Origin: Sanderia malayensis
Lineage: Eukaryota > Cnidaria > Scyphozoa > Semaeostomeae > Pelagiidae
DNA: 64,000 bases
Reading direction: 5' to 3'
NCBI GenBank assembly: GCA_013076295.1
Contig: RQOL01000718.1
Span: 5,368,081 to 5,432,080 of the forward strand
Part shown: in pieces, positions 1 to 64,000 of the stretch
How the letters are laid out: every line of letters begins with the position of its first letter
Numbering within the stretch: the stretch's first letter is position 1
Position numbers and translations under genes: made by a program
Notes under the pieces: model-generated
Told to the model about the DNA's origin: nothing
The model's database searches: none
Seen by the model: only the letters and a program-made list of their open reading frames with translations

Positions 1-592
1 AGAGATTGGATTGATTTGAAGATCAGTATGGTAAAGATAAGGGTTGCGTGTGCAAATCGTCAGCTATCAATCTGGATCAGCGTTTCGGGGGTTTGATGAC
101 AGTACGCTTTTATGATCACAGGCCCCCAGCACCCCGAAGGGCACCATCGCACAAGATAATGAATGCAGAAGTTAGAGACAATGGGAAAAACAAGGCGCGT
201 ACAACTGATCAGCTAAAGAAGACGAGTATCAGAATTCAGAAGCGCTATGAATATGTGGGGAATAGCGATCAATGTAAAGTAGAACTGCAAAAATAATATG
301 AATTCATAGTAACAAGATTTCGAAGTGAAGAATATTTAGTGTTTTTGGATACATGTTCAAGTTTTAATTGGAAAAAAAATAATTATAATTATGATGTATG
401 CTGCATAACAGCAACAACAATAACAATAGAAAACGTAATTACAACAGCAACAACAATGATGGCTGTTTGGCCAAATAGAAAGTATGAAATAGTAAATGTG
501 AAATTATTACACGAAGATGCCAACGATTTTGACTGTTTATAGTTTGAGGTTAGTCGTGACCAAAATGTCTCTTATGTTTTTGCTTCGTTTGA
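1..592. other. No recognisable gene
   Basis: The stretch is AT-rich with short open frames only. I see no domain, repeat boundary or RNA gene that I can support. Confidence 0.4.
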
Positions 593-1099
593 ATGCTAGG
601 TTGGGTGTTGTATCCGAAATGTTATGTAGATCGGTATCCTCTTGAATATGGTGCCAGTGTTGTCGTTATTAATGTTAAAGCTTACCCTACTAGGCCTAAA
701 CAAAACAAGTTAAAATGTTTGATCGGGCCTTGGTTTCGTGTTCAGTGGAATTGCAATGACATTGGTTGTAAGAAAAAATTGGTTGGCCACTGGCTTAGTT
801 TAAGAAGGGTTTATTCCTGGAACACAAGTACCCTCAGCATGGATCATGTTACAGAGGTGCATGGCATAATAAAGCATTTGAATGATAAGTATCATGTCAG
901 TGAAATCGAAGTTTCGCAGACAAATTATGTACAGAAAGATAAATATGACAATTCACCCATTGAAAGAGACGAGGAAAGTTCAGATAGTACAAACAGTAGT
1001 GAGGAGGATTTAGAAAGAGACCAGCATCAAAGAGCACATTTCTATTTATCATCATCAGATTCCTCTTGTTATCAAAGTGATGATTGGAAACTCGTTTAA
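593..1099 (+). CDS. Hypothetical protein with acidic serine-rich tail
   Basis: An open frame of 168 codons that I do not recognise. The first 80 residues are mixed hydrophobic and basic with several Cys and Trp. The last 60 are rich in Ser, Glu and Asp, as in a disordered tail. The ATG is not preceded by anything that fixes the start, and no partner gene lies close by on this strand. It could be an exon or transposon remnant, or chance. The biased tail is the only argument for real coding. Confidence 0.25.
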   Translation: MLGWVLYPKCYVDRYPLEYGASVVVINVKAYPTRPKQNKLKCLIGPWFRVQWNCNDIGCKKKLVGHWLSLRRVYSWNTSTLSMDHVTEVHGIIKHLNDKYHVSEIEVSQTNYVQKDKYDNSPIERDEESSDSTNSSEEDLERDQHQRAHFYLSSSDSSCYQSDDWKLV

Positions 1100-1403
1100 A
1101 TAGCTGCCATCATGATTTTGGAAAGAATTAATGTAAGTAAAACATTCTCGCATGTTGTACATGAATTATACAAATTAACACACAATGAAGGGCTATCATC
1201 CCCTTATCTGAATAGTGTGAAATAAGAGATAACTAACAAACAAAATGGGAACCATTGTCCTCTTTTATCATAGAAATCTAGAAAGTTATAAAAAACTCAA
1301 GTGTTCAGTCATCTAGTTTCTTAAAATGGCCATAATTGGTAAGATTGTCATTTCATTTTGAGTTTTGTAGCTTGCACAATCCACGCATACTGAAAGTTGA
1401 TTT

Positions 1404-2694
1404 TCACAATTTGGCATATACATTCAGTTCTTTGAAATGTTTTAATTTTTTCGACTTCCATTCCCTTCCATTCCCTTTCACTTCACTGCCAGGCCTTTCC
1501 CTAAAGATTTCTGCTCTTACCAACTGTTGACTTAGAGCAATGATATCACTATTTGTGTCACATTTCCTGTTTTTCCCCGATGGCTTCTTTGCATTGTTAA
1601 CAATGTCAAAATTTGTCATGACAGCTTCCCTCTCTTGGTAAGAAGTGCTTGCTCTTTTTATACTGTCATCTGTAATTTTCCCTTGAAACTCTCTACAGTC
1701 TAACTTAAATAATTTGTTCCAATGTTCTACAGCTCTATCTATTTTTTTATTATTATCTGTTTTCCCAGTCTTGTTTATAAACCGATTCCAAACAAGATCA
1801 AATGACAGCTTTGATGGCAAAAGATAGTAGATCTGGGAAAACATCAGGAATGTGTAGTAGGTATATTTGGTTCGACCATCTAACTGGTACAGAAGAAAAA
1901 TGACTTTGTAAAGACGCATCAAACGATTGCTGTCTGCGTGCTGTCTTGCATCCTCAAAATCAAGTGCAAGGAGCCCCAGTGCCAAGGCATTTGAAGATTA
2001 TTTCAAAACACTGTCAGAAAATGAGTTGGCAGTAGATTTTCCTATGACACACTCTTGGTCATTGGCAGAGGAGCTTGTGGGTGCATGTGCATCTCTTAAA
2101 TGATTTCTCAAGTTACCGTTTCGCTTGTAGCTTCTACCACAAATTTCACAGACAAAGTTATTAGGCACTGTTTGGTTTGCCTGATCCACCTCATCTCTGC
2201 AGCTTGTCAATGGATCTGGATGGAATTCCGTCATTTGCTTCTGCAATTCTGATTGGCTTCTTGTCTCTTTTCCACAATACTGGCATTTTTTCTCCTGAGA
2301 TTCCATCAATGGGTGTTCTACATGTTTTACCTGCGCATCATCTGAGTGCTTTGATTTTAAGTGCTTTCTCAGAGTTGCCACTTTTTTGAAGCTTTTACCA
2401 CAGTGCTTACTTTTGTATATATTTTCATCTTCAAACTGATCTTGAATGGCAGAAAAAGCGAAGTCAGCAATAAGTTCCAATATCTCATCCATTGCTTTCT
2501 TGAAGTGCAGCAAGTATCATAGCTTTAGTATACTCTGTCAGCAGATCCTTTGCTGCATCAATATCTTTCATAGGATCATCTTGAACCTTCATGGCATGCA
2601 GAAAGTTTTTTGCTGCATAAAGTGTGCCAGCATCAGAACTTGATTCTCGATCATAGAGAAGATGCCACACAACCTCGAGACTAAAATAAATCAA
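1404..2694 (-). pseudogene. DUF6589-like protein with C2H2 zinc fingers, broken
   Basis: Three minus-strand open stretches follow one another in different frames: 2694-2485, 2513-1998 and 1985-1404. The middle one carries about three C2H2-like fingers (CGKSFKKVATLRKHLKSKH, CQYCGKETRSQ and CEICGRSYKRNGNLRNHLRDAH). The last one has the hydrophobic helical pattern I associate with the C-terminus of the metazoan DUF6589 family (LLALDFEDARQHADSNRL, then an LVWNRFINK segment). That family is multi-copy in invertebrates and looks mobile or mobile-derived; its function is unknown. The frame changes may be frameshifts or short introns. The family call is from memory of the pattern, not from a search. 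Confidence 0.5.
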
Positions 2695-2954
2695 AGGGTA
2701 ACCTTTTGATGCTCACAGCATATAAACCGTCGGAAGAAAAAGATATTGAAAATAAGCGCCTCCGAAAGAAACCAATAATGAAAATAAACGCCCAGAAAAT
2801 AAGAAATTTTCATTTGTTAATGCACTTGTGTTAAAAGTTCCAGAAGCTTTACAAAGTCCCTTGCTGGAAGCAGATGTTACAGCAATATGTAGCATGTCGT
2901 TCATAGAAAAAGTAAGCGCAAGTGTTTACCATGCGACTTACCATGCACCAGTGT

Positions 2955-3296
2955 TTGCTATGCGACTTACCACCATGGAAACACCGGTTCCCATTTGATC
3001 ACCGAAGTTAAGCATGGTTGGGCCAGGTCATTACCAGGATGGGCGACCACCTGGAAACACCCGGCATCACAGGCACAGCACCTCACCAAGGTATAAAATT
3101 GGTACCTCAGTGATGAAGGCAAGTAAAAAACATCAGAAGCGCCAACTGTTCGGCTGCACATTGTGTGAATAATACACCCCATGAAAGGGAAAAAAATGCT
3201 TGAGCTGAGGGGTAATGGAATTGAATTGTAAAGCGCCTTTGAATATCGAATTATAGTAAAAACGCTATATAAAAGCAATAACTTTACTTTACTTTT
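2955..3296 (+). repeat. 5S rRNA-derived SINE (SINE3-like) with target duplication
   Basis: Positions about 2960-3078 read as a 5S rRNA relative: ACACCGGTTCCCATTTGATC, then GATCACCGAAGTTAAGC (5S box A region), then GGATGGGCGACCACCTGG (box C region). Unlike a real 5S gene it has no T-run terminator. It continues for about 200 bases into a body ending in GCTATATAAAAGC and an ACTTT-repeat tail. The 8-bp duplication ACCAGTGT flanks it at 2947-2954 and 3297-3304, which proves retroposition. Such elements are transcribed by Pol III from the internal 5S promoter and mobilised by a partner LINE. Confidence 0.8.
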
Positions 3297-3304
3297 ACCA
3301 GTGT

Positions 3305-3820
3305 AGCATTGTTACTGCTTGATATTGAACTTTTCATGGGTTTTCAGCAGAAATGGGAATATGTAGGCTGAAGATTTTCAAAAAGATGCAGTCTATACAA
3401 AAAGCTTGCACATTCACGGTGCACCTAGCAAACATTGGCCAAGAACTTAATTTGAATATGCAGTATGCAAAAAAGAATTCTGTTAAAAGGACTTGGAAAT
3501 ACACGGCAGTGGAGCAGTTTTCACAATACTTCTCCCGAAAGAGGATAAATTGAAAGGTTTTGTATGGAGAAAATTGTAGAAAGATCAGAAGTTTTGGTTG
3601 CAGCCTAATTGGTACATAGATTGGGGTTGTTTCCAAAGCATTTGAAAATCAGTTGAAATTGTATTATTGAAGCAGTGCAGTGTAGGACCTCAGTGCAGGT
3701 CTTTTCAGCCAGTAACCTACACAAAATGTGTTGCGAGCATGTGGCGCCATCAATTGATAAACATAAGCAATAAAAATGATAACTATAACGGCAATATAAG
3801 TATAACTAAATATTTTCACC
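3305..3820. other. No recognisable gene
   Basis: Only short open frames are present on both strands. I see no domain. Confidence 0.4.
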
Positions 3821-3850
3821 ACGTTTCGGGCATGTACCCATTATCAAGTA
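3821..3850 (-). ncRNA. Degenerate hammerhead-like motif of a Penelope-like 3' end
   Basis: On the minus strand the order is CTTGATAA, a GGGTACATGCCC self-complementary stem, then CGAAACG. This follows the hammerhead core (CTGATGA, stem II, GAAA) known from Penelope-like elements. The CTGATGA box has mutated and no clear cleavage triplet is visible, so it is probably inactive. The similar motif near 22413 supports the assignment. Confidence 0.3.
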
Positions 3851-3888
3851 AAATAGAATATAAGAACAGCGGTTGAAGTAGAATAGAT

Positions 3889-4165
3889 ATTAGACTAGGG
3901 GTCATCACTTGCTTCGCTCCTTTCGCTCCGTTAGACTAGGGGTCATCACTTGCTTTGTTCGCCCCAGCCCGTCAAGTAAAAAAAACTTAATGTGGTGCAT
4001 TCGCTCGCGCTCATGCCCATTGATTAGATTGGCTTGCTCCACTCGCCTAAGAGTGTGTTATCAAGAACCAGTGATTGGATGGCGTGCTTTGCGCACTGCA
4101 TTCGCAAGCGCTCATGCCCCGTCCAATTGATTGGTTTGCTGCGCTCGCTTGATACTCTGTTGTTG
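3889..4165 (+). repeat. Dispersed GC-rich repeat X, degenerate copies
   Basis: The stretch begins ATTAGACTAGG and holds phrases shared with four better copies at 17413, 28834, 63623 and 63818: CCCGTCAAGTA, CTTAATGTGG and CGCTCATGCCC. Here the unit is partly duplicated and lacks the (CATA)n tail that follows the other copies. There is no coding potential. The small open frames across it are by-products of GC-rich sequence. Confidence 0.45.
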
Positions 4166-6060
4166 AGATTAGTTATCTGGTTGGTACGCATGCGCGTGTT
4201 CTATTCGCTTTCATTTATGCTTCCAGTAGTACAGCACACATTTGGGGGTGTGTGAATGGAATTTGACAGATTAGCCTCGTTTTGAGAAAAGTAGCCTCGT
4301 ATTGGTGGGCAGGTAAAAATGGATCATATAGTGGCAACACACCTCTAAAAACACAATACTTTTTGTGAAAGGTTAGTGAAAAGCTAATTAATGTAAATCG
4401 TAAGTTAACTTTCACTTGACTAATATACATATGTCATAACGATGAGGTTTGATATTGGGCAGGTATTTCATTTGAATCACAATGATGTAGGTAATACATT
4501 GTCATTTTAGCAGTTTCCCATTTCAGTCAATTATTATGAGGCAATAGCCTGTCACAAAAGGCTAGTGAAATTAAAATGTGATTGAAACTTACCTAGGCAG
4601 AATTCTCTTTCGATGAGTTTGTTAAGGATTCCATTGACTTTTCATATACATTGTACAAAATGTTTGTTTCAGTCATTTGACAATTGCATGGTGTGAATAG
4701 CGAATATTAGTGACATTGACAGCTTTTGTTCATCATTTCAGCATTTGTTTCACTAAGTATCATATGGGAGAAAAGATATAATTAATAACAAAATTAAATG
4801 ACCATATAAAAGTGCCAAATAATAAAGGACAATAGAACAATATGATAGTTGTGAAGCTGCATTGATTATTCCCTTTGTGGACTATTTGAAAAACATGTTT
4901 GAAATGCAAAATTTGTGAAAATTATCTTTATGTTTTCCTACATAACTTGATGTACTAATAGAAAGAGGTAGATAGAGATTGCTTATTAATTAGTGGAAAC
5001 AAACTTTCATGTTGTTGTGATATATTTTCATTGGCTTTCTGCACTTGTGCATTAAGAGGTTGGTAAATGTCAATTGTTAAGTGTTCATGTAATGCATGAA
5101 TTATTAATTAGATGACCTGACAGTGTGTGTATGTAACATCAGGTTAGTTTTCCTAGAGCTTAATACAATTATTACTGTAAACATCATTACAGTAGTTTCC
5201 TTGACATACAGCAAGGAAACTGAACAGGAAAAGCCTTTGAAGATGATTTTTAGGTCATTCATCATTAGTATTGGGAAAAAATCTTAGTTTCAAGAAGATG
5301 TTGATGTATGTAACACATAGAGGAGGCAATGAACACAAAGGAATCCATAAAGTGGCAAATGCTGGAAGAACTATTTTGAGTCAAAGCTTGCACTCGTAGG
5401 CACATATAGTCAGGGCACCAGAAATTTATTTTGAATCAGCAAAACTGTAAAGTTGTAAAACAATTGTTGAGGTCTGCATGGCCTAACCGAAGAAACTGTC
5501 ATGTCGTGTCAGGGCAATCAGTGAAGTTTGGATGGCCTGACCAAAATTAAGCTGGTGATTGGATTGCAAATTGTTAAATATAGGACCTAAATGTATTCAC
5601 CTACCTGTAAGACACATCGAAAATGTTCTCTGTAAATGTGAAGATAGTTTTCGAACTTTAAGTTGTCCTCTTGATACGTTTTTGTGATGCTAAAGTCAAG
5701 CCGTTTCATGATTCAAATTCATATTTCATAATAAGGCATTTCAAAAGTTAGCGGCGCCATTGATGGAATTGAGGCCAAAGTCTTTTTCAATGTAATACAA
5801 TGGCCTCGTTTAAATGTCAAATAAACTGCTATTATTGGTTAAGATAAACTACAGAAATGCATCTCATTAAAAATTAACATTGATGAATCTGATTAGATAC
5901 TAACAGAGAGTAGATTAATCCTGCAATTTTTTTATATATGATACATTAATACAAAAATAGTAATCAATTAATTATTATTCTTGACAGTTATCAATGGGTG
6001 GCGAAGATGAATGGGAGATAATTTGTCCCGTCTGTAGATTGTAGTAATATCTTCATTCAT
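4166..6060. other. No recognisable gene
   Basis: AT-rich sequence with no open frame worth keeping. One small hairpin (GTTTCCTTG ... CAAGGAAAC) lies near 5195-5223. Nothing else was recognised. Confidence 0.5.
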
Positions 6061-6271
6061 CATGTGGAGTGTCCAACGGTATTGACAGCATTGTTCAATG
6101 TCAAATTGACACTCGTGTGGCACAAATCAACGACACAGATATCTGTTCTTTTGATGCTTCGTGCATTCTCATCATTAAGTTTGGTCTTAGCAAAAAAAAG
6201 AAGATTGCCACAATCCTGGCCAAAACCTTTGAGACAACTCTCAAATATTCCATCGTTTGCTATTAAGCAAT

Positions 6272-6375
6272 CCCCCGTTCCCCCTAATCAATGTTGTTTC
6301 CAAATATTCCTTGTTTCCTGCATTGCTCATTCAACTCGCATCATAAAAACCAACATTGATTAGGGGGAATGGGGG
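6272..6375. repeat. 25-bp inverted repeat (hairpin)
   Basis: The arm at 6272-6296 (CCCCCGTTCCCCCTAATCAA...) is complementary to 6351-6375 with one mismatch, around a 54-base loop. It may be a small foldback or the edge of an unrecognised element. Confidence 0.6.
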
Positions 6376-6451
6376 GTTTTCAGTCATAAATGGGGTATAG
6401 TTCTACAATGTTCTGTTTCTTCATTATGATTCGAACAAGTCTCAAAGAGTT

Positions 6452-7621
6452 TTGTCCAAGATTGTAGTGGGAATATTCATGCTGAATAAAATCAACCAGA
6501 AGTATAAGAAAAACGATATTGGTTTATACAGAGATGATGGTATTGCTGTATTCAAGAATGTAAGTGGCCCAGAATCAGAACGGATTAAGAAGAACTTGCA
6601 ATCCATATTCAAAGAAAGCGGCCTGGATCTAGTAATTGAATGCAACAAAAAAGTGGTGGATTTTTTAGACGTCACACTAAACCTAAATGATGGAACATAC
6701 AGACCATTCCACAAACAAAATAGTGTAATCCAGTACATAAACGTTGAATCAAACCATCCGCCGAATATAATAAAGCAAGTCCCGAAAACTATAGAGAAAC
6801 GACTATCTGATCATTCCTCCAGCGAAAAGATATTCAAAGAAGCAGCTCCTGCTTATGAAAAAGCATTGAAAGAATCAGGATACGATGGAAATCTGAAATA
6901 TAATCCAAGTAAAAGCAAATCAAGCAACACAAATCGAAAAAGGAAAAGAAACATTATATGGTTCAATCCACCGTTTAGTAAAAATGTGGTAACGAAAGTT
7001 GGAAACCTTTTCTTAAAGTTATTGGACAAACATTTCCCACGGCACCACAAGTACTACAAATTATTCAACAGAAATACAGTCAAGGTTAGCTACAGCTGTA
7101 CCAAAAATGTGAAATCCATCATCAATATTCACAATAAAAATATCATCAACGAAAGCGCATCCAAGGAAAGCAGCAAAACATGCAACTGCATTCAAAAAGA
7201 AAAATGCCTCCTTAATGGAAAATGCCTTTCTGAGAATATCATTTATCAAGCATCAGTAACATCGAATGAGCCTGGCTACATGGATAAAGTTTACATAGGG
7301 TTAGCGGAAACTACGTTCAAGAAAAGATACGCAAATCACAAGAAATCGTTCAATCACGAAAAGTATGTAAACGAAACAGAGCTTTCAAAAGAAATTTGGA
7401 AAATCATGCGGAAAAATTACATTCCACAAGTTAATTGGAAAATTATTAAGAAATGTACGTCTTTTAATCAAGCCACTTACAAATGTAATCTTTGTTTGAA
7501 CGAGAAGCTAGAAATTGCACTGTATGAAGGGGAAAACATATTGAATAAAAGAACCGAGCTAATTTCGAAGTGCAGACATGTAAATAAGTTCTCTCTGTTA
7601 CGCCATGATTCGATCGATTAG
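6452..7621 (+). CDS. Penelope-like element: RT C-terminal part plus GIY-YIG endonuclease
   Basis: An open frame of 389 codons. Residues about 20-130 hold the end of a Penelope-type reverse transcriptase. The catalytic YRDDGIAVF motif is near residue 26, followed by DFLDVTLNL and a SNHPPNIIKQVPKTIEKRL segment typical of the thumb. A Cys-rich linker (CNCIQKEKCLLNGKC) leads to a GIY-YIG nuclease from about residue 280 (VYIGLAETTFKKRYANHKKSF). The upstream half of the RT is missing, so this is a 5'-truncated copy; the listed start is simply the first in-frame Met. Penelope-like elements copy their RNA into chromosomal breaks made by the endonuclease. A (TACA)n microsatellite follows 3'. Confidence 0.85.
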   Translation: MSKIVVGIFMLNKINQKYKKNDIGLYRDDGIAVFKNVSGPESERIKKNLQSIFKESGLDLVIECNKKVVDFLDVTLNLNDGTYRPFHKQNSVIQYINVESNHPPNIIKQVPKTIEKRLSDHSSSEKIFKEAAPAYEKALKESGYDGNLKYNPSKSKSSNTNRKRKRNIIWFNPPFSKNVVTKVGNLFLKLLDKHFPRHHKYYKLFNRNTVKVSYSCTKNVKSIINIHNKNIINESASKESSKTCNCIQKEKCLLNGKCLSENIIYQASVTSNEPGYMDKVYIGLAETTFKKRYANHKKSFNHEKYVNETELSKEIWKIMRKNYIPQVNWKIIKKCTSFNQATYKCNLCLNEKLEIALYEGENILNKRTELISKCRHVNKFSLLRHDSID

Positions 7622-7737
7622 TACGCGTAATTTGTAACGAATATTTAGCATAATCAACTGAAGATTGTCGCGAGTAGACAGCATGAAACACTGAGTATTG
7701 AAAAATGCTGTAGTTTTTCTTTGTTTCTGCTCTTCGT

Positions 7738-7882
7738 GTGTATATACATACGTACATACCTACATACCTACATACATACGTACATACGCACATACGTACA
7801 TACATACATACCTACATACATGCCTACATACATACCTACATACATACCTACATACCTACATACCTACATACATACATACTCT
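7738..7882 (+). repeat. (TACA)n microsatellite
   Basis: About 145 bases of imperfect TACATACC/TACATACG tetranucleotide repeats. They lie between the 3' end of the Penelope-like fragment and repeat R. The open frames across it (HTYIHTY) are artefacts of the repeat. Confidence 0.95.
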
Positions 7883-8078
7883 ACAATGCATACTACGACG
7901 TAACATTTCTAAAACACGTAAAGATAGGAGGTCGAATCTCCCCTGGCAAGCGACCGCCCGCGCCCACGCTGCCCCCCTGAAAGCCCTTTCTGAAATATGA
8001 TAATTTCAGTGTGAAGTTTGAAAAAAATTTTAGTTGCCCTCAAAAACCTAATCCATCCTGGAAAATTTAACCCAATCT

Positions 8079-8387
8079 TATGGAGTCATATCGATGTCAA
8101 AATTCAAAATCCACATTCGGAATGCAACATTGCAATATGAAATGTGAGATCTGTGTTCGGAATGCAAAATGGGAGTTTGCGATGTAAGAATGCAATTCAC
8201 AATGTCACAATAAACGCAAAGCAGGCAATTTATTAATTCACAACATTGACTTGATTTATGCTAATGTTCATTGTAATTTGATAAGTCATCAAAGTGACTG
8301 CCCAATTCATCAAGTCAAACGTGCAAGGCAAGATGGCAATTCATAATGTTAATGCTTTGCGCTCCTTAATATTTTGGCGGGAAATTC
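8079..8387 (+). repeat. Left terminal inverted repeat of the IS3EU-like element
   Basis: 309 bases matching the reverse complement of 12549-12857 with very few differences. It ends at GGCGGGAAATTC. Confidence 0.9.
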
Positions 8388-8425
8388 AACACGTGGTTTT
8401 TCGTGTCATTCGCAACGGGAGGAAA

Positions 8426-10678
8426 ATGGATGGCAATGACAATAGCAGGGAGAGTCCGTCGCAACAGAATCAAATGGATCGCGAAAGGATAGCTACGTTG
8501 TTGAGAAATGCAATACAACTTGTAGGCCTAAATTCAGGTTCCAACTGGGGAAGTATGAATACCAGTGAACAAAGTCAGCCAACAGGCCTTGGTCAACTGC
8601 AACTGGATCGTGCACCTAGGCCCACATCACCATCACATATGTCCATCAACGGCATGCCTTCCAGGCGAATCCCATCTGGGGAAAGTGCACACACTGCTTT
8701 TTCTAGATGTTTTCCGGCAGCCAGGGGAATTCCTAATCCAACAGGAAGAAGAAAGAGAGCCGCAAGCACAAGATTTCCTGCACCCTATTTTGTTCCACCT
8801 ACAACTTGGACTCATGAGTTTTTTCTGCTGAGTAAATCATCTGCTCGTCACACACCTGAGAGATCACAGATTGATACAATGCAAAAGGCTGGATTGGGAA
8901 GGTGCAAGGTGGTATTTGAAGATAAAAGAGGTGATCATGCACATGTAAGGGCAACCCTTGAAAAATACTACCCAAAGCTTGCATCACAGAATGGTGCATT
9001 TCAGCTGCTAAGATGTCTGTCAGGTGGATGTGGAACACGAGAATTGTCAGTTATTCCAATGGGAGTCGATGGTTATCCTGTCTCTTTGCTGAAAGAAGTA
9101 TGCAAATCATCCACCATTTACATAAGGCCAATGCAAACAAGTCTGTCAATGGAAAGTGTTTTGCCTGATGTTCCACAGACTGTATATCAAGGAAATATTG
9201 CAATGGCTCAATGTCTGAATTGTAATTCAGAAGTGGAATTAAGTAAATTTAATGATCACACTGCAAATTGCCCCAAAATGTATGCCTCAATTGATGACTG
9301 TGTTCTTCCGTCTGAGGTCAAGGAATATGATCATAAAGCTGCAAATTCAAATTCCATCTTGCACACATTACAAACCATATTTGTTGATAAAGAGATAGAG
9401 GAGCTTCAACGAGCTGCTACACAATCATCTGATGTTCATGCAGCAGTTGATGTCATTTTAGATGCCCAGAGGGGAGATTTACCAACATCATCTGTTGTTG
9501 TCCAACCCACAGGCTCAGCATCACACAACAATGTGGAAACAGCAACCATTTCTTCACTTCAACAACTATTAGTTCAGTTTCAAGAGGAACATCATTCTAC
9601 CCAAGAAGTCAAGATTTCTGTTGACAGAGATGAAATTTGGCGTTGTGGTCTTTTGTTTTACAAAAAATGTATTGCAAACCCAAGCCGACTTCACATGAAT
9701 GTTGAAGTGAACTTCACTGACTTAACAGGACAACAGTCAAGCATGGATGCTGGTGCATTGGCTACTGAATTTTTTGGTGCTCTGTTGAAGGAAGCATCTT
9801 TGAGGTTGCTTGAAGGGATGGAAAACAACTTGGTGCCAAAAAGGAGTGGAGGGAATGTTACTAACTTTGTAATATTGGGTATGCTGATTGGGCATTCATT
9901 GCTCCATAGGGGTCCATGTTTACCTGTTATGGCACCATGGGTTTATGATATGATAAGCGGAAAGATGGCATTTGATGATGTTGCAACCAAAATAACAAAG
10001 GCCATGATTCCTTTAAATGCAGCATCCAGCACAGCATTAGAGGTAATAGATTTACTGGATAAATGTACAGACAATGCATCCATTGATGTCATTCTGGACA
10101 CACCTAATTACATGCAAATTATCAATTCATCCCAATGGGATCCCACAGAAGTTGTAAATATGGAGTCAAAAGGAAGGGTTATCACTGAAATCATCTATGA
10201 TGAGCTTGTTCTGAAAAGAAAGGAGCAGATTACTGCAATTAGAGAAGGCTTGACTCATGTTGGATTTTTGAAACACATTGAAGCATTTCCAGAATTGTGC
10301 AGGCCAGTTTTTGTTGGAGGATCAGTGCCAGTTACATCTGCAAGTTTCATAAATTTGCTTGGTCCTATCGAGACAGAAGATAGAACGCAAGAGCAAGTTA
10401 AGTCATGGTTTTAGGAGTTTATCGAAGAGTCAACACAGGAGATCCTTTCGCAACTTCTGTGCTTTTCAACAGCGCTTCAGTCAATTCCACCATGGGGTTT
10501 GAGCAAGAATATCGTTGTAAAGTTCCTGGAAGATGATGATGAAAAGCTTTTTCCTGAGGCAATGGTGTGCTTTCAAATTATTTATCTGCCAACGGTGCAC
10601 ACATCAAAACTCACTTTCTGTAAATATTTATCACAAGCTTTGGAATATGAGTCACTTGGCTTCAGTGGCAGTGCATGA
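8426..10678 (+). pseudogene. HECT-domain (G2E3-like) protein of the transposon, nonsense-interrupted
   Basis: The frame is open upstream into the inverted repeat; I take the Met at 8426, the first outside it, as the start. Features include a Cys-rich segment (CLNCNSEVELSKFNDHTANC), a UBA/CUE-like helix region (EIEELQRAATQSSDVHAAVD) and, from about residue 410, a HECT-like N-lobe (FTDLTGQQSSMDAGALATEF). A TAG at 10412-10414 stops the frame. The same frame then continues to 10678 with a HECT C-lobe tail containing AMVCFQIIYLP, where the catalytic thioester Cys of HECT ligases lies. The truncated product therefore cannot act as a ligase. Similar HECT-like proteins accompany this transposon class in fish and cnidarians, to my knowledge. 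Confidence 0.75.
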
Positions 10679-11047
10679 GGTAAAACATTCAAACTGAAAG
10701 AGCAGATTGGTAACAAAGAGAAAGTTACCATAGAAAGTAATGCATGCAAATACAGAAATAAACAAACATGCTGAGAATTAAGTTGGCATTGTGTATTACA
10801 GTTATTTCCTTTTTAAATTTTATTAAATTTACAAAAATTATAAACTAACCCACTTTTATCAAAGTAATAGCTCCATTCAAGAATAGCCCCCCCCCCCGCT
10901 TGCTACGGGCCTGTTCCAAATATGTTCCAGTGCATTTTTATTTAATTATTGTTGAGTTCAAACGCTATCAAGTATATTCATTACAAATGTTTACGATGTT
11001 CTGTTATTTTCCTTGACAACATTTCTTGTTAAAAAAGTTGTTTTCTT
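10679..11047. other. Convergent intergenic spacer of the IS3EU-like element
   Basis: AT-rich 3' flank between two converging genes. It includes a C-run near 10887. No open frame or RNA gene was recognised. Confidence 0.5.
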
Positions 11048-12562
11048 TCAAGTTGCTCTGCCACGATATATTTGATCTAGTACTTGAATAGCTCTGAAGA
11101 ATAAGTCGCAGCCAAAGTTTTCACTCGGACCAAGAGGGTCAATGCTACTGACCAGAAATTGTTCCTCTTCTTCAGATAGATCAGTTTGAATCTCCGGGAT
11201 TTGCACGCCCTCGTGTCCTTCACTACCAGAATACCTCCCAGAAGACATAGGACCGTTCCAGTCTATACCAAAGTCAGGAGAAATATCATCGCTAGTCTGG
11301 TTATAGAGTGCTGAACCATGTATCCATTTCTGTATTGGGGACATATTACCCTCTGTACGCAAGGGATGCTCATTCCAACCATCGGTAAACAACTTGAGAT
11401 GCCTGTTGATTCTTGGAAGAAATACGAACGACAGAGCATAAGTATGGAGTGAATCATTCATATCCAGAAGCCCATTATCCAAAAGATAGTAGAACGCCTC
11501 ATAGTATACAGATGTACACCCATGAAATACGTCAACCCAAAGACGTTCGATTCTCTGATTGTGGCAGCTTTTTCCTGCAATGAAGCTGCCACGATTTGGC
11601 CCTCGAAGTGGGTGATTCAGCATCCACCAAGCAACGTCATAATTTTCAGTCCCCTGGTCAGCTCGCACTCTGGAAGGCAAACCATACTTCTCAACGGCTT
11701 CTAAGAAGATGCTTAAAACTGTGGCTGCCTTATTATTGCCACTGCAATGCAAAAACATTATTCTGCGTGAATAGCCGTCAATGCCACCGTGTATCACGAA
11801 TCCAAAGTTTACCAGTTTATGGTTGCCGTCAATGTGCCATAACGAGAGAGGGCCGGGGACGCTATACTGCCTTCGATGTGTTACATGCAAATTCAGAGAC
11901 CGAAACAACATTCCATTAGGATCAACACGCCACATTGCGTTTCTTATCCTTTGCCAGGAAACATTGATGTTCTTTGACCGCAGTAAACCTTTCATGCGTC
12001 TTATGCCAAAATATGGGAAATCTTTTACGGCCAAATCAACTTCTTTGTCTAGTTCTCCATCTGTAATATAGACCCCTTCAGATTTTGTGGACAAACCATA
12101 TGCTCTCAGTCATCGAAAAATTGTGCTTTTGCTAACGTCAAGCATCTCTGAGATATGCCGTGCCTTGAAACCACTTTCAACATAAAACTGTAAAATGTTA
12201 TATCCAATCTCAAAAGATGGTCGACCAGGCTCCCCAGATACAAAGACCAGCCTTTCAGATTCTTCATGTGCATAAAGAAGATTTTCTAGGATTTGATGAA
12301 CCTCCAAGAGTAACTGTCGTAAAGTTAAAATAAATTCGTTGGGCCTAACGAACTCCATTTGCATCACAGTCAACAAGGTATGTTCTAAACGATATGAAAT
12401 ATAGTCTAAACTCTTCCCATCCTCAAAGTTTCTCAGACACTCTGTGAGGGCATTCTTCGTATACTCACAAAACCGTTGTAACAGTTCGCCATTAGATTCC
12501 CAATTACTAGAAGACGCCATGACTTGTGAAAGAAGAGCACAGTCGATGGAATTTCCCGCCAA
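11048..12562 (-). pseudogene. IS3EU-like transposase with DDE integrase core, one in-frame TGA
   Basis: Two open stretches, 12562-12110 and 12094-11048, lie in the same frame and are separated by a TGA at 12107-12109. The first ends in a helix-turn-helix that fits a DNA-binding head (GRPSFEIGYNILQFYVESGF, then ISEMLDVSKSTIFR). The second carries the catalytic core: [24 protein letters not shown] with the first Asp, [14 protein letters not shown] with the second Asp, and [15 protein letters not shown] with the Glu. The [20 protein letters not shown] block follows. About 505 residues in total would be a normal full length. A CGA-to-TGA change would explain the break. Confidence 0.85.
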
Positions 12563-12857
12563 AATATTAAGGAGCGCAAAGCATTAACATTATGAATTGC
12601 CATCTTGCCTTGCACGTTTGACTTGATGAATTGGGCAGTCACTTTGATGACTTATCAAATTACAATGAACATTAGCATAAATCAAATCAATGTTGTGAAT
12701 TAATAAATTGCCTGCTTTGCGTTTATTGTGACATTGTGAATTGCATTCTTACATCGCAAACTCCCATTTTGCATTCCGAACACAGATCTCACATTTCATA
12801 TTGCAATGTTGCATTCCGAATTTGGATTTTGAATTTTGACATCGATATGACTCCATA
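12549..12857 (-). repeat. Right terminal inverted repeat of the IS3EU-like element
   Basis: Reverse complement of 8079-8387. The small open frame across it mirrors the one in the left arm and is not a gene. Confidence 0.9.
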
Positions 12858-13192
12858 CAATCTGTAATAACAAATATATCAAACTGTAGCTAGGGAAAGA
12901 GCGAATCCGATCAAAATATTCACATTTCTTAACTGTGTTGCTTTCAACTTTAACGGAGTATTTACTGCAGCCAAACACAAAAGCCGTGAAAAAAGGCTAC
13001 TTTACAAACACTAAAACTTTCAAATACAATTAGCGTGGCGAAAATGTGTCCTACACACCCCAAAAAAATATCAACATGAAGCTAATAGCTTGTAGAACAT
13101 TTAACGAGAGTATTTGGGTGAAAAAAAAAACAAAGTTTTTGCAAGCTAAAATCAAATTTTCGCAAATGCAAAACACACGGATGTTGCCTTAA

Positions 13193-14934
13193 AGGGCTAC
13201 TCCCACCATATTTTTTTATTTCATTTCTGGGTAGTTTTTGACGGAAAAACAGGTACTGCACTTTTTAAATTTCGAAATTCGCTCATTAACACCTCTTTTC
13301 ACGGCTCCAAAAGTGCGATTTTCAGGCCATTTCTGAAAATGTCGCGCAACATGAAACGATCTGGGCCGAGGTTGTGTGACGTAGATGCGGGAACGCAAAA
13401 AAACTTCTCTCTTTGGCTTCAGTATGGAAAAATCAATGTCGCGTCCGGTTTTCTCCCTTGTTTTCAATGATAAACACAAATGTTTTTTCAAACCACTTCA
13501 ACACCATCATTACAAAGCTTATTGACATCTCCCCGTGTGTTTTTTTTTAATTTTCGGCATTGTTAAGGGCTGAAAATTGACCCCAAAGCTGATGCAGTGA
13601 CAATGGATTTTTCCAGTATTCACACGCCTCACGTGGTTATGTGTTCATCACTCAACCTCTTCCTTCCTTTCATTTGGCGTGATAAAACAACCAGCAAACG
13701 TTCGTGAATCGTGATATAATAAGTTTGTTTATCGTTTCCATCAGTTCTATACTCTATTTTATCAAGTTTTGCCGTGTGCTTGGTTTTAGCAAGATAATTA
13801 TGGATTATTTTTGTATTTACTACTTGGGTTTTTGTCAAAGATATTGAAATGCTAAAGTGATATGCGCTGTTAAAAAGTTGCTCAAATTGAAATTGTTTGG
13901 CTGACATATCCATGGAGTTCTTGTTATAAATTATATATATATCTTGGTGATTACATTGAAACCTAAGGCAAAGTAAAGGTGTATATTGTTGACAAAGTCA
14001 GACAATATAACCAAAACCAGCACACCAGTATGAAGCCCAACAGTGTGCTGGAAAGTTTTTCTTCGAATTCACATTGAACTTGTGAAATCTTCGATCTCTG
14101 GGCATTAATGTTTACACTCCTGGAAGGGATTTTCGAATTTTTCCACACAGTTATGACCATAACTACACTTGAAATATTACCAAAATATGAGCTGCTGCTT
14201 CAAATACACACCAGATAAAACAAATGAGGTTATTTGCATGCATTATTAGTCCAAAATAGCATTATTCTACTTTACCCGTGCCAGGACCTGCTCGGCCTAG
14301 CGATTTTGCAAATTTTTGACTGACCCGATTTGGTTTAAATCTTATAAATGCGTAGATAAGAGCTCACAAATTTTCCATACTATCAATTCTATCGAAAAAT
14401 TGTTGAAAGAGAGCTTCCTCCTCTTTAATTGAATAGATTTCGAATTCATATTGTTATTTAAAACCATCCCGCACCACTGAAGACTGTATGTGAAGCTCGC
14501 TCGAGACTGCGACGTTGAGGTCGAAAAACATGCCGGCTTGCAGCGCAAGCGTGAGCAAATCATCCTCATTTGTGTAAAAAACTCACGCTTTTCATGATAA
14601 ACGAGACATCAACAGATTCCTTAGATCCTGAACTAGTGCGTGGCAGGGTTTAATTTTTCAAATACGACTTGGTTTTGACTATAGATATGCAAAACGTTTT
14701 CGTGCGAGCTTTGGTACTGAACACAATAAAGTAAATTTTCTGCGTTCCGGCATCTGCGTCACACCGGCCTCGCCCCAGTTTTCTTTTTGCCCGACTTTTT
14801 TCTGGAATGTGCATGTTTGGAGGCGTAAAAAAGGGTGTTAATGAGCGAATTTAAAAATTTAAAAACTGCAGTACTTGTTTTTACGCCAAAAACTACCCAG
14901 AAATGGAATAAAAAAATATGGTGGGAGTAGCCCT
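13193..14934. mobile_element. TTAA-flanked non-autonomous DNA transposon (Kolobok/piggyBac type)
   Basis: The ends AGGGCTACTCCCACCATA and its complement (right end at 14934) form inverted repeats of roughly 110-150 bp. TTAA duplicates flank the element at 13189-13192 and 14935-14938. Copy B of repeat R lacks it at the equivalent position (near 28143). The 1742-bp interior has no convincing gene, so it needs a transposase from elsewhere. TTAA duplication is shared by piggyBac and Kolobok; the AGGG start leans towards Kolobok. Confidence 0.75.
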
Positions 14935-15633
14935 TTAAAAATTCGAGTTTTCCAGTCAAACCCAAACTTGGCTAAAACTGTCCAAAAACAGAAGAAAATC
15001 AACAAAACAAAAAAAACAACCCCAGATAACTTTAGTTCTCGTGTAAATAAACAGTTTTCGAAAGTTTCAATGGACAAAATTGTCCCAGAACGACCCAAGA
15101 TAATCCAAATTCTCATCGTGTTTTTGTTAGGCCCTTGGATCAACAGAAAAAACGTCAGGTGAAACAAAACAAAACTCGCGCTATTTTCACCCAAAAACTT
15201 GTCCACACATTGTCTCCACAGGTCCTGACAACAATTGACATGTCTTTACAATTGATTTCCGACATGTATTCATGCTTAAACCCGAGCAACTTGCGGCCCG
15301 TTGTTTAAACAAACCTTTAAACAGGTGTTTTTCCAGGCTCGTTTTGCATCTCATTAACTTGGTCCGCGGAACTTTCAAGAAAGTCGGAACACAAAATGGG
15401 CCATAACTCCCAAACCGCTTGGAGTAGAAATTAGCCAAATAGTAGAGAGTCATCAGCGCAATGCAACAATCATTTCTATACTAATTTGCACCCTTATTCG
15501 CATCCAACAAAAAAGCCAATATGTTCACAGCCCCGCTCCTTTGATCCCATTGTTTGGTCGAACGTCAATTGTTCAAGAAACAGAGGCCTATTGTTGAGTG
15601 CCCGCAGGTCACGTGTCGACATAGATTAGTATA

Positions 15634-15662
15634 TTCCATGGACCACAGCATGGTCCATGGAA
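15634..15662. repeat. 12-bp perfect hairpin
   Basis: TTCCATGGACCA, a 5-base loop CAGCA, then TGGTCCATGGAA. It sits exactly at the right edge of repeat R copy A. Confidence 0.8.
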
Positions 15663-17412
15663 TCCCCGATCCAACTTCCATTCCAAGGTTGTTCTGGGTC
15701 CATGTTTTCTCCCATGATTTTATTTGAAATGATTCTGATCCTCATATTTCCATCCTTTCCGCCATTGAAACCCCGAGGTCTGATTCCATTCCAATGTTGT
15801 TCTAGGTCCATTTTTTCCGTGATGCAAATGTTCGTGCACTTCTGAGCGTGCCAGAAACGTCTGGATTTAAACCGAATGGAGAGAATTGTTGGGATTGAAT
15901 TGTATATCAGAAAACATAATTGGATCCATTTAATTCGAAATTTCGATTAGAGAATATACAATATTAAAAATAGAGATCAAATTGGTAAAAACATATTTAC
16001 AACTACACGAATTCCATGAAAGCAATACAAAAGCGCATTGCGAAAATTTTAGAGGGGTCCCAAAGTTAGATGCATCTAAACACGCAGTCAAAATTTAATG
16101 ATATACATAAAAGGGTTTTAAATAAAGCAGATCATGAAAGTTTTTAATTCATTCACTCACATATTTCACCGACCACATACACAACTTTGGGGTCTTGAAT
16201 TGGAACTGAATGGTGGGCACATTTCCAGTTTAGATCCCAGGTGAAGTTGAAGAAATTGTTTCCAGCTCGAGTACAAGTTTATGTTATCGAGACGTCACGA
16301 AAATGACGTGATTGAAATCCACTACTTTAGCCTTCCGATGGTCAGTGGTGAACATTAATTCTGTGCATGCCAAGGAGAAACCGTTTCGGAGGATTTGCAT
16401 GCTTCTCCGCACCGCCTGCTTCAATGGAATATGAAAATAGCTGTTTTCCAGCCTGCCGAGTTAGAGTTTCACATCCATATCTGCAAAAATCGAATTAGAG
16501 TTTTAGTATTGATTGATCAGAGCTGTTTCAAACAAATCAGAGTCAATTTATAGAGAATATGAGTGAAACTTTGAAAATTTATTGCACGGCTGGATGAATT
16601 TGAAAAGCGAGTTTTTGATCACGGAATCTGAGGTGAATAAATCAATACAACTGAGGGGAAAAATATAGAAAAAACGTAGCCACTTACCTATGAAGTTCTT
16701 TGGGAAACAGTTCTGAATAGGGAGCTCCAAGTAAAATTCCAGTTGATTGCAAGGAAAGGCAGAATAGCTTTTGACAACTGCGTCTAAAGTTGGAAATCTC
16801 GAGTAAAACGGCAACAAAAATAAAATGCAGCCAGCCAGGCAAACGAATTCATTCGGATTGCATGCTTGAGTGCACGTGCACACTCGCTCAAGGAAGGAAG
16901 CAACTTCCTCGTCAATCAAAGGCCACAGTAACAAAAGATGCTGTCGGATTTGTGTCAAACGCAACAGGGATTCATTGTTTCGAAAACTGTAAACAACGCA
17001 CGATTGACCTTTCCAGAATCATGATGTGATTTCAAATGCTTTTAGCCAGGGGGTCGCTGAGCACAACATGTTTTGCTCGGCTCAATGCTTTGGTACACAT
17101 CGAAGCTCAGGCATCTCCCCCTCGCACACAAAACAAGAGGCTTGGCACGGCAGGATCTGACAAAGTACACAAAGCACAGATGAGAAGAAAACAAAGGGCG
17201 GAAAAATTTTCGAGGTAGAAACTTGAAAATATCTGGAAAAGGAAAACAAATTTCGAAAAACAAAATACATATTAGTAGTATAGACGTCAGTGGGAAGAAT
17301 TATGGGTAGTTTTCAAAAAGAACAGATCAGAGGAATTTTCGAAGTAGTTTGTACAAAGTTGGTCAGTTGGTGGGCTTTGAGCGTTGTTTCCGTCACCGCT
17401 CACGTAATATAT
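15663..17412. other. No recognisable gene; short direct repeats
   Basis: A 26-bp word starting CCATTCCAAGGTTGTTCTGG occurs at 15678-15703 and again, with two changes, at 15786-15811. The rest has only short open frames without domain signs. Confidence 0.4.
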
Positions 17413-17700
17413 GTAGAGACTAGCTGGCGCGGTCGCTTCGCTTCCTCCCTGGATCCTGTCAAGTAACAAAAGCTTAATGTGGTTGGCACGCTTTGCGCAC
17501 TGCATTCGCTGCCGCTCATGCCCATACATACATACATACATACATACATACATACATACATACATACATACATACATACATACATACAAAGGTAATAACA
17601 AAAATAAACTTCAGCTTTAAACGTTTCAATTTAATAATCTTCACCAGTATAGCTATTCTAACAACAAAAACAAAATTAACGTGCCAACCAACCAACCAAC
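17413..17700 (-). repeat. Repeat X copy, (CATA)n tract and Penelope-like 3' end
   Basis: Repeat X occupies 17413-17523 (AGAGACTAGCTGGCGCGGTC ... GCTCATGCCC) and is followed by a (CATA)n tract to about 17587. On the minus strand, 17665-17600 matches the Penelope-like 3' end at 22402-22450 (TAGAATAGCTATACTGGTGA ... GAAACGTTT). The open frames in the microsatellite are not genes. Confidence 0.6.
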
Positions 17701-18800
17701 CACATTAAGCTTTCGTAATTCTGGTTGTTCACGTGTGCTATTATCTTTGTGATTTCTCTCTATTTCACAGTCAATATCAGATTCGTCATCAACAATGTTC
17801 TCGTTAATCCGTTTGAAAAATGACGTGTTTCTGGTGATCTTGTGACCATTACGTTCTGCTGTTATTCTTGATCCCTTTACAGAAATTACAGTGTACGGAG
17901 TTGTGCCGAAGTTTGTGCTGAGCTTGTTTGTTTTTGTTGGTTTTATTAGCACTCTATCGCCGATTTGAAGATGATTTTATTTCGCTCCTCGACGCTCGTT
18001 AGCGTATTTTCTTGCCTTTTCTTTGTTGAGGTTTTGATTATCTTTTGCCTCTTTATGTCTGTTTACTACTGAGTTTTTGTGCAGAGTTGGTAACTTGCTT
18101 TGTATCTTACGATTGTATAGTAGCTGTGCTGGAGGTATACGAGTAGTAGAATGAGGTGTTGAGCGATAATTTAGCAGAAATTTGGAAAATTCTTGCTGCC
18201 ATAGGCGACATTCGACGTGTGCTGCTTGTATAGCTTTTTCCAAGGGCTTATTAAATGCCTCTACCTCCGAATTTCCTTGAGGCCATAAAGGTGTTGATGG
18301 GGTATGCTTTATTCCAAGGCGTTGTAGATAGCGTTTGAACTCTTCGCTTTGAAAGGGTGGGCCGTTATCTGATGTTAACGTTGAGGGTAAACCATGACGG
18401 GCGAAGATAGTGTCCAGTTTCGGAATAACTTTCTTTGCAGATGTTGATGTTAATATCTCCACTTCTGGAAAACGGGAGTAGCGGTCGGTGACTACCAAGA
18501 TGTAGTGGCCTGATGGAAAAGGTCCACAGAAATCAATGTTTATATCTTGCCATGGACGATCGGGCATAGGTGTTGACAGTAGTGGTTCTGGTGGATTGGG
18601 CTATGACAATGATTGACATGCCAGGCAGCGGTCAATGTCTACCTTAACTAACTTTCCGAGGTATGGAAACCAGACATATTCTCGTAGAAGAGCTGTAGTT
18701 TTCGAGTGTCCCTGGTGTCCTTCGTGGGCCAGTTTGACTACACGGTCTTGTAACGATGCTGGTAGAATTATTTTCGTACCGTGGAGAAGTATATTATGTG
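17653..18800 (-). pseudogene. Gypsy integrase
   Basis: An HHCC-type zinc-binding region lies near 18750-18610 (LAHEGHQGHSKTT ... DRCLACQ). An in-frame TAG near 18600 interrupts it. From 18567 the catalytic core is open: WQDINIDFCGPFPSGHY (Asp), SDNGPPFQSEEFKRYL (Asp) and QGNSEVEAFNKPLEKA (Glu), i.e. a complete DDE triad. A C-terminal piece at 17952-17653 follows in another frame (VLIKP and NTSFFKRI). Integrase would insert the cDNA; this copy is inactive. Confidence 0.85.
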
Positions 18801-18895
18801 ATATGGAGAAATGTGATCAACCGTGATTTCATGGTTGATCTGTTGGTAATGCTTCAAATTATCAACATTCCAATGTCCTGTTTGAACTGCAGCTC

Positions 18896-19297
18896 TCAAT
18901 GCACGAAGGGTGTTGTCTTGTTGAGTAACTTCTTTATATCCTTCATTGTTAAGGCTTCTGGTACTGCAGCGTTTGCAATAAAATTCACGTATTCTTCTGC
19001 AATGTCATTTCGTTTGTATTTCATGTTGCTAGGATGACGCGACAAATAATCGGCGGGATTATCTGTACCGGATTTGTATACGACTGAAAAGTTGTATTGC
19101 TGCAGCCGTAACATCCGCCGTTCAATCCTGGCAGCTGGCTTCGACAACGGGTTTTCGTAGATGAATTCTAGTGGTTTGTGGTCCATGTACAACTCAAATG
19201 GAGCACCATATATATATATATGGAAATGTTCAATTCCCCATACTATAGCAAGGGCCTCCTTCTCAGTCTGAGAATACCTTTTCTCTGTGTCAGTCAA
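18896..19297 (-). pseudogene. Gypsy RNase H region
   Basis: A 133-codon frame starting within the RNase H domain. TEKRYSQTEKEALAIVWGIE carries the catalytic Glu, and FELYMDHKPLEFIY and GTDNPADYLSRHP follow as usual in Gypsy pol. It is separated from the RT by a frame break at the 22-bp palindrome. Confidence 0.85.
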
Positions 19298-19333
19298 TGC
19301 TTTACTAGCATAGGCAATGATCTGTGACTCACT

Positions 19334-19382
19334 GATTATCCGCCATCTTAGTCACTCACTGTGACTAAGATGGCGGATAATC
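19334..19382. repeat. 22-bp perfect palindrome inside Gypsy pol
   Basis: GATTATCCGCCATCTTAGTCAC at 19334-19355, loop TCACT, and its exact complement at 19361-19382. It lies at the RT/RNase H junction, disrupts the frame, and looks like an inverted duplication created by replication slippage. Confidence 0.9.
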
Positions 19383-20543
19383 CAACAGGGCTTGCATTGA
19401 CAAGGATACTCGTTTCTTTTGAAATGTCAAAGTACGTCATGACGGGACTGTTGATCAATGTAGTTTTTAGCTTGTTGTAGGCTTCTTGGTGCGCTTCTGT
19501 CCATGCGAAGTGGGCATCTTTTCTAGTTAGTTGACGCAATGGCTCTGTAATCGTAGCACAGTCTTTGATGAAATGTGCACTGTAGTTTGCCATTCCGAGA
19601 AGGCTTCTCACTTCACTTGCTGTTTTTGGCTGTTCGCTGTTTACAAATGCTGAAATCTTCTTTGGATCTGGCTGTTTGCCTTTGTCGGAGAAAATCAAAC
19701 CAAAGAATTCGAGATTACGTTTCTGAAATTTGCACTTACTTAGGTTTAGTTTCAAGTTGTGTTCTCGAAGTTGTTGAAGACAAGCATGCAGAGCTTCATT
19801 ATGTTCTTCCTTTGTAGGTGCAAAGACCAGAATGTCATCTGCAATGTTTATAACTCCTTTGAGGCCTTGTAGTACTTGTGTAAGAGTATGCTGGAATATT
19901 TCTGCTGCAGAATTTGTTCCGTAGTTTAGACGTTTGTATCAGTACAGACCAGCGTGAGTAGTGAAAGTAGTTATAGTGCGACTGCCTGGTGAAAGTTCAA
20001 ACTGTTGATAGGCCTGTGACATATCCAACTTGGAAAAGTATTTGGAACCATTCAGATTCAATGATATAACTTCAACGGTCGGGATAAGGTGCCTTATTCG
20101 CTTGATGGCAGTGTTTGCAGCTCGCATATCCACACACACACACATATTTTATCATCTTTCTTTGGTACCCCCACTATTGGTGAGACCCAGTCTGTAGATT
20201 CAGTATCGGGTACTTTTTCAGTTATGTTTTGAGATTCAAGTTTCTGTAATTCTTGTTCCACCTTTTGTCTTAATTGGAAAGAAATCCGACATTCTTGTTG
20301 TGCTACAGGTTGGACATCTGGATCTATTTTGAGCTGAATCTGTTTATCTTTTAATTTTCCAATCCCACCGAAGAGTGCTGTGTTTTTGGGCAAAATTTCT
20401 TTTAATCCAGGGTCTTGTACCCGTTCCAGTTCCAGCAATTCCGTGGTATGTGGTTTAGGAGTCTGAACAGAATGTAGGTTGAGACGCACAATTTCCAACT
20501 CTTGCGCAGTTGTTGAACTGAGAACAAAACCTCCGTCATCCAC
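19348..20543 (-). pseudogene. Gypsy reverse transcriptase
   Basis: The stretch 20543-20094 holds the start of the palm (DWVSPIVGVPKKDDKICVCV). 20145-19939 continues (YFSKLDMSQAYQQFELSPGS, motif A Asp). Near 19850-19826 the minus strand reads IADDILV, the YxDD box with Ile for Tyr. 19755-19348 holds the thumb/connection (KLNLSKCKFQ, ASEVRSLLGMANY). The pieces lie in different frames, so this gene is dead. Confidence 0.85.
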
Positions 20544-20646
20544 TGTGACATTGATTGTGGCAACAGTGAATTAAGGTTTAGTTTCCAGTGTTGTATCAAA
20601 TTTCCCTTTTATCTGGATGGGTGTTGCAGAGTTGAAAGGAAATGCT

Positions 20647-21204
20647 TTAATTGTTGTTTTCTGTAAATTGATATTTTGGAGCTTTTTTGAAAACCGTATG
20701 GCTGATTACATTTATGGAGGATCCAGTGTCTATTGTAAACTTGACAACTTGACCATTTATAGTGATATTCATCTCAGGCTTGGACTTCCTAACTTTTGTA
20801 CCGATTGCATAACAATAATCAGGGTCACCATCTGAAGCACTGCTATTATCTGAAATGTCCAATGGGCGTATAACGGCGTTTCTTCTTGCTGTGTTGTTCA
20901 TTTTTCCTTGTTTCATATGACATTGTTTCGCAAAATGATTAAGCTTGTTACACTTCCTGCATGTTTGACCTGTTGCTTGACATTTTCCGTTTTGATGAGG
21001 CCATTCCCCTCCACAGCAGTAGCAGGTTTTTCTGGCAGATCTAGGCTGGGGTTTTCTTTGTGTATGATTATTATGATCCCGTCTCTTGACATAGCTTGTT
21101 TCGTCTTTCTCTTTTCTTTCAATATCAGCTGCTTTAAATTGACTGATTTCTTCCTGTTGACCAGCTAGAAGCAAATTCTGCAACATCATGTTATTATCCC
21201 GCAA
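20647..21204 (-). pseudogene. Gypsy nucleocapsid zinc knuckles and aspartic protease
   Basis: Cys-rich knuckles (CYCCGGEWPHQNGKC and CRKCNKLNHFAKQC) are followed by a basic linker and a retropepsin start KFTIDTGSSINVI with the catalytic DTGSS. Confidence 0.85.
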
Positions 21205-21282
21205 GGCTTGTTTTCGAAGTAAACTGGATGAGCCATTTAGAACAATTTGTAGCAGTATTTCAAAGTCTAGATCGTGAAATTC

Positions 21283-21633
21283 TCAGGGTGCCCCCAGGGC
21301 TCGAAGGCGTGTATGATAGTTATCGATAGTCTTGTGGGGCTGCTGTTTGGTTTGACGAAATTTATAAACATCGTAGATATGATTTTTCTGAGGCTCGAAA
21401 TGGGCATTCAGTTTTTCTAAAGCAGTATCAAAATCGTCATCATCTCCCGTATCGGGCAATTGTCGAAATATATCTCGAACGCGAGGTCCAGACATGAAAA
21501 GCAGCATGGCTCGCTGGCGTTTTGTATCAGTGATATCGTTTGCCATGAGGAAAGTTGTAAAATAGGCAACCCAGAGCTTCCACTTGGGCGCAACACTCGC
21601 TCCGACATCCACATCTGGATCGAAGGGCGGCAT
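21283..21633 (-). pseudogene. Gypsy gag capsid region
   Basis: 116 codons beginning at an ATG next to the primer-binding site. It is a helical capsid-type sequence (WKLWVAYFTTFLMANDI, RAMLLFMSGPRVRDIF, FRQTKQQPHKTIDNYHTRLR). It stops just before the nucleocapsid frame. Confidence 0.7.
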
Positions 21634-21930
21634 TTAGAGATTGAGGTGATTGGCCATGTTTATCACTCGTCGCCAATGTTATATCTCATATGTTAGTTAG
21701 AATCGAAGCAAGGAATCACAGCATTCCATTATTTGCACACAACATAACTGAACTATCACAACGTAACTTACAATACGCACATAGGGGTCTGGTAACAAGT
21801 ATGTTGTGTATCAGTGGGTTCGCAGTAGAGATCAGTCTCCAAAATACACCCCTTCTTAACCACCATTACATCCAAGGATGTTAAGGATATTAAGGTTATT
21901 GAGGATATTAAGGTTTAGGTTATCGATAGC

Positions 21931-22460
21931 TTGTTTAGTGAGTCTAGAGTTAGGGAAGGTTTTTGGCAATTTAAGTTAGATAGTTTTGCACCGAAGGGAC
22001 TCAATGTCGGACTTGTGGATTCTTTATCTTTGCATTTCTTACTCTATTTTTTCTTTTGTCTACATGTGTTTTCTTTTATCCTTTTCTTCTTCGATCTTAT
22101 TCTTTATTTAGTTTTATGGGTCTATTTTGGCCGTGCCTCTGTTATGGGCGGTGTCTTTCCTATTGTTATTTTATTTGTTTTTCTCGCTATTTTTATTTCC
22201 AAGGGGCAACAGCCGCATTTCCCCAATCCGATTTCCATATTTGTCACTTTTCTAGACCTAATAGCTTCTCTTTGTACTCTCAGCCCACCCTTTGTTTTAT
22301 TTTTGGCATTACCACTATTGTATTTAGTAGGTCCTTGTTTAAGTTTTTTCCTTTGTTACCCTATGTTTTTGTTAATTAGGTGTATAAGTAGATCCCCAAA
22401 TCGTTGTTAGAATAGTTATACTGATGAAGATTATTAAATCGAAACGTTTTATGAACTTAG
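21931..22460 (+). pseudogene. Penelope-like element 3' remnant with hammerhead-like motif
   Basis: The first 30 codons read RVREGFWQFKLDSFAPKGLN, matching the C-terminal end of GIY-YIG Penelope-like proteins. The following T-rich 350 bases look like 3' untranslated sequence; the hydrophobic open frame there is an artefact. Near 22413-22442 the sequence ACTGATGAAGATT ATTA AATCGAAACG has the hammerhead core order with a short stem GATT/AATC. A (CATA)n-like tract follows at about 22480. Confidence 0.45.
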
Positions 22461-23260
22461 GAAATTGGGCTCTCGTATTGTTGTACCTACATACATACAT
22501 ACATACCCTACAATACATACCCTACATACCCTACAATACATACCCTACATACATACCCTACATACCCTACAATACATACCCTACAATACAAACCTTACAT
22601 AGCCTAAAATACAAACCCTACAATACATACTACGAGGTGACATTTCTAAAAAAAGTAAAGGTGGGAGGTGGAATCTCCCCCCCCCCGGGCAAGCGACCGC
22701 CCCACGCCCACGCTGCCCCCCTGAAAGCCCTTTCTGAAAATTGATCATTTCAGTGTGAAGTTTGAAAAGAATTTTAGTTGACCTCAAAAACCTAATAGTC
22801 CATGAGATAGGGCAGAAAGCATTCTCACCTCGAGGGACAAATTATGGCAGTGTTTAAATGGTGGATATGAGGCTACTTAACAAGAAAAAGCATGATAGCA
22901 ATCTAGGTTTGGTAGCCTTCTATAAGATATGGGCGTTTTCTGAAAATCATCATGATCATCATAACCTAGAAATGGCAAAGTCACTTTCCACTTATCTTTT
23001 CAGAATGTAAGGTGGTAATTTAGCACAAAAATGCATCGATATAACTTTGAAATGCATTTGAGATTTTCCAGGGGCTGCTGTGACTATAGAGGGGGGCTAT
23101 AGTCAATCACCCTTGAAATAAATAAAACCGGAAAATGTAACATTTTTTGGCTTGTGGGAAAACATTTGTATCAACAGTAACGAGAGATTATGATTTATTA
23201 ACACTTAAAAGTACATGAACGAAACATCCTTTAGAAATACAAATCCTTTTTCTGAAACTG

Positions 23261-24325
23261 TTATTCTTCATCTGAGTCATTACTCTCTAAAACATCAACA
23301 TCATCAGTAAAGTTGCCACAGTCACTTAAACGACATGCTTCTGTACACTTCAATCCATTGTCTATCCACTCACACGACCCTCTTACGCATTTGCGGCGGC
23401 AATCACACGATAAAAGCTCGAGAACTTCTTCCGGGGCAGGCTTGCATGTCATCCATCTAATTGCCAAAAGACCATCTTCCATTATCTGCCAACCATTTTG
23501 TTCCGGCGGAGCAATGTCGATACTGGGAGTCAAAGCTTGTCTCCATATATAAGCTTGATAATTTGCACGTAAGCAGTGCTGCCTCAGGCTGTTTTGACAC
23601 GGGGGAAGTAGCTCACCACCAGCTTTTCCATCTTTACTGCAGTAGATCTTATACCTTGCGGAATTTATCGATCCTTCATCACAGTTATATAAAGCGCGGG
23701 TAAATCTTTCTAGGCGACTGTGCAATTCCTCTGTAACTGGTATTGTTGTTCCAAGCTGCTTAAATGCGTTTGTATACTCTGCTTTACTGTACATAAGCTT
23801 CAAGGCCTTTATTTTTCCTTTTCCGTTGAATGAGCTCACAGAATCGCAGCCAGAGATTTCACTTTCTGATGCTGTGGTGACATTTTGCTGGATTAACTTG
23901 CTTCTAACTCTCGGTATACTTATTATCCTTGCCTTATTCTTTACACCTGTTTTCACAAATAGCTCGCCTTGTATGTATGTTGAGTGGCTGATGCAAAGGC
24001 AGATCACATCTGTATCAGGTGTGTGTATCACTGGTCGCTCAAATTGATTACTATTTGCATGCTTGGCATTTAGCAAAAGCCTTGTATCTGCTTCTTCCTG
24101 GGTAGAATGCAGCTCTTCGATATCAATAACGGAGTGTGTTTTCAATTGAAAACATTTCTCTCCCAAAGTCACCAGTACCGTTTTGGAGCCTAGTGATTTC
24201 CTATAGTTTTGGTTCTTCCACTTAGACACTAAAAACTTGATAAGCTCTTTCTTGTTTTCAATGGAAGAAAGGAAAGAGCTCCACTGCTTTATTGGTTGAT
24301 TTGGCATAATTTGCTTGAACACCAC
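23261..24325 (-). pseudogene. Academ-like element protein, C-terminal part with Cys-rich motif
   Basis: An open stretch of 354 codons. The N-terminal half has an acidic, nuclease-like block (HSTQEEADTRLLLNAKHA and HTPDTDVICLCIS) reminiscent of PIN/XPG-like folds. The middle has ISGCDSVSSFNGKGKIKAL, typical of these proteins. The C-terminus has eight spaced cysteines (LLSCDCRRKCVRGSCEW ... GLKCTEACRLSDCGN) followed by an acidic tail. Such proteins are abundant in cnidarians and insects. The start is arbitrary because upstream coding is frameshifted. Confidence 0.6.
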
Positions 24326-24337
24326 GGGGACGGTATT

Positions 24338-25711
24338 TCATTTCAGCCTTTCGGCATTTTTAATGGAAACATCCCTGTAAACATCGAAGACTACGTCGAT
24401 TCTATCTGACTTAGCACCAGCTGCTAGTACCGATTCAAATAGCTCTGAAGCGAACTTCTGAAACGTGTAGCCTGAAACTTTTGCCTTTTGGACAAGTGCC
24501 ATTCCGTCTAATATGGTGCATGCATGATCAGGATACGATTCACATGGGAGGACATCCTTTTCTAAAGCATGAAGAAGAGCAGCTTTATTTGTTTTCTGAA
24601 GCTCCCCAGCTGATCCTGCAAGTGACCATGGAAATGGACCCAGTGGAAAGCTAAAAACATTTTCTAGACGAAGGTTTCTTCTTTGGCTTACTAATGCTAT
24701 GCGGCTAAATAGATTTCTATCAGCCTTGACGACAACAAGCTTATTTTTTGTTGCGATTTTCACTGACTTTTTCATGTTGGCAAATGTCTTGAGCTTCATC
24801 CTCGAGATAGGATCATAAAAGTCTTTCATCTGACCTTCACTTAACCGCTCCAAGACAAAAGCATCTGCAGCTTTTCTGCCTTGTCGCCGAATGGATCAAT
24901 AAATGAATTCTCTATTACGTTCATGATGGCTTGTACATCTTCCTCATCTCTGGCAATGCTTCATGGACGTAAATCTGGATGGATATGTTTCTGCGGTTCG
25001 TATTGTAATGTTTCTTGCAGACATCTCCTCAACGATGCTCTATAACTAGCATTGATATTCCATCTTTGCACAGCAGGATGGTTTGTACTGAACCCACTTA
25101 TTCCACCTACGGTGAGGAAAGTTTTTTAAGAAAACGACTTAACGCAGCAAAGCTCAAAAGCGCGGTTTCTGGGGCCATGGCCCGCCCACTTGACTTCCTC
25201 CTATAACTATCACTGATAAGAGTATAAAGACTGCAAATATACCTGCAACTTTTGAATCTCTATTAATAGTGTCTTCGATTATTTTGTCTGGCTCATTGCG
25301 TCCAAATGTGTTTCCTGATATTAGTGGAACTGAAAACTTTCCGTCAACAAACTCTTTGTATGCTTCTGGGTGGCTCTCTTGCAAGTTTAGCATTTCTCCG
25401 ATGTAAGCTGTCATATACCTGGAATAGTTTTGCCTATCATACGCAAATGCCCATGGAGTGATGTTTCGAAGGCATTCAATGTGCAGGAACCAATTGCCAG
25501 ATCTTGTCGAGTAAATTGTTGCAAGGAGAAGTTCAACCATTTCCAGAAAACTTAGCCAAAAACGCGATAAATCTCCTTTAATCTGGCAACTGACAAATTG
25601 ATCAAACAATTTGGAAAACTCAGTAAGAGATCCTTCAGCAATTACTTTATTGAATGTGTCTTGGCAAAGGTCATCTGCGAGACTTCTAATGTCGTACACT
25701 GCCTTCTCCAA
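24338..25711 (-). pseudogene. Academ-like element protein, central part
   Basis: Pieces at 24853-24338 (GQMKDFYDPISRMKLKTF) and 25711-25154 (RSGNWFLHIECLRNITPWAF, DRQNYSRYMTAYIGEML) match the conserved order of this protein family. The frame is lost between about 25150 and 24860, so the gene is broken. Confidence 0.5.
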
Positions 25712-25801
25712 TACTCCCTTTGGAGTTTAACATTCTTCAAACCAATCCTTCGCCTTCTTCAGCAGCAACCGGTTCAGTGCTTCGTAAGTAAGCTTGAAAC
25801 A

Positions 25802-27069
25802 TCACACGGCTCTGTTGTACATGGATCCCTGGAGAGCTTTGTCTGCGGATCCCTCCGCCAAAACACCACTCTGCACTAGTATACCTTTCAATCCTGCATC
25901 ACCAAAGCGTTTTCCGATAGTGCCAAGAAACATCATTAATGTATGGAAAATTCCCATAACCAGGATACAGTCTTTAAATTCTTCTTTTCGCTTCCATTTT
26001 ATTTCGGTAGCCTTGGCGTATATGGCTTGGTCAAATACGCATACTATGTATTTCAAATTGAGCTTTTCTTTGATTTGAACTGATCATTGAAGAACTTCAT
26101 AAATTGTCGAAATCTCTGTTGCTGGTAGATCAATACAATCTAAGTATCCAATGCTGTTTAAGACTATACATTCTTCGGATCGAACATTTCGATCCGAAGA
26201 TGCATTTACTTTCCTCCGACACAGCTCTCATGTTTTCTAGTTCGTTTCTCATTTCAACATAATTGGACACAATGTCTTCTAGTAGCAAAGTCTGCGGGAA
26301 CACATATAACTTATTACCAACATTTATGTAAGTAAATCCGTCAAGCATATTTTCAAGTTTCCTTCTAAGATTCTTTTTGGCCGACTTTATGACCTGGTGG
26401 TCAGTTAATCCCCCTTCAACAAAATTCGTCTGAAGAATTTCGGTCAATGCTGTGAATTCGAGAACCTGGGTCTGGGTCATCAGGCTGGCTTTGCACTGGC
26501 AAAGGTTTATTCACTTGAGTCTGTGTTACTTTGACATAGCTTTTGTAGCACGTGTGGTGATACATTGCTTCTTTTGCAATTAGTTCATCGCTACAAATGG
26601 CTAACAAATCCGTATCTTCACGCATCATTGCTGCTTTTCTCATGGTGTCATCTGCCCTAAACTCCTGACACAATCTAAGCTTCTCCCGTGTTTTACTGTT
26701 CTTGACGAACTTGTCTTTTTTGCAGAAAATACACGTTTTTGGTAATTTTCCGAACTCACGTCTCTCTTCAGTTGACAATCTGCGGCTTGAGCGAACTTCA
26801 ACACGCTCCTCTTCTTGAGTACCCATAGCCTTCAAAGATTCAAGATCCCTCCTCATTGTGAACATTTGGTGGCAAAACCGATGATATCTCACATGTTCGG
26901 GGAACTGATTTGGCTCTTGTGCCCGATCAATTTCAAGAATATCGTTATGATTTCTGAATCTTGCAGCATTTACTAAGCTGTCCCAAGAACGTTTGTCCTT
27001 CAACTTCACCAGGCCACTATCATCATTGGCACAAGAGTTCCATTTAATAATACATGCTTCAGTTTCCAT
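25802..27069 (-). pseudogene. Academ-like element protein, N-terminal part
   Basis: Starts near the ATG at 27069. Early Cys and His pairs (CIFCKKDKFVKN, HHTCYKSYVK) suggest a zinc-binding head. Further pieces at 26480-26130 and 26056-25802 continue in other frames. A 12-bp hairpin (CTTCGGATCGAA CAT TTCGATCCGAAG) lies inside near 26171-26197 and is associated with a frame loss. Confidence 0.45.
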
Positions 27070-28833
27070 GATTTTGTCTCTAGGCTAAGCCTACTGTTTA
27101 AATCTGAGACCAAGGAGCTTCGCAAACTTTATTTTTGATTCTCTGGCCATGATTGCATGTGGTTAAATCAGAATGAGATTAAAAGCTTGGTTGAAACCCT
27201 GCAAGTGCTGCTCAAATTATGGAAATCAATTCTCCAGACAGTCAAACGATAACTGCAATTATGCTCTGTGTCCCAAAAATATTATTGAAATATACGAAAA
27301 TATTATGGAAATGGAAAAAAATATTATTGAAATAGAAGAAATATTCACTTATCATATTACTCTCATTGACATTTGATGGTTTTAGGGACTGCACAATGCT
27401 TTTTCAAGAACCTACACATATTTTTTTTATAAGAAACTCGTTTATAAGAAACTCAGTACTGGAATTTCTTGCAAAGAGCAATAGATTATTTTGTTTTATT
27501 GTTTTCTTTAAAAATAGAAACATAAGAAAATTTAAGAAACATCTAGTGCTGGGCCAACTTTTTAGTTTCTTATAAAAAAATACGAGTAGTCTTTCAGTAA
27601 AATATTTTCCTAAAAATTGATATGCCCCCCTTAAAAATGGCGGATTTTTACAACAAAGCTACCGAAAATCAAGTGCTATCATAGTTTTTCGTAATCTACA
27701 GACAATAAGCTTTCATTTGATGTAGGGCATGATTTGTCCCTTGAAATGAGAATAAAATCGATATTTTGGGGGTCAATCTCATGGACTATAATAATCCATC
27801 CTGGAAAATGTAAACTCAATCTGTAATAACAAATATATCAAACTGTAGCTAAGGAAACAGCGAATCCGATAAAAATATTGACATTTCTTAACAGTGGTGT
27901 TTTGAACTTTAACGGAGTATTTACTGCAGCCAAACACAAAAGCTGTGAAAAAAGGCTACTTTAGAGACACTAAAACGTTCAAATTCAATTAGCTTGGCGA
28001 AAATTTGTCCTACACACTCCAAAAAATATCAACATGAAGCTAATAGCTTGTAGAACATTTATCGAAAGTATTTGGGTGAAAAAAACAAAGTTTTTGCAAG
28101 TTAAAATCAAATTTTCGCAAAAGAAAAACACACAGGTTTTGCCTGAAATTTTCGAGTTTTCCAGTCAAACCCAAACTGGGCTAAAACTTTCCAAAAACAG
28201 AAGAAAATCAACAAAAAAAACAACCCCAGATAACTTTAGTTCTCGTGTAAATAAACAGTTATCGAAAGTTTAAATGGACAAAATTGGCCCAGAACGACCC
28301 AAGATAATCCAAATTGTCAGCGTGTTTTTGTTAGGTCGCTCGATCAACAGAAAAAACGCGAGGTGAAACAAAACAAAACTCGCGGTATTTTCACCAAAAA
28401 ACTTGTCAACACATTGTCTCCACAGGTCCTGACAACAATTGACATGTCTTTACAATTGATTTCCGACACGTATTCATGCTTAAACCTGAGCAACTTGCGG
28501 CCCGTTGTTTAAACAAACCTTTAAACAGGTGTTTCTCCAGGCTCGTTTTGCATCTCATTAACTTGGTCCGGGGAACTTTCTTGAAAGGCGGAACACAAAA
28601 TGGGCCATAACTCCTGAACCGCTTGCAGTAGAAATTAGCCAAATAGTAGAAAATCACCAGCGCAATGCAACGATCATTTCTATACCAATTTGCACCCTTA
28701 TTTGCACCCCACAAAAAAGCCTTTATGTTCACAGCCCCGCTCCTTTGATCCCATGGTTTGGTCGAACATGAATTGTTCAAGAAACAATGGCCCATTGTTG
28801 AGTGCCCGCAGATCATGTGTCGACGTAGATTAG

Positions 28834-29033
28834 TGTATAGAGACTATCCGGGTGCGATCGCTTCGCTCCCTGCCCAGATCCCGTCAAATAACAAAAGCCT
28901 AATGTGGTTGGCGCACTTCGCGTGCTGCATTCACTACCGCTCATGCCCATACATACATACATACATACATACATACATACATACATACATACATACATAC
29001 ATACATACATACATACATACATACATACATACA

Positions 29034-29062
<29 letters not shown>
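28834..29062 (+). repeat. Repeat X copy followed by (CATA)n
   Basis: Repeat X (AGAGACTATCCGGGTGCGAT ... CGCTCATGCCC) spans 28834-28947, then about 28 CATA units. It forms the left flank of the viral element; the same unit flanks the right side at 63623. Confidence 0.85.
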
Positions 29063-29067
<5 letters not shown>

Positions 29068-29437
29068 CTATACCTAAATACTATACCAACAAACTATACC
29101 AGTAGTATATGTATGCTAACGAGCAGCCGCTTTTTTTAATGTTTAAGGAAAGGGCAAAGATCGCGCAGGTTGTTGGTTAAATGTTTAAGAAGCGACCGGC
29201 GGATGAAAATGGATGGGTTGATTTGGATTGTAAAAAAAGGTTGAAAAAGTTAAATGAAAAAAAAAAGGTCGGAAGGGTGAACGGTTTGTTAAATGTTTAA
29301 AGAAAGGATTGTGGATTAAAATGGATAGTGAATTTTAGATTGATGTAAAGAAAAAATTGAATTAAAATAAAATAAATGAAATGTTTTGGATGATATAAGC
29401 AGACGCGAGTTAAAATAAAATTAAAATGTGAGAAATC
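29063..29437. other. Left edge of the viral element, non-coding
   Basis: Purine-rich sequence with repeated TTAAATGTTTAA words (near 29175 and 29288). No inverted copy of this stretch was found at the right side. A TATA-like ATATAAGC lies near 29393, ahead of the first small gene. Confidence 0.4.
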
Positions 29438-29647
29438 ATGAATGGAACAAAGTATGATTGTGGTGTAGAAAAGTTGATGGATGTAATAGAATATCATCAC
29501 GGTGTATTGTTTATGATGACTTTGTTCACTTTATTGTTCATGTTTGTGTTTGGAGCGCATGGTTATTTTGTTTTAGCAAGATCTTGGGCGGAATTGAATG
29601 AGCGTTATTGGGAAGAAAGAGAACGATTAGATGCACATGAAATTTGA
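29438..29647 (+). CDS. Small predicted membrane protein
   Basis: 69 codons with one clear transmembrane stretch (VLFMMTLFTLLFMFVFGAHG) near residues 24-43, then a charged helical tail (SWAELNERYWEERERL). I see no named family. It is intact and lies first in the plus arm behind a TATA-like box, so it is probably a viral accessory protein acting in a membrane. Confidence 0.5.
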   Translation: MNGTKYDCGVEKLMDVIEYHHGVLFMMTLFTLLFMFVFGAHGYFVLARSWAELNERYWEERERLDAHEI

Positions 29648-29663
29648 ATTGTAAAGTGTTAGG

Positions 29664-30116
29664 ATGGAGGAATTAAGTGCAAGTGAATGTGTTGAAGGAG
29701 TAAGGGGCTTCGAGGAAGACGAAATTGATCCAGCAGAATGTGCATGGATGGATTTCAAGTATTGGAAAAAATGAGGATTGAAATGAACGAAATACGGATG
29801 GAGAAGAAAAAAGATAAAAGAGAGAAATTGCCAGCTGAGAGAATTTAGAAATGAAAATGAAAAAAAGCAAAGAAAAGAAATATGTAAAAGGGAGAAAAAA
29901 AGAGAAGAGAGTTAGTCAGATACGATGGAAATTGAGGAGAGCATACGAGATATGAATGTGAAGTTAGCCAAGTTGAAATGGTGACGGGAGATAGAAAATG
30001 TGAAGGTTACGTATTTTGAAGGAGATGGAGAAAAGTTGAGTGAAATAGAAGATGAAATTGCAAAGCTGGAGTGTCTGAGAGAAAAGCGATTACAAGAAGT
30101 AATGAAAGAAGAATGA
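29664..30116 (+). pseudogene. Coiled-coil viral ORFs, broken
   Basis: Three small frames follow one another: 29664-29774 (acidic), 29771-29848 (overlapping ATGA, Lys/Glu-rich) and 29925-30116. The last carries an in-frame TGA at 29996-29998 and is otherwise a coiled-coil (KLSEIEDEIAKLECLREKRL). They may be one decayed gene or separate small genes. No homologue is recognised. Confidence 0.35.
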
Positions 30117-30136
30117 TTGATTGCTGGACAGGTGAA

Positions 30137-30168
30137 TGATTGACAGTTAGATTTACTTGTGTATATAA
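30137..30168 (+). promoter_or_regulatory. TGATTGACAG site and TATA box
   Basis: TGATTGACAG at 30137-30146 is followed 15 bp later by TATATAA at 30162-30168. It precedes the coiled-coil gene whose ATG is at 30199. The same pairing precedes minus-arm genes. Confidence 0.6.
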
Positions 30169-30198
30169 GGAACAGGGAAGGTGTATGTATTATTTGAA

Positions 30199-30479
30199 AT
30201 GGAAGGAGAGGGAGAAAGTAATCTAAAATTGAGAAACTATGGGAATTACAAAGAGAAAATAATGCACTGTTGAAGAAACAAATAAAAAACGCGTTGTTGA
30301 TGAAAAAATTATCCAAAGTGGATGCTGATTGTGCAGCGATAGTAGAAAAAAACGCATTGGAAATTGATTTATTGTATGCGAGTGTAATATCCAAAGACTT
30401 GCATACGGAAGTGGAGGAATTTGTGGAAAAAGTGACTGAGATAAATGATGATTGTGTTGAAAAAGGGAAAGATGTTTGA
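30199..30479 (+). pseudogene. Coiled-coil accessory protein, one frameshift
   Basis: The ATG at 30199 lies 31 bases after a TATA box. After seven codons a one-base shift is needed to reach the long helical frame (LWELQRENNALLKKQIKNAL ... EEFVEKVTEINDDCVEKG). The predicted product is a long leucine-zipper-like helix of unknown function. Its end overlaps the start of the next gene. Confidence 0.4.
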
Positions 30480-31266
30480 AGAGGTTACAGAGATGATGTT
30501 GAGGGTCGAAGAAACGGCGGGGTTCGAAGATGCAAGATTGTTAAAAGGAGAATTTAGTAAATGGTATAAAGTATATATAAAGATGATAAAGATGCTTGAA
30601 GATGATATTGATGATCTGTTTGAAGAATTGACAACGAAAATGGATGGGGTGTATAAATCATTGCCGCACATTAGAAATAGTGGTGGGGGAGAATGTTGGA
30701 GACAAGTATGGTGGTTGATTACGGTGTGGGATTTTGTCACACCGATTTTGACGTGGGAGAAAATATTGGAGTTGGTGAGAAAGATAGGACGAGATGATGT
30801 TGCTCATATCATAAATGAATGTGTGAAGAAAGAAGAAGGGATGATGTCGTTTTCCTACTGGTTCCGCATATACCTCCTATATACCTCGTTGATAATGTGT
30901 TGGGGAGACCGTGATGTGGATAAAGTTAAATTATTTGCGAAAAAGATGATGGGAGAAGAATTTGTTGAAGAGTTTGGAATGGGAGTTGACATGTATTTGC
31001 AACTCTTGGAGAAACAGAATGAAGGAAAAGATGGTGGAGTAAAATGTTCTAACATGATGGTCGATGTGATCGATAGTTGGATGAGGAAGAAAAAAGACGA
31101 AGCAAGAGTGAGCTCTATAATGGAGATGTTAAGACAAATGGGAGAAGAAGAGGGACTAGAAAAATTATTTTGTAGTTACATTTTGATATCATTAACATGT
31201 ATTCGATTTCGCGAGATAAGATATTGGAACAATGTTACGAGCACAAAGCTTAATAGTGATAGATGA
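30445..31266 (+). CDS. Accessory protein with death-fold-like segments (tentative)
   Basis: 273 codons, intact; a later Met at 30472 would also fit, since the first codons overlap the previous gene. The protein is all-helical. Residues about 100-125 read TWEKILELVRKIGRDDVAHI, like the last helices of death-effector-type domains. Near residues 210-245, VIDSWMRKKKDEARVSSIME has the Trp, spacing and helix order of the second half of a death domain. A related protein lies at 56272-57036. The next gene downstream is a Bcl-2 homologue, overlapping by 35 bases. The domain reading is by eye and could be wrong; a plain helical viral protein is the alternative. Confidence 0.45.
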   Translation: MMIVLKKGKMFEEVTEMMLRVEETAGFEDARLLKGEFSKWYKVYIKMIKMLEDDIDDLFEELTTKMDGVYKSLPHIRNSGGGECWRQVWWLITVWDFVTPILTWEKILELVRKIGRDDVAHIINECVKKEEGMMSFSYWFRIYLLYTSLIMCWGDRDVDKVKLFAKKMMGEEFVEEFGMGVDMYLQLLEKQNEGKDGGVKCSNMMVDVIDSWMRKKKDEARVSSIMEMLRQMGEEEGLEKLFCSYILISLTCIRFREIRYWNNVTSTKLNSDR

Positions 31267-31687
31267 GGTAATTGCATGTAAAATAAATGAAATGAAAGTA
31301 GAAGAATTAGATCGGAAAACTAAAGTGTTATTGAGATTAGTTGATGAAATGAAAGAGAAAAACGAACAATTTGTAAGATCAATGTATAAAAATTTGGATG
31401 ATAGGAGAATGATAGATAAGAAATGGATTAGGGAAATTATAGCTGAAATAAATGTTGATGGAACAAATTGGGGAAGAGTGGTTGCTATTTTTATGTTGTA
31501 TTCTATAATAGTAGAGGAAAAGAAGGAAAAGTCGAAAATGGCGAGAGAATGTTTGATCGAATTTATGCGAACAGTAGAACAAGATTGGGAACAGTTTATG
31601 AATTTATTTGCAAAAGATGAAGGATGGGGTGTAATGAAAGTTGTGGAAAATATAATCGAGTTTTTATTTAAAAAAAGGATAAAATAA
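31232..31687 (+). CDS. Bcl-2 family homologue (viral Bcl-2)
   Basis: 151 codons, intact. Residues 76-87 read DGTNWGRVVAIF, a clear BH1 motif with the NWGR signature that contacts BH3 ligands. Residues 119-127 read DEGWGVMKV, fitting BH2. Residues 32-47 (VLLRLVDEMKEKNEQF) lie where a BH3-type helix is expected, and the spacing between the three matches multi-BH Bcl-2 proteins. The C-terminus is short and basic with only a weak hydrophobic helix, so membrane anchoring is uncertain. Animal DNA viruses commonly carry such proteins to restrain mitochondrial apoptosis by binding pro-apoptotic BH3 proteins; that role is inferred here. It overlaps the preceding gene, as in compact viral genomes. Confidence 0.8.
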   Translation: MLRAQSLIVIDEVIACKINEMKVEELDRKTKVLLRLVDEMKEKNEQFVRSMYKNLDDRRMIDKKWIREIIAEINVDGTNWGRVVAIFMLYSIIVEEKKEKSKMARECLIEFMRTVEQDWEQFMNLFAKDEGWGVMKVVENIIEFLFKKRIK

Positions 31688-31748
31688 AATAATATTTAAT
31701 CGTTGGAAAAAGTAGGAGTCAGCATTATGTTGAAAGAAGCAAATAAAG

Positions 31749-32060
31749 ATGGTAGTAGAATATATGTATGATTTTATGTGCTCAGCCACAAGTAATGAGG
31801 CAATTTATAAGTTATATGAATACTTGAAGAAATTGCCAGAAGCAGATATTGTGAAACAGTTGTTGTATGTGGGTTGCAAAATTGGGATGGATGAAGTCTT
31901 GATAAAATCAAGAGTGTGTGTAAGAACGGAGGGAGATGTGGGAAAGAAGGAATTGGAATGGTTGCAATATGTAAAAGAATTTGAGGGAGGGAGATTGGAA
32001 AAGATGAAAAAAGTGATATTTGAAAGTCCCATAGCGAAAACAGATAAAGATGAAGAATAG
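31749..32060 (+). CDS. Hypothetical viral protein
   Basis: 103 codons, intact, helical, with a basic-acidic C-terminus. It lies 61 bases after the Bcl-2-like gene. No motif was recognised. Confidence 0.45.
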   Translation: MVVEYMYDFMCSATSNEAIYKLYEYLKKLPEADIVKQLLYVGCKIGMDEVLIKSRVCVRTEGDVGKKELEWLQYVKEFEGGRLEKMKKVIFESPIAKTDKDEE

Positions 32061-32080
32061 GTTTCTGTGGTTACTCTGAT

Positions 32081-32191
32081 GGCTGGAAGAAAGCGAATGT
32101 TATTGGGACCTAATGTAAAACGAGAGAAGAAGATGAAGAAAAAAGAAGCAGATGATGACGGCAAAGAACAAGAAAGTGAGCCTGTGTGAAG
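32081..32191 (+). CDS. Small basic peptide
   Basis: 36 codons starting MAGRKRMLLGPNVKRE, with a Lys-rich middle and acidic end. It is too short to classify and may be a late basic peptide or chance. Confidence 0.3.
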
Positions 32192-32269
32192 GTGAATATT
32201 TTTTTGTAAATAATGAGAAATAATAGTAGATAAAAGAAGTTAAAAAGAGAGTTGTTTAAAAAAAACAGG

Positions 32270-32544
32270 ATGGTGAAATTTGTAACAGGTGCGAGTTCTT
32301 TGTATCTTTCTAATCAGGGCATGTATAATTTGTTAATGAAAAATAAGTATGCGATGAATAGACAGGATTTATCAATAAGACATTTGGAGTTTCAGAAAAA
32401 AAGGTCACTCCGGCGGATTTAAGAGAAAAAGTGTTGAAAAATAATTTAAGGGCGATTTTGAAATATAAAAAGAGGAATAGAAGAAGATTGGTGATGATTC
32501 CATCGAATAATGGGTTAGTTGTTGGTGGAATAATTCTAATATAA
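32270..32544 (+). pseudogene. Hypothetical viral protein, one frameshift
   Basis: The frame from ATG 32270 (MVKFVTGASSLYLSNQGMYN) is lost near 32370. A second frame continues (VTPADLREKVLKNNLRAILK, then a basic patch) to TAA at 32542-32544, four bases before the next gene. About 90 residues in total. No family recognised. Confidence 0.4.
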
Positions 32545-32548
32545 GTAA

Positions 32549-34084
32549 ATGGAAGGAAATGAGAACAGACCTTTGTTAACACAACATAAAGAGAATGAAG
32601 TAGAAAACGGAAGGAAAGATGGGGAGGTAGGAATTAATAATAAACATGTATTGATTCCATTACGAGATTACAAAAAATTGCAAGAAATTAAAGCATTAGA
32701 TGTCCCGAATAATTATGAACAAAAAATTAAAGAGTTACGCGAGAGAGCGTTAACAGTGGAGAACCCAGTGGAAAGAGTTGCGTTGTTAAATAAAGCAAAT
32801 CAATTAGATGAAGTGTTAAAATCAGTGTATGTAGAATCAGGGTTGGAAACACAAAATTCAGGAAGGCAAAAGAATGAAATGCTTGACACAAATGTGCAAA
32901 GTCAAAGAATTGAAGAATTAAATCAACAGATAAAACAAATAAGGAACAATAAGAACATTTTGGCGGGGGAAAAAGGAGACAAAATTAAAAGGCTTATTCA
33001 ACAAGTGCAATTATTAAGAAATGTGTTCCAAGAAAAGAAAGAAAGATGTTTGAAAGAAATATTGAATGGGGATGATGTGACAGATGTAAATGTAAAGGTA
33101 GTAAATCAACTAAAACCTCACGGTTTACAATTTGTGAAAGCGTTGAGACAAACTAAAGATATAAAGTTTGATAAAGAAGATAATACGCTTCATATAGGAG
33201 ATGAATTTATTCCGGATGTCGGAAAAACGGAAAAATTTGTGGAATATATTAATAACCCGCACAAATTTATGAATATTCCAGTTGGTTTGATTTCGGTAGC
33301 TAAAAAATTAGTAGCGGAGGGAATGAATATAAATGTATTACCTCATGAATTACAAAGAAGAATTGCAATAGAAAGTAAAAAACCATCGTCAGCTCGCATT
33401 GCGAGACATGCATCAAGATTGGCGCGATTTTATTCATCAAAACGAAGGTCAGAAGGAGCTAGACGAAAGGAAAAAGAAACGCCATCATCAATTTGAAGTT
33501 CGCAACGGTTAGCAAAATTAGAGAGAATTAATACAGCAAGCCGGAATTTAGAAGGTGATAGTGATTCAGAGGGTCCTACCCATTCACCTATTGCAACGCG
33601 TACAAGAGCAAATCAACGTTTAAAGAGAAGGTTAGATAAAGATTTGGAAGGTCTAGGTTATAGTAATATTTCAAAAATGGTAGAATGGCAAGTGGAGCAA
33701 TCACTGAAAAAAATATTAATGAGAGGAAGGTACCAACCATCATCAGCGTATTCAGATGATTCGGTCTATGAGGATGAAGAGAACGATAGGAGAGATAGAG
33801 AGAATTCTCGTCTTTCGCGAATAGTAGCAGTAAAACGTCCGAGACAAATGGAGAGGGAGGTGTTGTACGCGCCACCGACAAAAGTGAGAGTGGATGAAAA
33901 TGGAATTGCACAGAAAGTAGCCAAAGAGTTGAGTAAAACATACAAGAAGAAACAAGGAAAAAGAAAAAACTTACATGGGACAGTTCCAGTGAGGAAAATA
34001 CGTCAGGTAGTGAAAGTGAATCGGAAACAGAGTCGAGTGAGGATGACAAAAGTTTGTGTTTTTGAAAAAAAGCACTTAAATTGA
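32549..34084 (+). pseudogene. Conserved Polinton-type protein upstream of integrase, in-frame TGA
   Basis: 512 codons in one frame with a single TGA at 33494-33496. The N-terminal 200 residues are charged and coiled-coil rich. Residues about 185-270 resemble a segment I associate with Polinton/adintovirus proteins of unknown function (LKPHGLQFVKALRQ, then a short beta region VEYINNPHKFMNIPVGL). The C-terminal third is Arg/Lys/Ser-rich and probably disordered. A 39-codon Lys-rich frame (34084-34203) overlaps the stop by ATG/TGA and may be its frameshifted end. Confidence 0.55.
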
Positions 34085-34195
34085 TGTTAAAAGCGGAGAA
34101 GAAAGGTGGATTGAGGAAGTATAAGAAAGCTCAGGAGAAAATGATTGCAGACATTGAACGATTATTTAATGAGTATAAAATAGCAGAGGAAAAAA

Positions 34196-35413
34196 ATGAA
34201 TAAAATTAATGAGCAGAGAATCGTAAATGAAAAATTATCTGAATTATATAATACCCCGAGTTTTCCTGGTTCATTTTCTGGCTTCAATAAGTTTTATACG
34301 TATGCAAAGAAGGAAATACCGAAATTAACAAGAACGCAGGTAATAGAATGGTGAAAGTCGAATATCACACATGGAGATTATAAACCAATAAAGAAGCAGT
34401 TTGTGCACCCACCAATAAAATCAGGTCGACAGGATTATTGCTGGGAAATTGATTTAATGGATGTTCAAAGCGATTATATATTTCATCCTGACTTTAACAA
34501 AGGAATTAAATATCTATTTTGTTGTGTAGATCAATTTGATAAATATGCATGGGTAAGACCGATGGTGAATAAGTCCGGTCCATCTAGTGTGTTAGCTATG
34601 CAAAGTATATTTGATTCAACAGAACGTTGCCCCAAGTTGATACGTGCGGATAGAGGGTCGGAATTTATTACTGCATCCTTTAAAACATTAATGACAAAGA
34701 ACAATGTGAAATTAATATTTTCGAATGATGATGCAAAATGTGCTATAGTGGAAAGATATAATAGAACGTTGAAGTTGAAACTAGTGCGCTATATGCAAGC
34801 GAAGAATTCTAAGAATTATTTGGATGTGTTGGATGAAATAGTAGAAAGTGTGAATAATTCCTACCATGGAATAATAGGAATGGCGCCTAATGAAGTAAAT
34901 GTAAATAATTTTGCAGAAGTAAGGCAGAAGTTACAAAAATACTGGAAACAACAAGAGGACAAAATTCCAGAGTCGCGTAAACCGAGAAATGCAGAAGAAG
35001 TGAAGAGAGGGAAAAAGAGAAAAATAACGTCGAAATATAAAAAAGGGGCATATGTACGAATTGCGCAAGCAAAAAAGTGTTTAAAAGAGGTTTCCATAAA
35101 CAATGGACGGATGAAATATTTATCATAGATAAAGTTGATTTGACATATACACCATTTGCATATTCATTGAATGATTTAGGTGGGTTACCAGTAGACGGAA
35201 AATTTTTTTATGGATCAATTACAAGAAGTAGTATTTCCGGAAATTGTAAAAATAGAGGACATAGTTAAAAGAGAAAAAGACTGGTCATTAATATCAACCC
35301 CGATATATTGGAAAGCTGTATGGGTGTTAACAAAAGATATACATCATTCAAAAGTGACTAGATTGAACATGTTAAAAAATAGTGATTTTATATCAAAAAA
35401 CGTTTTTAGATAG
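34196..35413 (+). pseudogene. Retroviral-type integrase of the Polinton-like virus
   Basis: The start ATG at 34196 is supported by a normal N-terminal region (FYTYAKKEIPKLTRTQVIEW). TGA at 34352-34354 interrupts it. The catalytic core is intact from 34403: YCWEIDLMDV (Asp), LIRADRGSEFI (Asp) and CAIVERYNRTLK (Glu). After about 35060 the C-terminal SH3/chromodomain-like region is reached only by a frame change near an A-run (HKQWTDEIFIIDK, FAYSLNDLGG), then another in a T-run near 35205 (DQLQEVVFPEIVKIE). The enzyme would insert viral DNA ends with a short target duplication. This copy is inactive. Confidence 0.88.
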
Positions 35414-35497
35414 TTTAAAGGAAGAGAATAGGATAAATGAGAAAGAAAGGAGAGAAAATGATGAGGTAGGACGTGATAGAGATGATATCGATAAAGA

Positions 35498-37280
35498 ATG
35501 ACAAGTAAGCCACAAAAAATAGTTGCCATTTCGTCAGCAGCTGCATCAGCGAAGGATAAAAATTTCAAATTTCGCGTGACATTAAATAAAAAACTATCAT
35601 TGGATGCAACAAAAGATTGGAAAATATGTTGTATTAAATGTATATTGCCAGGATATGAACAAGTGGACTATGCGCGACATATATGGGTCCAAAGAATAAG
35701 TTTACCATTTCAATCAACAAGTAATGTGTTTAAGAATAATCTTAATGTGGATGTACTTAAAAATAAGCATAAGTATAATTTGGTATTTAATACGGATGGG
35801 TCAGGAAACGGTTGGATTGGGAATCAATTGCCGCGTATCCATCTAGAAAGAGATAAAGCATTACAATGGAATAATGATGGAAAAAATTGGTCATTTGCCG
35901 ATCTAAATACGTTTTTAAATAGACCGATAAATATTGATTTTGATTTTGTCAGTTGGAAAGATGGAAAAGGTGTATGGGAACAAGAATCCATAATATTTAT
36001 CAAAACCATAACGGGTTCCCCTGATATTTTTGATTTGGGATTTAAAGGAATGAACATTCAAAATGAAATGGGGTTTAATTCGAAGCAACAATTTATGACA
36101 TGTAGAATGAATAGAATGTTGGTGGAACTATTGGGAATGGATAATTGGACGTCAGACTATTTTCCGAAGTGATTCAGGAATACCATGACAAATTTGTTTC
36201 TATCTATGGAAATACACCACATGATTTTCTAAAGTATATAACGCAACATGCACCAAATACACGATATGCATATTATGTCTTACATCGGAATTATGTAAAG
36301 GGATCGGATATAAACTTCGTTAACGATTATCTAGATATCTTGTTTTGGAAAAATTTGAAACATAATGAAAATAGTATAGATCTGTATAATGAAGGATATC
36401 CAGCCCCAGCATATAAAGGATGTTGACGTGGAATTCCATTTTCGGTCGCATCGCGTTTATTTAATAAACATGCAGAACCATTTTCATTAAATTGTGATTT
36501 AATTACATACAATTATGCAGCTGGTATATCAGCTCGATCATTGGCAAATATATTTATCAAATTTAAAGCGAATAATAAAACGACGTATAAAAATCAACTA
36601 TTTGAGTTTAAGCAGTTAGCGTTCTCACTAGTTCAACAACGAGAATTTCAAACGTTTTGGTTGGGAATAACTCCAAATCGAGCAGATGAACAGGAGGATG
36701 ATTCAAAGAAGATAATTATTGCACACTGTCGCAGAAAGTTAGATGGGACAAGTATTATTTGTCTATATATTACTAGTGAAGTATAATGTTTAAGCGAAGG
36801 TTGATTCAAGTAATAAATAAGCAAATTAAATTGTGTAAGAAGAATGATGAGGTGATGTTTACACATAACTTCAATGGAAAATTGAAAGTCGCTGTAGAAA
36901 AAATATATTTTTCACGTGACTGCTTTAATAGATTGTTGGATATTTCAAGCAAGGAATTAGTGACACGAAATTTAATACATTTTCCTTGGGAATGGAGTGA
37001 TTGTTTGATTAACGGAAAACAAGAAGTGAATTTAGTATCATTGTTAACGAATATTCATTTTAACCATTGTGATTATGTACATAAATTTGGAGATCAAAAA
37101 AGTGTTTATATATATCAACCGACGCATTTAGATTTTAAAGAGTGTAATTATGTCAATGAACTTAAATGTACGATATATTTAAGAGATATTGCTAATAATA
37201 TTATATTTCAACCTAATTGTTTTGCTGTAGAACTTATATTTGCTGATAATACGAGTACATTTGTCGATATGTTTATTTGA
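35498..37280 (+). pseudogene. Capsid-associated protein A, broken
   Basis: Three frames form one apparent gene of about 590 codons: 35498-36172, then 36145-36786 with an in-frame TGA at 36424-36426, then 36786-37280 through a TAATG overlap. The N-terminal pattern DATKDWKICCIKCILPGY matches the start of Polinton/adintovirus minor capsid proteins (W followed by a hydrophobic beta strand). The C-terminal block (YVNELKCTIYLRDIANNII) corresponds to the C-terminal beta domain of the next gene. The two are likely divergent paralogues. The role in virion assembly is inferred from position and pattern. Confidence 0.5.
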
Positions 37281-37292
37281 ACGTTTGTAACA

Positions 37293-38549
37293 ATGCCATT
37301 AGCTAGTGAAAATACAGTTATTTTACAAGGATATTATGACAGTGAAAATCCAAATTCCAATTTCAAATTTAATGAACATAGTCAAACTGCTAATAATGAA
37401 TTAAACATTGATGTGTATGATGGTTGGCAAGTTGCTTTGAAAAAAATTGTATATGATTTTAAAGATCAACAAGAGTTGAAAAGTCTGCGTACTCCAATTG
37501 GTGAAAATTATAATGTAGAAGATTGGATAGTAGAAATATATCTAGGTGCATGGAAGAGTTACAACAATGATCGGTCAGCGAACTTAATACGGGAGCAGGT
37601 TATGTTTGAAACAAGAAATGCAAATGATAGTAGTTATGTAAATCATTATTATAATGCGGTTACTAATATAGATGTGAAAAAGCATGTGAAATATGAAATG
37701 AATTTTGCGAAACCAATGGCACCGATAATGCGTATTGATATAGCAAAAAATTTACAAAAGAGATTTGGGGAAGGAAAAACAATTACAATTCAGAATTTAC
37801 TGAATGAAATCCGTGATTACAATGAATATAAAACAACCAAAGAAATGTCAACCGGAAAGACATACACATTTACAGAAGCTATAAAATTTGCATTTAAACA
37901 ATTTCCAGATGTGCAATCCAAAAAATTATTAAGCACATATTTTCCGGATGACCTATGGAAACAATCGTTTGCAATAGACTGGAAACTTGTGAGGAATACG
38001 AAAGAGGGAACAGAACGGGTGGAAATTAGTAATATCCCACCATATTGTATACACATCGCGATTGGGTCACAGATGCTTCCGTTCTGCGGATTTGATGTGT
38101 TAGATGTATCATTGGATGAACAGAAGGCTATAATTTGGAAACGATATGAACAAGCCTGCTTTAATAAAGGAGCTGTTGTAGGCAAAGTAGATCAATTATT
38201 TTGGTTCCCGGAAGGCTGTTCCACAAAGACAGGAGAACCCTATTCAAAAGTAGTAAAGACAATGTCAAAAAATGATAGTGTAATACATGCCGACCAATAT
38301 TTTATATATAGTAATAATGTACAAGGACAATTTGTAGGAGATGAATCGATTCCATTGTTAGATATAATCTTAGGGATTCGTTTAACTCGAAACATTCGTC
38401 AGGATTATGTATCATATGAACCAGAAACATTACAATTTTGCGATTTAAAAGATCAGCAGGTAACTCGTTTTCATTGTACAATATTGGATTCGAAAGGGCG
38501 GAAAATTGTTGTAAAAGCACATGTGGATGTACTATTTCGCTTAATATAA
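37293..38549 (+). CDS. Capsid-associated protein B (minor capsid/penton-like)
   Basis: 418 codons, intact, starting 13 bases after the preceding gene. It has VYDGWQVALKKIVYDF near residue 48, HADQYFIYSNNVQGQFVGD near residue 345, and a C-terminal beta-rich tail (RFHCTILDSKGRKIVVKAHV). These are the landmarks I know from the conserved capsid companion of Polintons and adintoviruses. No signal peptide or membrane segment. It is one of the few undamaged structural genes. Confidence 0.6.
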   Translation: MPLASENTVILQGYYDSENPNSNFKFNEHSQTANNELNIDVYDGWQVALKKIVYDFKDQQELKSLRTPIGENYNVEDWIVEIYLGAWKSYNNDRSANLIREQVMFETRNANDSSYVNHYYNAVTNIDVKKHVKYEMNFAKPMAPIMRIDIAKNLQKRFGEGKTITIQNLLNEIRDYNEYKTTKEMSTGKTYTFTEAIKFAFKQFPDVQSKKLLSTYFPDDLWKQSFAIDWKLVRNTKEGTERVEISNIPPYCIHIAIGSQMLPFCGFDVLDVSLDEQKAIIWKRYEQACFNKGAVVGKVDQLFWFPEGCSTKTGEPYSKVVKTMSKNDSVIHADQYFIYSNNVQGQFVGDESIPLLDIILGIRLTRNIRQDYVSYEPETLQFCDLKDQQVTRFHCTILDSKGRKIVVKAHVDVLFRLI

Positions 38550-38626
38550 CTTATAAAAAGAAAAAAAACATTAATAAATGAATATAAATGGTATTGATAC
38601 AAGAAATCATGAATATTACATAAAAA

Positions 38627-39306
38627 ATGTATTCTGGAGGAATTGTATCACCGGGTATTTATTCTCATCCAAAAATTCCCAGCTTAACTGGACCGACTCC
38701 ATCAAATAATGGATTTGAATGGTATAACGGTGGAATATTAAGTAAATTACAGGGGAAGAGAATTTTATCGACTGTAACAAGTGCTGTTCGAAAAAAGCAA
38801 AAGGTGCAATTACCAGTGCAGGTAAGTCATTATTAACGAAAGCAAAACGAAAAACAGTTCAGCATGCGAGGAAAGGGTTAAATAATTTGGTAACGCAAGC
38901 GAAAAAGAAAGCAATACGGGAATTGGAGAGTGTTGGGAAAAAAAGAAAGCGTTCTAAATCAAAGTCATCTGGTACTCCAGCAAAGAAACAATACATTTCA
39001 ATGCAACAAATAAATAAAGTAATAAAAACACCAAGAGAAGAGAATAAAAAACCAGAAATTATTCTTCCAAAGGCAATTACGCATGTAAAACACGCGTTAA
39101 AACCGAGACATTTGAGTGTAAAAGTTTCAAATTTGAACGTGGCTTAAGTGCATGCGAAAGTGAATAAATTACTAAAAATTCCAAAGAAAAAATTGAAGAA
39201 GCCAGTTAAAAAGAAAATAAGTAAAATTCTCAAGCGATATCAAGCAATGTACGCGACAGCACACAATTTTTTAAATCGGGATAAACTAGCAAATTATAAA
39301 TTTTAA
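38627..39306 (+). pseudogene. Basic core/minor capsid-like protein, broken
   Basis: The N-terminus (MYSGGIVSPGIYSHPKIPSL) is Gly/Pro-rich. A frame change near 38820 leads into a very Lys/Arg-rich body (KKKAIRELESVGKKRKRSKS). A TAA at 39145-39147 interrupts further basic sequence that ends at 39306. Composition and position next to the major capsid gene resemble adenovirus-like core or lytic minor capsid proteins. A CAG/GTAAGT donor-like string at the frame change was noted but no acceptor. Confidence 0.45.
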
Positions 39307-39377
39307 ACAGTTTTTTGAAATTTAGATGAGAAAGGTTTTATATAAAGTCCCGATAAAAAAAATAAAACACAAGTTGA

Positions 39378-40801
39378 ATGGTAAACATCAAAATGGGGTC
39401 TAACGAACCAGAAGGAGTGAGTGATGTACTTAAAGGAACAGAAGAAGATGGCGTGGATGAAAAATTGGCGTTCGATACGAGAGAATATATCGATACCGAT
39501 ATTCAAGCACAAAATTTTCATCGAATAACCCCAATGAATGATCAACCAGGTCGAAGTAATTCGGATATTAATTTTTCTGTCCCAGCGCAAATCGGAAATT
39601 TCTATGATTTTAGTAAGAGCTACATAAAAATGAGTGTGAGATTAGTTCAGGCGGCGACAGGAGCAGCAATTCCTGCTGACAAAGCAGATAAGTTTATTCC
39701 ACTCAATAATACTCCTCATTCGATGTTTAAAACGTAATTTTGCAAATCGGTCAAGCAATCATTGAATCACAAAACGGACACTATCCGCAACAGGCATTTG
39801 CTGCCAATTTGTTTGAGCAACCGGTAACAGCACTGGGGAGTAGGTTGGAGACAGAGGATGGGTATTATTTAGATAATAATATTACTCGAATGAAAAAAGG
39901 AGCTCGTGTGCCAGATTGGAATGCTCAAGTATTAGATGAGTATCAAGTAGAATACTGGGATGAGCAAAAACAAGACATCAAAAATTCAAATACTGAAGGG
40001 GTTAAACGAAATAGGTTGTGTAACAAAAGTCAAACACAACATTTTGAATTCACACCCAAATTGAATTTATTTAAATCCACCCACTACACAGACGCAAACT
40101 TTCCATTAAAGCTTGTGTTCCAACGTGTTGATCAAAAATATGCAGTGCTTTGTCCGGAAGATGAAAAAGATACCTTTGATTGGGACAATCAACACATAGA
40201 ATTGTGTTTGAAAACCATAACGCTTACTGCACCGCGCTACACAGAATATCTTAGCAGATTGCAAGTGTCTCCCACAGTAAATTACGGGCTGGAGAGACTT
40301 TTGATCAATTCATGGACCCTGCAAGATAATCTGGCGAGATTCATCGTCGAATTAGTACGTGGTGCAGTTCCAGACGTACTGATTCTTGGGTTTGTAGATT
40401 ATGAAATTTGGGCAGGAAATACACAAAAAAACTCCTTCAATTTCCAACATCTACCGCAAACAGGGGCAGATTCCTTTGAATTGACTATTCAAACAAATTA
40501 CACAAATCAATTGTACAGAGATAAGTACGAAAATTGCACAGAATCATTGAATGGAATGTACCGTGCGCTAGAAGTTCCCTGCCTACAATTTAATGGGGAC
40601 ATGGGAAGGTTAGCGCAAGGGTATGCATTCTTTGCATTTAATTTAACAAATACAAGAATTGAAAAGCAAATCAAGGTGGTGGATGTAAAACAGTCCCAAG
40701 TCACCATGGAATTGAAAGTTCCCAAGACATTGAAGAAAAAATTGGTCGCGTTTGGCTTGATGTATTGCAGTAATCATGTTGGAATTAAAAAAATGCGATG
40801 A
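39378..40801 (+). pseudogene. Double-jelly-roll major capsid protein, one frameshift
   Basis: Frames 39378-39737 and 39740-40801 are adjacent parts of one gene of about 475 codons, offset by a single base near 39733. The N-terminal part holds SVPAQIGNFYDFSKSYIKMS, the usual entry to the first beta-barrel, and NNTPHSMFKT just before the break. The second part has SQNGHYPQQAFAANLF, then strands and CSNHVGIKKMR at the end. This order and length fit the Polinton/adintovirus capsid family that builds icosahedral shells. It ends with TGA, so TGA works as a normal terminator in this virus. Confidence 0.75.
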
Positions 40802-40893
40802 TCACATTGGATTATATTCCATAAAGAAAAAAGAAAAAAAAAAGTTTATAATTATATTGGGATAAAAAATAGGAACCCATAGGTTAGCTAATC

Positions 40894-41538
40894 ATGAACG
40901 GGGAGGAGATATGTAACATTTGTAAAAAAGATCCGGATATAAATGAAAGTTTTAAAGAAATTTTAACAGAAAAGGAAATCAATATACTTATCGCAGATAC
41001 TAAATTATTTCATGATTGGTTTGAAAATGTACTACACTGCGATTTTCCTATGTCGTTTATTCTGTTTTCACAAGATTGAGATAGTGCAATAAAAGGGGTT
41101 GGACATTGGTTGGTGGTGTATTTTGATGTTATAGGTCACTGCTATTTTTTTTATTCATACGGATTTAAACCACACGTCACATTTCAACGATTTTGTTTTC
41201 GAATGATGCAACAAGCTCAACATCAAATTCCAAAAATACAGAAGAAATATGAAATAAATGAAATAGAGAGAGAAATTCAAGCACGGGATACAGATGTGTG
41301 TGGAGAATATTGTATTTACTTCTTACATGCAATTAGTACGTGTAAATGGCCAGGACAGGTATTCTATGTTTTAGAAGAAACATTTCCGAAAGTAATAACA
41401 GAAGGACAACATGCTAGTCGTCGAGATAAATTTGGAAATTATGGACAATACTATATCAATGACCAGTTTGTAAAGGATTGGGGAGAAAGACATTATAATT
41501 ATAAAGGTGTAAAATCTATCATCCCAAAATCGATATAG
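40894..41538 (+). pseudogene. Adenain-like cysteine protease, in-frame TGA
   Basis: One frame of 214 codons with TGA at 41077-41079. Beyond the stop it reads GVGHWLVVYFDVIG with the catalytic His, and QARDTDVCGEYCIYFLHA with the conserved Gln and nucleophilic Cys, as in the adenovirus-type maturation proteases found in Polintons. The N-terminal Cys pair (CNICKK) may bind metal or be incidental. The stop precedes the whole catalytic centre, so this copy is inactive. It would process capsid precursors. Confidence 0.75.
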
Positions 41539-41837
41539 AAAATGAACATACGTCTCTTACTTATGCGTAGTCGTGCGTGCTCCTTCTTTCGCTTGTATTA
41601 CATGGGCTGCCATTCCATCTTTCGCGATGAATCAGCTGCACCAAGCTAAAAACTTGAACCGCAGCTGCTTCACCAGGAAAGAAAATGATAGATAAAGAAG
41701 TAACCACACGAAAATACAAATGTAAAGTAATGCATGTCATATTAATTAAACTGTAAATCATTGATAAAATCCTCAGGTAGAACCTCTTCAGGCTCGCAAA
41801 TAGCTCTAAGGACAACAATATCAACCTGATCCTCTAC
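41539..41837. other. Convergence point of the two viral gene arms
   Basis: Plus-strand genes end at 41538 and minus-strand genes end at 41838. Only short open frames lie between. No clear hairpin terminator was seen; the polyadenylation-like word ATTAAA occurs near 41740. Confidence 0.5.
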
Positions 41838-42170
41838 TCAGCGAAGTATTTTATCAAAAATAACTATACTATTCGATATATTATTAACGTGTGTGGGTAC
41901 ACGTGTTCTAAGATGTACTCCACGATCTCCAATAGTTTCCAGTAGCTTTGAAATGGTCTGTTCATTTATCTGGCGCATAAAGATCCACATAAGATTTTGC
42001 AACAGCAATCCATTTGAATCTGATGTAATGTGTTGCCAATTGCGCAAAAGAGTGATAATATATTCATGCACTCGCGGTATATCTCTCCCTGCAAAAATGA
42101 ATGTAAACGGTACCTTTAGTTGAATATCATCGGAGAATTCACATCGTTTGTCTTCTTTCACCTCCTGTTC

Positions 42171-42643
42171 TAGTCCATGGGGCAAAGCCCAATTTTTGAG
42201 AAATCATGTTCAAATTGGTGAATAAGGTTACTATACATCATCGGAAAGGAAATTTTGCGCTGATTACGAATATGAATGTTAATAGGTCGAGAAGTGTCAT
42301 CTTCACACCTAAAATTGCTGATGTCAGCAAAATGGTGAACAATCTTGTTTTAGCTAATGGAAGCCTTTTGCTTAGTAAATACGACATAATTCCATTTATG
42401 TTAATGACTTCTTGTATAAAAGCAATGCCAATGAGTATATCTGGACAAAATATACATTTTGAAGTCAATAATATGTCCATCACGTGACTGTGTCATATTT
42501 TACGGACCAGTCCGTAAAATCACTGGAATTTGCATAAGATGGGATATAATGGTAAAGTAATTTTCAGATTTTGTCCAAAATGATGACTGGGCCCATTTTT
42601 CATGATATCTATGCATTTATGGGGTTATATGAATGTCCTAGAG
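42171..42643 (+). repeat. Left inverted repeat of the recombinase element
   Basis: Matches the reverse complement of 44596-45056 with scattered differences. Contains the palindrome TTTTACGGAC CA GTCCGTAAAA at 42498-42519. The small open frame seen in both arms is a by-product of the duplication. Confidence 0.85.
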
Positions 42644-42689
42644 TGGTTTCCAGGCCTTTGGAGCTGGTCTGTATTTTGTGTATTTTTTT

Positions 42690-43165
42690 CTTTTTTTAAT
42701 TCATTTAAGGAGGGTTGCCCTTCAACAAGTTGATTTTCAAGCGGCCCTCCGATAAAAACATTAATTATAATATAAGATAAAAAGTAAAAAGCTATTAATT
42801 AAATTAAAATATAAAACCTTATTTACAATATTAAACCTTATTTACAATTATATTTTGAAATTAAGGAAAACATCTAATAGAAACAAAATAGTTTTTAAAT
42901 AGTTTTCTTGAATCTATACAGAGAGGTTGCCTGCTTTGACTCGGCTGACAGGCTATTCCATAGTTTGGCACCTCTATATGAGAAACATCTCTGGCCATTT
43001 GCTGACCTTTTCATCGGTAACCTCAGATCGGTCCCCGTATCACGAAGGCTATATGATGTGCAAAGCGAATTTCGTGTGAAAAGATCACAAAGGTATTTTG
43101 GAGCCAGCACATTCAGGGACTTGAAGACCATTGTCTTAGACTCTAACGAAATAATAACGAAGTAA
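42690..43165 (-). mobile_element. 3' fragment of a CR1/L2/Jockey-type LINE
   Basis: Minus-strand translation reads LAPKYLCDLFTRNS, then CFSYRGAKLWNSLSAESKQA, the common C-terminal end of non-LTR reverse transcriptase proteins. A short 3' tail ends in AAATGAATTAAAAAAAG near 42690. The rest of the LINE is absent, as in 5'-truncated insertions. It lies inside the recombinase element and so is younger than it, or was carried by it. Confidence 0.75.
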
Positions 43166-43375
43166 TAACGAAAGCATTTTGGCTTTTGGACAAATTTTGC
43201 AATAAATAAAGATTTATGTTTGTGACCTCCTTTCCACAGTAATAACAACGAACACACTAGGAATAAAATAAAAGAAATCAAAGCCCATTGTGCTAAACCA
43301 AAGAAGGATCTTCTAACCTTACCAAACCACCCCAAACAAACAGCATCCTCTCCATTCCAAACTACAACTAATTGT

Positions 43376-44351
43376 ATGTCGCTTATCGGCAAAAGTCTAG
43401 AATCAAGCAGCCTGTCTTCCTCAGCCCAAAATCTTATCCTCTCTTCATGGCGTCCTGGTACCTTAAAGCAATATCAATCTTATTTAAGTAGATGGGAACA
43501 ATTTTGTTATGCACATAACCTTGAAGTATACAACCCTTCTGCTGAACAGGTTGTTGAATTTCTTACATCATTATTTACTGAAAGCCTGGGCTACAGTGCC
43601 ATTAATACTGCCAGATCGGCTCTTTCATCTATCATTTCAACGGGAGGCAACCCTCCCATAGGTGAACACCCCCTTGTTCGTCGTCTTATGAAAGGTGCTT
43701 TCCACCTTAAGCCATCTCTACCAAAATATTCTCATATTTGGGATGTTGGACAGTTATTATCTTATTTACAGGAACTCCCTGTCTTGAAATCGATTTCCCT
43801 CAAGGAGCTCTCTTACACTACAGCTACCCATCTGTGTCTGCTTACGGGGCAACGGTGTCAAACACTTCATGTTATGAATATTCGATATATTCAAATTCTT
43901 CCTGACAGACTCCGTATTACCCTACAACAACCACTTAAAACTACCAAACCAGGTAAACATCAAGCTCCCCTTGAAATTTTAGCATACCCAGATGACGACC
44001 GCCTGTGTATTGTTAAGAAACTTGAGGAACATATTTCCAAGACTGCCCATTTAAGAAAGTCTTCAATCACAATACAAACCGGTTTCTAAAGACACCATTG
44101 CCAGATGGGTAAAGGAAACTCTCAAACTTGCTGGCATTGATACAAGAAAATTTTCCGCTCATAGTTGCCGAGCCGCCTTAACGTTAGCTGCCCAACAAGC
44201 CGGTTTATCGCTGCCAAAAATAATGGAAACTGCTGGCTGGTCTAATGCAAAGACATTCGCTCAATTCTATTGCAGAACTGTAGAAAAAGACAATTTTGGA
44301 CATCGTATTTTAACCGCATCATCTGAATCACCTTCAGTTTTTCAAGTTTAG
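43376..44351 (+). pseudogene. Tyrosine recombinase (metazoan XerC/DIRS-like), frameshifted
   Basis: The N-terminal SAM-like domain is visible (SSWRPGTLKQYQSYLSRWEQ). The catalytic domain begins near residue 125, with LLTGQRCQTL carrying the first catalytic Arg. The frame is lost at about 44070 with a small deletion. In the next frame come KFSAHSCRAALTL (His-x-x-Arg), GWSNAKTFAQFYCR (the Trp/His box position and the nucleophilic Tyr) and the stop at 44349-44351. All catalytic residues therefore remain but not in one frame. This recombinase type is abundant in cnidarian, echinoderm and amphioxus genomes, to my knowledge. Confidence 0.85.
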
Positions 44352-44595
44352 CAATGTAACTTGTTTCAATTTTATCAATATCTGTTTTGTTTTCACTGAG
44401 TTCTTATCATTTTACAACATGATGCGCCAATTTTCTGGTGCCATTCGTGACACTGGGCTTTGAAATCTTATGGGGTTACGAAGTGACGTAGCTGATTGTA
44501 GAGAAGAATTAGAAAATTAAACGAGACTTGCCAGGAAGTTGAAGTTTGATTGTAATTCTTCTCTACCATCAGCAGGAACAGAGGAATCACATCAT

Positions 44596-45056
44596 CTAGG
44601 ACATTCATGTAACCCCATAAATGCATAGATATCGTGAAAAATGGGCCCAATCATCATTCTGGACCAAATCTGAAAGTTACTTTACCATTATATCCCATCT
44701 TATGCAAATTCTAGTAATTTTACGGACTTGTCCGTTAAATGTCACACAGTCACGTGACGGACATATTATTAACTTAAAAATGTATATTTTGTCCAGATAT
44801 GCTCATTGGCATTGTTTTTATACAAGAAGTCGTTAACATAAATGGAATTATGTCGTATTTACTAAGCAAAAGGCTTCCATTAGCTAAAACAAGATTGTAC
44901 ACCTTTTTGCTGACATCAGCAATTTTAGGTGTGAAGATGACACTTCTCGACCTATTAACATTCATATTCGTAATCAGCGCAAAATTTGCTTTCCGATGAT
45001 GTATAGTAACCTTATTCACCAATTTGAACATGATTTTCGGTCTGCCCCATGGACTA
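44596..45056 (-). repeat. Right inverted repeat of the recombinase element
   Basis: Reverse complement of 42171-42643, ending CCCCATGGACTA. The palindrome here is imperfect (TTTTACGGACTTGTCCGTTAAA). Confidence 0.85.
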
Positions 45057-45265
45057 TTCTATCATGTTTAATTTAGCACGAATGAGGTTTTCATCATTCT
45101 CTAAACGCAGGCCTTCTTGCCCGAAATATATGTCTACGTTATCCTCCCCTTCAAGAGGTGCCAAACCCACTAACAAATCCATGGCTTGATGAATAACAAG
45201 AAAATGACGGGTGATATTTATACTAACATACCTACCTATCAATCAAAGTGACAAGATCCTGTCAC

Positions 45266-48200
45266 TCAGATGTCCAATGGTTTGGTATGGATTCCGTCTT
45301 CTAATACCTTCCGTTTACAGTAAAATGACGTCAGAGCGCGTTTTTCCTGTTCATATTGACACACCATCGCGAATTTGCGCTTTAAACCTCTATTCACAGC
45401 CATATGATGTTCATTTGTAGTGAGAGTATGTTCATATAAGGCCATTGGGTTTTGCTTAAATTGACCTTTTTGGATTCCTTTCATAGGAAATTTATAGAGC
45501 TGGTTTTCGCTATTCTCTACAACATATGTTTTGCTATTAAGGCTGATCATTTTTGTACCTTGAAAAGATAATACTATCCATGAACAATACTTCGATTGTT
45601 CAATATGTTCCATTTGCCCCAAGTAGACGAACTAAACTCGTCAACTTTAAAAATGGCAGATATTGATTCGATGCTGTACATTATCTTTAATGCGAATGTA
45701 CTCACCTTCAAATTCGATTTTGAATTTTCCCGGTGTTCGTTTTCCAAACGGACATGCATCGGTATCGGTCACGAAGAATTTCTTCTCCAATTCCCTGTAT
45801 TTTGTAGTACCTTTTAATTCAGGCCGGATATTATCTTCAAACCGCTTTCCATTTGCAAAACAGATATACAAGCTATCTGTATCCATCTCGCACAACTCCC
45901 ATGTCCCATCTTGTAAGACTATTTCAAAAAAATCATAATAGCACTCTAGCATTCGTATCTTAGCATATTGAAACACATTCCATCCTATATATCTTGCATG
46001 GTTTTCAATTATCTTTTTTTTTTGGAGTAATGATTTCCACAATGTCATTCTCCAAAATTTGCTCATCCAAGATATTTCCGATGTTGACATGGCGCGGCAG
46101 GTACTTCTTAGCTCCCAAATATGATACCAATCTTTGCTTGCCTTTATTAATAATGGTTACACCAAATGCGCTGTTCCCAACCAATTTTGATCTTTCAGCT
46201 TTGAGTAGCGTGTCAGGATTGGAATCACCATTAACTCGATCTTGGGATATGCTATTAACAAAGGGTTTAAAAATTTCCGCTCCACGATACTGAATAAAAC
46301 GATAGATGCGCGTAACCTCTAACCCATGCTGTAGGTACCATCGCAGCAAGGGTGTATTTATACCAATTTGCCGTCCGAAATACGATCCAATAAGAAGTTT
46401 GCGCGGTTGTTTCGAAATACCATGTTCTTCAACAACGCGCTGCATATAATCTCCGATATCTTTAAACTCGACCTCTGTTTTTTTGAAAATAGGTGTGAAT
46501 TCTTTAAAATATTCTCGCAAATGTTCTGGAACGTGAATGTCGATCTCTATAGCTCCAAATGCTCGATCATGCAAAATATCATCCAAAACTTCAGCTTCTG
46601 TGATTTCAACACTATTCGCATATTTAAGACGTTTGGAATTTATAACTTGCTGAATGTGGGGAGAATTACGCACAGCCATTCGCCAGTCACACTCTTTCAT
46701 ACGAACTACCGTATATCCTCTGTGACGGTAAAATGCACTCTTTGCTTCATCCAATGTGTGTAAGTCGTCCGGGGTAAGAATCGTCCTGTTTGCTGATACA
46801 TCCGATCTCTGCACATAGGATTTTAATGAACCGTTTTGACGACATGTCTCACATGCATGCCAATAACATCCGTCAAATTCATAGACAGTCTTTGTCTCTT
46901 CATCCACTCCATCCGCGAAATTTTGGAAAGTGCAAATTGATGTGGTAGAAAAAAGTTATCTTCCTCGTAACAAGTTAACTTAAAACATTTTTCCCGATGT
47001 ACAAAGGTATATTCCTCCTTATGTTCATTATTCTTGTAATCGATCCAGTCCAGGTATTCACTTGCCGATTTAGATTTGTTTCCACCAGGTCTAAACATTT
47101 CGGTTCTAATCAATTTTCGTTCTGTCATGGGTGAATTTAACGGAGATTCATGCCATACAACAGCCTCGCTAACCGGCATTTGGTGTCCAGACAATATAGA
47201 TACAACGCACCAGCATCAAAACCCTGAACCTCCCTGCGACACTTCTCGAAAAAATAATTGATGGTCCACCAACAATATGCCGATTATAAAAATCGTTGAC
47301 TTTTTTATTCGCTACATGTAATAATCGTTCTTTCGTATTGGACACATACAGAATTTTACTAGCCAGGGACGGAAGGCTAACTCCATCCATAGTGAGATCT
47401 ATCCCATATACAAAAAACTCTGCTGCATACATGTGGCACGCTTTTAGATAGGGCTGAACATCCATGGTATTGTACCAGCGTTGATAGTCGCGCACCTCTC
47501 GCCAGCCACTTTCGTTCCATCTTTGTTGCAGTTGTCGATAATTTTCTCTACAGTCAACGGGATGTTTTTCCCTTTAATATCTTTAGCGCTTCCTTCTGTA
47601 TTTCTTCATCGCTTTTACTATCTTTATCTTTAGCACGTAATTCAGCTACCAATTCTGTATAGCGTTCATATTGAATATCCAATGTATTACGTTGTGACCG
47701 TAAACTTGACACAAAGGCATCAAATGGTGGGAGATGTTTGTCATGCAATCGATCAAAGGAATCTAAATATTCGTATGGGAAAAACGACTTTTCCTGCTCG
47801 ACTTTAGCAAAGGCTTTAATAAAGTATCTAAATTATATGATGGAGCTAAGAATGCGGATGTATCTCTAAATTTTATCTCCAACTCAGGAATTCGTTCAGG
47901 TTCTTTGCTGTGAAGGACACGGCTTTGTATTTGCTTCCTTGTTTGATTACATCTATATGCACATTTTCCTTCAAAATCAAAGGAAAGAGATATTTTGCAA
48001 TCAAGGGTAAATCATAGCCAGACGAATTAAAACCCGAAACTGGTAGAGTCTGACATTGTTTAAAGAGTTCCAATATAAACGAAGTGCATCGCTATAATCG
48101 TAAGCACTTCTATACGCTTTCGACGAGATTCTAATTTGTCATCAACATCGTTTTGTCTTTGCTTCTGTATTTCTTCTACCTGTTCCTTTGTTAACACATG

Positions 48201-50471
48201 CTGTAAACGGCTTGTTAACTTCTCGTATTTATCATCGGCTTGTCCGCTAATTTCGGAGAAATGATAGAATTTGGCTGTATCATAAATGAGCAAAATTTGC
48301 TTCTCCCAAAAGAAATCTCGTATGTTCTCGAACAAGGACAATATTTGGCAAATGCGCGTACACATTTTAATTTGGCAATCGTAATTAGGTGAGAGATAAA
48401 ACTTTTAATGAGTGCATTGGGATCCTAAGCACACGCAAAAAGAGTTTGTTTGTCTATTATTTCACCCGCTACATCTTTCAATTCATGTTCGAAACTGGTT
48501 GCAATGGCGTACGTTCAAACTTTCAAAATCGAAAACAGCAATATCGTAATTGAAATAATAGTCATGACGATCTTTTTCATTGACAAACTCATGTTCCCAC
48601 TTCAAATTATACGCTTTACTGATCTTTTGTAACAAGGGTTGATGACGTTCTATGAGTCCTTCTTTAAATCTATGTTGCGTTATTTTCTCTAATGCGCATG
48701 CTTTCTGGTGTCGAATCAATGAAGGAAGATGATAATAGATTTGTGCACATTCATCACAAATATACTTGGTGGTAAATGCTTTCAAACTTAAAATGGTACA
48801 AATGTGTTCTTTATAATATAACAAATCAAGCTTCAGATTTGTTTTATACTTCAATCTTGAATTATACACTTTCTTGACACCTTTCAATCCTTTAATTTCT
48901 TTTTCATCTTCATCATGATATTCGAATTCAGGTGTAAAAATGGAAATTTTAATACCATACATATATTCCATATGTACAACATGTTGTAGATTAAAACCGA
49001 AAAATTGGGGATATTCAGCAAAGGCACAATAGTTCTTTATCATTTCATCTAAACTAGCTACCTCATCGTCCTCTTTGTACTCTAATAATCGCTCACGTAG
49101 TGCAATAAAAAAACATGCGCTATTTGCTTGTGCTTTGTGTTTGTGTATGTTCACTGCATGCATGTTGTTGGCGCATGATTTTGTTATGCATTCCGGCAAA
49201 TCATCTGTTGTATCTGTTGCTTTTCCAATCGAAAAATCATCGTGCCCTATATTCATAACGGACACATGCATATTTGTGGCTCTTACTAACCCCCATGTTG
49301 AATCTTTAAAATTATTCTTGAGTATGTCAATCAAAGGTACTGAAGTTAACCGTTTCACCACTCTTTTCATACCCTTTTTTGTTCGCACTAAGAATTCGCT
49401 GTATTGGATGTTACTTGCATTGGAATCGGAATCCAAATCATCACGTCTATACATTTAATTATAATCAGACACATAGAAATATCTGAATGCTTCAGTCTCT
49501 TTGTTTTGAAGTAGGAACCCGAATGACACCACCATTCGCGCAGGAAGAACATCGTCAATTTCAGTAAATATACGCCATAGATTTTTTTTGATTTGATGAT
49601 TTAAATCTTCAGGAGCCAGTAAATGAAAGTTAAATTTAAGAAAGGTGTTATTCACTAACTGTGAATAGCAGTGCGGAGCGATAAAAGGCGCATGTTGCTT
49701 ATAACACTGAATCAATCGATCTTTTGTTTCTTCCGATAGACATTCCCCAAAACAATCTACAACCACATCCCAGGGTCGATATGCATAGAGGCAGTCGTTC
49801 CAAAAGCAACGAATGTGTGCGATAGACGGAAACGGCTGGGTGGTTATGTTTAATTCTTTATGTACAGCTATCCTATGCCTTTGCAACTGTGTTGTTGTAA
49901 GAAAGTGATCAGCATTGCAGTGTTCACAGGCGAAATGCATTTGTTTCTTAGTGCCTTTATTAAAATTATGTTGTTCAAGATGATCTGATAGTTCCTGCAT
50001 AGAATTACAGATCTCACCACATCTAAGACAATTAAAATTATTCTCATGGTGTACAAACCTATGATTGTTAAGCATACGTTTTGTTCCAAACTTTTGTCCG
50101 CAATCGGTACACTTATGTTTCTTTCTCACCCAACGATCTGAGCTTTCTTGATCTATTGGCCGATTCGCATCCTTCTTCGTCTTTGTGTTTCCTCTATGTT
50201 TCTTTAAAAAATGTCTCTCCAACGTTTGTTTTGTAACATTTTTCAGTCCGCAATATGAGCAAGCAAAACGCGAATGCTTTTCTGTTACATGTTTTCTTAA
50301 ATCAACAACACGAGAAAAACCTTTATTACATTTAGTACATTTATGATTAAATTGTTCATGTTCCACTTCTTTATGCTTTATTAAATCCTGCCTCGTTGAT
50401 AGAACCTTTCGACATGTTCCGCATTTGAAGTTCGCCCTTGGCTTCATCGTTTTCCTCCTCAATACGAACAT
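45266..50471 (-). pseudogene. Protein-primed DNA polymerase B with N-terminal C2H2 fingers
   Basis: The reading starts at 50471 (a second Met is at 50447). Residues 15-190 contain about six C2H2 fingers (CTKCNKGFSRVVDLRKHVTE, CTDCGQKFGTKRMLNNHRF). The frame continues through a TAA at 49455-49457 into the polymerase. Exonuclease motifs are YDIAVFDFESLNV near 48510 and GFNSSGYDLPLIAKYL near 48025. Polymerase motifs are DAGALYLY near 47205, KLVGNSAFGVTI near 46187 and EMDTDSLYI near 45883, with the usual thumb end GIQKGQFKQN and VLEDGIHTKPLDI. At least six frame changes and one stop lie in between, so the gene is dead. The fingers could be a separate upstream gene joined only by the lost stop, but the frame is continuous. 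Confidence 0.88.
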
Positions 50472-50510
50472 TCAGGAAAGTGAACTGTTAAATGTTTAAC
50501 TCTTTATGAG

Positions 50511-50570
50511 CTTTTATATATTTTCATACAAGAATACCTGTCAATCATAACACACTACACCTGTCAATCA
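50511..50570 (-). promoter_or_regulatory. Two TGATTGACAG sites and TATA box of the polymerase gene
   Basis: On the minus strand TGATTGACAG occurs at 50570-50561 and 50547-50538, both followed by GT. TATATAAAAG lies at 50520-50511, 17 bp further. The polymerase ATG is at 50471. The spacing is close to that at 30137. Confidence 0.65.
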
Positions 50571-50654
50571 TTGCTCTATTTTACACAATGTACGCACTGA
50601 TTTCTTATAGTATGCCTGTAATTTTTTCATGGCTAGTTTTTTACTTGTTTTTCG

Positions 50655-51220
50655 CTAGTTTTTCATGGCTAGTTTTTCACTAAAAACAGCTGGTAAATTT
50701 AACGATTTAATACTTAAAATCAACTGATAAAAATATATAGCCAGTTTTGATTCAATTCTGTTCAGGCCGTCATATAATCGACAAAACTGTACATTTTTTT
50801 TATTATGTAATAGAACATAATAAACTGCTCTGATAATCTTGCCTTTCTGAATCAATATTTTCTTTTCGTAGGATATTTGCTGCTTGATATACTTATTCTT
50901 TTTCATAAGTACTGTTCTTTTTTCCAGATGTTCCCTTTTAACTCCTTTAAATGACAACATGTTATCGCCAGCACTTTTCCGAATAAATATCCTCTTTTTT
51001 ACTTTGCAGCATTTTATATATCTCGCGCATTTCCATGTTAGCTGTCACTCAAATAAAATCGACTGCGTTTCTACTGATTATTATCATGAACATATTTCTA
51101 CTATTCAATTACATAATACGCTTATCTATCACTAATGTTTTTTCTTATAATGTTTGTGCATTTTCAAGGTATTCTTCGAGTTCCTCCACGTTTTCTCCAA
51201 AGAGATCCCGATCCTCTTGG
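50655..51220. other. Spacer between viral minus-strand genes
   Basis: AT-rich. A 101-codon minus frame (50960-50655) is helical and Lys-rich but shows no motif; I leave it as possible. Nothing else was recognised. Confidence 0.35.
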
Positions 51221-52206
51221 TCATCCTCGTCTGATTCTGGTATGATCGTTCGTCATCGCTTTTTTCTGCATTCGTTTTCTAGCTTGTTGTCGGTGTTGTG
51301 TTGAACGCGTTCTCCGCGCTGTTCGGATTTGGTTCACCTGCCTTTCTCTTTCTCTTTTTTGGTGCATCTTTTGCACAATAAGTTTTGCAATGTCCAGCAA
51401 TGAGTTCTCTTGTGATATCTGGCGTGCTTTTATCCACATCTGGTGTTCGGACGATTTGGAATTCGTGAAGGCAATCTGTTTCCCTTCCTTATCAATCAGA
51501 ACAGGTGCAATTTCTCCAACTAACGTTGGAAAATTGTCCTGTAACCATTGTGCATCATTTGTTATAAATAACAAATCAAACAGTTTGCACAAATCTTCTG
51601 ATGTGAGCAAGACTCGCTTCATCGAGCTCACTACATCTGTCGTTGTATTATGACGTTGTATCAGAATTTGGACATCTACTTTGTTTCCTTCATTTATCAC
51701 CACCTGAACCAATGCTTCATCTACATATTTTGCTCCATCAGCTAACATGAACTCTCTTGACAATGGTTCTTTGAAGACCATTGTTCCAATAGTCCAACCC
51801 TGCGCTGCCATTATTTGCAAACTATGCATCATCTTTCCAACATCCTCATATTCCAACCGAAATCCCAATATTTTCATGCGGGATTTGTTGACCAAACCCC
51901 AGTTTCTTCATTTTACCCTTCCTTAGGTGAATTTCTGTTAGCTGCCCTTTATCGTCTATACATTCTTTATCTCGCAGCTTGTCAAAGCTTTCGGGTGGGA
52001 CAGGGCAATTTTTCTTCAAGACAAGTCTTTGCTCTTGGATTACCAAATCTTTTGTCGAACCATCACGGAATTGATCCTTCTTTTTTACCACGCCATCTAG
52101 AGTTCTGACTTTTCGTTTTTTTGCCCTGGTGTACAGTTTAACTGGTATCGAGAACAAATCTCAATACTTGTTTCATTAGAAACGATGCGTTTCCATAACT
52201 TGCCAT
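51221..52206 (-). pseudogene. Hypothetical viral protein, frameshifted
   Basis: The ATG at 52206 lies 79 bases after a TATA box. Two frame changes are needed (near 52160 and 51870) to read about 325 codons. The middle is a mixed alpha/beta sequence (MAAQGWTIGTMVFKEPL, DEALVQVVINEGNKVDVQIL). The last 60 residues are very Arg/Gln-rich (RTRSTQHRQQARKRMQKKAM), so nucleic acid binding is plausible. No family is recognised. Confidence 0.45.
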
Positions 52207-52276
52207 GTTGCTAGTTTTTAGAGATGTACACAAGAGATAACCCAAATGTGAATGAACAAACCTCAGTTTGCAATAC

Positions 52277-52308
52277 TTTATATACTTTCAATTGACAATG
52301 ATTGACAG
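52277..52308 (-). promoter_or_regulatory. TGATTGACAG site (reversed) and TATA box
   Basis: TGATTGACAG stands on the plus strand at 52299-52308, with TATATAAAG on the minus strand at 52285-52277, 13 bp away. It serves the gene starting at 52206. A further TTGACA half lies at 52292-52297. Confidence 0.55.
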
Positions 52309-52543
52309 CTTGACTGACCTTTAACCCTATTCTACATTTATTTATTTTTATAATATTCCTATAATTCGTTTATGGCAGTTGCCGTATGGTTTATGGTGAT
52401 GCGCACTATTTGGTGGATAAGTTGTCTTACTAATAACTCTAAAACTTTTCAGTTTTCGTGCATATTTCTTTCTGTCTTTCCTCTTCTTTTTTTTTCCCAG
52501 ATGAACGCAGCAGCGCAAAATTCATAAAAGCCATTTTACAGTT

Positions 52544-52839
52544 TCACTCTTGCTTATATACTATATCTGCAACCTCTTCAATTGCAGAAAGGAGTTCCCA
52601 TCTATTTCTCAAACCGTTTTCAATCCACTTTACACAATCACCCCTTTGTTTTGTTAACACTTGTGTATCATCCGTTGAAATCACCAAAATTACCTTGTCC
52701 CCAAACAAATGAAACTGCACCGCAACACTTTTATATTTAAAACCGTTTGTTTTGATGCCCACTGTTTCAATTCTGCTTCTATCCCTTCTGCCGATTCTTT
52801 ATCGCTAACTGTCACCTTTATACAGCGAAGACCTTCCAT
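52544..52839 (-). pseudogene. Hypothetical viral protein
   Basis: The ATG at 52839 starts MEGLRCIKVTVSDKESAEGI. A frame change near 52735 joins it to a second piece (AVQFHLFGDKVILVISTDDT). It ends at a TGA, beyond which the frame stays open for about 30 more basic codons. No family is recognised. Confidence 0.4.
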
Positions 52840-53129
52840 GTTTTCTTTCCGTCTAGTTGTTTATTGCTATCTTCGATTATTATATACTTTTTTTCATATC
52901 CTTTTTTTAAAACCCCTTATTTCCTTATTACAAGTCGTCCATCAGGTTGTTGAATCAATGTTAACCCACCTCCTACAAAAGCTTTTCGCGCAGTTCTTTT
53001 GTCGTCTTCGAAAATGGATTTAACTTTATTTTTCCCATCCCCACCATTGATTTCATTCTAGTCATCTTTTTTTTCTTTTAGCTTGAAACGTTGACCTTTT
53101 TCCGAACAATCTTGTTGCTTTAAAATATT

Positions 53130-53680
53130 TCATTTTCTTCTTCTCTTACGTCGTTTTCTCGTTTTTTTCTTATATTTCAAAATTTCTCGCATAAGCAATC
53201 TCGTATTAATTTTTCCTCTACCTCTTAATTTAGTTAGTGCAGCGTCTGCAGCTGCTGACCCCCTGCTTGTAATGATCCTTTTCCTAATTCGATTGCGGCT
53301 CGTTTTGCTACTGCTTTTGCTCCAGCTTTTAGTGCAGCTCGTGTAAGTCCTCTCGCTGCTAATCGACCAGCAACAGCTCCCATTCTTACTTCTTTTCCCC
53401 ATTCTTATTTTTATAGGCTTTCCGTTTTTCCCTTTTCTTTTTTTTCATGTTTTTCTTTTTTGATTTATTTAATGTTCGTCCAAACACTGTCACATCACTA
53501 AATGTCTTGGCTCTTTTTCCTTTTAGCCCTACTAGTCGCAAAAAGCGTTTTTTTCTTTTTTGCGCCGTGATCTAACCCAAATAGACTATCGCTGCAACTG
53601 TACTTCCTCCAGCACCCATTTTCTTTTTCTTATATTTACGACCTTCTTCTCTGCACTTTATAATTCCTGACATGGTTTTT
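53130..53680 (-). pseudogene. Cluster of small basic viral proteins
   Basis: On the minus strand, 53672-53571 reads MSGIIKCREEGRKYKKKKMG then a hydrophobic tail. Near 53400-53250 one frame reads MGAVAGRLAARGLTRAALKA. A second frame continues to 53130 with KYKKKTRKRRKRRRK. The Ala/Gly-rich helix followed by Lys/Arg-rich tails is typical of adenovirus-like core or condensing peptides. Homopolymer-rich sequence makes the exact frames uncertain. Confidence 0.35.
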
Positions 53681-53713
53681 TTTCATCCTCACTTAAAAAA
53701 TTTATCAAATATT

Positions 53714-54536
53714 TTATCTTTTTTTCTTCTCCCGGTTTAAATTCATCAACACATTTGGAAATTTCTCATTATTATTATCGAAATATTGTTGGATTTTCTT
53801 AAATAACTCTCTCCCTTCTTGCTTTTCGAAGGTCATTTGCTGGCACAGAACCGCCAATTGACTTTTTTGTCTTTCATTGTTAAATACTACTTGATAATCT
53901 GCATTTGTCGCTATCTCCTTTGTTATTTTTCCTTGCGGGAATGGTGATTGCCATAAAATAAAAACTGTAACTGTTTTATGATGTGAACCTTTTGTGAATA
54001 ATTGTGACACATCTGTATCGTTTCTCATTTCCGTCATTAAATCATCTAGGACTATTATACAATTTTTCGCGTTTTCTAGTTTTGCTTTATCTAACCCTTT
54101 AATGAATTCCACATGTTTTTACCAAAATCACGTCGTAATCTTTCAAACACTTGCGTTTGCTCTATCCCATAAAACCATAAATTTTTTTCAAAAATTTACC
54201 TTTAACATCATTTGTTACTTCTTTCCACTTTTCCAAGAGTTTTATTACCCAGTAGGTTTTGCCACACCCTGATTTACCTGTTAATAACAGGGTAAACGGA
54301 TTCTTCAATGTTATATCTATCACCTCCGGCATTTCATTTAAAATTGAATTTACTTCAGCGTACAACTTTTCCTTCCGAATATCATTTATTAACCTATCCT
54401 CATCATCATCTGCTTTCCTTCGTTTAGTATGTTGCAGTTTACTCAATAAAAAACGATTTTCATCATCACTATCTTCATCATCATCATTTTCATCCTGTAT
54501 ATGGTATATATCGTTTACATACCGTTTCTTCGACAT
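53714..54536 (-). pseudogene. FtsK/HerA (A32)-type packaging ATPase, one frameshift
   Basis: Residues 1-60 are acidic and charged. Residues 80-100 hold the Walker A loop (LLLTGKSGCGKTYWVIKLL). The frame is lost near 54160, just after a YG-type box. The second frame from 54112 holds Walker B (NCIIVLDDLMTEM), then LFTKGSHHKTVTVFIL and NADYQVVFNNERQKSQLA, which are the Polinton ATPase landmarks. The total of about 270 codons is normal. It would drive genome packaging into capsids. Only one base needs changing in frame, so this gene is little damaged. Confidence 0.85.
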
Positions 54537-54613
54537 TTTGAATATAATATCACTAGATACTAAATATATACGTAAAAAATAATGAAAAATTCATTTTCAT
54601 CACAATTCGTGTT

Positions 54614-55115
54614 CTAGCTGTGCTGTGTGACTGGTGATGATGGCGGAGGAGTTGGAACATTTGTCGCTACACTTTGCATCAAACGCAATGTGCGTGAAGC
54701 ATACATCCTTCCCTTCAAATAAAAATGTATCGTCACTTCTCCTTCTGGATGTACCGTTACGAAGCCAAAGCTATGCTCGAATGGATCTCTGTCCGGTTCT
54801 CTAACTGTCTTGTATTCCCACTTCTCCAGCTTTTTCAATATTTCCAATAATTTCGGAAAATTCCCAATTTCATCTATCGATGACCATGCTTGCCCAATTC
54901 AACCAGACCTGGCTCTTCTACTTGCTGTTTATCGGCATTAAAGATGTACTCCTCCGTCCCTCCATCGTCTGTTCTTTTATTCACATAACTTAGTGTATTA
55001 TTTGAATCATACACCGCCAATTCTTTAATGCGTCATCTGTTTGATATCCCCTTATTGCATGTCTCACCTCTTCTTCAGTTCGCTCTTGTTCGTAATATAC
55101 TCGTACATTTGCCAT
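54614..55115 (-). pseudogene. Hypothetical viral protein, two frameshifts
   Basis: The ATG at 55115 starts MANVRVYYEQERTEEEVRHA. Frame changes near 55020 and 54890 lead to the long last piece (SFGFVTVHPEGEVTIHFYLK) ending in a Pro/Ser tail. About 165 codons in total. The beta-rich C-terminal domain is not recognised. It lies directly upstream of the ATPase. Confidence 0.4.
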
Positions 55116-55150
55116 TTTGTTTCTGTTGATTTCTCTTCGCTCTCGCACAA

Positions 55151-55199
55151 CCTATATCCTATTTGTGATTGACATTTCGCATGTTGTTTCTGTCAATCA
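55151..55199 (-). promoter_or_regulatory. Paired TGATTGACA sites and TATA-like box
   Basis: CTGTCAATCA at 55190-55199 and TGATTGACAT at 55166-55175 point towards each other, 24 bp start to start. A TATA-like GATATAGG lies at 55152-55159, ahead of the gene at 55115. The same two-site layout with the same 24-bp step occurs at 58165-58198. Confidence 0.55.
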
Positions 55200-55453
55200 T
55201 TCTTTCTTTTCCTTTTTTTCGTCGACTCATTCAAAAATTGCATTAATTCATCCAATGTTTCTTCATCTACGTCACTATCCCGCTTTCGTTTCATTGGCTC
55301 TTTTTCAAACACATCTACTATGTCTTCTTCTACCACTTCCTCATCGAACATTTGATCAATTATCTCTCTATCTGGTACTATTTCTGCATATACGATCTCT
55401 TTCATCACAGACGTTACTTGCCTTCGTTCGACTTCTGAATACTTTCTATTCAA
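55193..55453 (-). CDS. Hypothetical acidic viral protein with basic C-terminus
   Basis: 86 codons, intact, highly charged (FDEEVVEEDIVDVFEKEPMK, then TKKRKRKND). It is probably disordered. Its stop codon lies inside the promoter of the next gene. No family is recognised. Confidence 0.4.
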   Translation of the reverse strand: MNRKYSEVERRQVTSVMKEIVYAEIVPDREIIDQMFDEEVVEEDIVDVFEKEPMKRKRDSDVDEETLDELMQFLNESTKKRKRKND

Positions 55454-55629
55454 AATGGCATTAATGTCCGTGATTTTTTTTTAATCAGGATTCTTGCTTC
55501 ATTTCATTTCCTACTCTCTCTACATCCTCCATTCTCATCATTTGATCGTTTGCAGCCCCGATACTTGCAGAACGAATCACTAATAATTCTATTAGAGCTT
55601 CTTTTAAGTGTTTATCTAACTTCTCTCAT

Positions 55630-56054
55630 CTATGTCCTCCTGTTCGTTTTGGCGTCTGTAAAATAGCGAACGTTGTTCATTTTTTGTAACAGTGCATTCG
55701 TTTCCACAATTTCAAAATCTGTATTTTGAAAAAAGAACTTCAATTTGCTCAATTGCGCATTGGTCGGAAAAAACATCTTTGTACAAAATAAACTTGTATC
55801 ATCCGCATCATTCTCTATCAGTTTTTTCTTCATATTTTTTTCATACTGTTCTAACATTGTCTTTACGTCCATCACCTTCTCCTTATTTTTAATATGTCCT
55901 GAATTTCTTCAAACTCTCGTTCATACATACACATTCCAAACTTGCTCATAAAACTCTGAAATCCTAGTTGATATTTCAAACATGATTCACTAACTTGAAT
56001 TTTCACTTTACGCTTACTTTCCCCATTGATAATATCCATCGCCATTTCATCCAT
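55630..56054 (-). pseudogene. NTDF-family protein A, one frameshift
   Basis: Frames 56054-55872 and 55875-55630 overlap by a few bases and read as one protein of about 140 codons. The second half contains FFPTNAQLSKLKFFFQNTDF. It aligns with YPNVSQVEKMKHFYVNTDFD of the larger protein at 59154-59915, including the preceding DIL...NKEK helix. The function is unknown; a family limited to this virus group is likely. Confidence 0.5.
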
Positions 56055-56271
56055 TCATACGTAATATCAAACAAATTGTTTGTTTTTTCTGTTGAAAACA
56101 TATTCACATTCATCATCCCTTCCGTTTCAAAGGAACGTGTGTCCTGGGTTAATTTTTTTATCACCGGCATGGTCATCTTCTGTAAATATGTTTTATCATT
56201 TCTTTTTTTTCATTACCTTTATATCGGTTGACGCTTGATAAATACACATTTTTATTTTTTTATCATTTTCA

Positions 56272-57036
56272 TCAATACTTCAAATATCTCATTATTTCAC
56301 AACTCATACTCTTTCCATCTGGTTTACATTTTAATCCACAAAGCTCTATCTTGTTTATTAACTCTTTTACTGTCGCCTCCTTTTTCTTTTTCAACAACCA
56401 TTTAGTAACTATATCAAACATTACCGATTCCGTCAATCCCAACATGCATCTACTTTTAAATGATATCATATCATTACACCCTACACTTCCATCTTCCTCA
56501 TCATGTAACGTATAGAAAAAGCGCATTTGTTCATCATATGGGTTCAAAAAATATCCTTCACTATTACAACATCAAAAATCGAAAAACCAGAAATAAAATG
56601 GTTTTCTCATCATATATGTCTCTCTAAATGTTTTCAATGACATCGCTATTATTAAAGGCGATACTACTTCTCTTATCGTACTTGCCAATGCTTTTTGCTA
56701 CATTACTGATAAGAGTTCAATGTCCTCATATTCCAGTCTTTCATTGTGGACTCGATTCCATTCTCTTGTGATCATGTGGATGATCATCACAACATCTCTG
56801 CCACTTCTTTCTACTATATCGTCCAACGATGTTGATGTTTCTTTCCACGCGATTGCATCATACAGTGCTGTAATATCATATTTACCGACATGCACTATGG
56901 ACATCACTTGTTTGTACCATAGATACAATTCACCATCATAACTTCCTTCCACTTCTCGCCAAAACACAGGTTCATTTATTTCGATCGCTTCTTGAACAGG
57001 TGAACACCCTAACGGATTTGCTGGGCAATCATCCAT
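56272..57036 (-). pseudogene. Second death-fold-like accessory protein, two in-frame stops
   Basis: The frame from 57036 is open apart from TAG at 56698-56700 and a TGA near 56570, about 254 codons, similar in length to the protein at 30445. LDDIVERSGRDVVMIIHMIT corresponds to LELVRKIGRDDVAHIINECV there. The C-terminal VTKWLLKKKKEATVKELINK corresponds to its VIDSWMRKKKDEARVSSIME. The last segment has the Trp and ATV-x-x-L pattern of death-domain helices. Paralogy of the two viral proteins is better supported than the domain name. Confidence 0.4.
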
Positions 57037-57128
57037 CCTTCTTTCTTCGTTTCTTCTACTACACTACTTCTCTCTTATATGACAATTCCTTTTATACCTT
57101 TCTGCAACCCTCATACATTGTTGTACTC

Positions 57129-57528
57129 ATATATCCGCACGTCTGCACCATATATTTACATACACACTATCACGTGCATACTCTGGATCCACTAACAATG
57201 CTATATATAACTCACCCTTGTTATCAAGGTGCATCTGTGTACCCCTTATCAACCACATGCTATTTTCCAACCCAACTTTTTCCTCTTCTCTTGTTGATGG
57301 TCTCTATTTTATCCTGCTTAACCTTCCCATTCCATTATTCTGCTGCCATAATTCTGGACATTCGCTCTCAACCCAACGAACACCGTCATATAATGCAAAT
57401 GTATCCTTTGCAGACGATGGAAGACTCCCGAGCATACATCGAAATACCTCTACCATCATTGATAGTTTCTGTTTATTTATTTTCGCGCTATCATAACGCA
57501 GAAATGCATAAATAGGTACACCATTCAT
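57129..57528 (-). pseudogene. Hypothetical viral protein, in-frame TAG
   Basis: From ATG 57528 the frame is open to a TAG at 57304-57306. It then continues (ENSMWLIRGTQMHLDNKGEL) to about 57129. The second half resembles the C-terminal half of the next gene outward (57679-58109) in strand pattern and spacing. The function is unknown. Confidence 0.35.
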
Positions 57529-57591
57529 TTTGTCTTCTCTTTATATTTCATATATATATACCAAATAATTATATTAACATCTTACACATTA

Positions 57592-57617
57592 TATTTATAC
57601 ACATAATCTATCAATCA
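57592..57617 (-). promoter_or_regulatory. TGATTGATAG site and TATA box
   Basis: On the minus strand TGATTGATAG (57617-57608) is followed by TATAAATA (57599-57592), ahead of the gene at 57528. Confidence 0.45.
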
Positions 57618-57678
57618 TTTATCGTTCTGTTTCTTGATTGGTTCTAGCCTTTAACTACAAATCAACGTTAGCGTCCTT

Positions 57679-58109
57679 TCATGCTTTCGTGCACAGGGCT
57701 ACAAAGAGCACATTTCCTTTCACAAACGTAGTATTTAACAACATGCCTTGTATAACTCCAGCAGGCATTATTTGATCACCTTTCAGAAAATACGTTCCAC
57801 TTTCCGCAGTCGCAAACCATTCGTCTGGTGTGTTAGGCCTCATTAATGTCACGCTCCCAACACCGTCTTTCCTCGGATCATCAACTTTCCACGCTTCAGG
57901 CGCATATAAATTTACATCTTTACCTGATTGATCATACACTGAAATTCTCCGAAGATTTTCGGTCTCCCTCTTTCAAACGTATAATGCAGAGTTTCCAACG
58001 ACCTTATCAGATCACGCCCAGATATTTCATATCTAGCGTAATAGATGACAGCATACAATAATTCTCCAGTGAGTTTCTCTCCTTTCAAACAACACCCGTT
58101 TGCAGGCAT
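57679..58109 (-). pseudogene. Hypothetical viral protein, one frameshift
   Basis: Frames 58109-57912 and 57939-57679 overlap and read as one protein of about 143 codons. The N-terminal half is helical (LLYAVIYYARYEISGRDL). The C-terminal half is beta-rich (DEWFATAESGTYFLKGDQIM). Weak similarity to the neighbour at 57129-57528 suggests duplication. No known family. Confidence 0.4.
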
Positions 58110-58151
58110 GGTGATCTGATTCTATTCTTTTTCTTTTTATACTCTAGCTTC

Positions 58152-58198
58152 TTTATACTGTACGTGATTGACATATTATTCGTTTTGACTATCAATCA
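58152..58198 (-). promoter_or_regulatory. Paired TALE-like sites and TATA box
   Basis: CTATCAATCA at 58189-58198 and TGATTGACAT at 58165-58174, 24 bp start to start. On the minus strand TATAAAG (58157-58151) follows. It precedes the gene at 58109. Confidence 0.5.
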
Positions 58199-58723
58199 CT
58201 TACTTATTTTCCCTCCCACCCACCTTTTTTGATACTCTCCACATACACTAATAAACTCTTTTTGATCATGCCAAATTTTCACTTCTTCTGACAGGAAAAA
58301 ATATATTAATTTCGCTACTCGTCCATTGCCGTCTGCGAAAGGGTGAATCCACAAAAATTTCGTTATAAACTCAAGCGGTCGTATCATTTTCTGTTGTCCT
58401 ACGAGACTTTGCAATTCTAACTCAATTTGATCTGGATGACAGTACACTATCTCTTCCCCTTCAAATACAGCACATCGTTCATTTCGTGACACCTCCGAAC
58501 TCGTTTCATTTCCCATCACATACGCATGCAATTCTTTTATCATATCTACATCTATCCATTTTTTATACTCCAAACAGGTTTTTAAAAAAATGAACGCGCT
58601 TTTCAAATCTGTACTTTCATCTTCTGTTCTGCATATACTTTTCAACATTTCTTCTTCTCCGTCAAGCAATTCCATAGAGTTCAACACAATAACACAACAT
58701 TTGATACTTTTTTCACTAACCAC
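58196..58723 (-). CDS. Fic-domain protein
   Basis: 175 codons, intact. Residues 127-138 read HPFADGNGRVAK, the Fic active-site motif with the catalytic His127, Asp131, the GNG anion hole and Arg135. The final position, usually Arg, is Lys138. Upstream, VFEGEEIVYCHPDQIELELQ fits the Fic flap and following helix. No (S/T)xxxE(G/N) inhibitory motif is evident in the protein. Fic enzymes transfer AMP or other nucleotide parts to Ser, Thr or Tyr of target proteins. In a virus this could modify host signalling proteins, but no target can be read from sequence. A TATA-like TATATAAG lies about 25 bases upstream. Confidence 0.85.
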   Translation of the reverse strand: MVSEKSIKCCVIVLNSMELLDGEEEMLKSICRTEDESTDLKSAFIFLKTCLEYKKWIDVDMIKELHAYVMGNETSSEVSRNERCAVFEGEEIVYCHPDQIELELQSLVGQQKMIRPLEFITKFLWIHPFADGNGRVAKLIYFFLSEEVKIWHDQKEFISVCGEYQKRWVGGKISK

Positions 58724-58765
58724 ATTTCATATCATATACTTATATACATTTTTTTCTCAAATTAT

Positions 58766-59125
58766 TTTTAAATCTACCAGCATTACTTTTATAGAGTCAT
58801 TTTGTTTTCACTCACAATCCGATGAATCCGAGAATGAGTCTGATGATGATGATAGTCGCAGAGCCCTGTCTCGTTGCATTAGTTTCAGAAAATTCGCCCC
58901 TTTTCCACTCGTTCTAAACTTGTAGGAGCTTTTTTTTCATTAACCATTTCATATTTCTCAAATTATTTTTAAATCTACCCGCATTACTTTATAGAGTCAT
59001 TTTGTTTTCACTCACAATCCGACGAATCCGAGGATGAGTCTGATGATGATGATAGTCGCAGAGCTCTGTCTTGTTGCATTAGTTTCAGAAAATTCGCTCC
59101 TTTTCCACTTGTTCTAAACTTCTGA
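58766..59125. repeat. Tandem duplication of about 180 bp
   Basis: 58766-58924 and 58948-59125 are near-identical (TCAAATTATTTTTAAATCTA ... TTCCACT.GTTCTAAACTT). On the minus strand both encode an acidic Ser/Asp-rich stretch (LRLSSSSDSFSDSSDCE), so a C-terminal coding tail appears to have been duplicated. Confidence 0.8.
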
Positions 59126-59153
59126 TTCGCAGTCTGATTCTTTCCGCTTTCGT

Positions 59154-59915
59154 CTACCTCATTGAGGGTGGAGGAGCTGGCGGGTCATTCGGAAAAACGA
59201 TATCACTTATACTAAACTCTTCGGAGACCCCTGTTGTGGGTATCGGTTCATTCATCGGTAATATGTCATCGAATATATTCGATATAACATTGTCGGCTTC
59301 ATTCACATCATCTGACACCAGAACTTCATCCACTACAAACGAGTTCGGGTTGACTTCTGTTTCAAAGTTCTTCGTTGATTTCGCGGGAACTCTCGGTACA
59401 CTTCTCGAAACAGGTTTTATCTTCGCAATATTACTAAGTGTTTTAAATTTACACTTTGCATGTTCGGCTGGTCTCCTTCGTGGATCCTTTGGTTTTTCAT
59501 TAATCGCCTTTACTTCCTTTGTTTCACGTGGTTTTTCTACTTTTACTCGTTTACTTACACGATCATTATCTACCGATTTTATCTCACTCTTCTTCTTAAT
59601 TTTTCCTACTACAGCTTGCTCTATTTTACCATCATCTACTTTATGGCTGATGACATCAAAGTCCGTATTTACATAAAAATGCTTCATTTTTTCTACCTGA
59701 CTAACATTCGGATACATAATTCTAATAAGACACATTTGCATTTCTGTAAATCCCTTCTTTTTCATACACGCTAATAATTCGTTACGATAAAATCTCATAA
59801 GTTGTTCCTCATCCCGTTTTTCCTTATTATAAAAGCTTAGAATGTTCATTATATCTCTTACTTTTAACACATATGTTAAATTAACAAATTGATCTATGAA
59901 AACAGTAAATCCCAT
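59154..59915 (-). CDS. NTDF-family protein B
   Basis: 253 codons, intact. The first 90 residues are helical and match the protein at 55630-56054 (YPNVSQVEKMKHFYVNTDFD). The rest is a Lys/Arg/Pro-rich linker followed by an acidic tail ending in a Pro-rich run, probably disordered. The function is unknown. It is the outermost gene of the main minus arm before the repeat region. Confidence 0.5.
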   Translation of the reverse strand: MGFTVFIDQFVNLTYVLKVRDIMNILSFYNKEKRDEEQLMRFYRNELLACMKKKGFTEMQMCLIRIMYPNVSQVEKMKHFYVNTDFDVISHKVDDGKIEQAVVGKIKKKSEIKSVDNDRVSKRVKVEKPRETKEVKAINEKPKDPRRRPAEHAKCKFKTLSNIAKIKPVSRSVPRVPAKSTKNFETEVNPNSFVVDEVLVSDDVNEADNVISNIFDDILPMNEPIPTTGVSEEFSISDIVFPNDPPAPPPSMR

Positions 59916-60214
59916 TTTAACTCTGAGCTTTGAAACTGACTTCTTAATTTTAACTGGAAATGATAGTTCACCTTAGATAATTTCTGCAATCACATTTGTC
60001 AATTGATACGGTGCCACTATGCAGATAGTCTTTCGTTCATCTGTTGAATATTCTGCGAAGTTCACCAGGCCTTCATCTTGAAAGCTTCGGCTGTCTTCAC
60101 CAAATTTCTTCATCAACGGCATCATACGTCCTCTTTCCTTCGCATGCGAAGTTTATCTGATCGGTTCACGCTCATACTCGCTTATTTATGCGCTTTTTAC
60201 AATTTTTGTCTCCA

Positions 60215-60712
60215 TTGTCCGACATGGTGTGATTTCAAAGTCCACATCTCCTTTGTCCGACGTGGTATGATTTCAAAGTCCACATCTCCTTTGTCTGACA
60301 TGGTATGATTTCAAATTCACTCTCCTTTGTCCGACATGGTACGATTTCAAAGTTCACATCTCCTTTGTCTGACATGGTATGAATTCAAAGTTCACATCTC
60401 CTTTGTCCGACATGGTATGATTTCAAAGTCCACATCTCCTTTGTCCGACATGGTATGATTTCAAAGTCCACATCTCCTTTGTCTGACATGGTATGATTTC
60501 AAAGTTCACATCTCCTTTGTCCGACATGGTATGATTTCAAAGTCCACATCTCCTTTGTCTGACATGGTATGATTTTAAAGTTTACATCTCCTTTGTCCGA
60601 CATGGTATGATTTCAAAGTCCACATCTCCTTTGTCTGACATGGTATGATTTCAAAGTTCACATCTCCTTTGTCCGACATGGTATGATTTCAAAGTTCACA
60701 TCTCCTTTGTCC
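60215..60712. repeat. 38-bp satellite, about 13 copies
   Basis: The unit reads approximately TCCGACATGGTATGATTTCA then AAGTCCACATCTCCTTTG. It repeats head to tail with TCCGA/TCTGA and CCACAT/TCACAT variants. It is non-coding and lies outside the last minus-arm gene. Confidence 0.95.
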
Positions 60713-61236
60713 TCCTTCCAGATTATTGACATTTTGACCAGGTCATCGTGTCCTTATTTGTAACATCACCCACTCATATTTCGATCTGAATTTTCACGTG
60801 TTGAACTGAAGCTCATCATTCGATCTGAATTTTCAAATGTGGAAGTTAGAAAGTGTATACCTGTCCTTTGTCCGCCTTCCAGATTATTGACATTTTGACC
60901 AGGTCATGTCCTTATTTGTAACATCACACGCTCATCGTACGGTCTGAAATCACCCGCTCATTATTCGATCCGAATTTTCACGTGTTGAAGTGAAGCTCAT
61001 CATTCGATCTGAATTTTCAAATGTTGAAGTTAGAAAGTGTATACCTGTCCTTTGTCCGCCTTCCAGATTATTGACATTTTGACCAGGTCATGTCCTTATT
61101 TGTAACATCACGCGCTCATCATACGGTCTGAAATCACCCGCTCATTATTCGATCCGAATTTTTCACGTGCTGAAGTGAAGCTCATCATTCGATCTGAATT
61201 TTTAAATGTTGAAGTTAGAAAGTGCATAGATACATT
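60704..61236. repeat. Three tandem copies of a 161-184-bp unit
   Basis: Copies start at 60704, 60865 and 61049, each with CCTTTGTCCNCCTTCCAG. Inside are ATTATTGACATTTTGACCAG and repeated CATTCGATCTGAATTTT words. The first bases resemble the 38-bp unit, so the two arrays probably share an origin. Confidence 0.9.
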
Positions 61237-61253
61237 TTCTAACTTCAACATTT
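61204..61253. repeat. 18-bp perfect hairpin at the end of the repeat region
   Basis: AAATGTTGAAGTTAGAAA at 61204-61221, a 14-base loop, and the exact complement at 61236-61253. The left arm is the end of the third 180-bp unit. Confidence 0.9.
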
Positions 61254-61268
61254 TACTCACTTCCATTT

Positions 61269-61688
61269 TTGCTATCGACGAGTGAACATTTCATTTTAAA
61301 CATCATGCACTGCTACGTATATCACAAAAGAAGGGCTGTTCCCAAGCCATGCTATTTGCTCTGCATGTTTCAAGCGGCAGAGCAAGGTTGTTCAGCAGCA
61401 GACTTATCACAAACATTTGAAATCGATGAAATGTGGAAAGACGAACAAATCAAACAAGAATTTCGTAAGATATTCGATGATTTACAAACAAAGATAACAA
61501 CTGATGGAGAAGCGAAACTGAACGTTCCAACACCAGCCGATAGAAAATTCATCAGCGCTGCTCAACGATTTCCCGAGCAGAAGGCCACAATTCAATGGAT
61601 TAACGCGCAAGGCAATTCGGATGAGGACGAAACAACGATTAATGACCCCTCAATTTATTCGGATATGCTTGACAATCTACATTTTTAA
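61269..61688 (+). CDS. Hypothetical protein
   Basis: 139 codons, intact, plus strand. A later Met (61368 or 61431) may be the real start. The C-terminal part is acidic (NSDEDETTINDPSIYSDML). No domain is recognised, and it may be a viral gene lying outside the repeat region. Confidence 0.35.
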   Translation: MLSTSEHFILNIMHCYVYHKRRAVPKPCYLLCMFQAAEQGCSAADLSQTFEIDEMWKDEQIKQEFRKIFDDLQTKITTDGEAKLNVPTPADRKFISAAQRFPEQKATIQWINAQGNSDEDETTINDPSIYSDMLDNLHF

Positions 61689-61770
61689 TTTACTTTATTA
61701 TACATAATACATTTTATACTTTTAATTTACTTCTATACTACATTTTATACATTTAATAATATATTGAATT

Positions 61771-62627
61771 TTACTTATTTCGAACACATTGTCCTATACA
61801 CTCTACGTACATTCGGTCTCCTGCAATGAACTCTGGTTGCTGTTTCAAGCAAGTCAATGAAAACATTAAAGGTAAGCCTGAAGGAACATTTCTATCTCCT
61901 ATCGGTTTATCAAACGATGCACTCCCACGACTTGTTCTGAACGAATCTCTTACATCTTTTGATCTATCATGTTGATTTATTATCCTAAACTTGACAGATT
62001 TAATCATAGGCCATTCTACGATATCATCATATTCTCCTTTATATACAACAATAAATAAACTGATGTACTTATTCTTTCCCAAACCATCCCTGTTAAGATA
62101 CACCCTCAGTCCTAATTTATAACCGTATTTATCTGTTAAAAACTTAGGACTAAACAACGATGTACCGCATCTCATTGCATGTTTTTTCTTCTCTTCAAAA
62201 TTATCGATTCTCCAAATTAAATGCCCGTTTTCTGATACACTACTTTCTAATTTCTTCAGTCTTTCTTCATGTCTCTCCATGCGCGAATCTATTTCCGACT
62301 GCTGACCGCTTAACTCGTATACCATTTTGAAATCATGCTGAACTTCCCTATTTCTCACTCTTTCTCTTTCAATTTCTTCAACCCTCTTCGCCAATTTGTT
62401 CTGCTGATTCAATACTTCCTCTAATATCTCCTCGTCTCTTTTCTCCTCATGCTTTGTTTTTTTTCATCCGATCCGGTTTCTTTTCCAGCTATCTCTTCAT
62501 ACGTATTCCCACTAGCTGCGAACCCGCTCAGTTCAACTTGTCGTTGCCATTCTAAATTTTTCATTTGCCATTCAATGTTTCTAACTTTATCCTCATGCGT
62601 TAAAACTAATAAGTCTTTAGTATCCAT
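61771..62627 (-). pseudogene. Coiled-coil plus TRAF-C/MATH protein, one frameshift
   Basis: The ATG at 62627 begins MDTKDLLVLTHEDKVRNIEW. An A-run near 62455 shifts the frame, and the coiled-coil continues (EEIERERVRNREVQHDFKM, then heptads to about 62230). The MATH domain follows: GHLIWRIDNFEEKK, then SPKFLTDKYGYKLGLRVYLN, then GLGKNKYISLFIVVYKGEYD and EWPM. This is the order of a TRAF C-terminal domain, which binds receptor and adaptor tails. No RING or TRAF-type zinc fingers are present. Such a protein could compete with host TRAFs; that is inference. It starts 15 bases after the next outer gene ends, a virus-like spacing. Confidence 0.8.
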
Positions 62628-62641
62628 TCTGTTTTATCTCA

Positions 62642-63361
62642 CTAAATCGACCAGTCTTCTCCCCGTCTATTAAAGACTTTTTGTATCTCTTTTGTAAATA
62701 ATCTCTCATATTTACTCATACGGATATACTCCATTTCATCAATCTCCTTTTCTATGTCCAATTTCTTATCTCCCCCATACCCAGTTACGTTCATCTGTTT
62801 TATAAATTCCAACTGATTCCGATATTTTAGAAACACAAGTTTTACATCACATTCGAAAATATCAGCCCAATCCATTCTAAATAACTTATCATACTCTTTA
62901 TCTGCCTCTACATCTACTTCATCATTCTTCTCCATCCTCTCTTCACCCGACCCACTTCTCTCCTTAACACCATCCATATCTAACACTGGCACTTTTCCCC
63001 TCCTTTTTATCTCCTTTTGTATCTCCTTTTTTGTTAATACTTCTGAATCTCTCAGTTTTATATTTTCCACGTGTCTAATTTCACTCGTTCTCATCTCCAC
63101 CAAAGTAGTGTATCTCTTAATCCATTTTTTCTCAGCCTTCACCAGCACACAAAACACAAATACTCCAAAGACAACCGTCAACTCTAAAATCCACACCCTT
63201 ATTATCAACAATATATGATTTACCTTATCGCGAAAAGAGCCAATCAAATTGCAGGAAAAGGTGAAACGGGTCACGTGAAGAGCGAATACCCTGTTCGAAA
63301 ATGGAGCTCGGGACGCAAATTTGGAACGCCAGCGTAAACTGTAGTTTTTTCGTGATAGCAC
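62642..63361 (-). CDS. Hypothetical protein with one membrane segment
   Basis: 239 codons. The listed ATG gives a basic leader before a hydrophobic stretch (ILELTVVFGVFVFCVLV) near residues 57-73. The remainder is charged and helical (EKEIDEMEYIRMSKYERLF). An internal start is possible. It is compactly arranged with the TRAF-like gene, on the same strand. No family is recognised. Confidence 0.45.
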   Translation of the reverse strand: MLSRKNYSLRWRSKFASRAPFSNRVFALHVTRFTFSCNLIGSFRDKVNHILLIIRVWILELTVVFGVFVFCVLVKAEKKWIKRYTTLVEMRTSEIRHVENIKLRDSEVLTKKEIQKEIKRRGKVPVLDMDGVKERSGSGEERMEKNDEVDVEADKEYDKLFRMDWADIFECDVKLVFLKYRNQLEFIKQMNVTGYGGDKKLDIEKEIDEMEYIRMSKYERLFTKEIQKVFNRRGEDWSI

Positions 63362-63622
63362 AATTAGCAGAATAATTTATGGAATGATTCAATAATTTGG
63401 GAGAAAATCGAAAAACAAAATCCATTACCCTGGCTAAAATAATAAACTAAACATTCAGTGTGAAATACATCGCCATATACCCTCAAACAAAAAAGCCTTT
63501 GTGATTACACGGTTCGCCGTTTCAGCCATTGTTTTGGGGCCTTCTACCTATTGTTTTGGGTCGAATCTGTTGTTTTTGGCAAGGAAAATGCGTCATCACG
63601 TGATTTCGCAGAATATATATAT
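63362..63622. other. Right edge of the viral block, non-coding
   Basis: Only short frames are present. No inverted copy of the left edge was found here. It ends in a short (AT)n run before repeat X. Confidence 0.4.
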
Positions 63623-63966
63623 TAGACTAGCCGGGGGCACTCGCTACGCTCGCTTCCCGGAGCCCGTCAAGTACAAACAGTTTAATGTGGTTGGCGCGCT
63701 TCGCGCGCTGCATTCGCTCCCGCTCATGCCCATACATACATACATACATACATACATACCTACATACATACATACATACATACATACATACATACATACA
63801 TACATTCATACATACATACATGGGCCGGGTTCGGTCGCTTCGCTCCCTCCCCGGAGCCCGTCAAGTAAACAAAGCTTAATCTGGTTGGCGCGCTTCGCGC
63901 GCTGCATTCGCTACCGTTCATGCCCATACATACATACATACATACATACATACCTACATACATACA

Positions 63967-63998
<32 letters not shown>

Positions 63999-64000
63999 CA
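63623..64000 (+). repeat. Two repeat X copies, each followed by (CATA)n
   Basis: Repeat X at 63623-63731 and 63818-63926 (CCGTCAAGTA ... GTTGGCGCGCTTCGCGCGCT ... CTCATGCCC). Each is followed by a CATA tetranucleotide tract; the second runs to the window end. The hairpin-like GCGCGCTTCGCGCGC is a mark of the family. Open frames with YVCM or HTYI runs are microsatellite artefacts. Confidence 0.9.

What the first reader, a model, noticed from the sequence alone, without database searches (positions are those of the whole stretch)
29390..63361. Unusually large Polinton/adintovirus-like virus with a host-interaction cassette
The block has the complete Polinton hallmark gene set, and is longer than usual family members as I know them. 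The extra length is largely accessory genes, several of which (Bcl-2, Fic, TRAF-C, death-fold-like) point to apoptosis and innate immune signalling. A single endogenous element combining these with integrase, PolB and capsid genes may be undescribed.
Basis: partly seen in the sequence, partly recalled or inferred. Interest (0 to 1): 0.88.

Follow-up and report, generated by a model that had tools for sequence, protein, structure and literature searches.

The report
Large Polinton provirus with cell-death genes
A broken copy of a large virus-like element sits in this animal-type genome, and related copies show that its virus genes travel as one unit together with genes resembling host regulators of cell death and immune signalling, a combination that my literature searches did not find described for this group.

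Summary
The block is real and is one element: a defective Polinton (Maverick)-class provirus at 29101 to about 63228, 34.1 kb including a 2.9-kb nested transposon; its right terminal repeat is lost. Five relatives had both terminal repeats located; all 5 show perfect 6-bp target duplications and measure 24.3, 31.7, 32.8, 37.5 and 69.8 kb. Accessory genes lie inside all five. Bcl-2, Fic, TRAF and unknown gene E lie with PolB, capsid and penton in three, from three lineages (95, 78, 62% penton identity to the window); the other two showed part of the set. dN/dS against the window's lineage is 0.17-0.49 where computable. TRAF is a coiled coil plus TRAF-C domain with no RING or zinc finger found. 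All 11 Bcl-2 ORFs examined keep NWGR; 18 of 24 Fic loci keep HPFxDGNGR. The death-fold reading is inconclusive. Best reading: a capsid-coding integrating virus family with terminal host-manipulation cassettes. Anti-apoptotic genes in adintoviruses are in print; TRAF plus Fic is the apparently new part.

The parts
29101..29249 (+). left terminal inverted repeat, starting 5'-AGTAGTATATGTATGC
   Evidence: Same sequence found inverted at the right end of other copies; left and right repeats of the C208 copy match over 149 bp at 98%
29432..29644 (+). small ORF with a hydrophobic stretch (by eye), unassigned
   Evidence: no credible Pfam match
30445..31179 (+). accessory gene D, death-fold-like but unproven
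   Evidence: Pfam Death 22.0 bits against cut-off 22.6; 26 matches in the genome
31220..31687 (+). Bcl-2-like gene with NWGR (BH1) motif
   Evidence: PF00452 E 6e-10; BCL2L10 structure E 3e-5; 48 matches in the genome
31734..32060 (+). small ORF, unassigned
32549..33496 (+). 315-aa ORF, unassigned
   Evidence: no credible Pfam match
33497..34084 (+). 195-aa ORF, unassigned
   Evidence: its part 33677-34081 has no credible Pfam match
34184..35410 (+). retrovirus-type (rve) integrase, in pieces here
   Evidence: PF00665 E 1e-7 for 34457-35125; 59-61% identity to P0001-P0003
35495..37280 (+). ORFs in the structural region, unassigned
   Evidence: the C208 version of 35495-36783 was not recognised as penton, hhalign E 0.42
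37281..38549 (+). penton-like protein, open frame of 422 aa
   Evidence: hhalign to penton-like ORFs of L009, L014, L017: E 3.5e-6, probability 87.5, 66 C-terminal columns; 88 matches in the genome
38624..39144 (+). small ORFs, minor-capsid-like by position only
   Evidence: label recalled, not tested
39378..40801 (+). major capsid protein, frameshifted in this copy
   Evidence: hhalign of an alignment of two copies and the window piece to L009, L014, L017: E 1.5e-16 over 381 columns; 72 matches in the genome at E<=1e-10
40888..41538 (+). adenain-type cysteine protease, in pieces here
   Evidence: PF00770 above cut-off in two other copies; window piece matches L014 E 2e-8
42173..45053 (.). nested host transposon with 442-bp inverted repeats and a tyrosine-recombinase-like ORF (PF02899 below cut-off); not part of the virus
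   Evidence: absent from the C208 copy; further copies of its repeat elsewhere
45057..50471 (-). protein-primed-type family B DNA polymerase with N-terminal zinc fingers, in many pieces here
   Evidence: Window piece to L014 E 2e-56; open frame of the C713 copy to L014 E 4e-89; motifs; no polymerase family in Pfam
51224..52160 (-). ORFs also present in C208, unassigned
53133..53571 (-). small ORFs, unassigned
53717..54590 (-). packaging ATPase, in two pieces here
   Evidence: Walker-A piece PF04665 E 0.002, below cut-off; C-terminal piece to L014 E 4e-20
54617..54898 (-). ORF also present in C208, unassigned
55196..56209 (-). accessory gene E2, paralogue of E, in pieces
   Evidence: The window's E against E2 of C208: 29% identity, E 5e-5
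56275..57063 (-). accessory gene D2, possible paralogue of D, in pieces
   Evidence: BLASTP E 4e-4 between the C208 copies
57130..58121 (-). accessory genes G2 and G1, paralogues of each other, unassigned
   Evidence: BLASTP E 1e-6 between the C208 copies
58196..58726 (-). Fic protein with complete HPFADGNGR motif
   Evidence: PF02661 E 1e-12; FICD structure E 4e-6; motif
59154..60152 (-). accessory gene E, unassigned
   Evidence: 110 matches in the genome; no credible Pfam match
60209..61228 (.). 38-bp and 184-bp tandem repeats
61771..62633 (-). TRAF-C decoy-type gene (coiled coil plus TRAF-C), frameshifted here
   Evidence: PF21355 E 5e-30; TRAF1 structure E 3e-38; open in other copies with no RING or zinc finger found
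62642..63228 (-). terminal ORF with a hydrophobic stretch (by eye), unassigned; 63228 is the last base shared with the C686 copy before its right repeat

Best explanation
This is a defective provirus of a multicopy Polinton-class virus family. Shown: integrase, polymerase, capsid, penton-like, protease and ATPase genes lie in one element with a left accessory block (D, Bcl-2) and a right one (E2, D2, G2, G1, Fic, E, TRAF), both reading inward from the ends; relatives have terminal inverted repeats with 6-bp target duplications outside core and accessory genes. Inferred life cycle: particles deliver linear DNA, the integrase inserts it making a 6-bp duplication, and the polymerase copies it by protein priming. 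Inferred function: the Bcl-2 homologue blocks mitochondrial apoptosis; the TRAF protein, with a coiled coil and receptor-binding TRAF-C domain but no RING or zinc fingers found, acts as a dominant-negative decoy in TNF-receptor-type signalling; the Fic enzyme modifies a host protein, most simply by AMPylation. D and D2 may be death-fold adaptors (weak). The cassette keeps the infected cell alive and quiet.
For: Unit: 5 of 5 paired-terminus copies have perfect 6-bp duplications, AACGTG, TTCGTC, TATACA, ACTGAT and AATATC, read by eye from printed flanks. C208 carries D, Bcl-2, penton, capsid, PolB, Fic, E and TRAF in the window's order. Lineages: C829 (penton 78%) keeps that order, without a D match; C303:1627711-1660527 (penton 62%) has Bcl-2 at one end and Fic, TRAF and E at the other, in another order. 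Within 16 kb of core genes: Bcl-2 27 of 46 against at most 0.6 expected, TRAF 27 of 96 against 1.3, Fic 30 of 133 against 1.8, E 24 of 68 against 0.9, D 5 of 19 against 0.3. dN/dS against other lineages: Fic 0.17-0.25, TRAF 0.20-0.26, Bcl-2 0.34-0.49. NWGR in 11 of 11 Bcl-2 ORFs, one of them host-like; HPFxDGNGR in 18 of 24 Fic loci. TRAF architecture in 4 of 4 open element ORFs scanned. Ten element TRAFs group apart from 4 host-like TRAFs, support 98/97. Core identity.
Against: No expression, particle or functional data. This copy is broken and lacks its right repeat, so its own duplication cannot be tested. The 24.3-kb copy has no Fic, D or penton match in the search tables (the Fic table was capped), the 69.8-kb copy no Bcl-2 match. 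Synonymous sites are near saturation in the Fic and TRAF comparisons; 6 TRAF pairs involving the C45 copy could not be computed. Close copies gave 0.21-1.52. Of 73 core clusters 31 had no accessory match within the 16-kb chaining distance. Many TRAF and Fic matches have no core gene nearby; of those at 50% identity or more only 4 of 20 TRAFs and 22 of 63 Fics were within 16 kb of a core match (in this layout TRAF starts 15.8-16.2 kb from the PolB piece, so the measure undercounts). Six of 24 Fic loci lack the strict motif. The TRAF tree program warned of long host-like branches. Pfam names neither PolB nor capsid; the penton match is partial. The structure prediction of the capsid piece failed (mean pLDDT 30). 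No Fic target is known.
Confidence: 0.85

Rival explanations
1. Composite locus: an ordinary 15-20 kb Polinton into which host genes or other transposons with Bcl-2, Fic and TRAF inserted later.
For: One nested transposon is indeed present, the genome holds other repeated elements, and many Fic and TRAF matches lie away from core matches.
Against: Five copies at different places carry core and accessory genes inside the repeats with intact 6-bp duplications, and three lineages have Bcl-2 at one end and Fic/TRAF/E at the other.
Confidence: 0.04
2. Domesticated or purely transposon-like element: the capsid genes are relics and the accessory genes serve the host or intragenomic amplification rather than infection.
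For: High copy number in one genome. Precedent: planarian Burro retrotransposons carry MATH/TRAF-C, BIR and BCL2-like motifs (PMC6431247, passages read).
Against: Some copies keep open frames of 474-488 aa over the capsid (57-99% identity to the window) and 422-425 aa over the penton (67-99%), as expected if virion genes are still selected in the replicating lineage. No dN/dS was computed for capsid or penton.
Confidence: 0.12
3. Member of Adintoviridae in the strict sense rather than a separate Polinton lineage.
For: Similar gene set, anti-apoptotic gene, animal-type host (PMC11071296, section 16 and passages read).
Against: The capsid piece found no homologue at E<=1e-3 in a protein database of about 5.8 billion sequences, with 344 word-sharing candidates; the three closest integrases outside this genome carry only the rve domain in their precomputed Pfam list. 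No adintovirus reference collection was available.
Confidence: 0.2

Closest known systems
Polinton/Maverick elements (class Polintoviricetes)
   Same: rve integrase, protein-primed-type PolB, adenain-type protease, packaging ATPase, capsid and penton-like genes; terminal inverted repeats and 6-bp target duplications in the copies
   Different: 24-37 kb (69.8 kb in one copy) against the quoted 15-20 kb; paired terminal accessory blocks with Bcl-2, TRAF and Fic
Adintoviruses (Buck et al. 2024, PMC11071296, section 16 and passages read)
   Same: Integrase, PolB and adenovirus-like virion genes; [quoted passage not shown]
   Different: Capsid piece not found by a general protein search; chromodomain not listed for the closest integrases; TRAF has 0 occurrences in that text; Fic was not searched there
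Burro giant Gypsy-like retrotransposons of planarians (PMC6431247, passages read)
   Same: A large mobile element carrying MATH/TRAF-C and BCL2-like domains
   Different: An LTR retrotransposon with these domains in one polyprotein, plus BIR; Fic, DNA polymerase B and capsid of this type not mentioned in the passages read
Adenoviruses (recalled)
   Same: Order penton, small basic proteins, hexon, protease with PolB on the opposite strand; a Bcl-2-like gene (E1B 19K) near the left end and a leftward early region at the right end. The window's Bcl-2 gene also matches PF01691 at E 9e-4, below cut-off
   Different: The element integrates, has an rve integrase and a Polinton-type ATPase; TRAF and Fic are absent from adenoviruses as far as recalled

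Membership tests
Polinton/Maverick class | retrovirus-type integrase | tested here: met
   PF00665 E 1e-7 at 34457-35125
Polinton/Maverick class | protein-primed family B polymerase | tested here: met
   Homologous to the polymerase of another Polinton-like block, E 4e-89 for a copy and 2e-56 for a window piece; Pfam gave no polymerase family and protein priming itself is inferred
Polinton/Maverick class | packaging ATPase | tested here: met
   tblastn E 4e-20 to L014; Pox_A32 only below cut-off
Polinton/Maverick class | Ulp1/adenain-type protease | tested here: met
   PF00770 24.6 and 24.4 bits against cut-off 21.3 in two copies; window piece E 2e-8 to L014
Polinton/Maverick class | double jelly-roll major capsid protein | tested here: inconclusive
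   Homology to Polinton-like capsid ORFs is met, hhalign E 1.5e-16, but those ORFs were named by reading, and the fold itself was not shown: structure prediction failed
Polinton/Maverick class | minor (penton) capsid protein | tested here: inconclusive
   hhalign E 3.5e-6, probability 87.5, only 66 C-terminal columns
Polinton/Maverick class | terminal inverted repeats and 6-bp target duplication (recalled criterion) | tested here: met
   5 of 5 paired-terminus copies; in the window copy only the left terminus survives
Adintoviridae as described in PMC11071296 | hexon recognisable to known adintoviruses by BLASTp | not testable with these tools
   No adintovirus reference set was available; a general protein search with the capsid piece found nothing
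Adintoviridae as described in PMC11071296 | integrase with C-terminal chromodomain | tested here: inconclusive
   Not in the precomputed Pfam list of P0001-P0003; the window integrase is broken before that region
Adintoviridae as described in PMC11071296 | PolB with N-terminal OTU-like domain | tested here: inconclusive
   A 264-column N-terminal stretch aligns with the L014 polymerase, E 6e-9; the OTU label is by reading and recall
TRAF1-like decoy (works like) | coiled coil plus TRAF-C without RING | tested here: met
   Pfam at E<=0.01 finds only TRAF-C/MATH models in 4 of 4 open element ORFs of 281-320 aa; coiled coil read by eye; decoy action not testable here
Active Fic enzyme (works like) | HPFx[D/E]GNGR motif | tested here: met
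   Complete in the window copy; 18 of 24 loci strict. Activity not testable here

The most novel reading that the evidence does not exclude
Terminal inward-transcribed early cassettes, with a Bcl-2 gene at the left end and signalling decoys at the right end, are an ancestral layout shared by integrating Polintons and adenoviruses, so the adenovirus E1B-19K/E4 arrangement arose before adenoviruses; and this family has added enzymes (Fic) and receptor decoys (TRAF) not known in either.
Probability: 0.12. Interest if true: 0.85.

Novelty: new variant of a known kind. Interest (0 to 1): 0.62.

Why it matters
It gives a multicopy, terminus-defined set in which gene capture by an integrating animal-type DNA virus can be dated, compared across lineages and tested. 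It suggests that control of host cell death and TNF-receptor-type signalling is a maintained trait in this part of the Polinton world, and makes the question whether Polintons are active viruses of animals more directly testable through selection on genes that would only matter in an infected cell.

Tried and rejected
Tried without result: five viral-contig scans with penton, capsid, integrase, PolB piece and the integrase alignment found no relative. Protein search with the capsid piece: no hit. Protein search with Fic: 2 weak hits. Structure of the capsid piece: mean pLDDT 30, no fold search made. A structure job for gene D was never accepted. Pfam for PolB: only zinc fingers and chance-level matches. 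PDB searches with PolB: two chance-level hits and one ribosomal hit at E 0.002 with the profile, taken as chance. The host species was not identified. No terminal repeat pair was found within the window itself, because its right repeat is lost.

Rejected: separate insertions (see rivals); the second structural ORF (35495-36783) as a penton (E 0.42); a firm death-domain call for D.

Rows dropped before counting: from the search tables I pasted penton 42 of 88, capsid 42 of 72, PolB 60 of 79, Bcl-2 46 of 48, D 19 of 26, E 68 of 110, Fic 133 of 150, TRAF 96 of 143. I left rows out as further fragments at a listed locus or as weak, choosing by eye; this was not checked row by row. The searches themselves scored only part of the candidates for Fic (150 of 210), TRAF (150 of 164), PolB (126 of 162) and the terminal repeat (40 of 53). 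One search used the same pasted rows and measures distance between match starts only.

Full report
Observation. From about 29.1 to 63.2 kb the strand composition is polarised: G-rich in the left half, C-rich in the right half, matching genes that read inward from both ends. Pfam finds an rve integrase (E 1e-7), Bcl-2 (6e-10), Fic (1e-12) and TRAF-C/MATH (5e-30) at the stated places. PDB sequence searches agree: TRAF1 E 3e-38, BCL2L10 E 3e-5, FICD E 4e-6.

Core genes. Of ten public contigs found with an integrase alignment, two hold neighbouring Polinton-like genes that I used as references, L014 (11.8 kb) and L009 (7.9 kb), and a third, L017, was added for capsid and penton; all are filed under bacterial genomes. 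I judged them Polinton-like by reading their ORFs. Against these ten contigs, window pieces match for PolB (L014, E 2e-56), ATPase (L014, 4e-20), protease (L014, 2e-8) and capsid (L009, 5e-6) (E-values are for this small set). The protease is PF00770 above cut-off in two copies of the element. Profile comparison of capsid alignments gives E 1.5e-16 over 381 columns, a polymerase comparison with an open frame from copy C713 gives E 4e-89, and the penton E 3.5e-6 over a C-terminal part only.

One element, and its ends. The genome tables list 88 penton, 48 Bcl-2, 143 TRAF, 150 Fic, 110 E and 26 D matches at E<=1e-3, 72 capsid matches at E<=1e-10 and 79 PolB matches at E<=1e-15; some are fragments of one gene, and some tables were capped. 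The window's left terminus is 29101: its sequence recurs inverted at the right end of other copies. In the window the right repeat is missing and sequence shared with other copies ends near 63228. Contigs C289 and C741 share the window's flanks at about 97-98% and look like the other haplotype or a duplicate. A search with the terminal repeat gave 40 matches. Four facing pairs were found there and a fifth by comparing the flanks of a more distant copy. All five have perfect 6-bp duplications, read by eye from the printed flanks: C208 31,726 bp, C829 37,462 bp, C303 24,317 bp, C686 69,762 bp (perhaps interrupted by other insertions, not examined), and C303:1627711-1660527 32,817 bp. C208 carries all eight genes searched for, in the window's order. 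C829 has the same order without a D match. The 32.8-kb C303 copy has Fic, TRAF and E at one end, PolB, capsid and penton in the middle and Bcl-2 at the other end. The 24.3-kb copy showed TRAF, E, PolB, capsid and Bcl-2. The 69.8-kb copy showed D, penton, capsid, PolB, Fic, E and two TRAFs. So core and accessory genes integrate as one unit.

Lineages and enrichment. Of 73 clusters with core genes, 42 contain accessory genes within a 16-kb chaining distance (rows dropped are told elsewhere). Accessory matches within 16 kb of core matches exceed the genome share: Bcl-2 27 of 46 (at most 0.6 expected), D 5 of 19 (0.3), E 24 of 68 (0.9), Fic 30 of 133 (1.8), TRAF 27 of 96 (1.3). Restricted to 50% identity or more the counts are Bcl-2 11 of 17, D 5 of 7, E 7 of 15, Fic 22 of 63, TRAF 4 of 20; in the window's layout TRAF starts 15.8-16.2 kb from the PolB piece, so this measure misses many. 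Many TRAF, Fic and E matches have no core match nearby; 69 of 96 TRAFs have Fic or E within 6 kb on the same strand, so these may be element ends or fragments. Related copies and haplotype duplicates are counted apart, so these counts are not independent events.

Selection and function. Against the window's lineage dN/dS is 0.17-0.25 for Fic (7 pairs), 0.20-0.26 for TRAF (8 pairs) and 0.34-0.49 for Bcl-2 (9 pairs). Synonymous sites are near saturation for the first two, and the six TRAF pairs with the C45 copy could not be computed. Close copies give 0.21-1.52, the highest on very few changes. The TRAF ORF is 281-320 aa in the four open element copies scanned, with only TRAF-C/MATH models found by Pfam. 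Ten element TRAFs group apart from four host-like TRAFs (98/97; the program warned of long host-like branches; 'host-like' is my label for loci without core or accessory matches nearby). This is the build of TRAF1, which lacks a RING (recalled), and suggests a receptor decoy. The Bcl-2 gene keeps NWGR in 11 of 11 ORFs, one of them host-like. Fic keeps the strict HPFxDGNGR motif in 18 of 24 loci; of the six others, three gave only a short ORF without it, one shows no motif and two show changed residues. By eye the window's Fic ORF shows no (S/T)xxxE(G/N) inhibitory motif (motif recalled); this was not tested. Three gene pairs inside the cassette look like internal duplications: E/E2, G1/G2 and, weakly, D/D2.

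What this copy is. It is a fossil: the capsid, TRAF, integrase, protease, ATPase and polymerase genes are interrupted by stops or frame changes, the right repeat is gone, and a 2.9-kb transposon sits between protease and polymerase; C208 lacks it, and 10 other copies of its repeat in the genome are listed at 100% identity. Other copies retain open frames for individual genes.

Comparison with print. Maverick-Polintons and adintoviruses are quoted at 15-20 kb (PMC10120064, passages), polinton-like viruses at 14-40 kb (PMC12220804, abstract start in a listing), the phylum below 50 kb (PMC11071308, abstract and Introduction). Buck et al. [quoted passage not shown] Planarian Burro retrotransposons carry MATH/TRAF-C, BIR and BCL2-like motifs (PMC6431247, passages). 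Searches for 'polinton' with 'TRAF domain' and with 'fic domain' returned no paper. Broader term sets showed 20 of 23, 20 of 296, 15 of 2,512, 2 of 2 and 2 of 2 papers; judged by titles and abstract starts, none describes the combination in a Polinton. This covers only the open-licence library, and the original adintovirus paper was not held.

Verdict. A real, single, unusually large Polinton-class provirus, one of a family whose members carry Bcl-2, TRAF-C and Fic genes that look constrained between lineages. New variant of a known kind; functions are inferred from domains and untested.

Noticed in passing
42173-45053: Nested transposon with 442-bp inverted repeats carrying a tyrosine-recombinase-like ORF; 42 matches to its repeat were listed, 11 of them at 100% including this one. 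Long inverted repeats with a tyrosine recombinase seem unusual (recalled).
   Followed up: partly
L103 (C815:5594000-5603900), L104, L105: A second class of Fic gene, about 36-44% identical (185-aa frame), sits in other repeated units next to a small basic ORF that by eye resembles those of this element, suggesting a second virus family that also carries Fic.
   Followed up: partly
55196-60152: Accessory gene pairs E/E2 and G1/G2, and weakly D/D2 (D lies at the left end), look like duplications inside the element.
   Followed up: partly
60209-61228: 38-bp (about 13 copies) and 184-bp tandem repeats between genes E and TRAF; their role is unknown.
   Followed up: no
8079-12857: Another mobile element: 309-bp inverted repeats at 99% and an rva_4 integrase gene (E 3e-77), plus a 709-aa ORF without Pfam match.
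   Followed up: partly
28841-29086 and 63624-63996: Host repeats ending in CATA arrays flank both sides of the block and recur at 17426 and, in part, 4076; they could mislead boundary calls.
   Followed up: partly
L009-L018: Contigs with Polinton-like integrases are filed under bacterial genomes of a public species collection, apparently eukaryotic or viral contamination.
   Followed up: no
L038 (C686:5396821 and 5397746): One element copy carries two TRAF genes in tandem.
   Followed up: no
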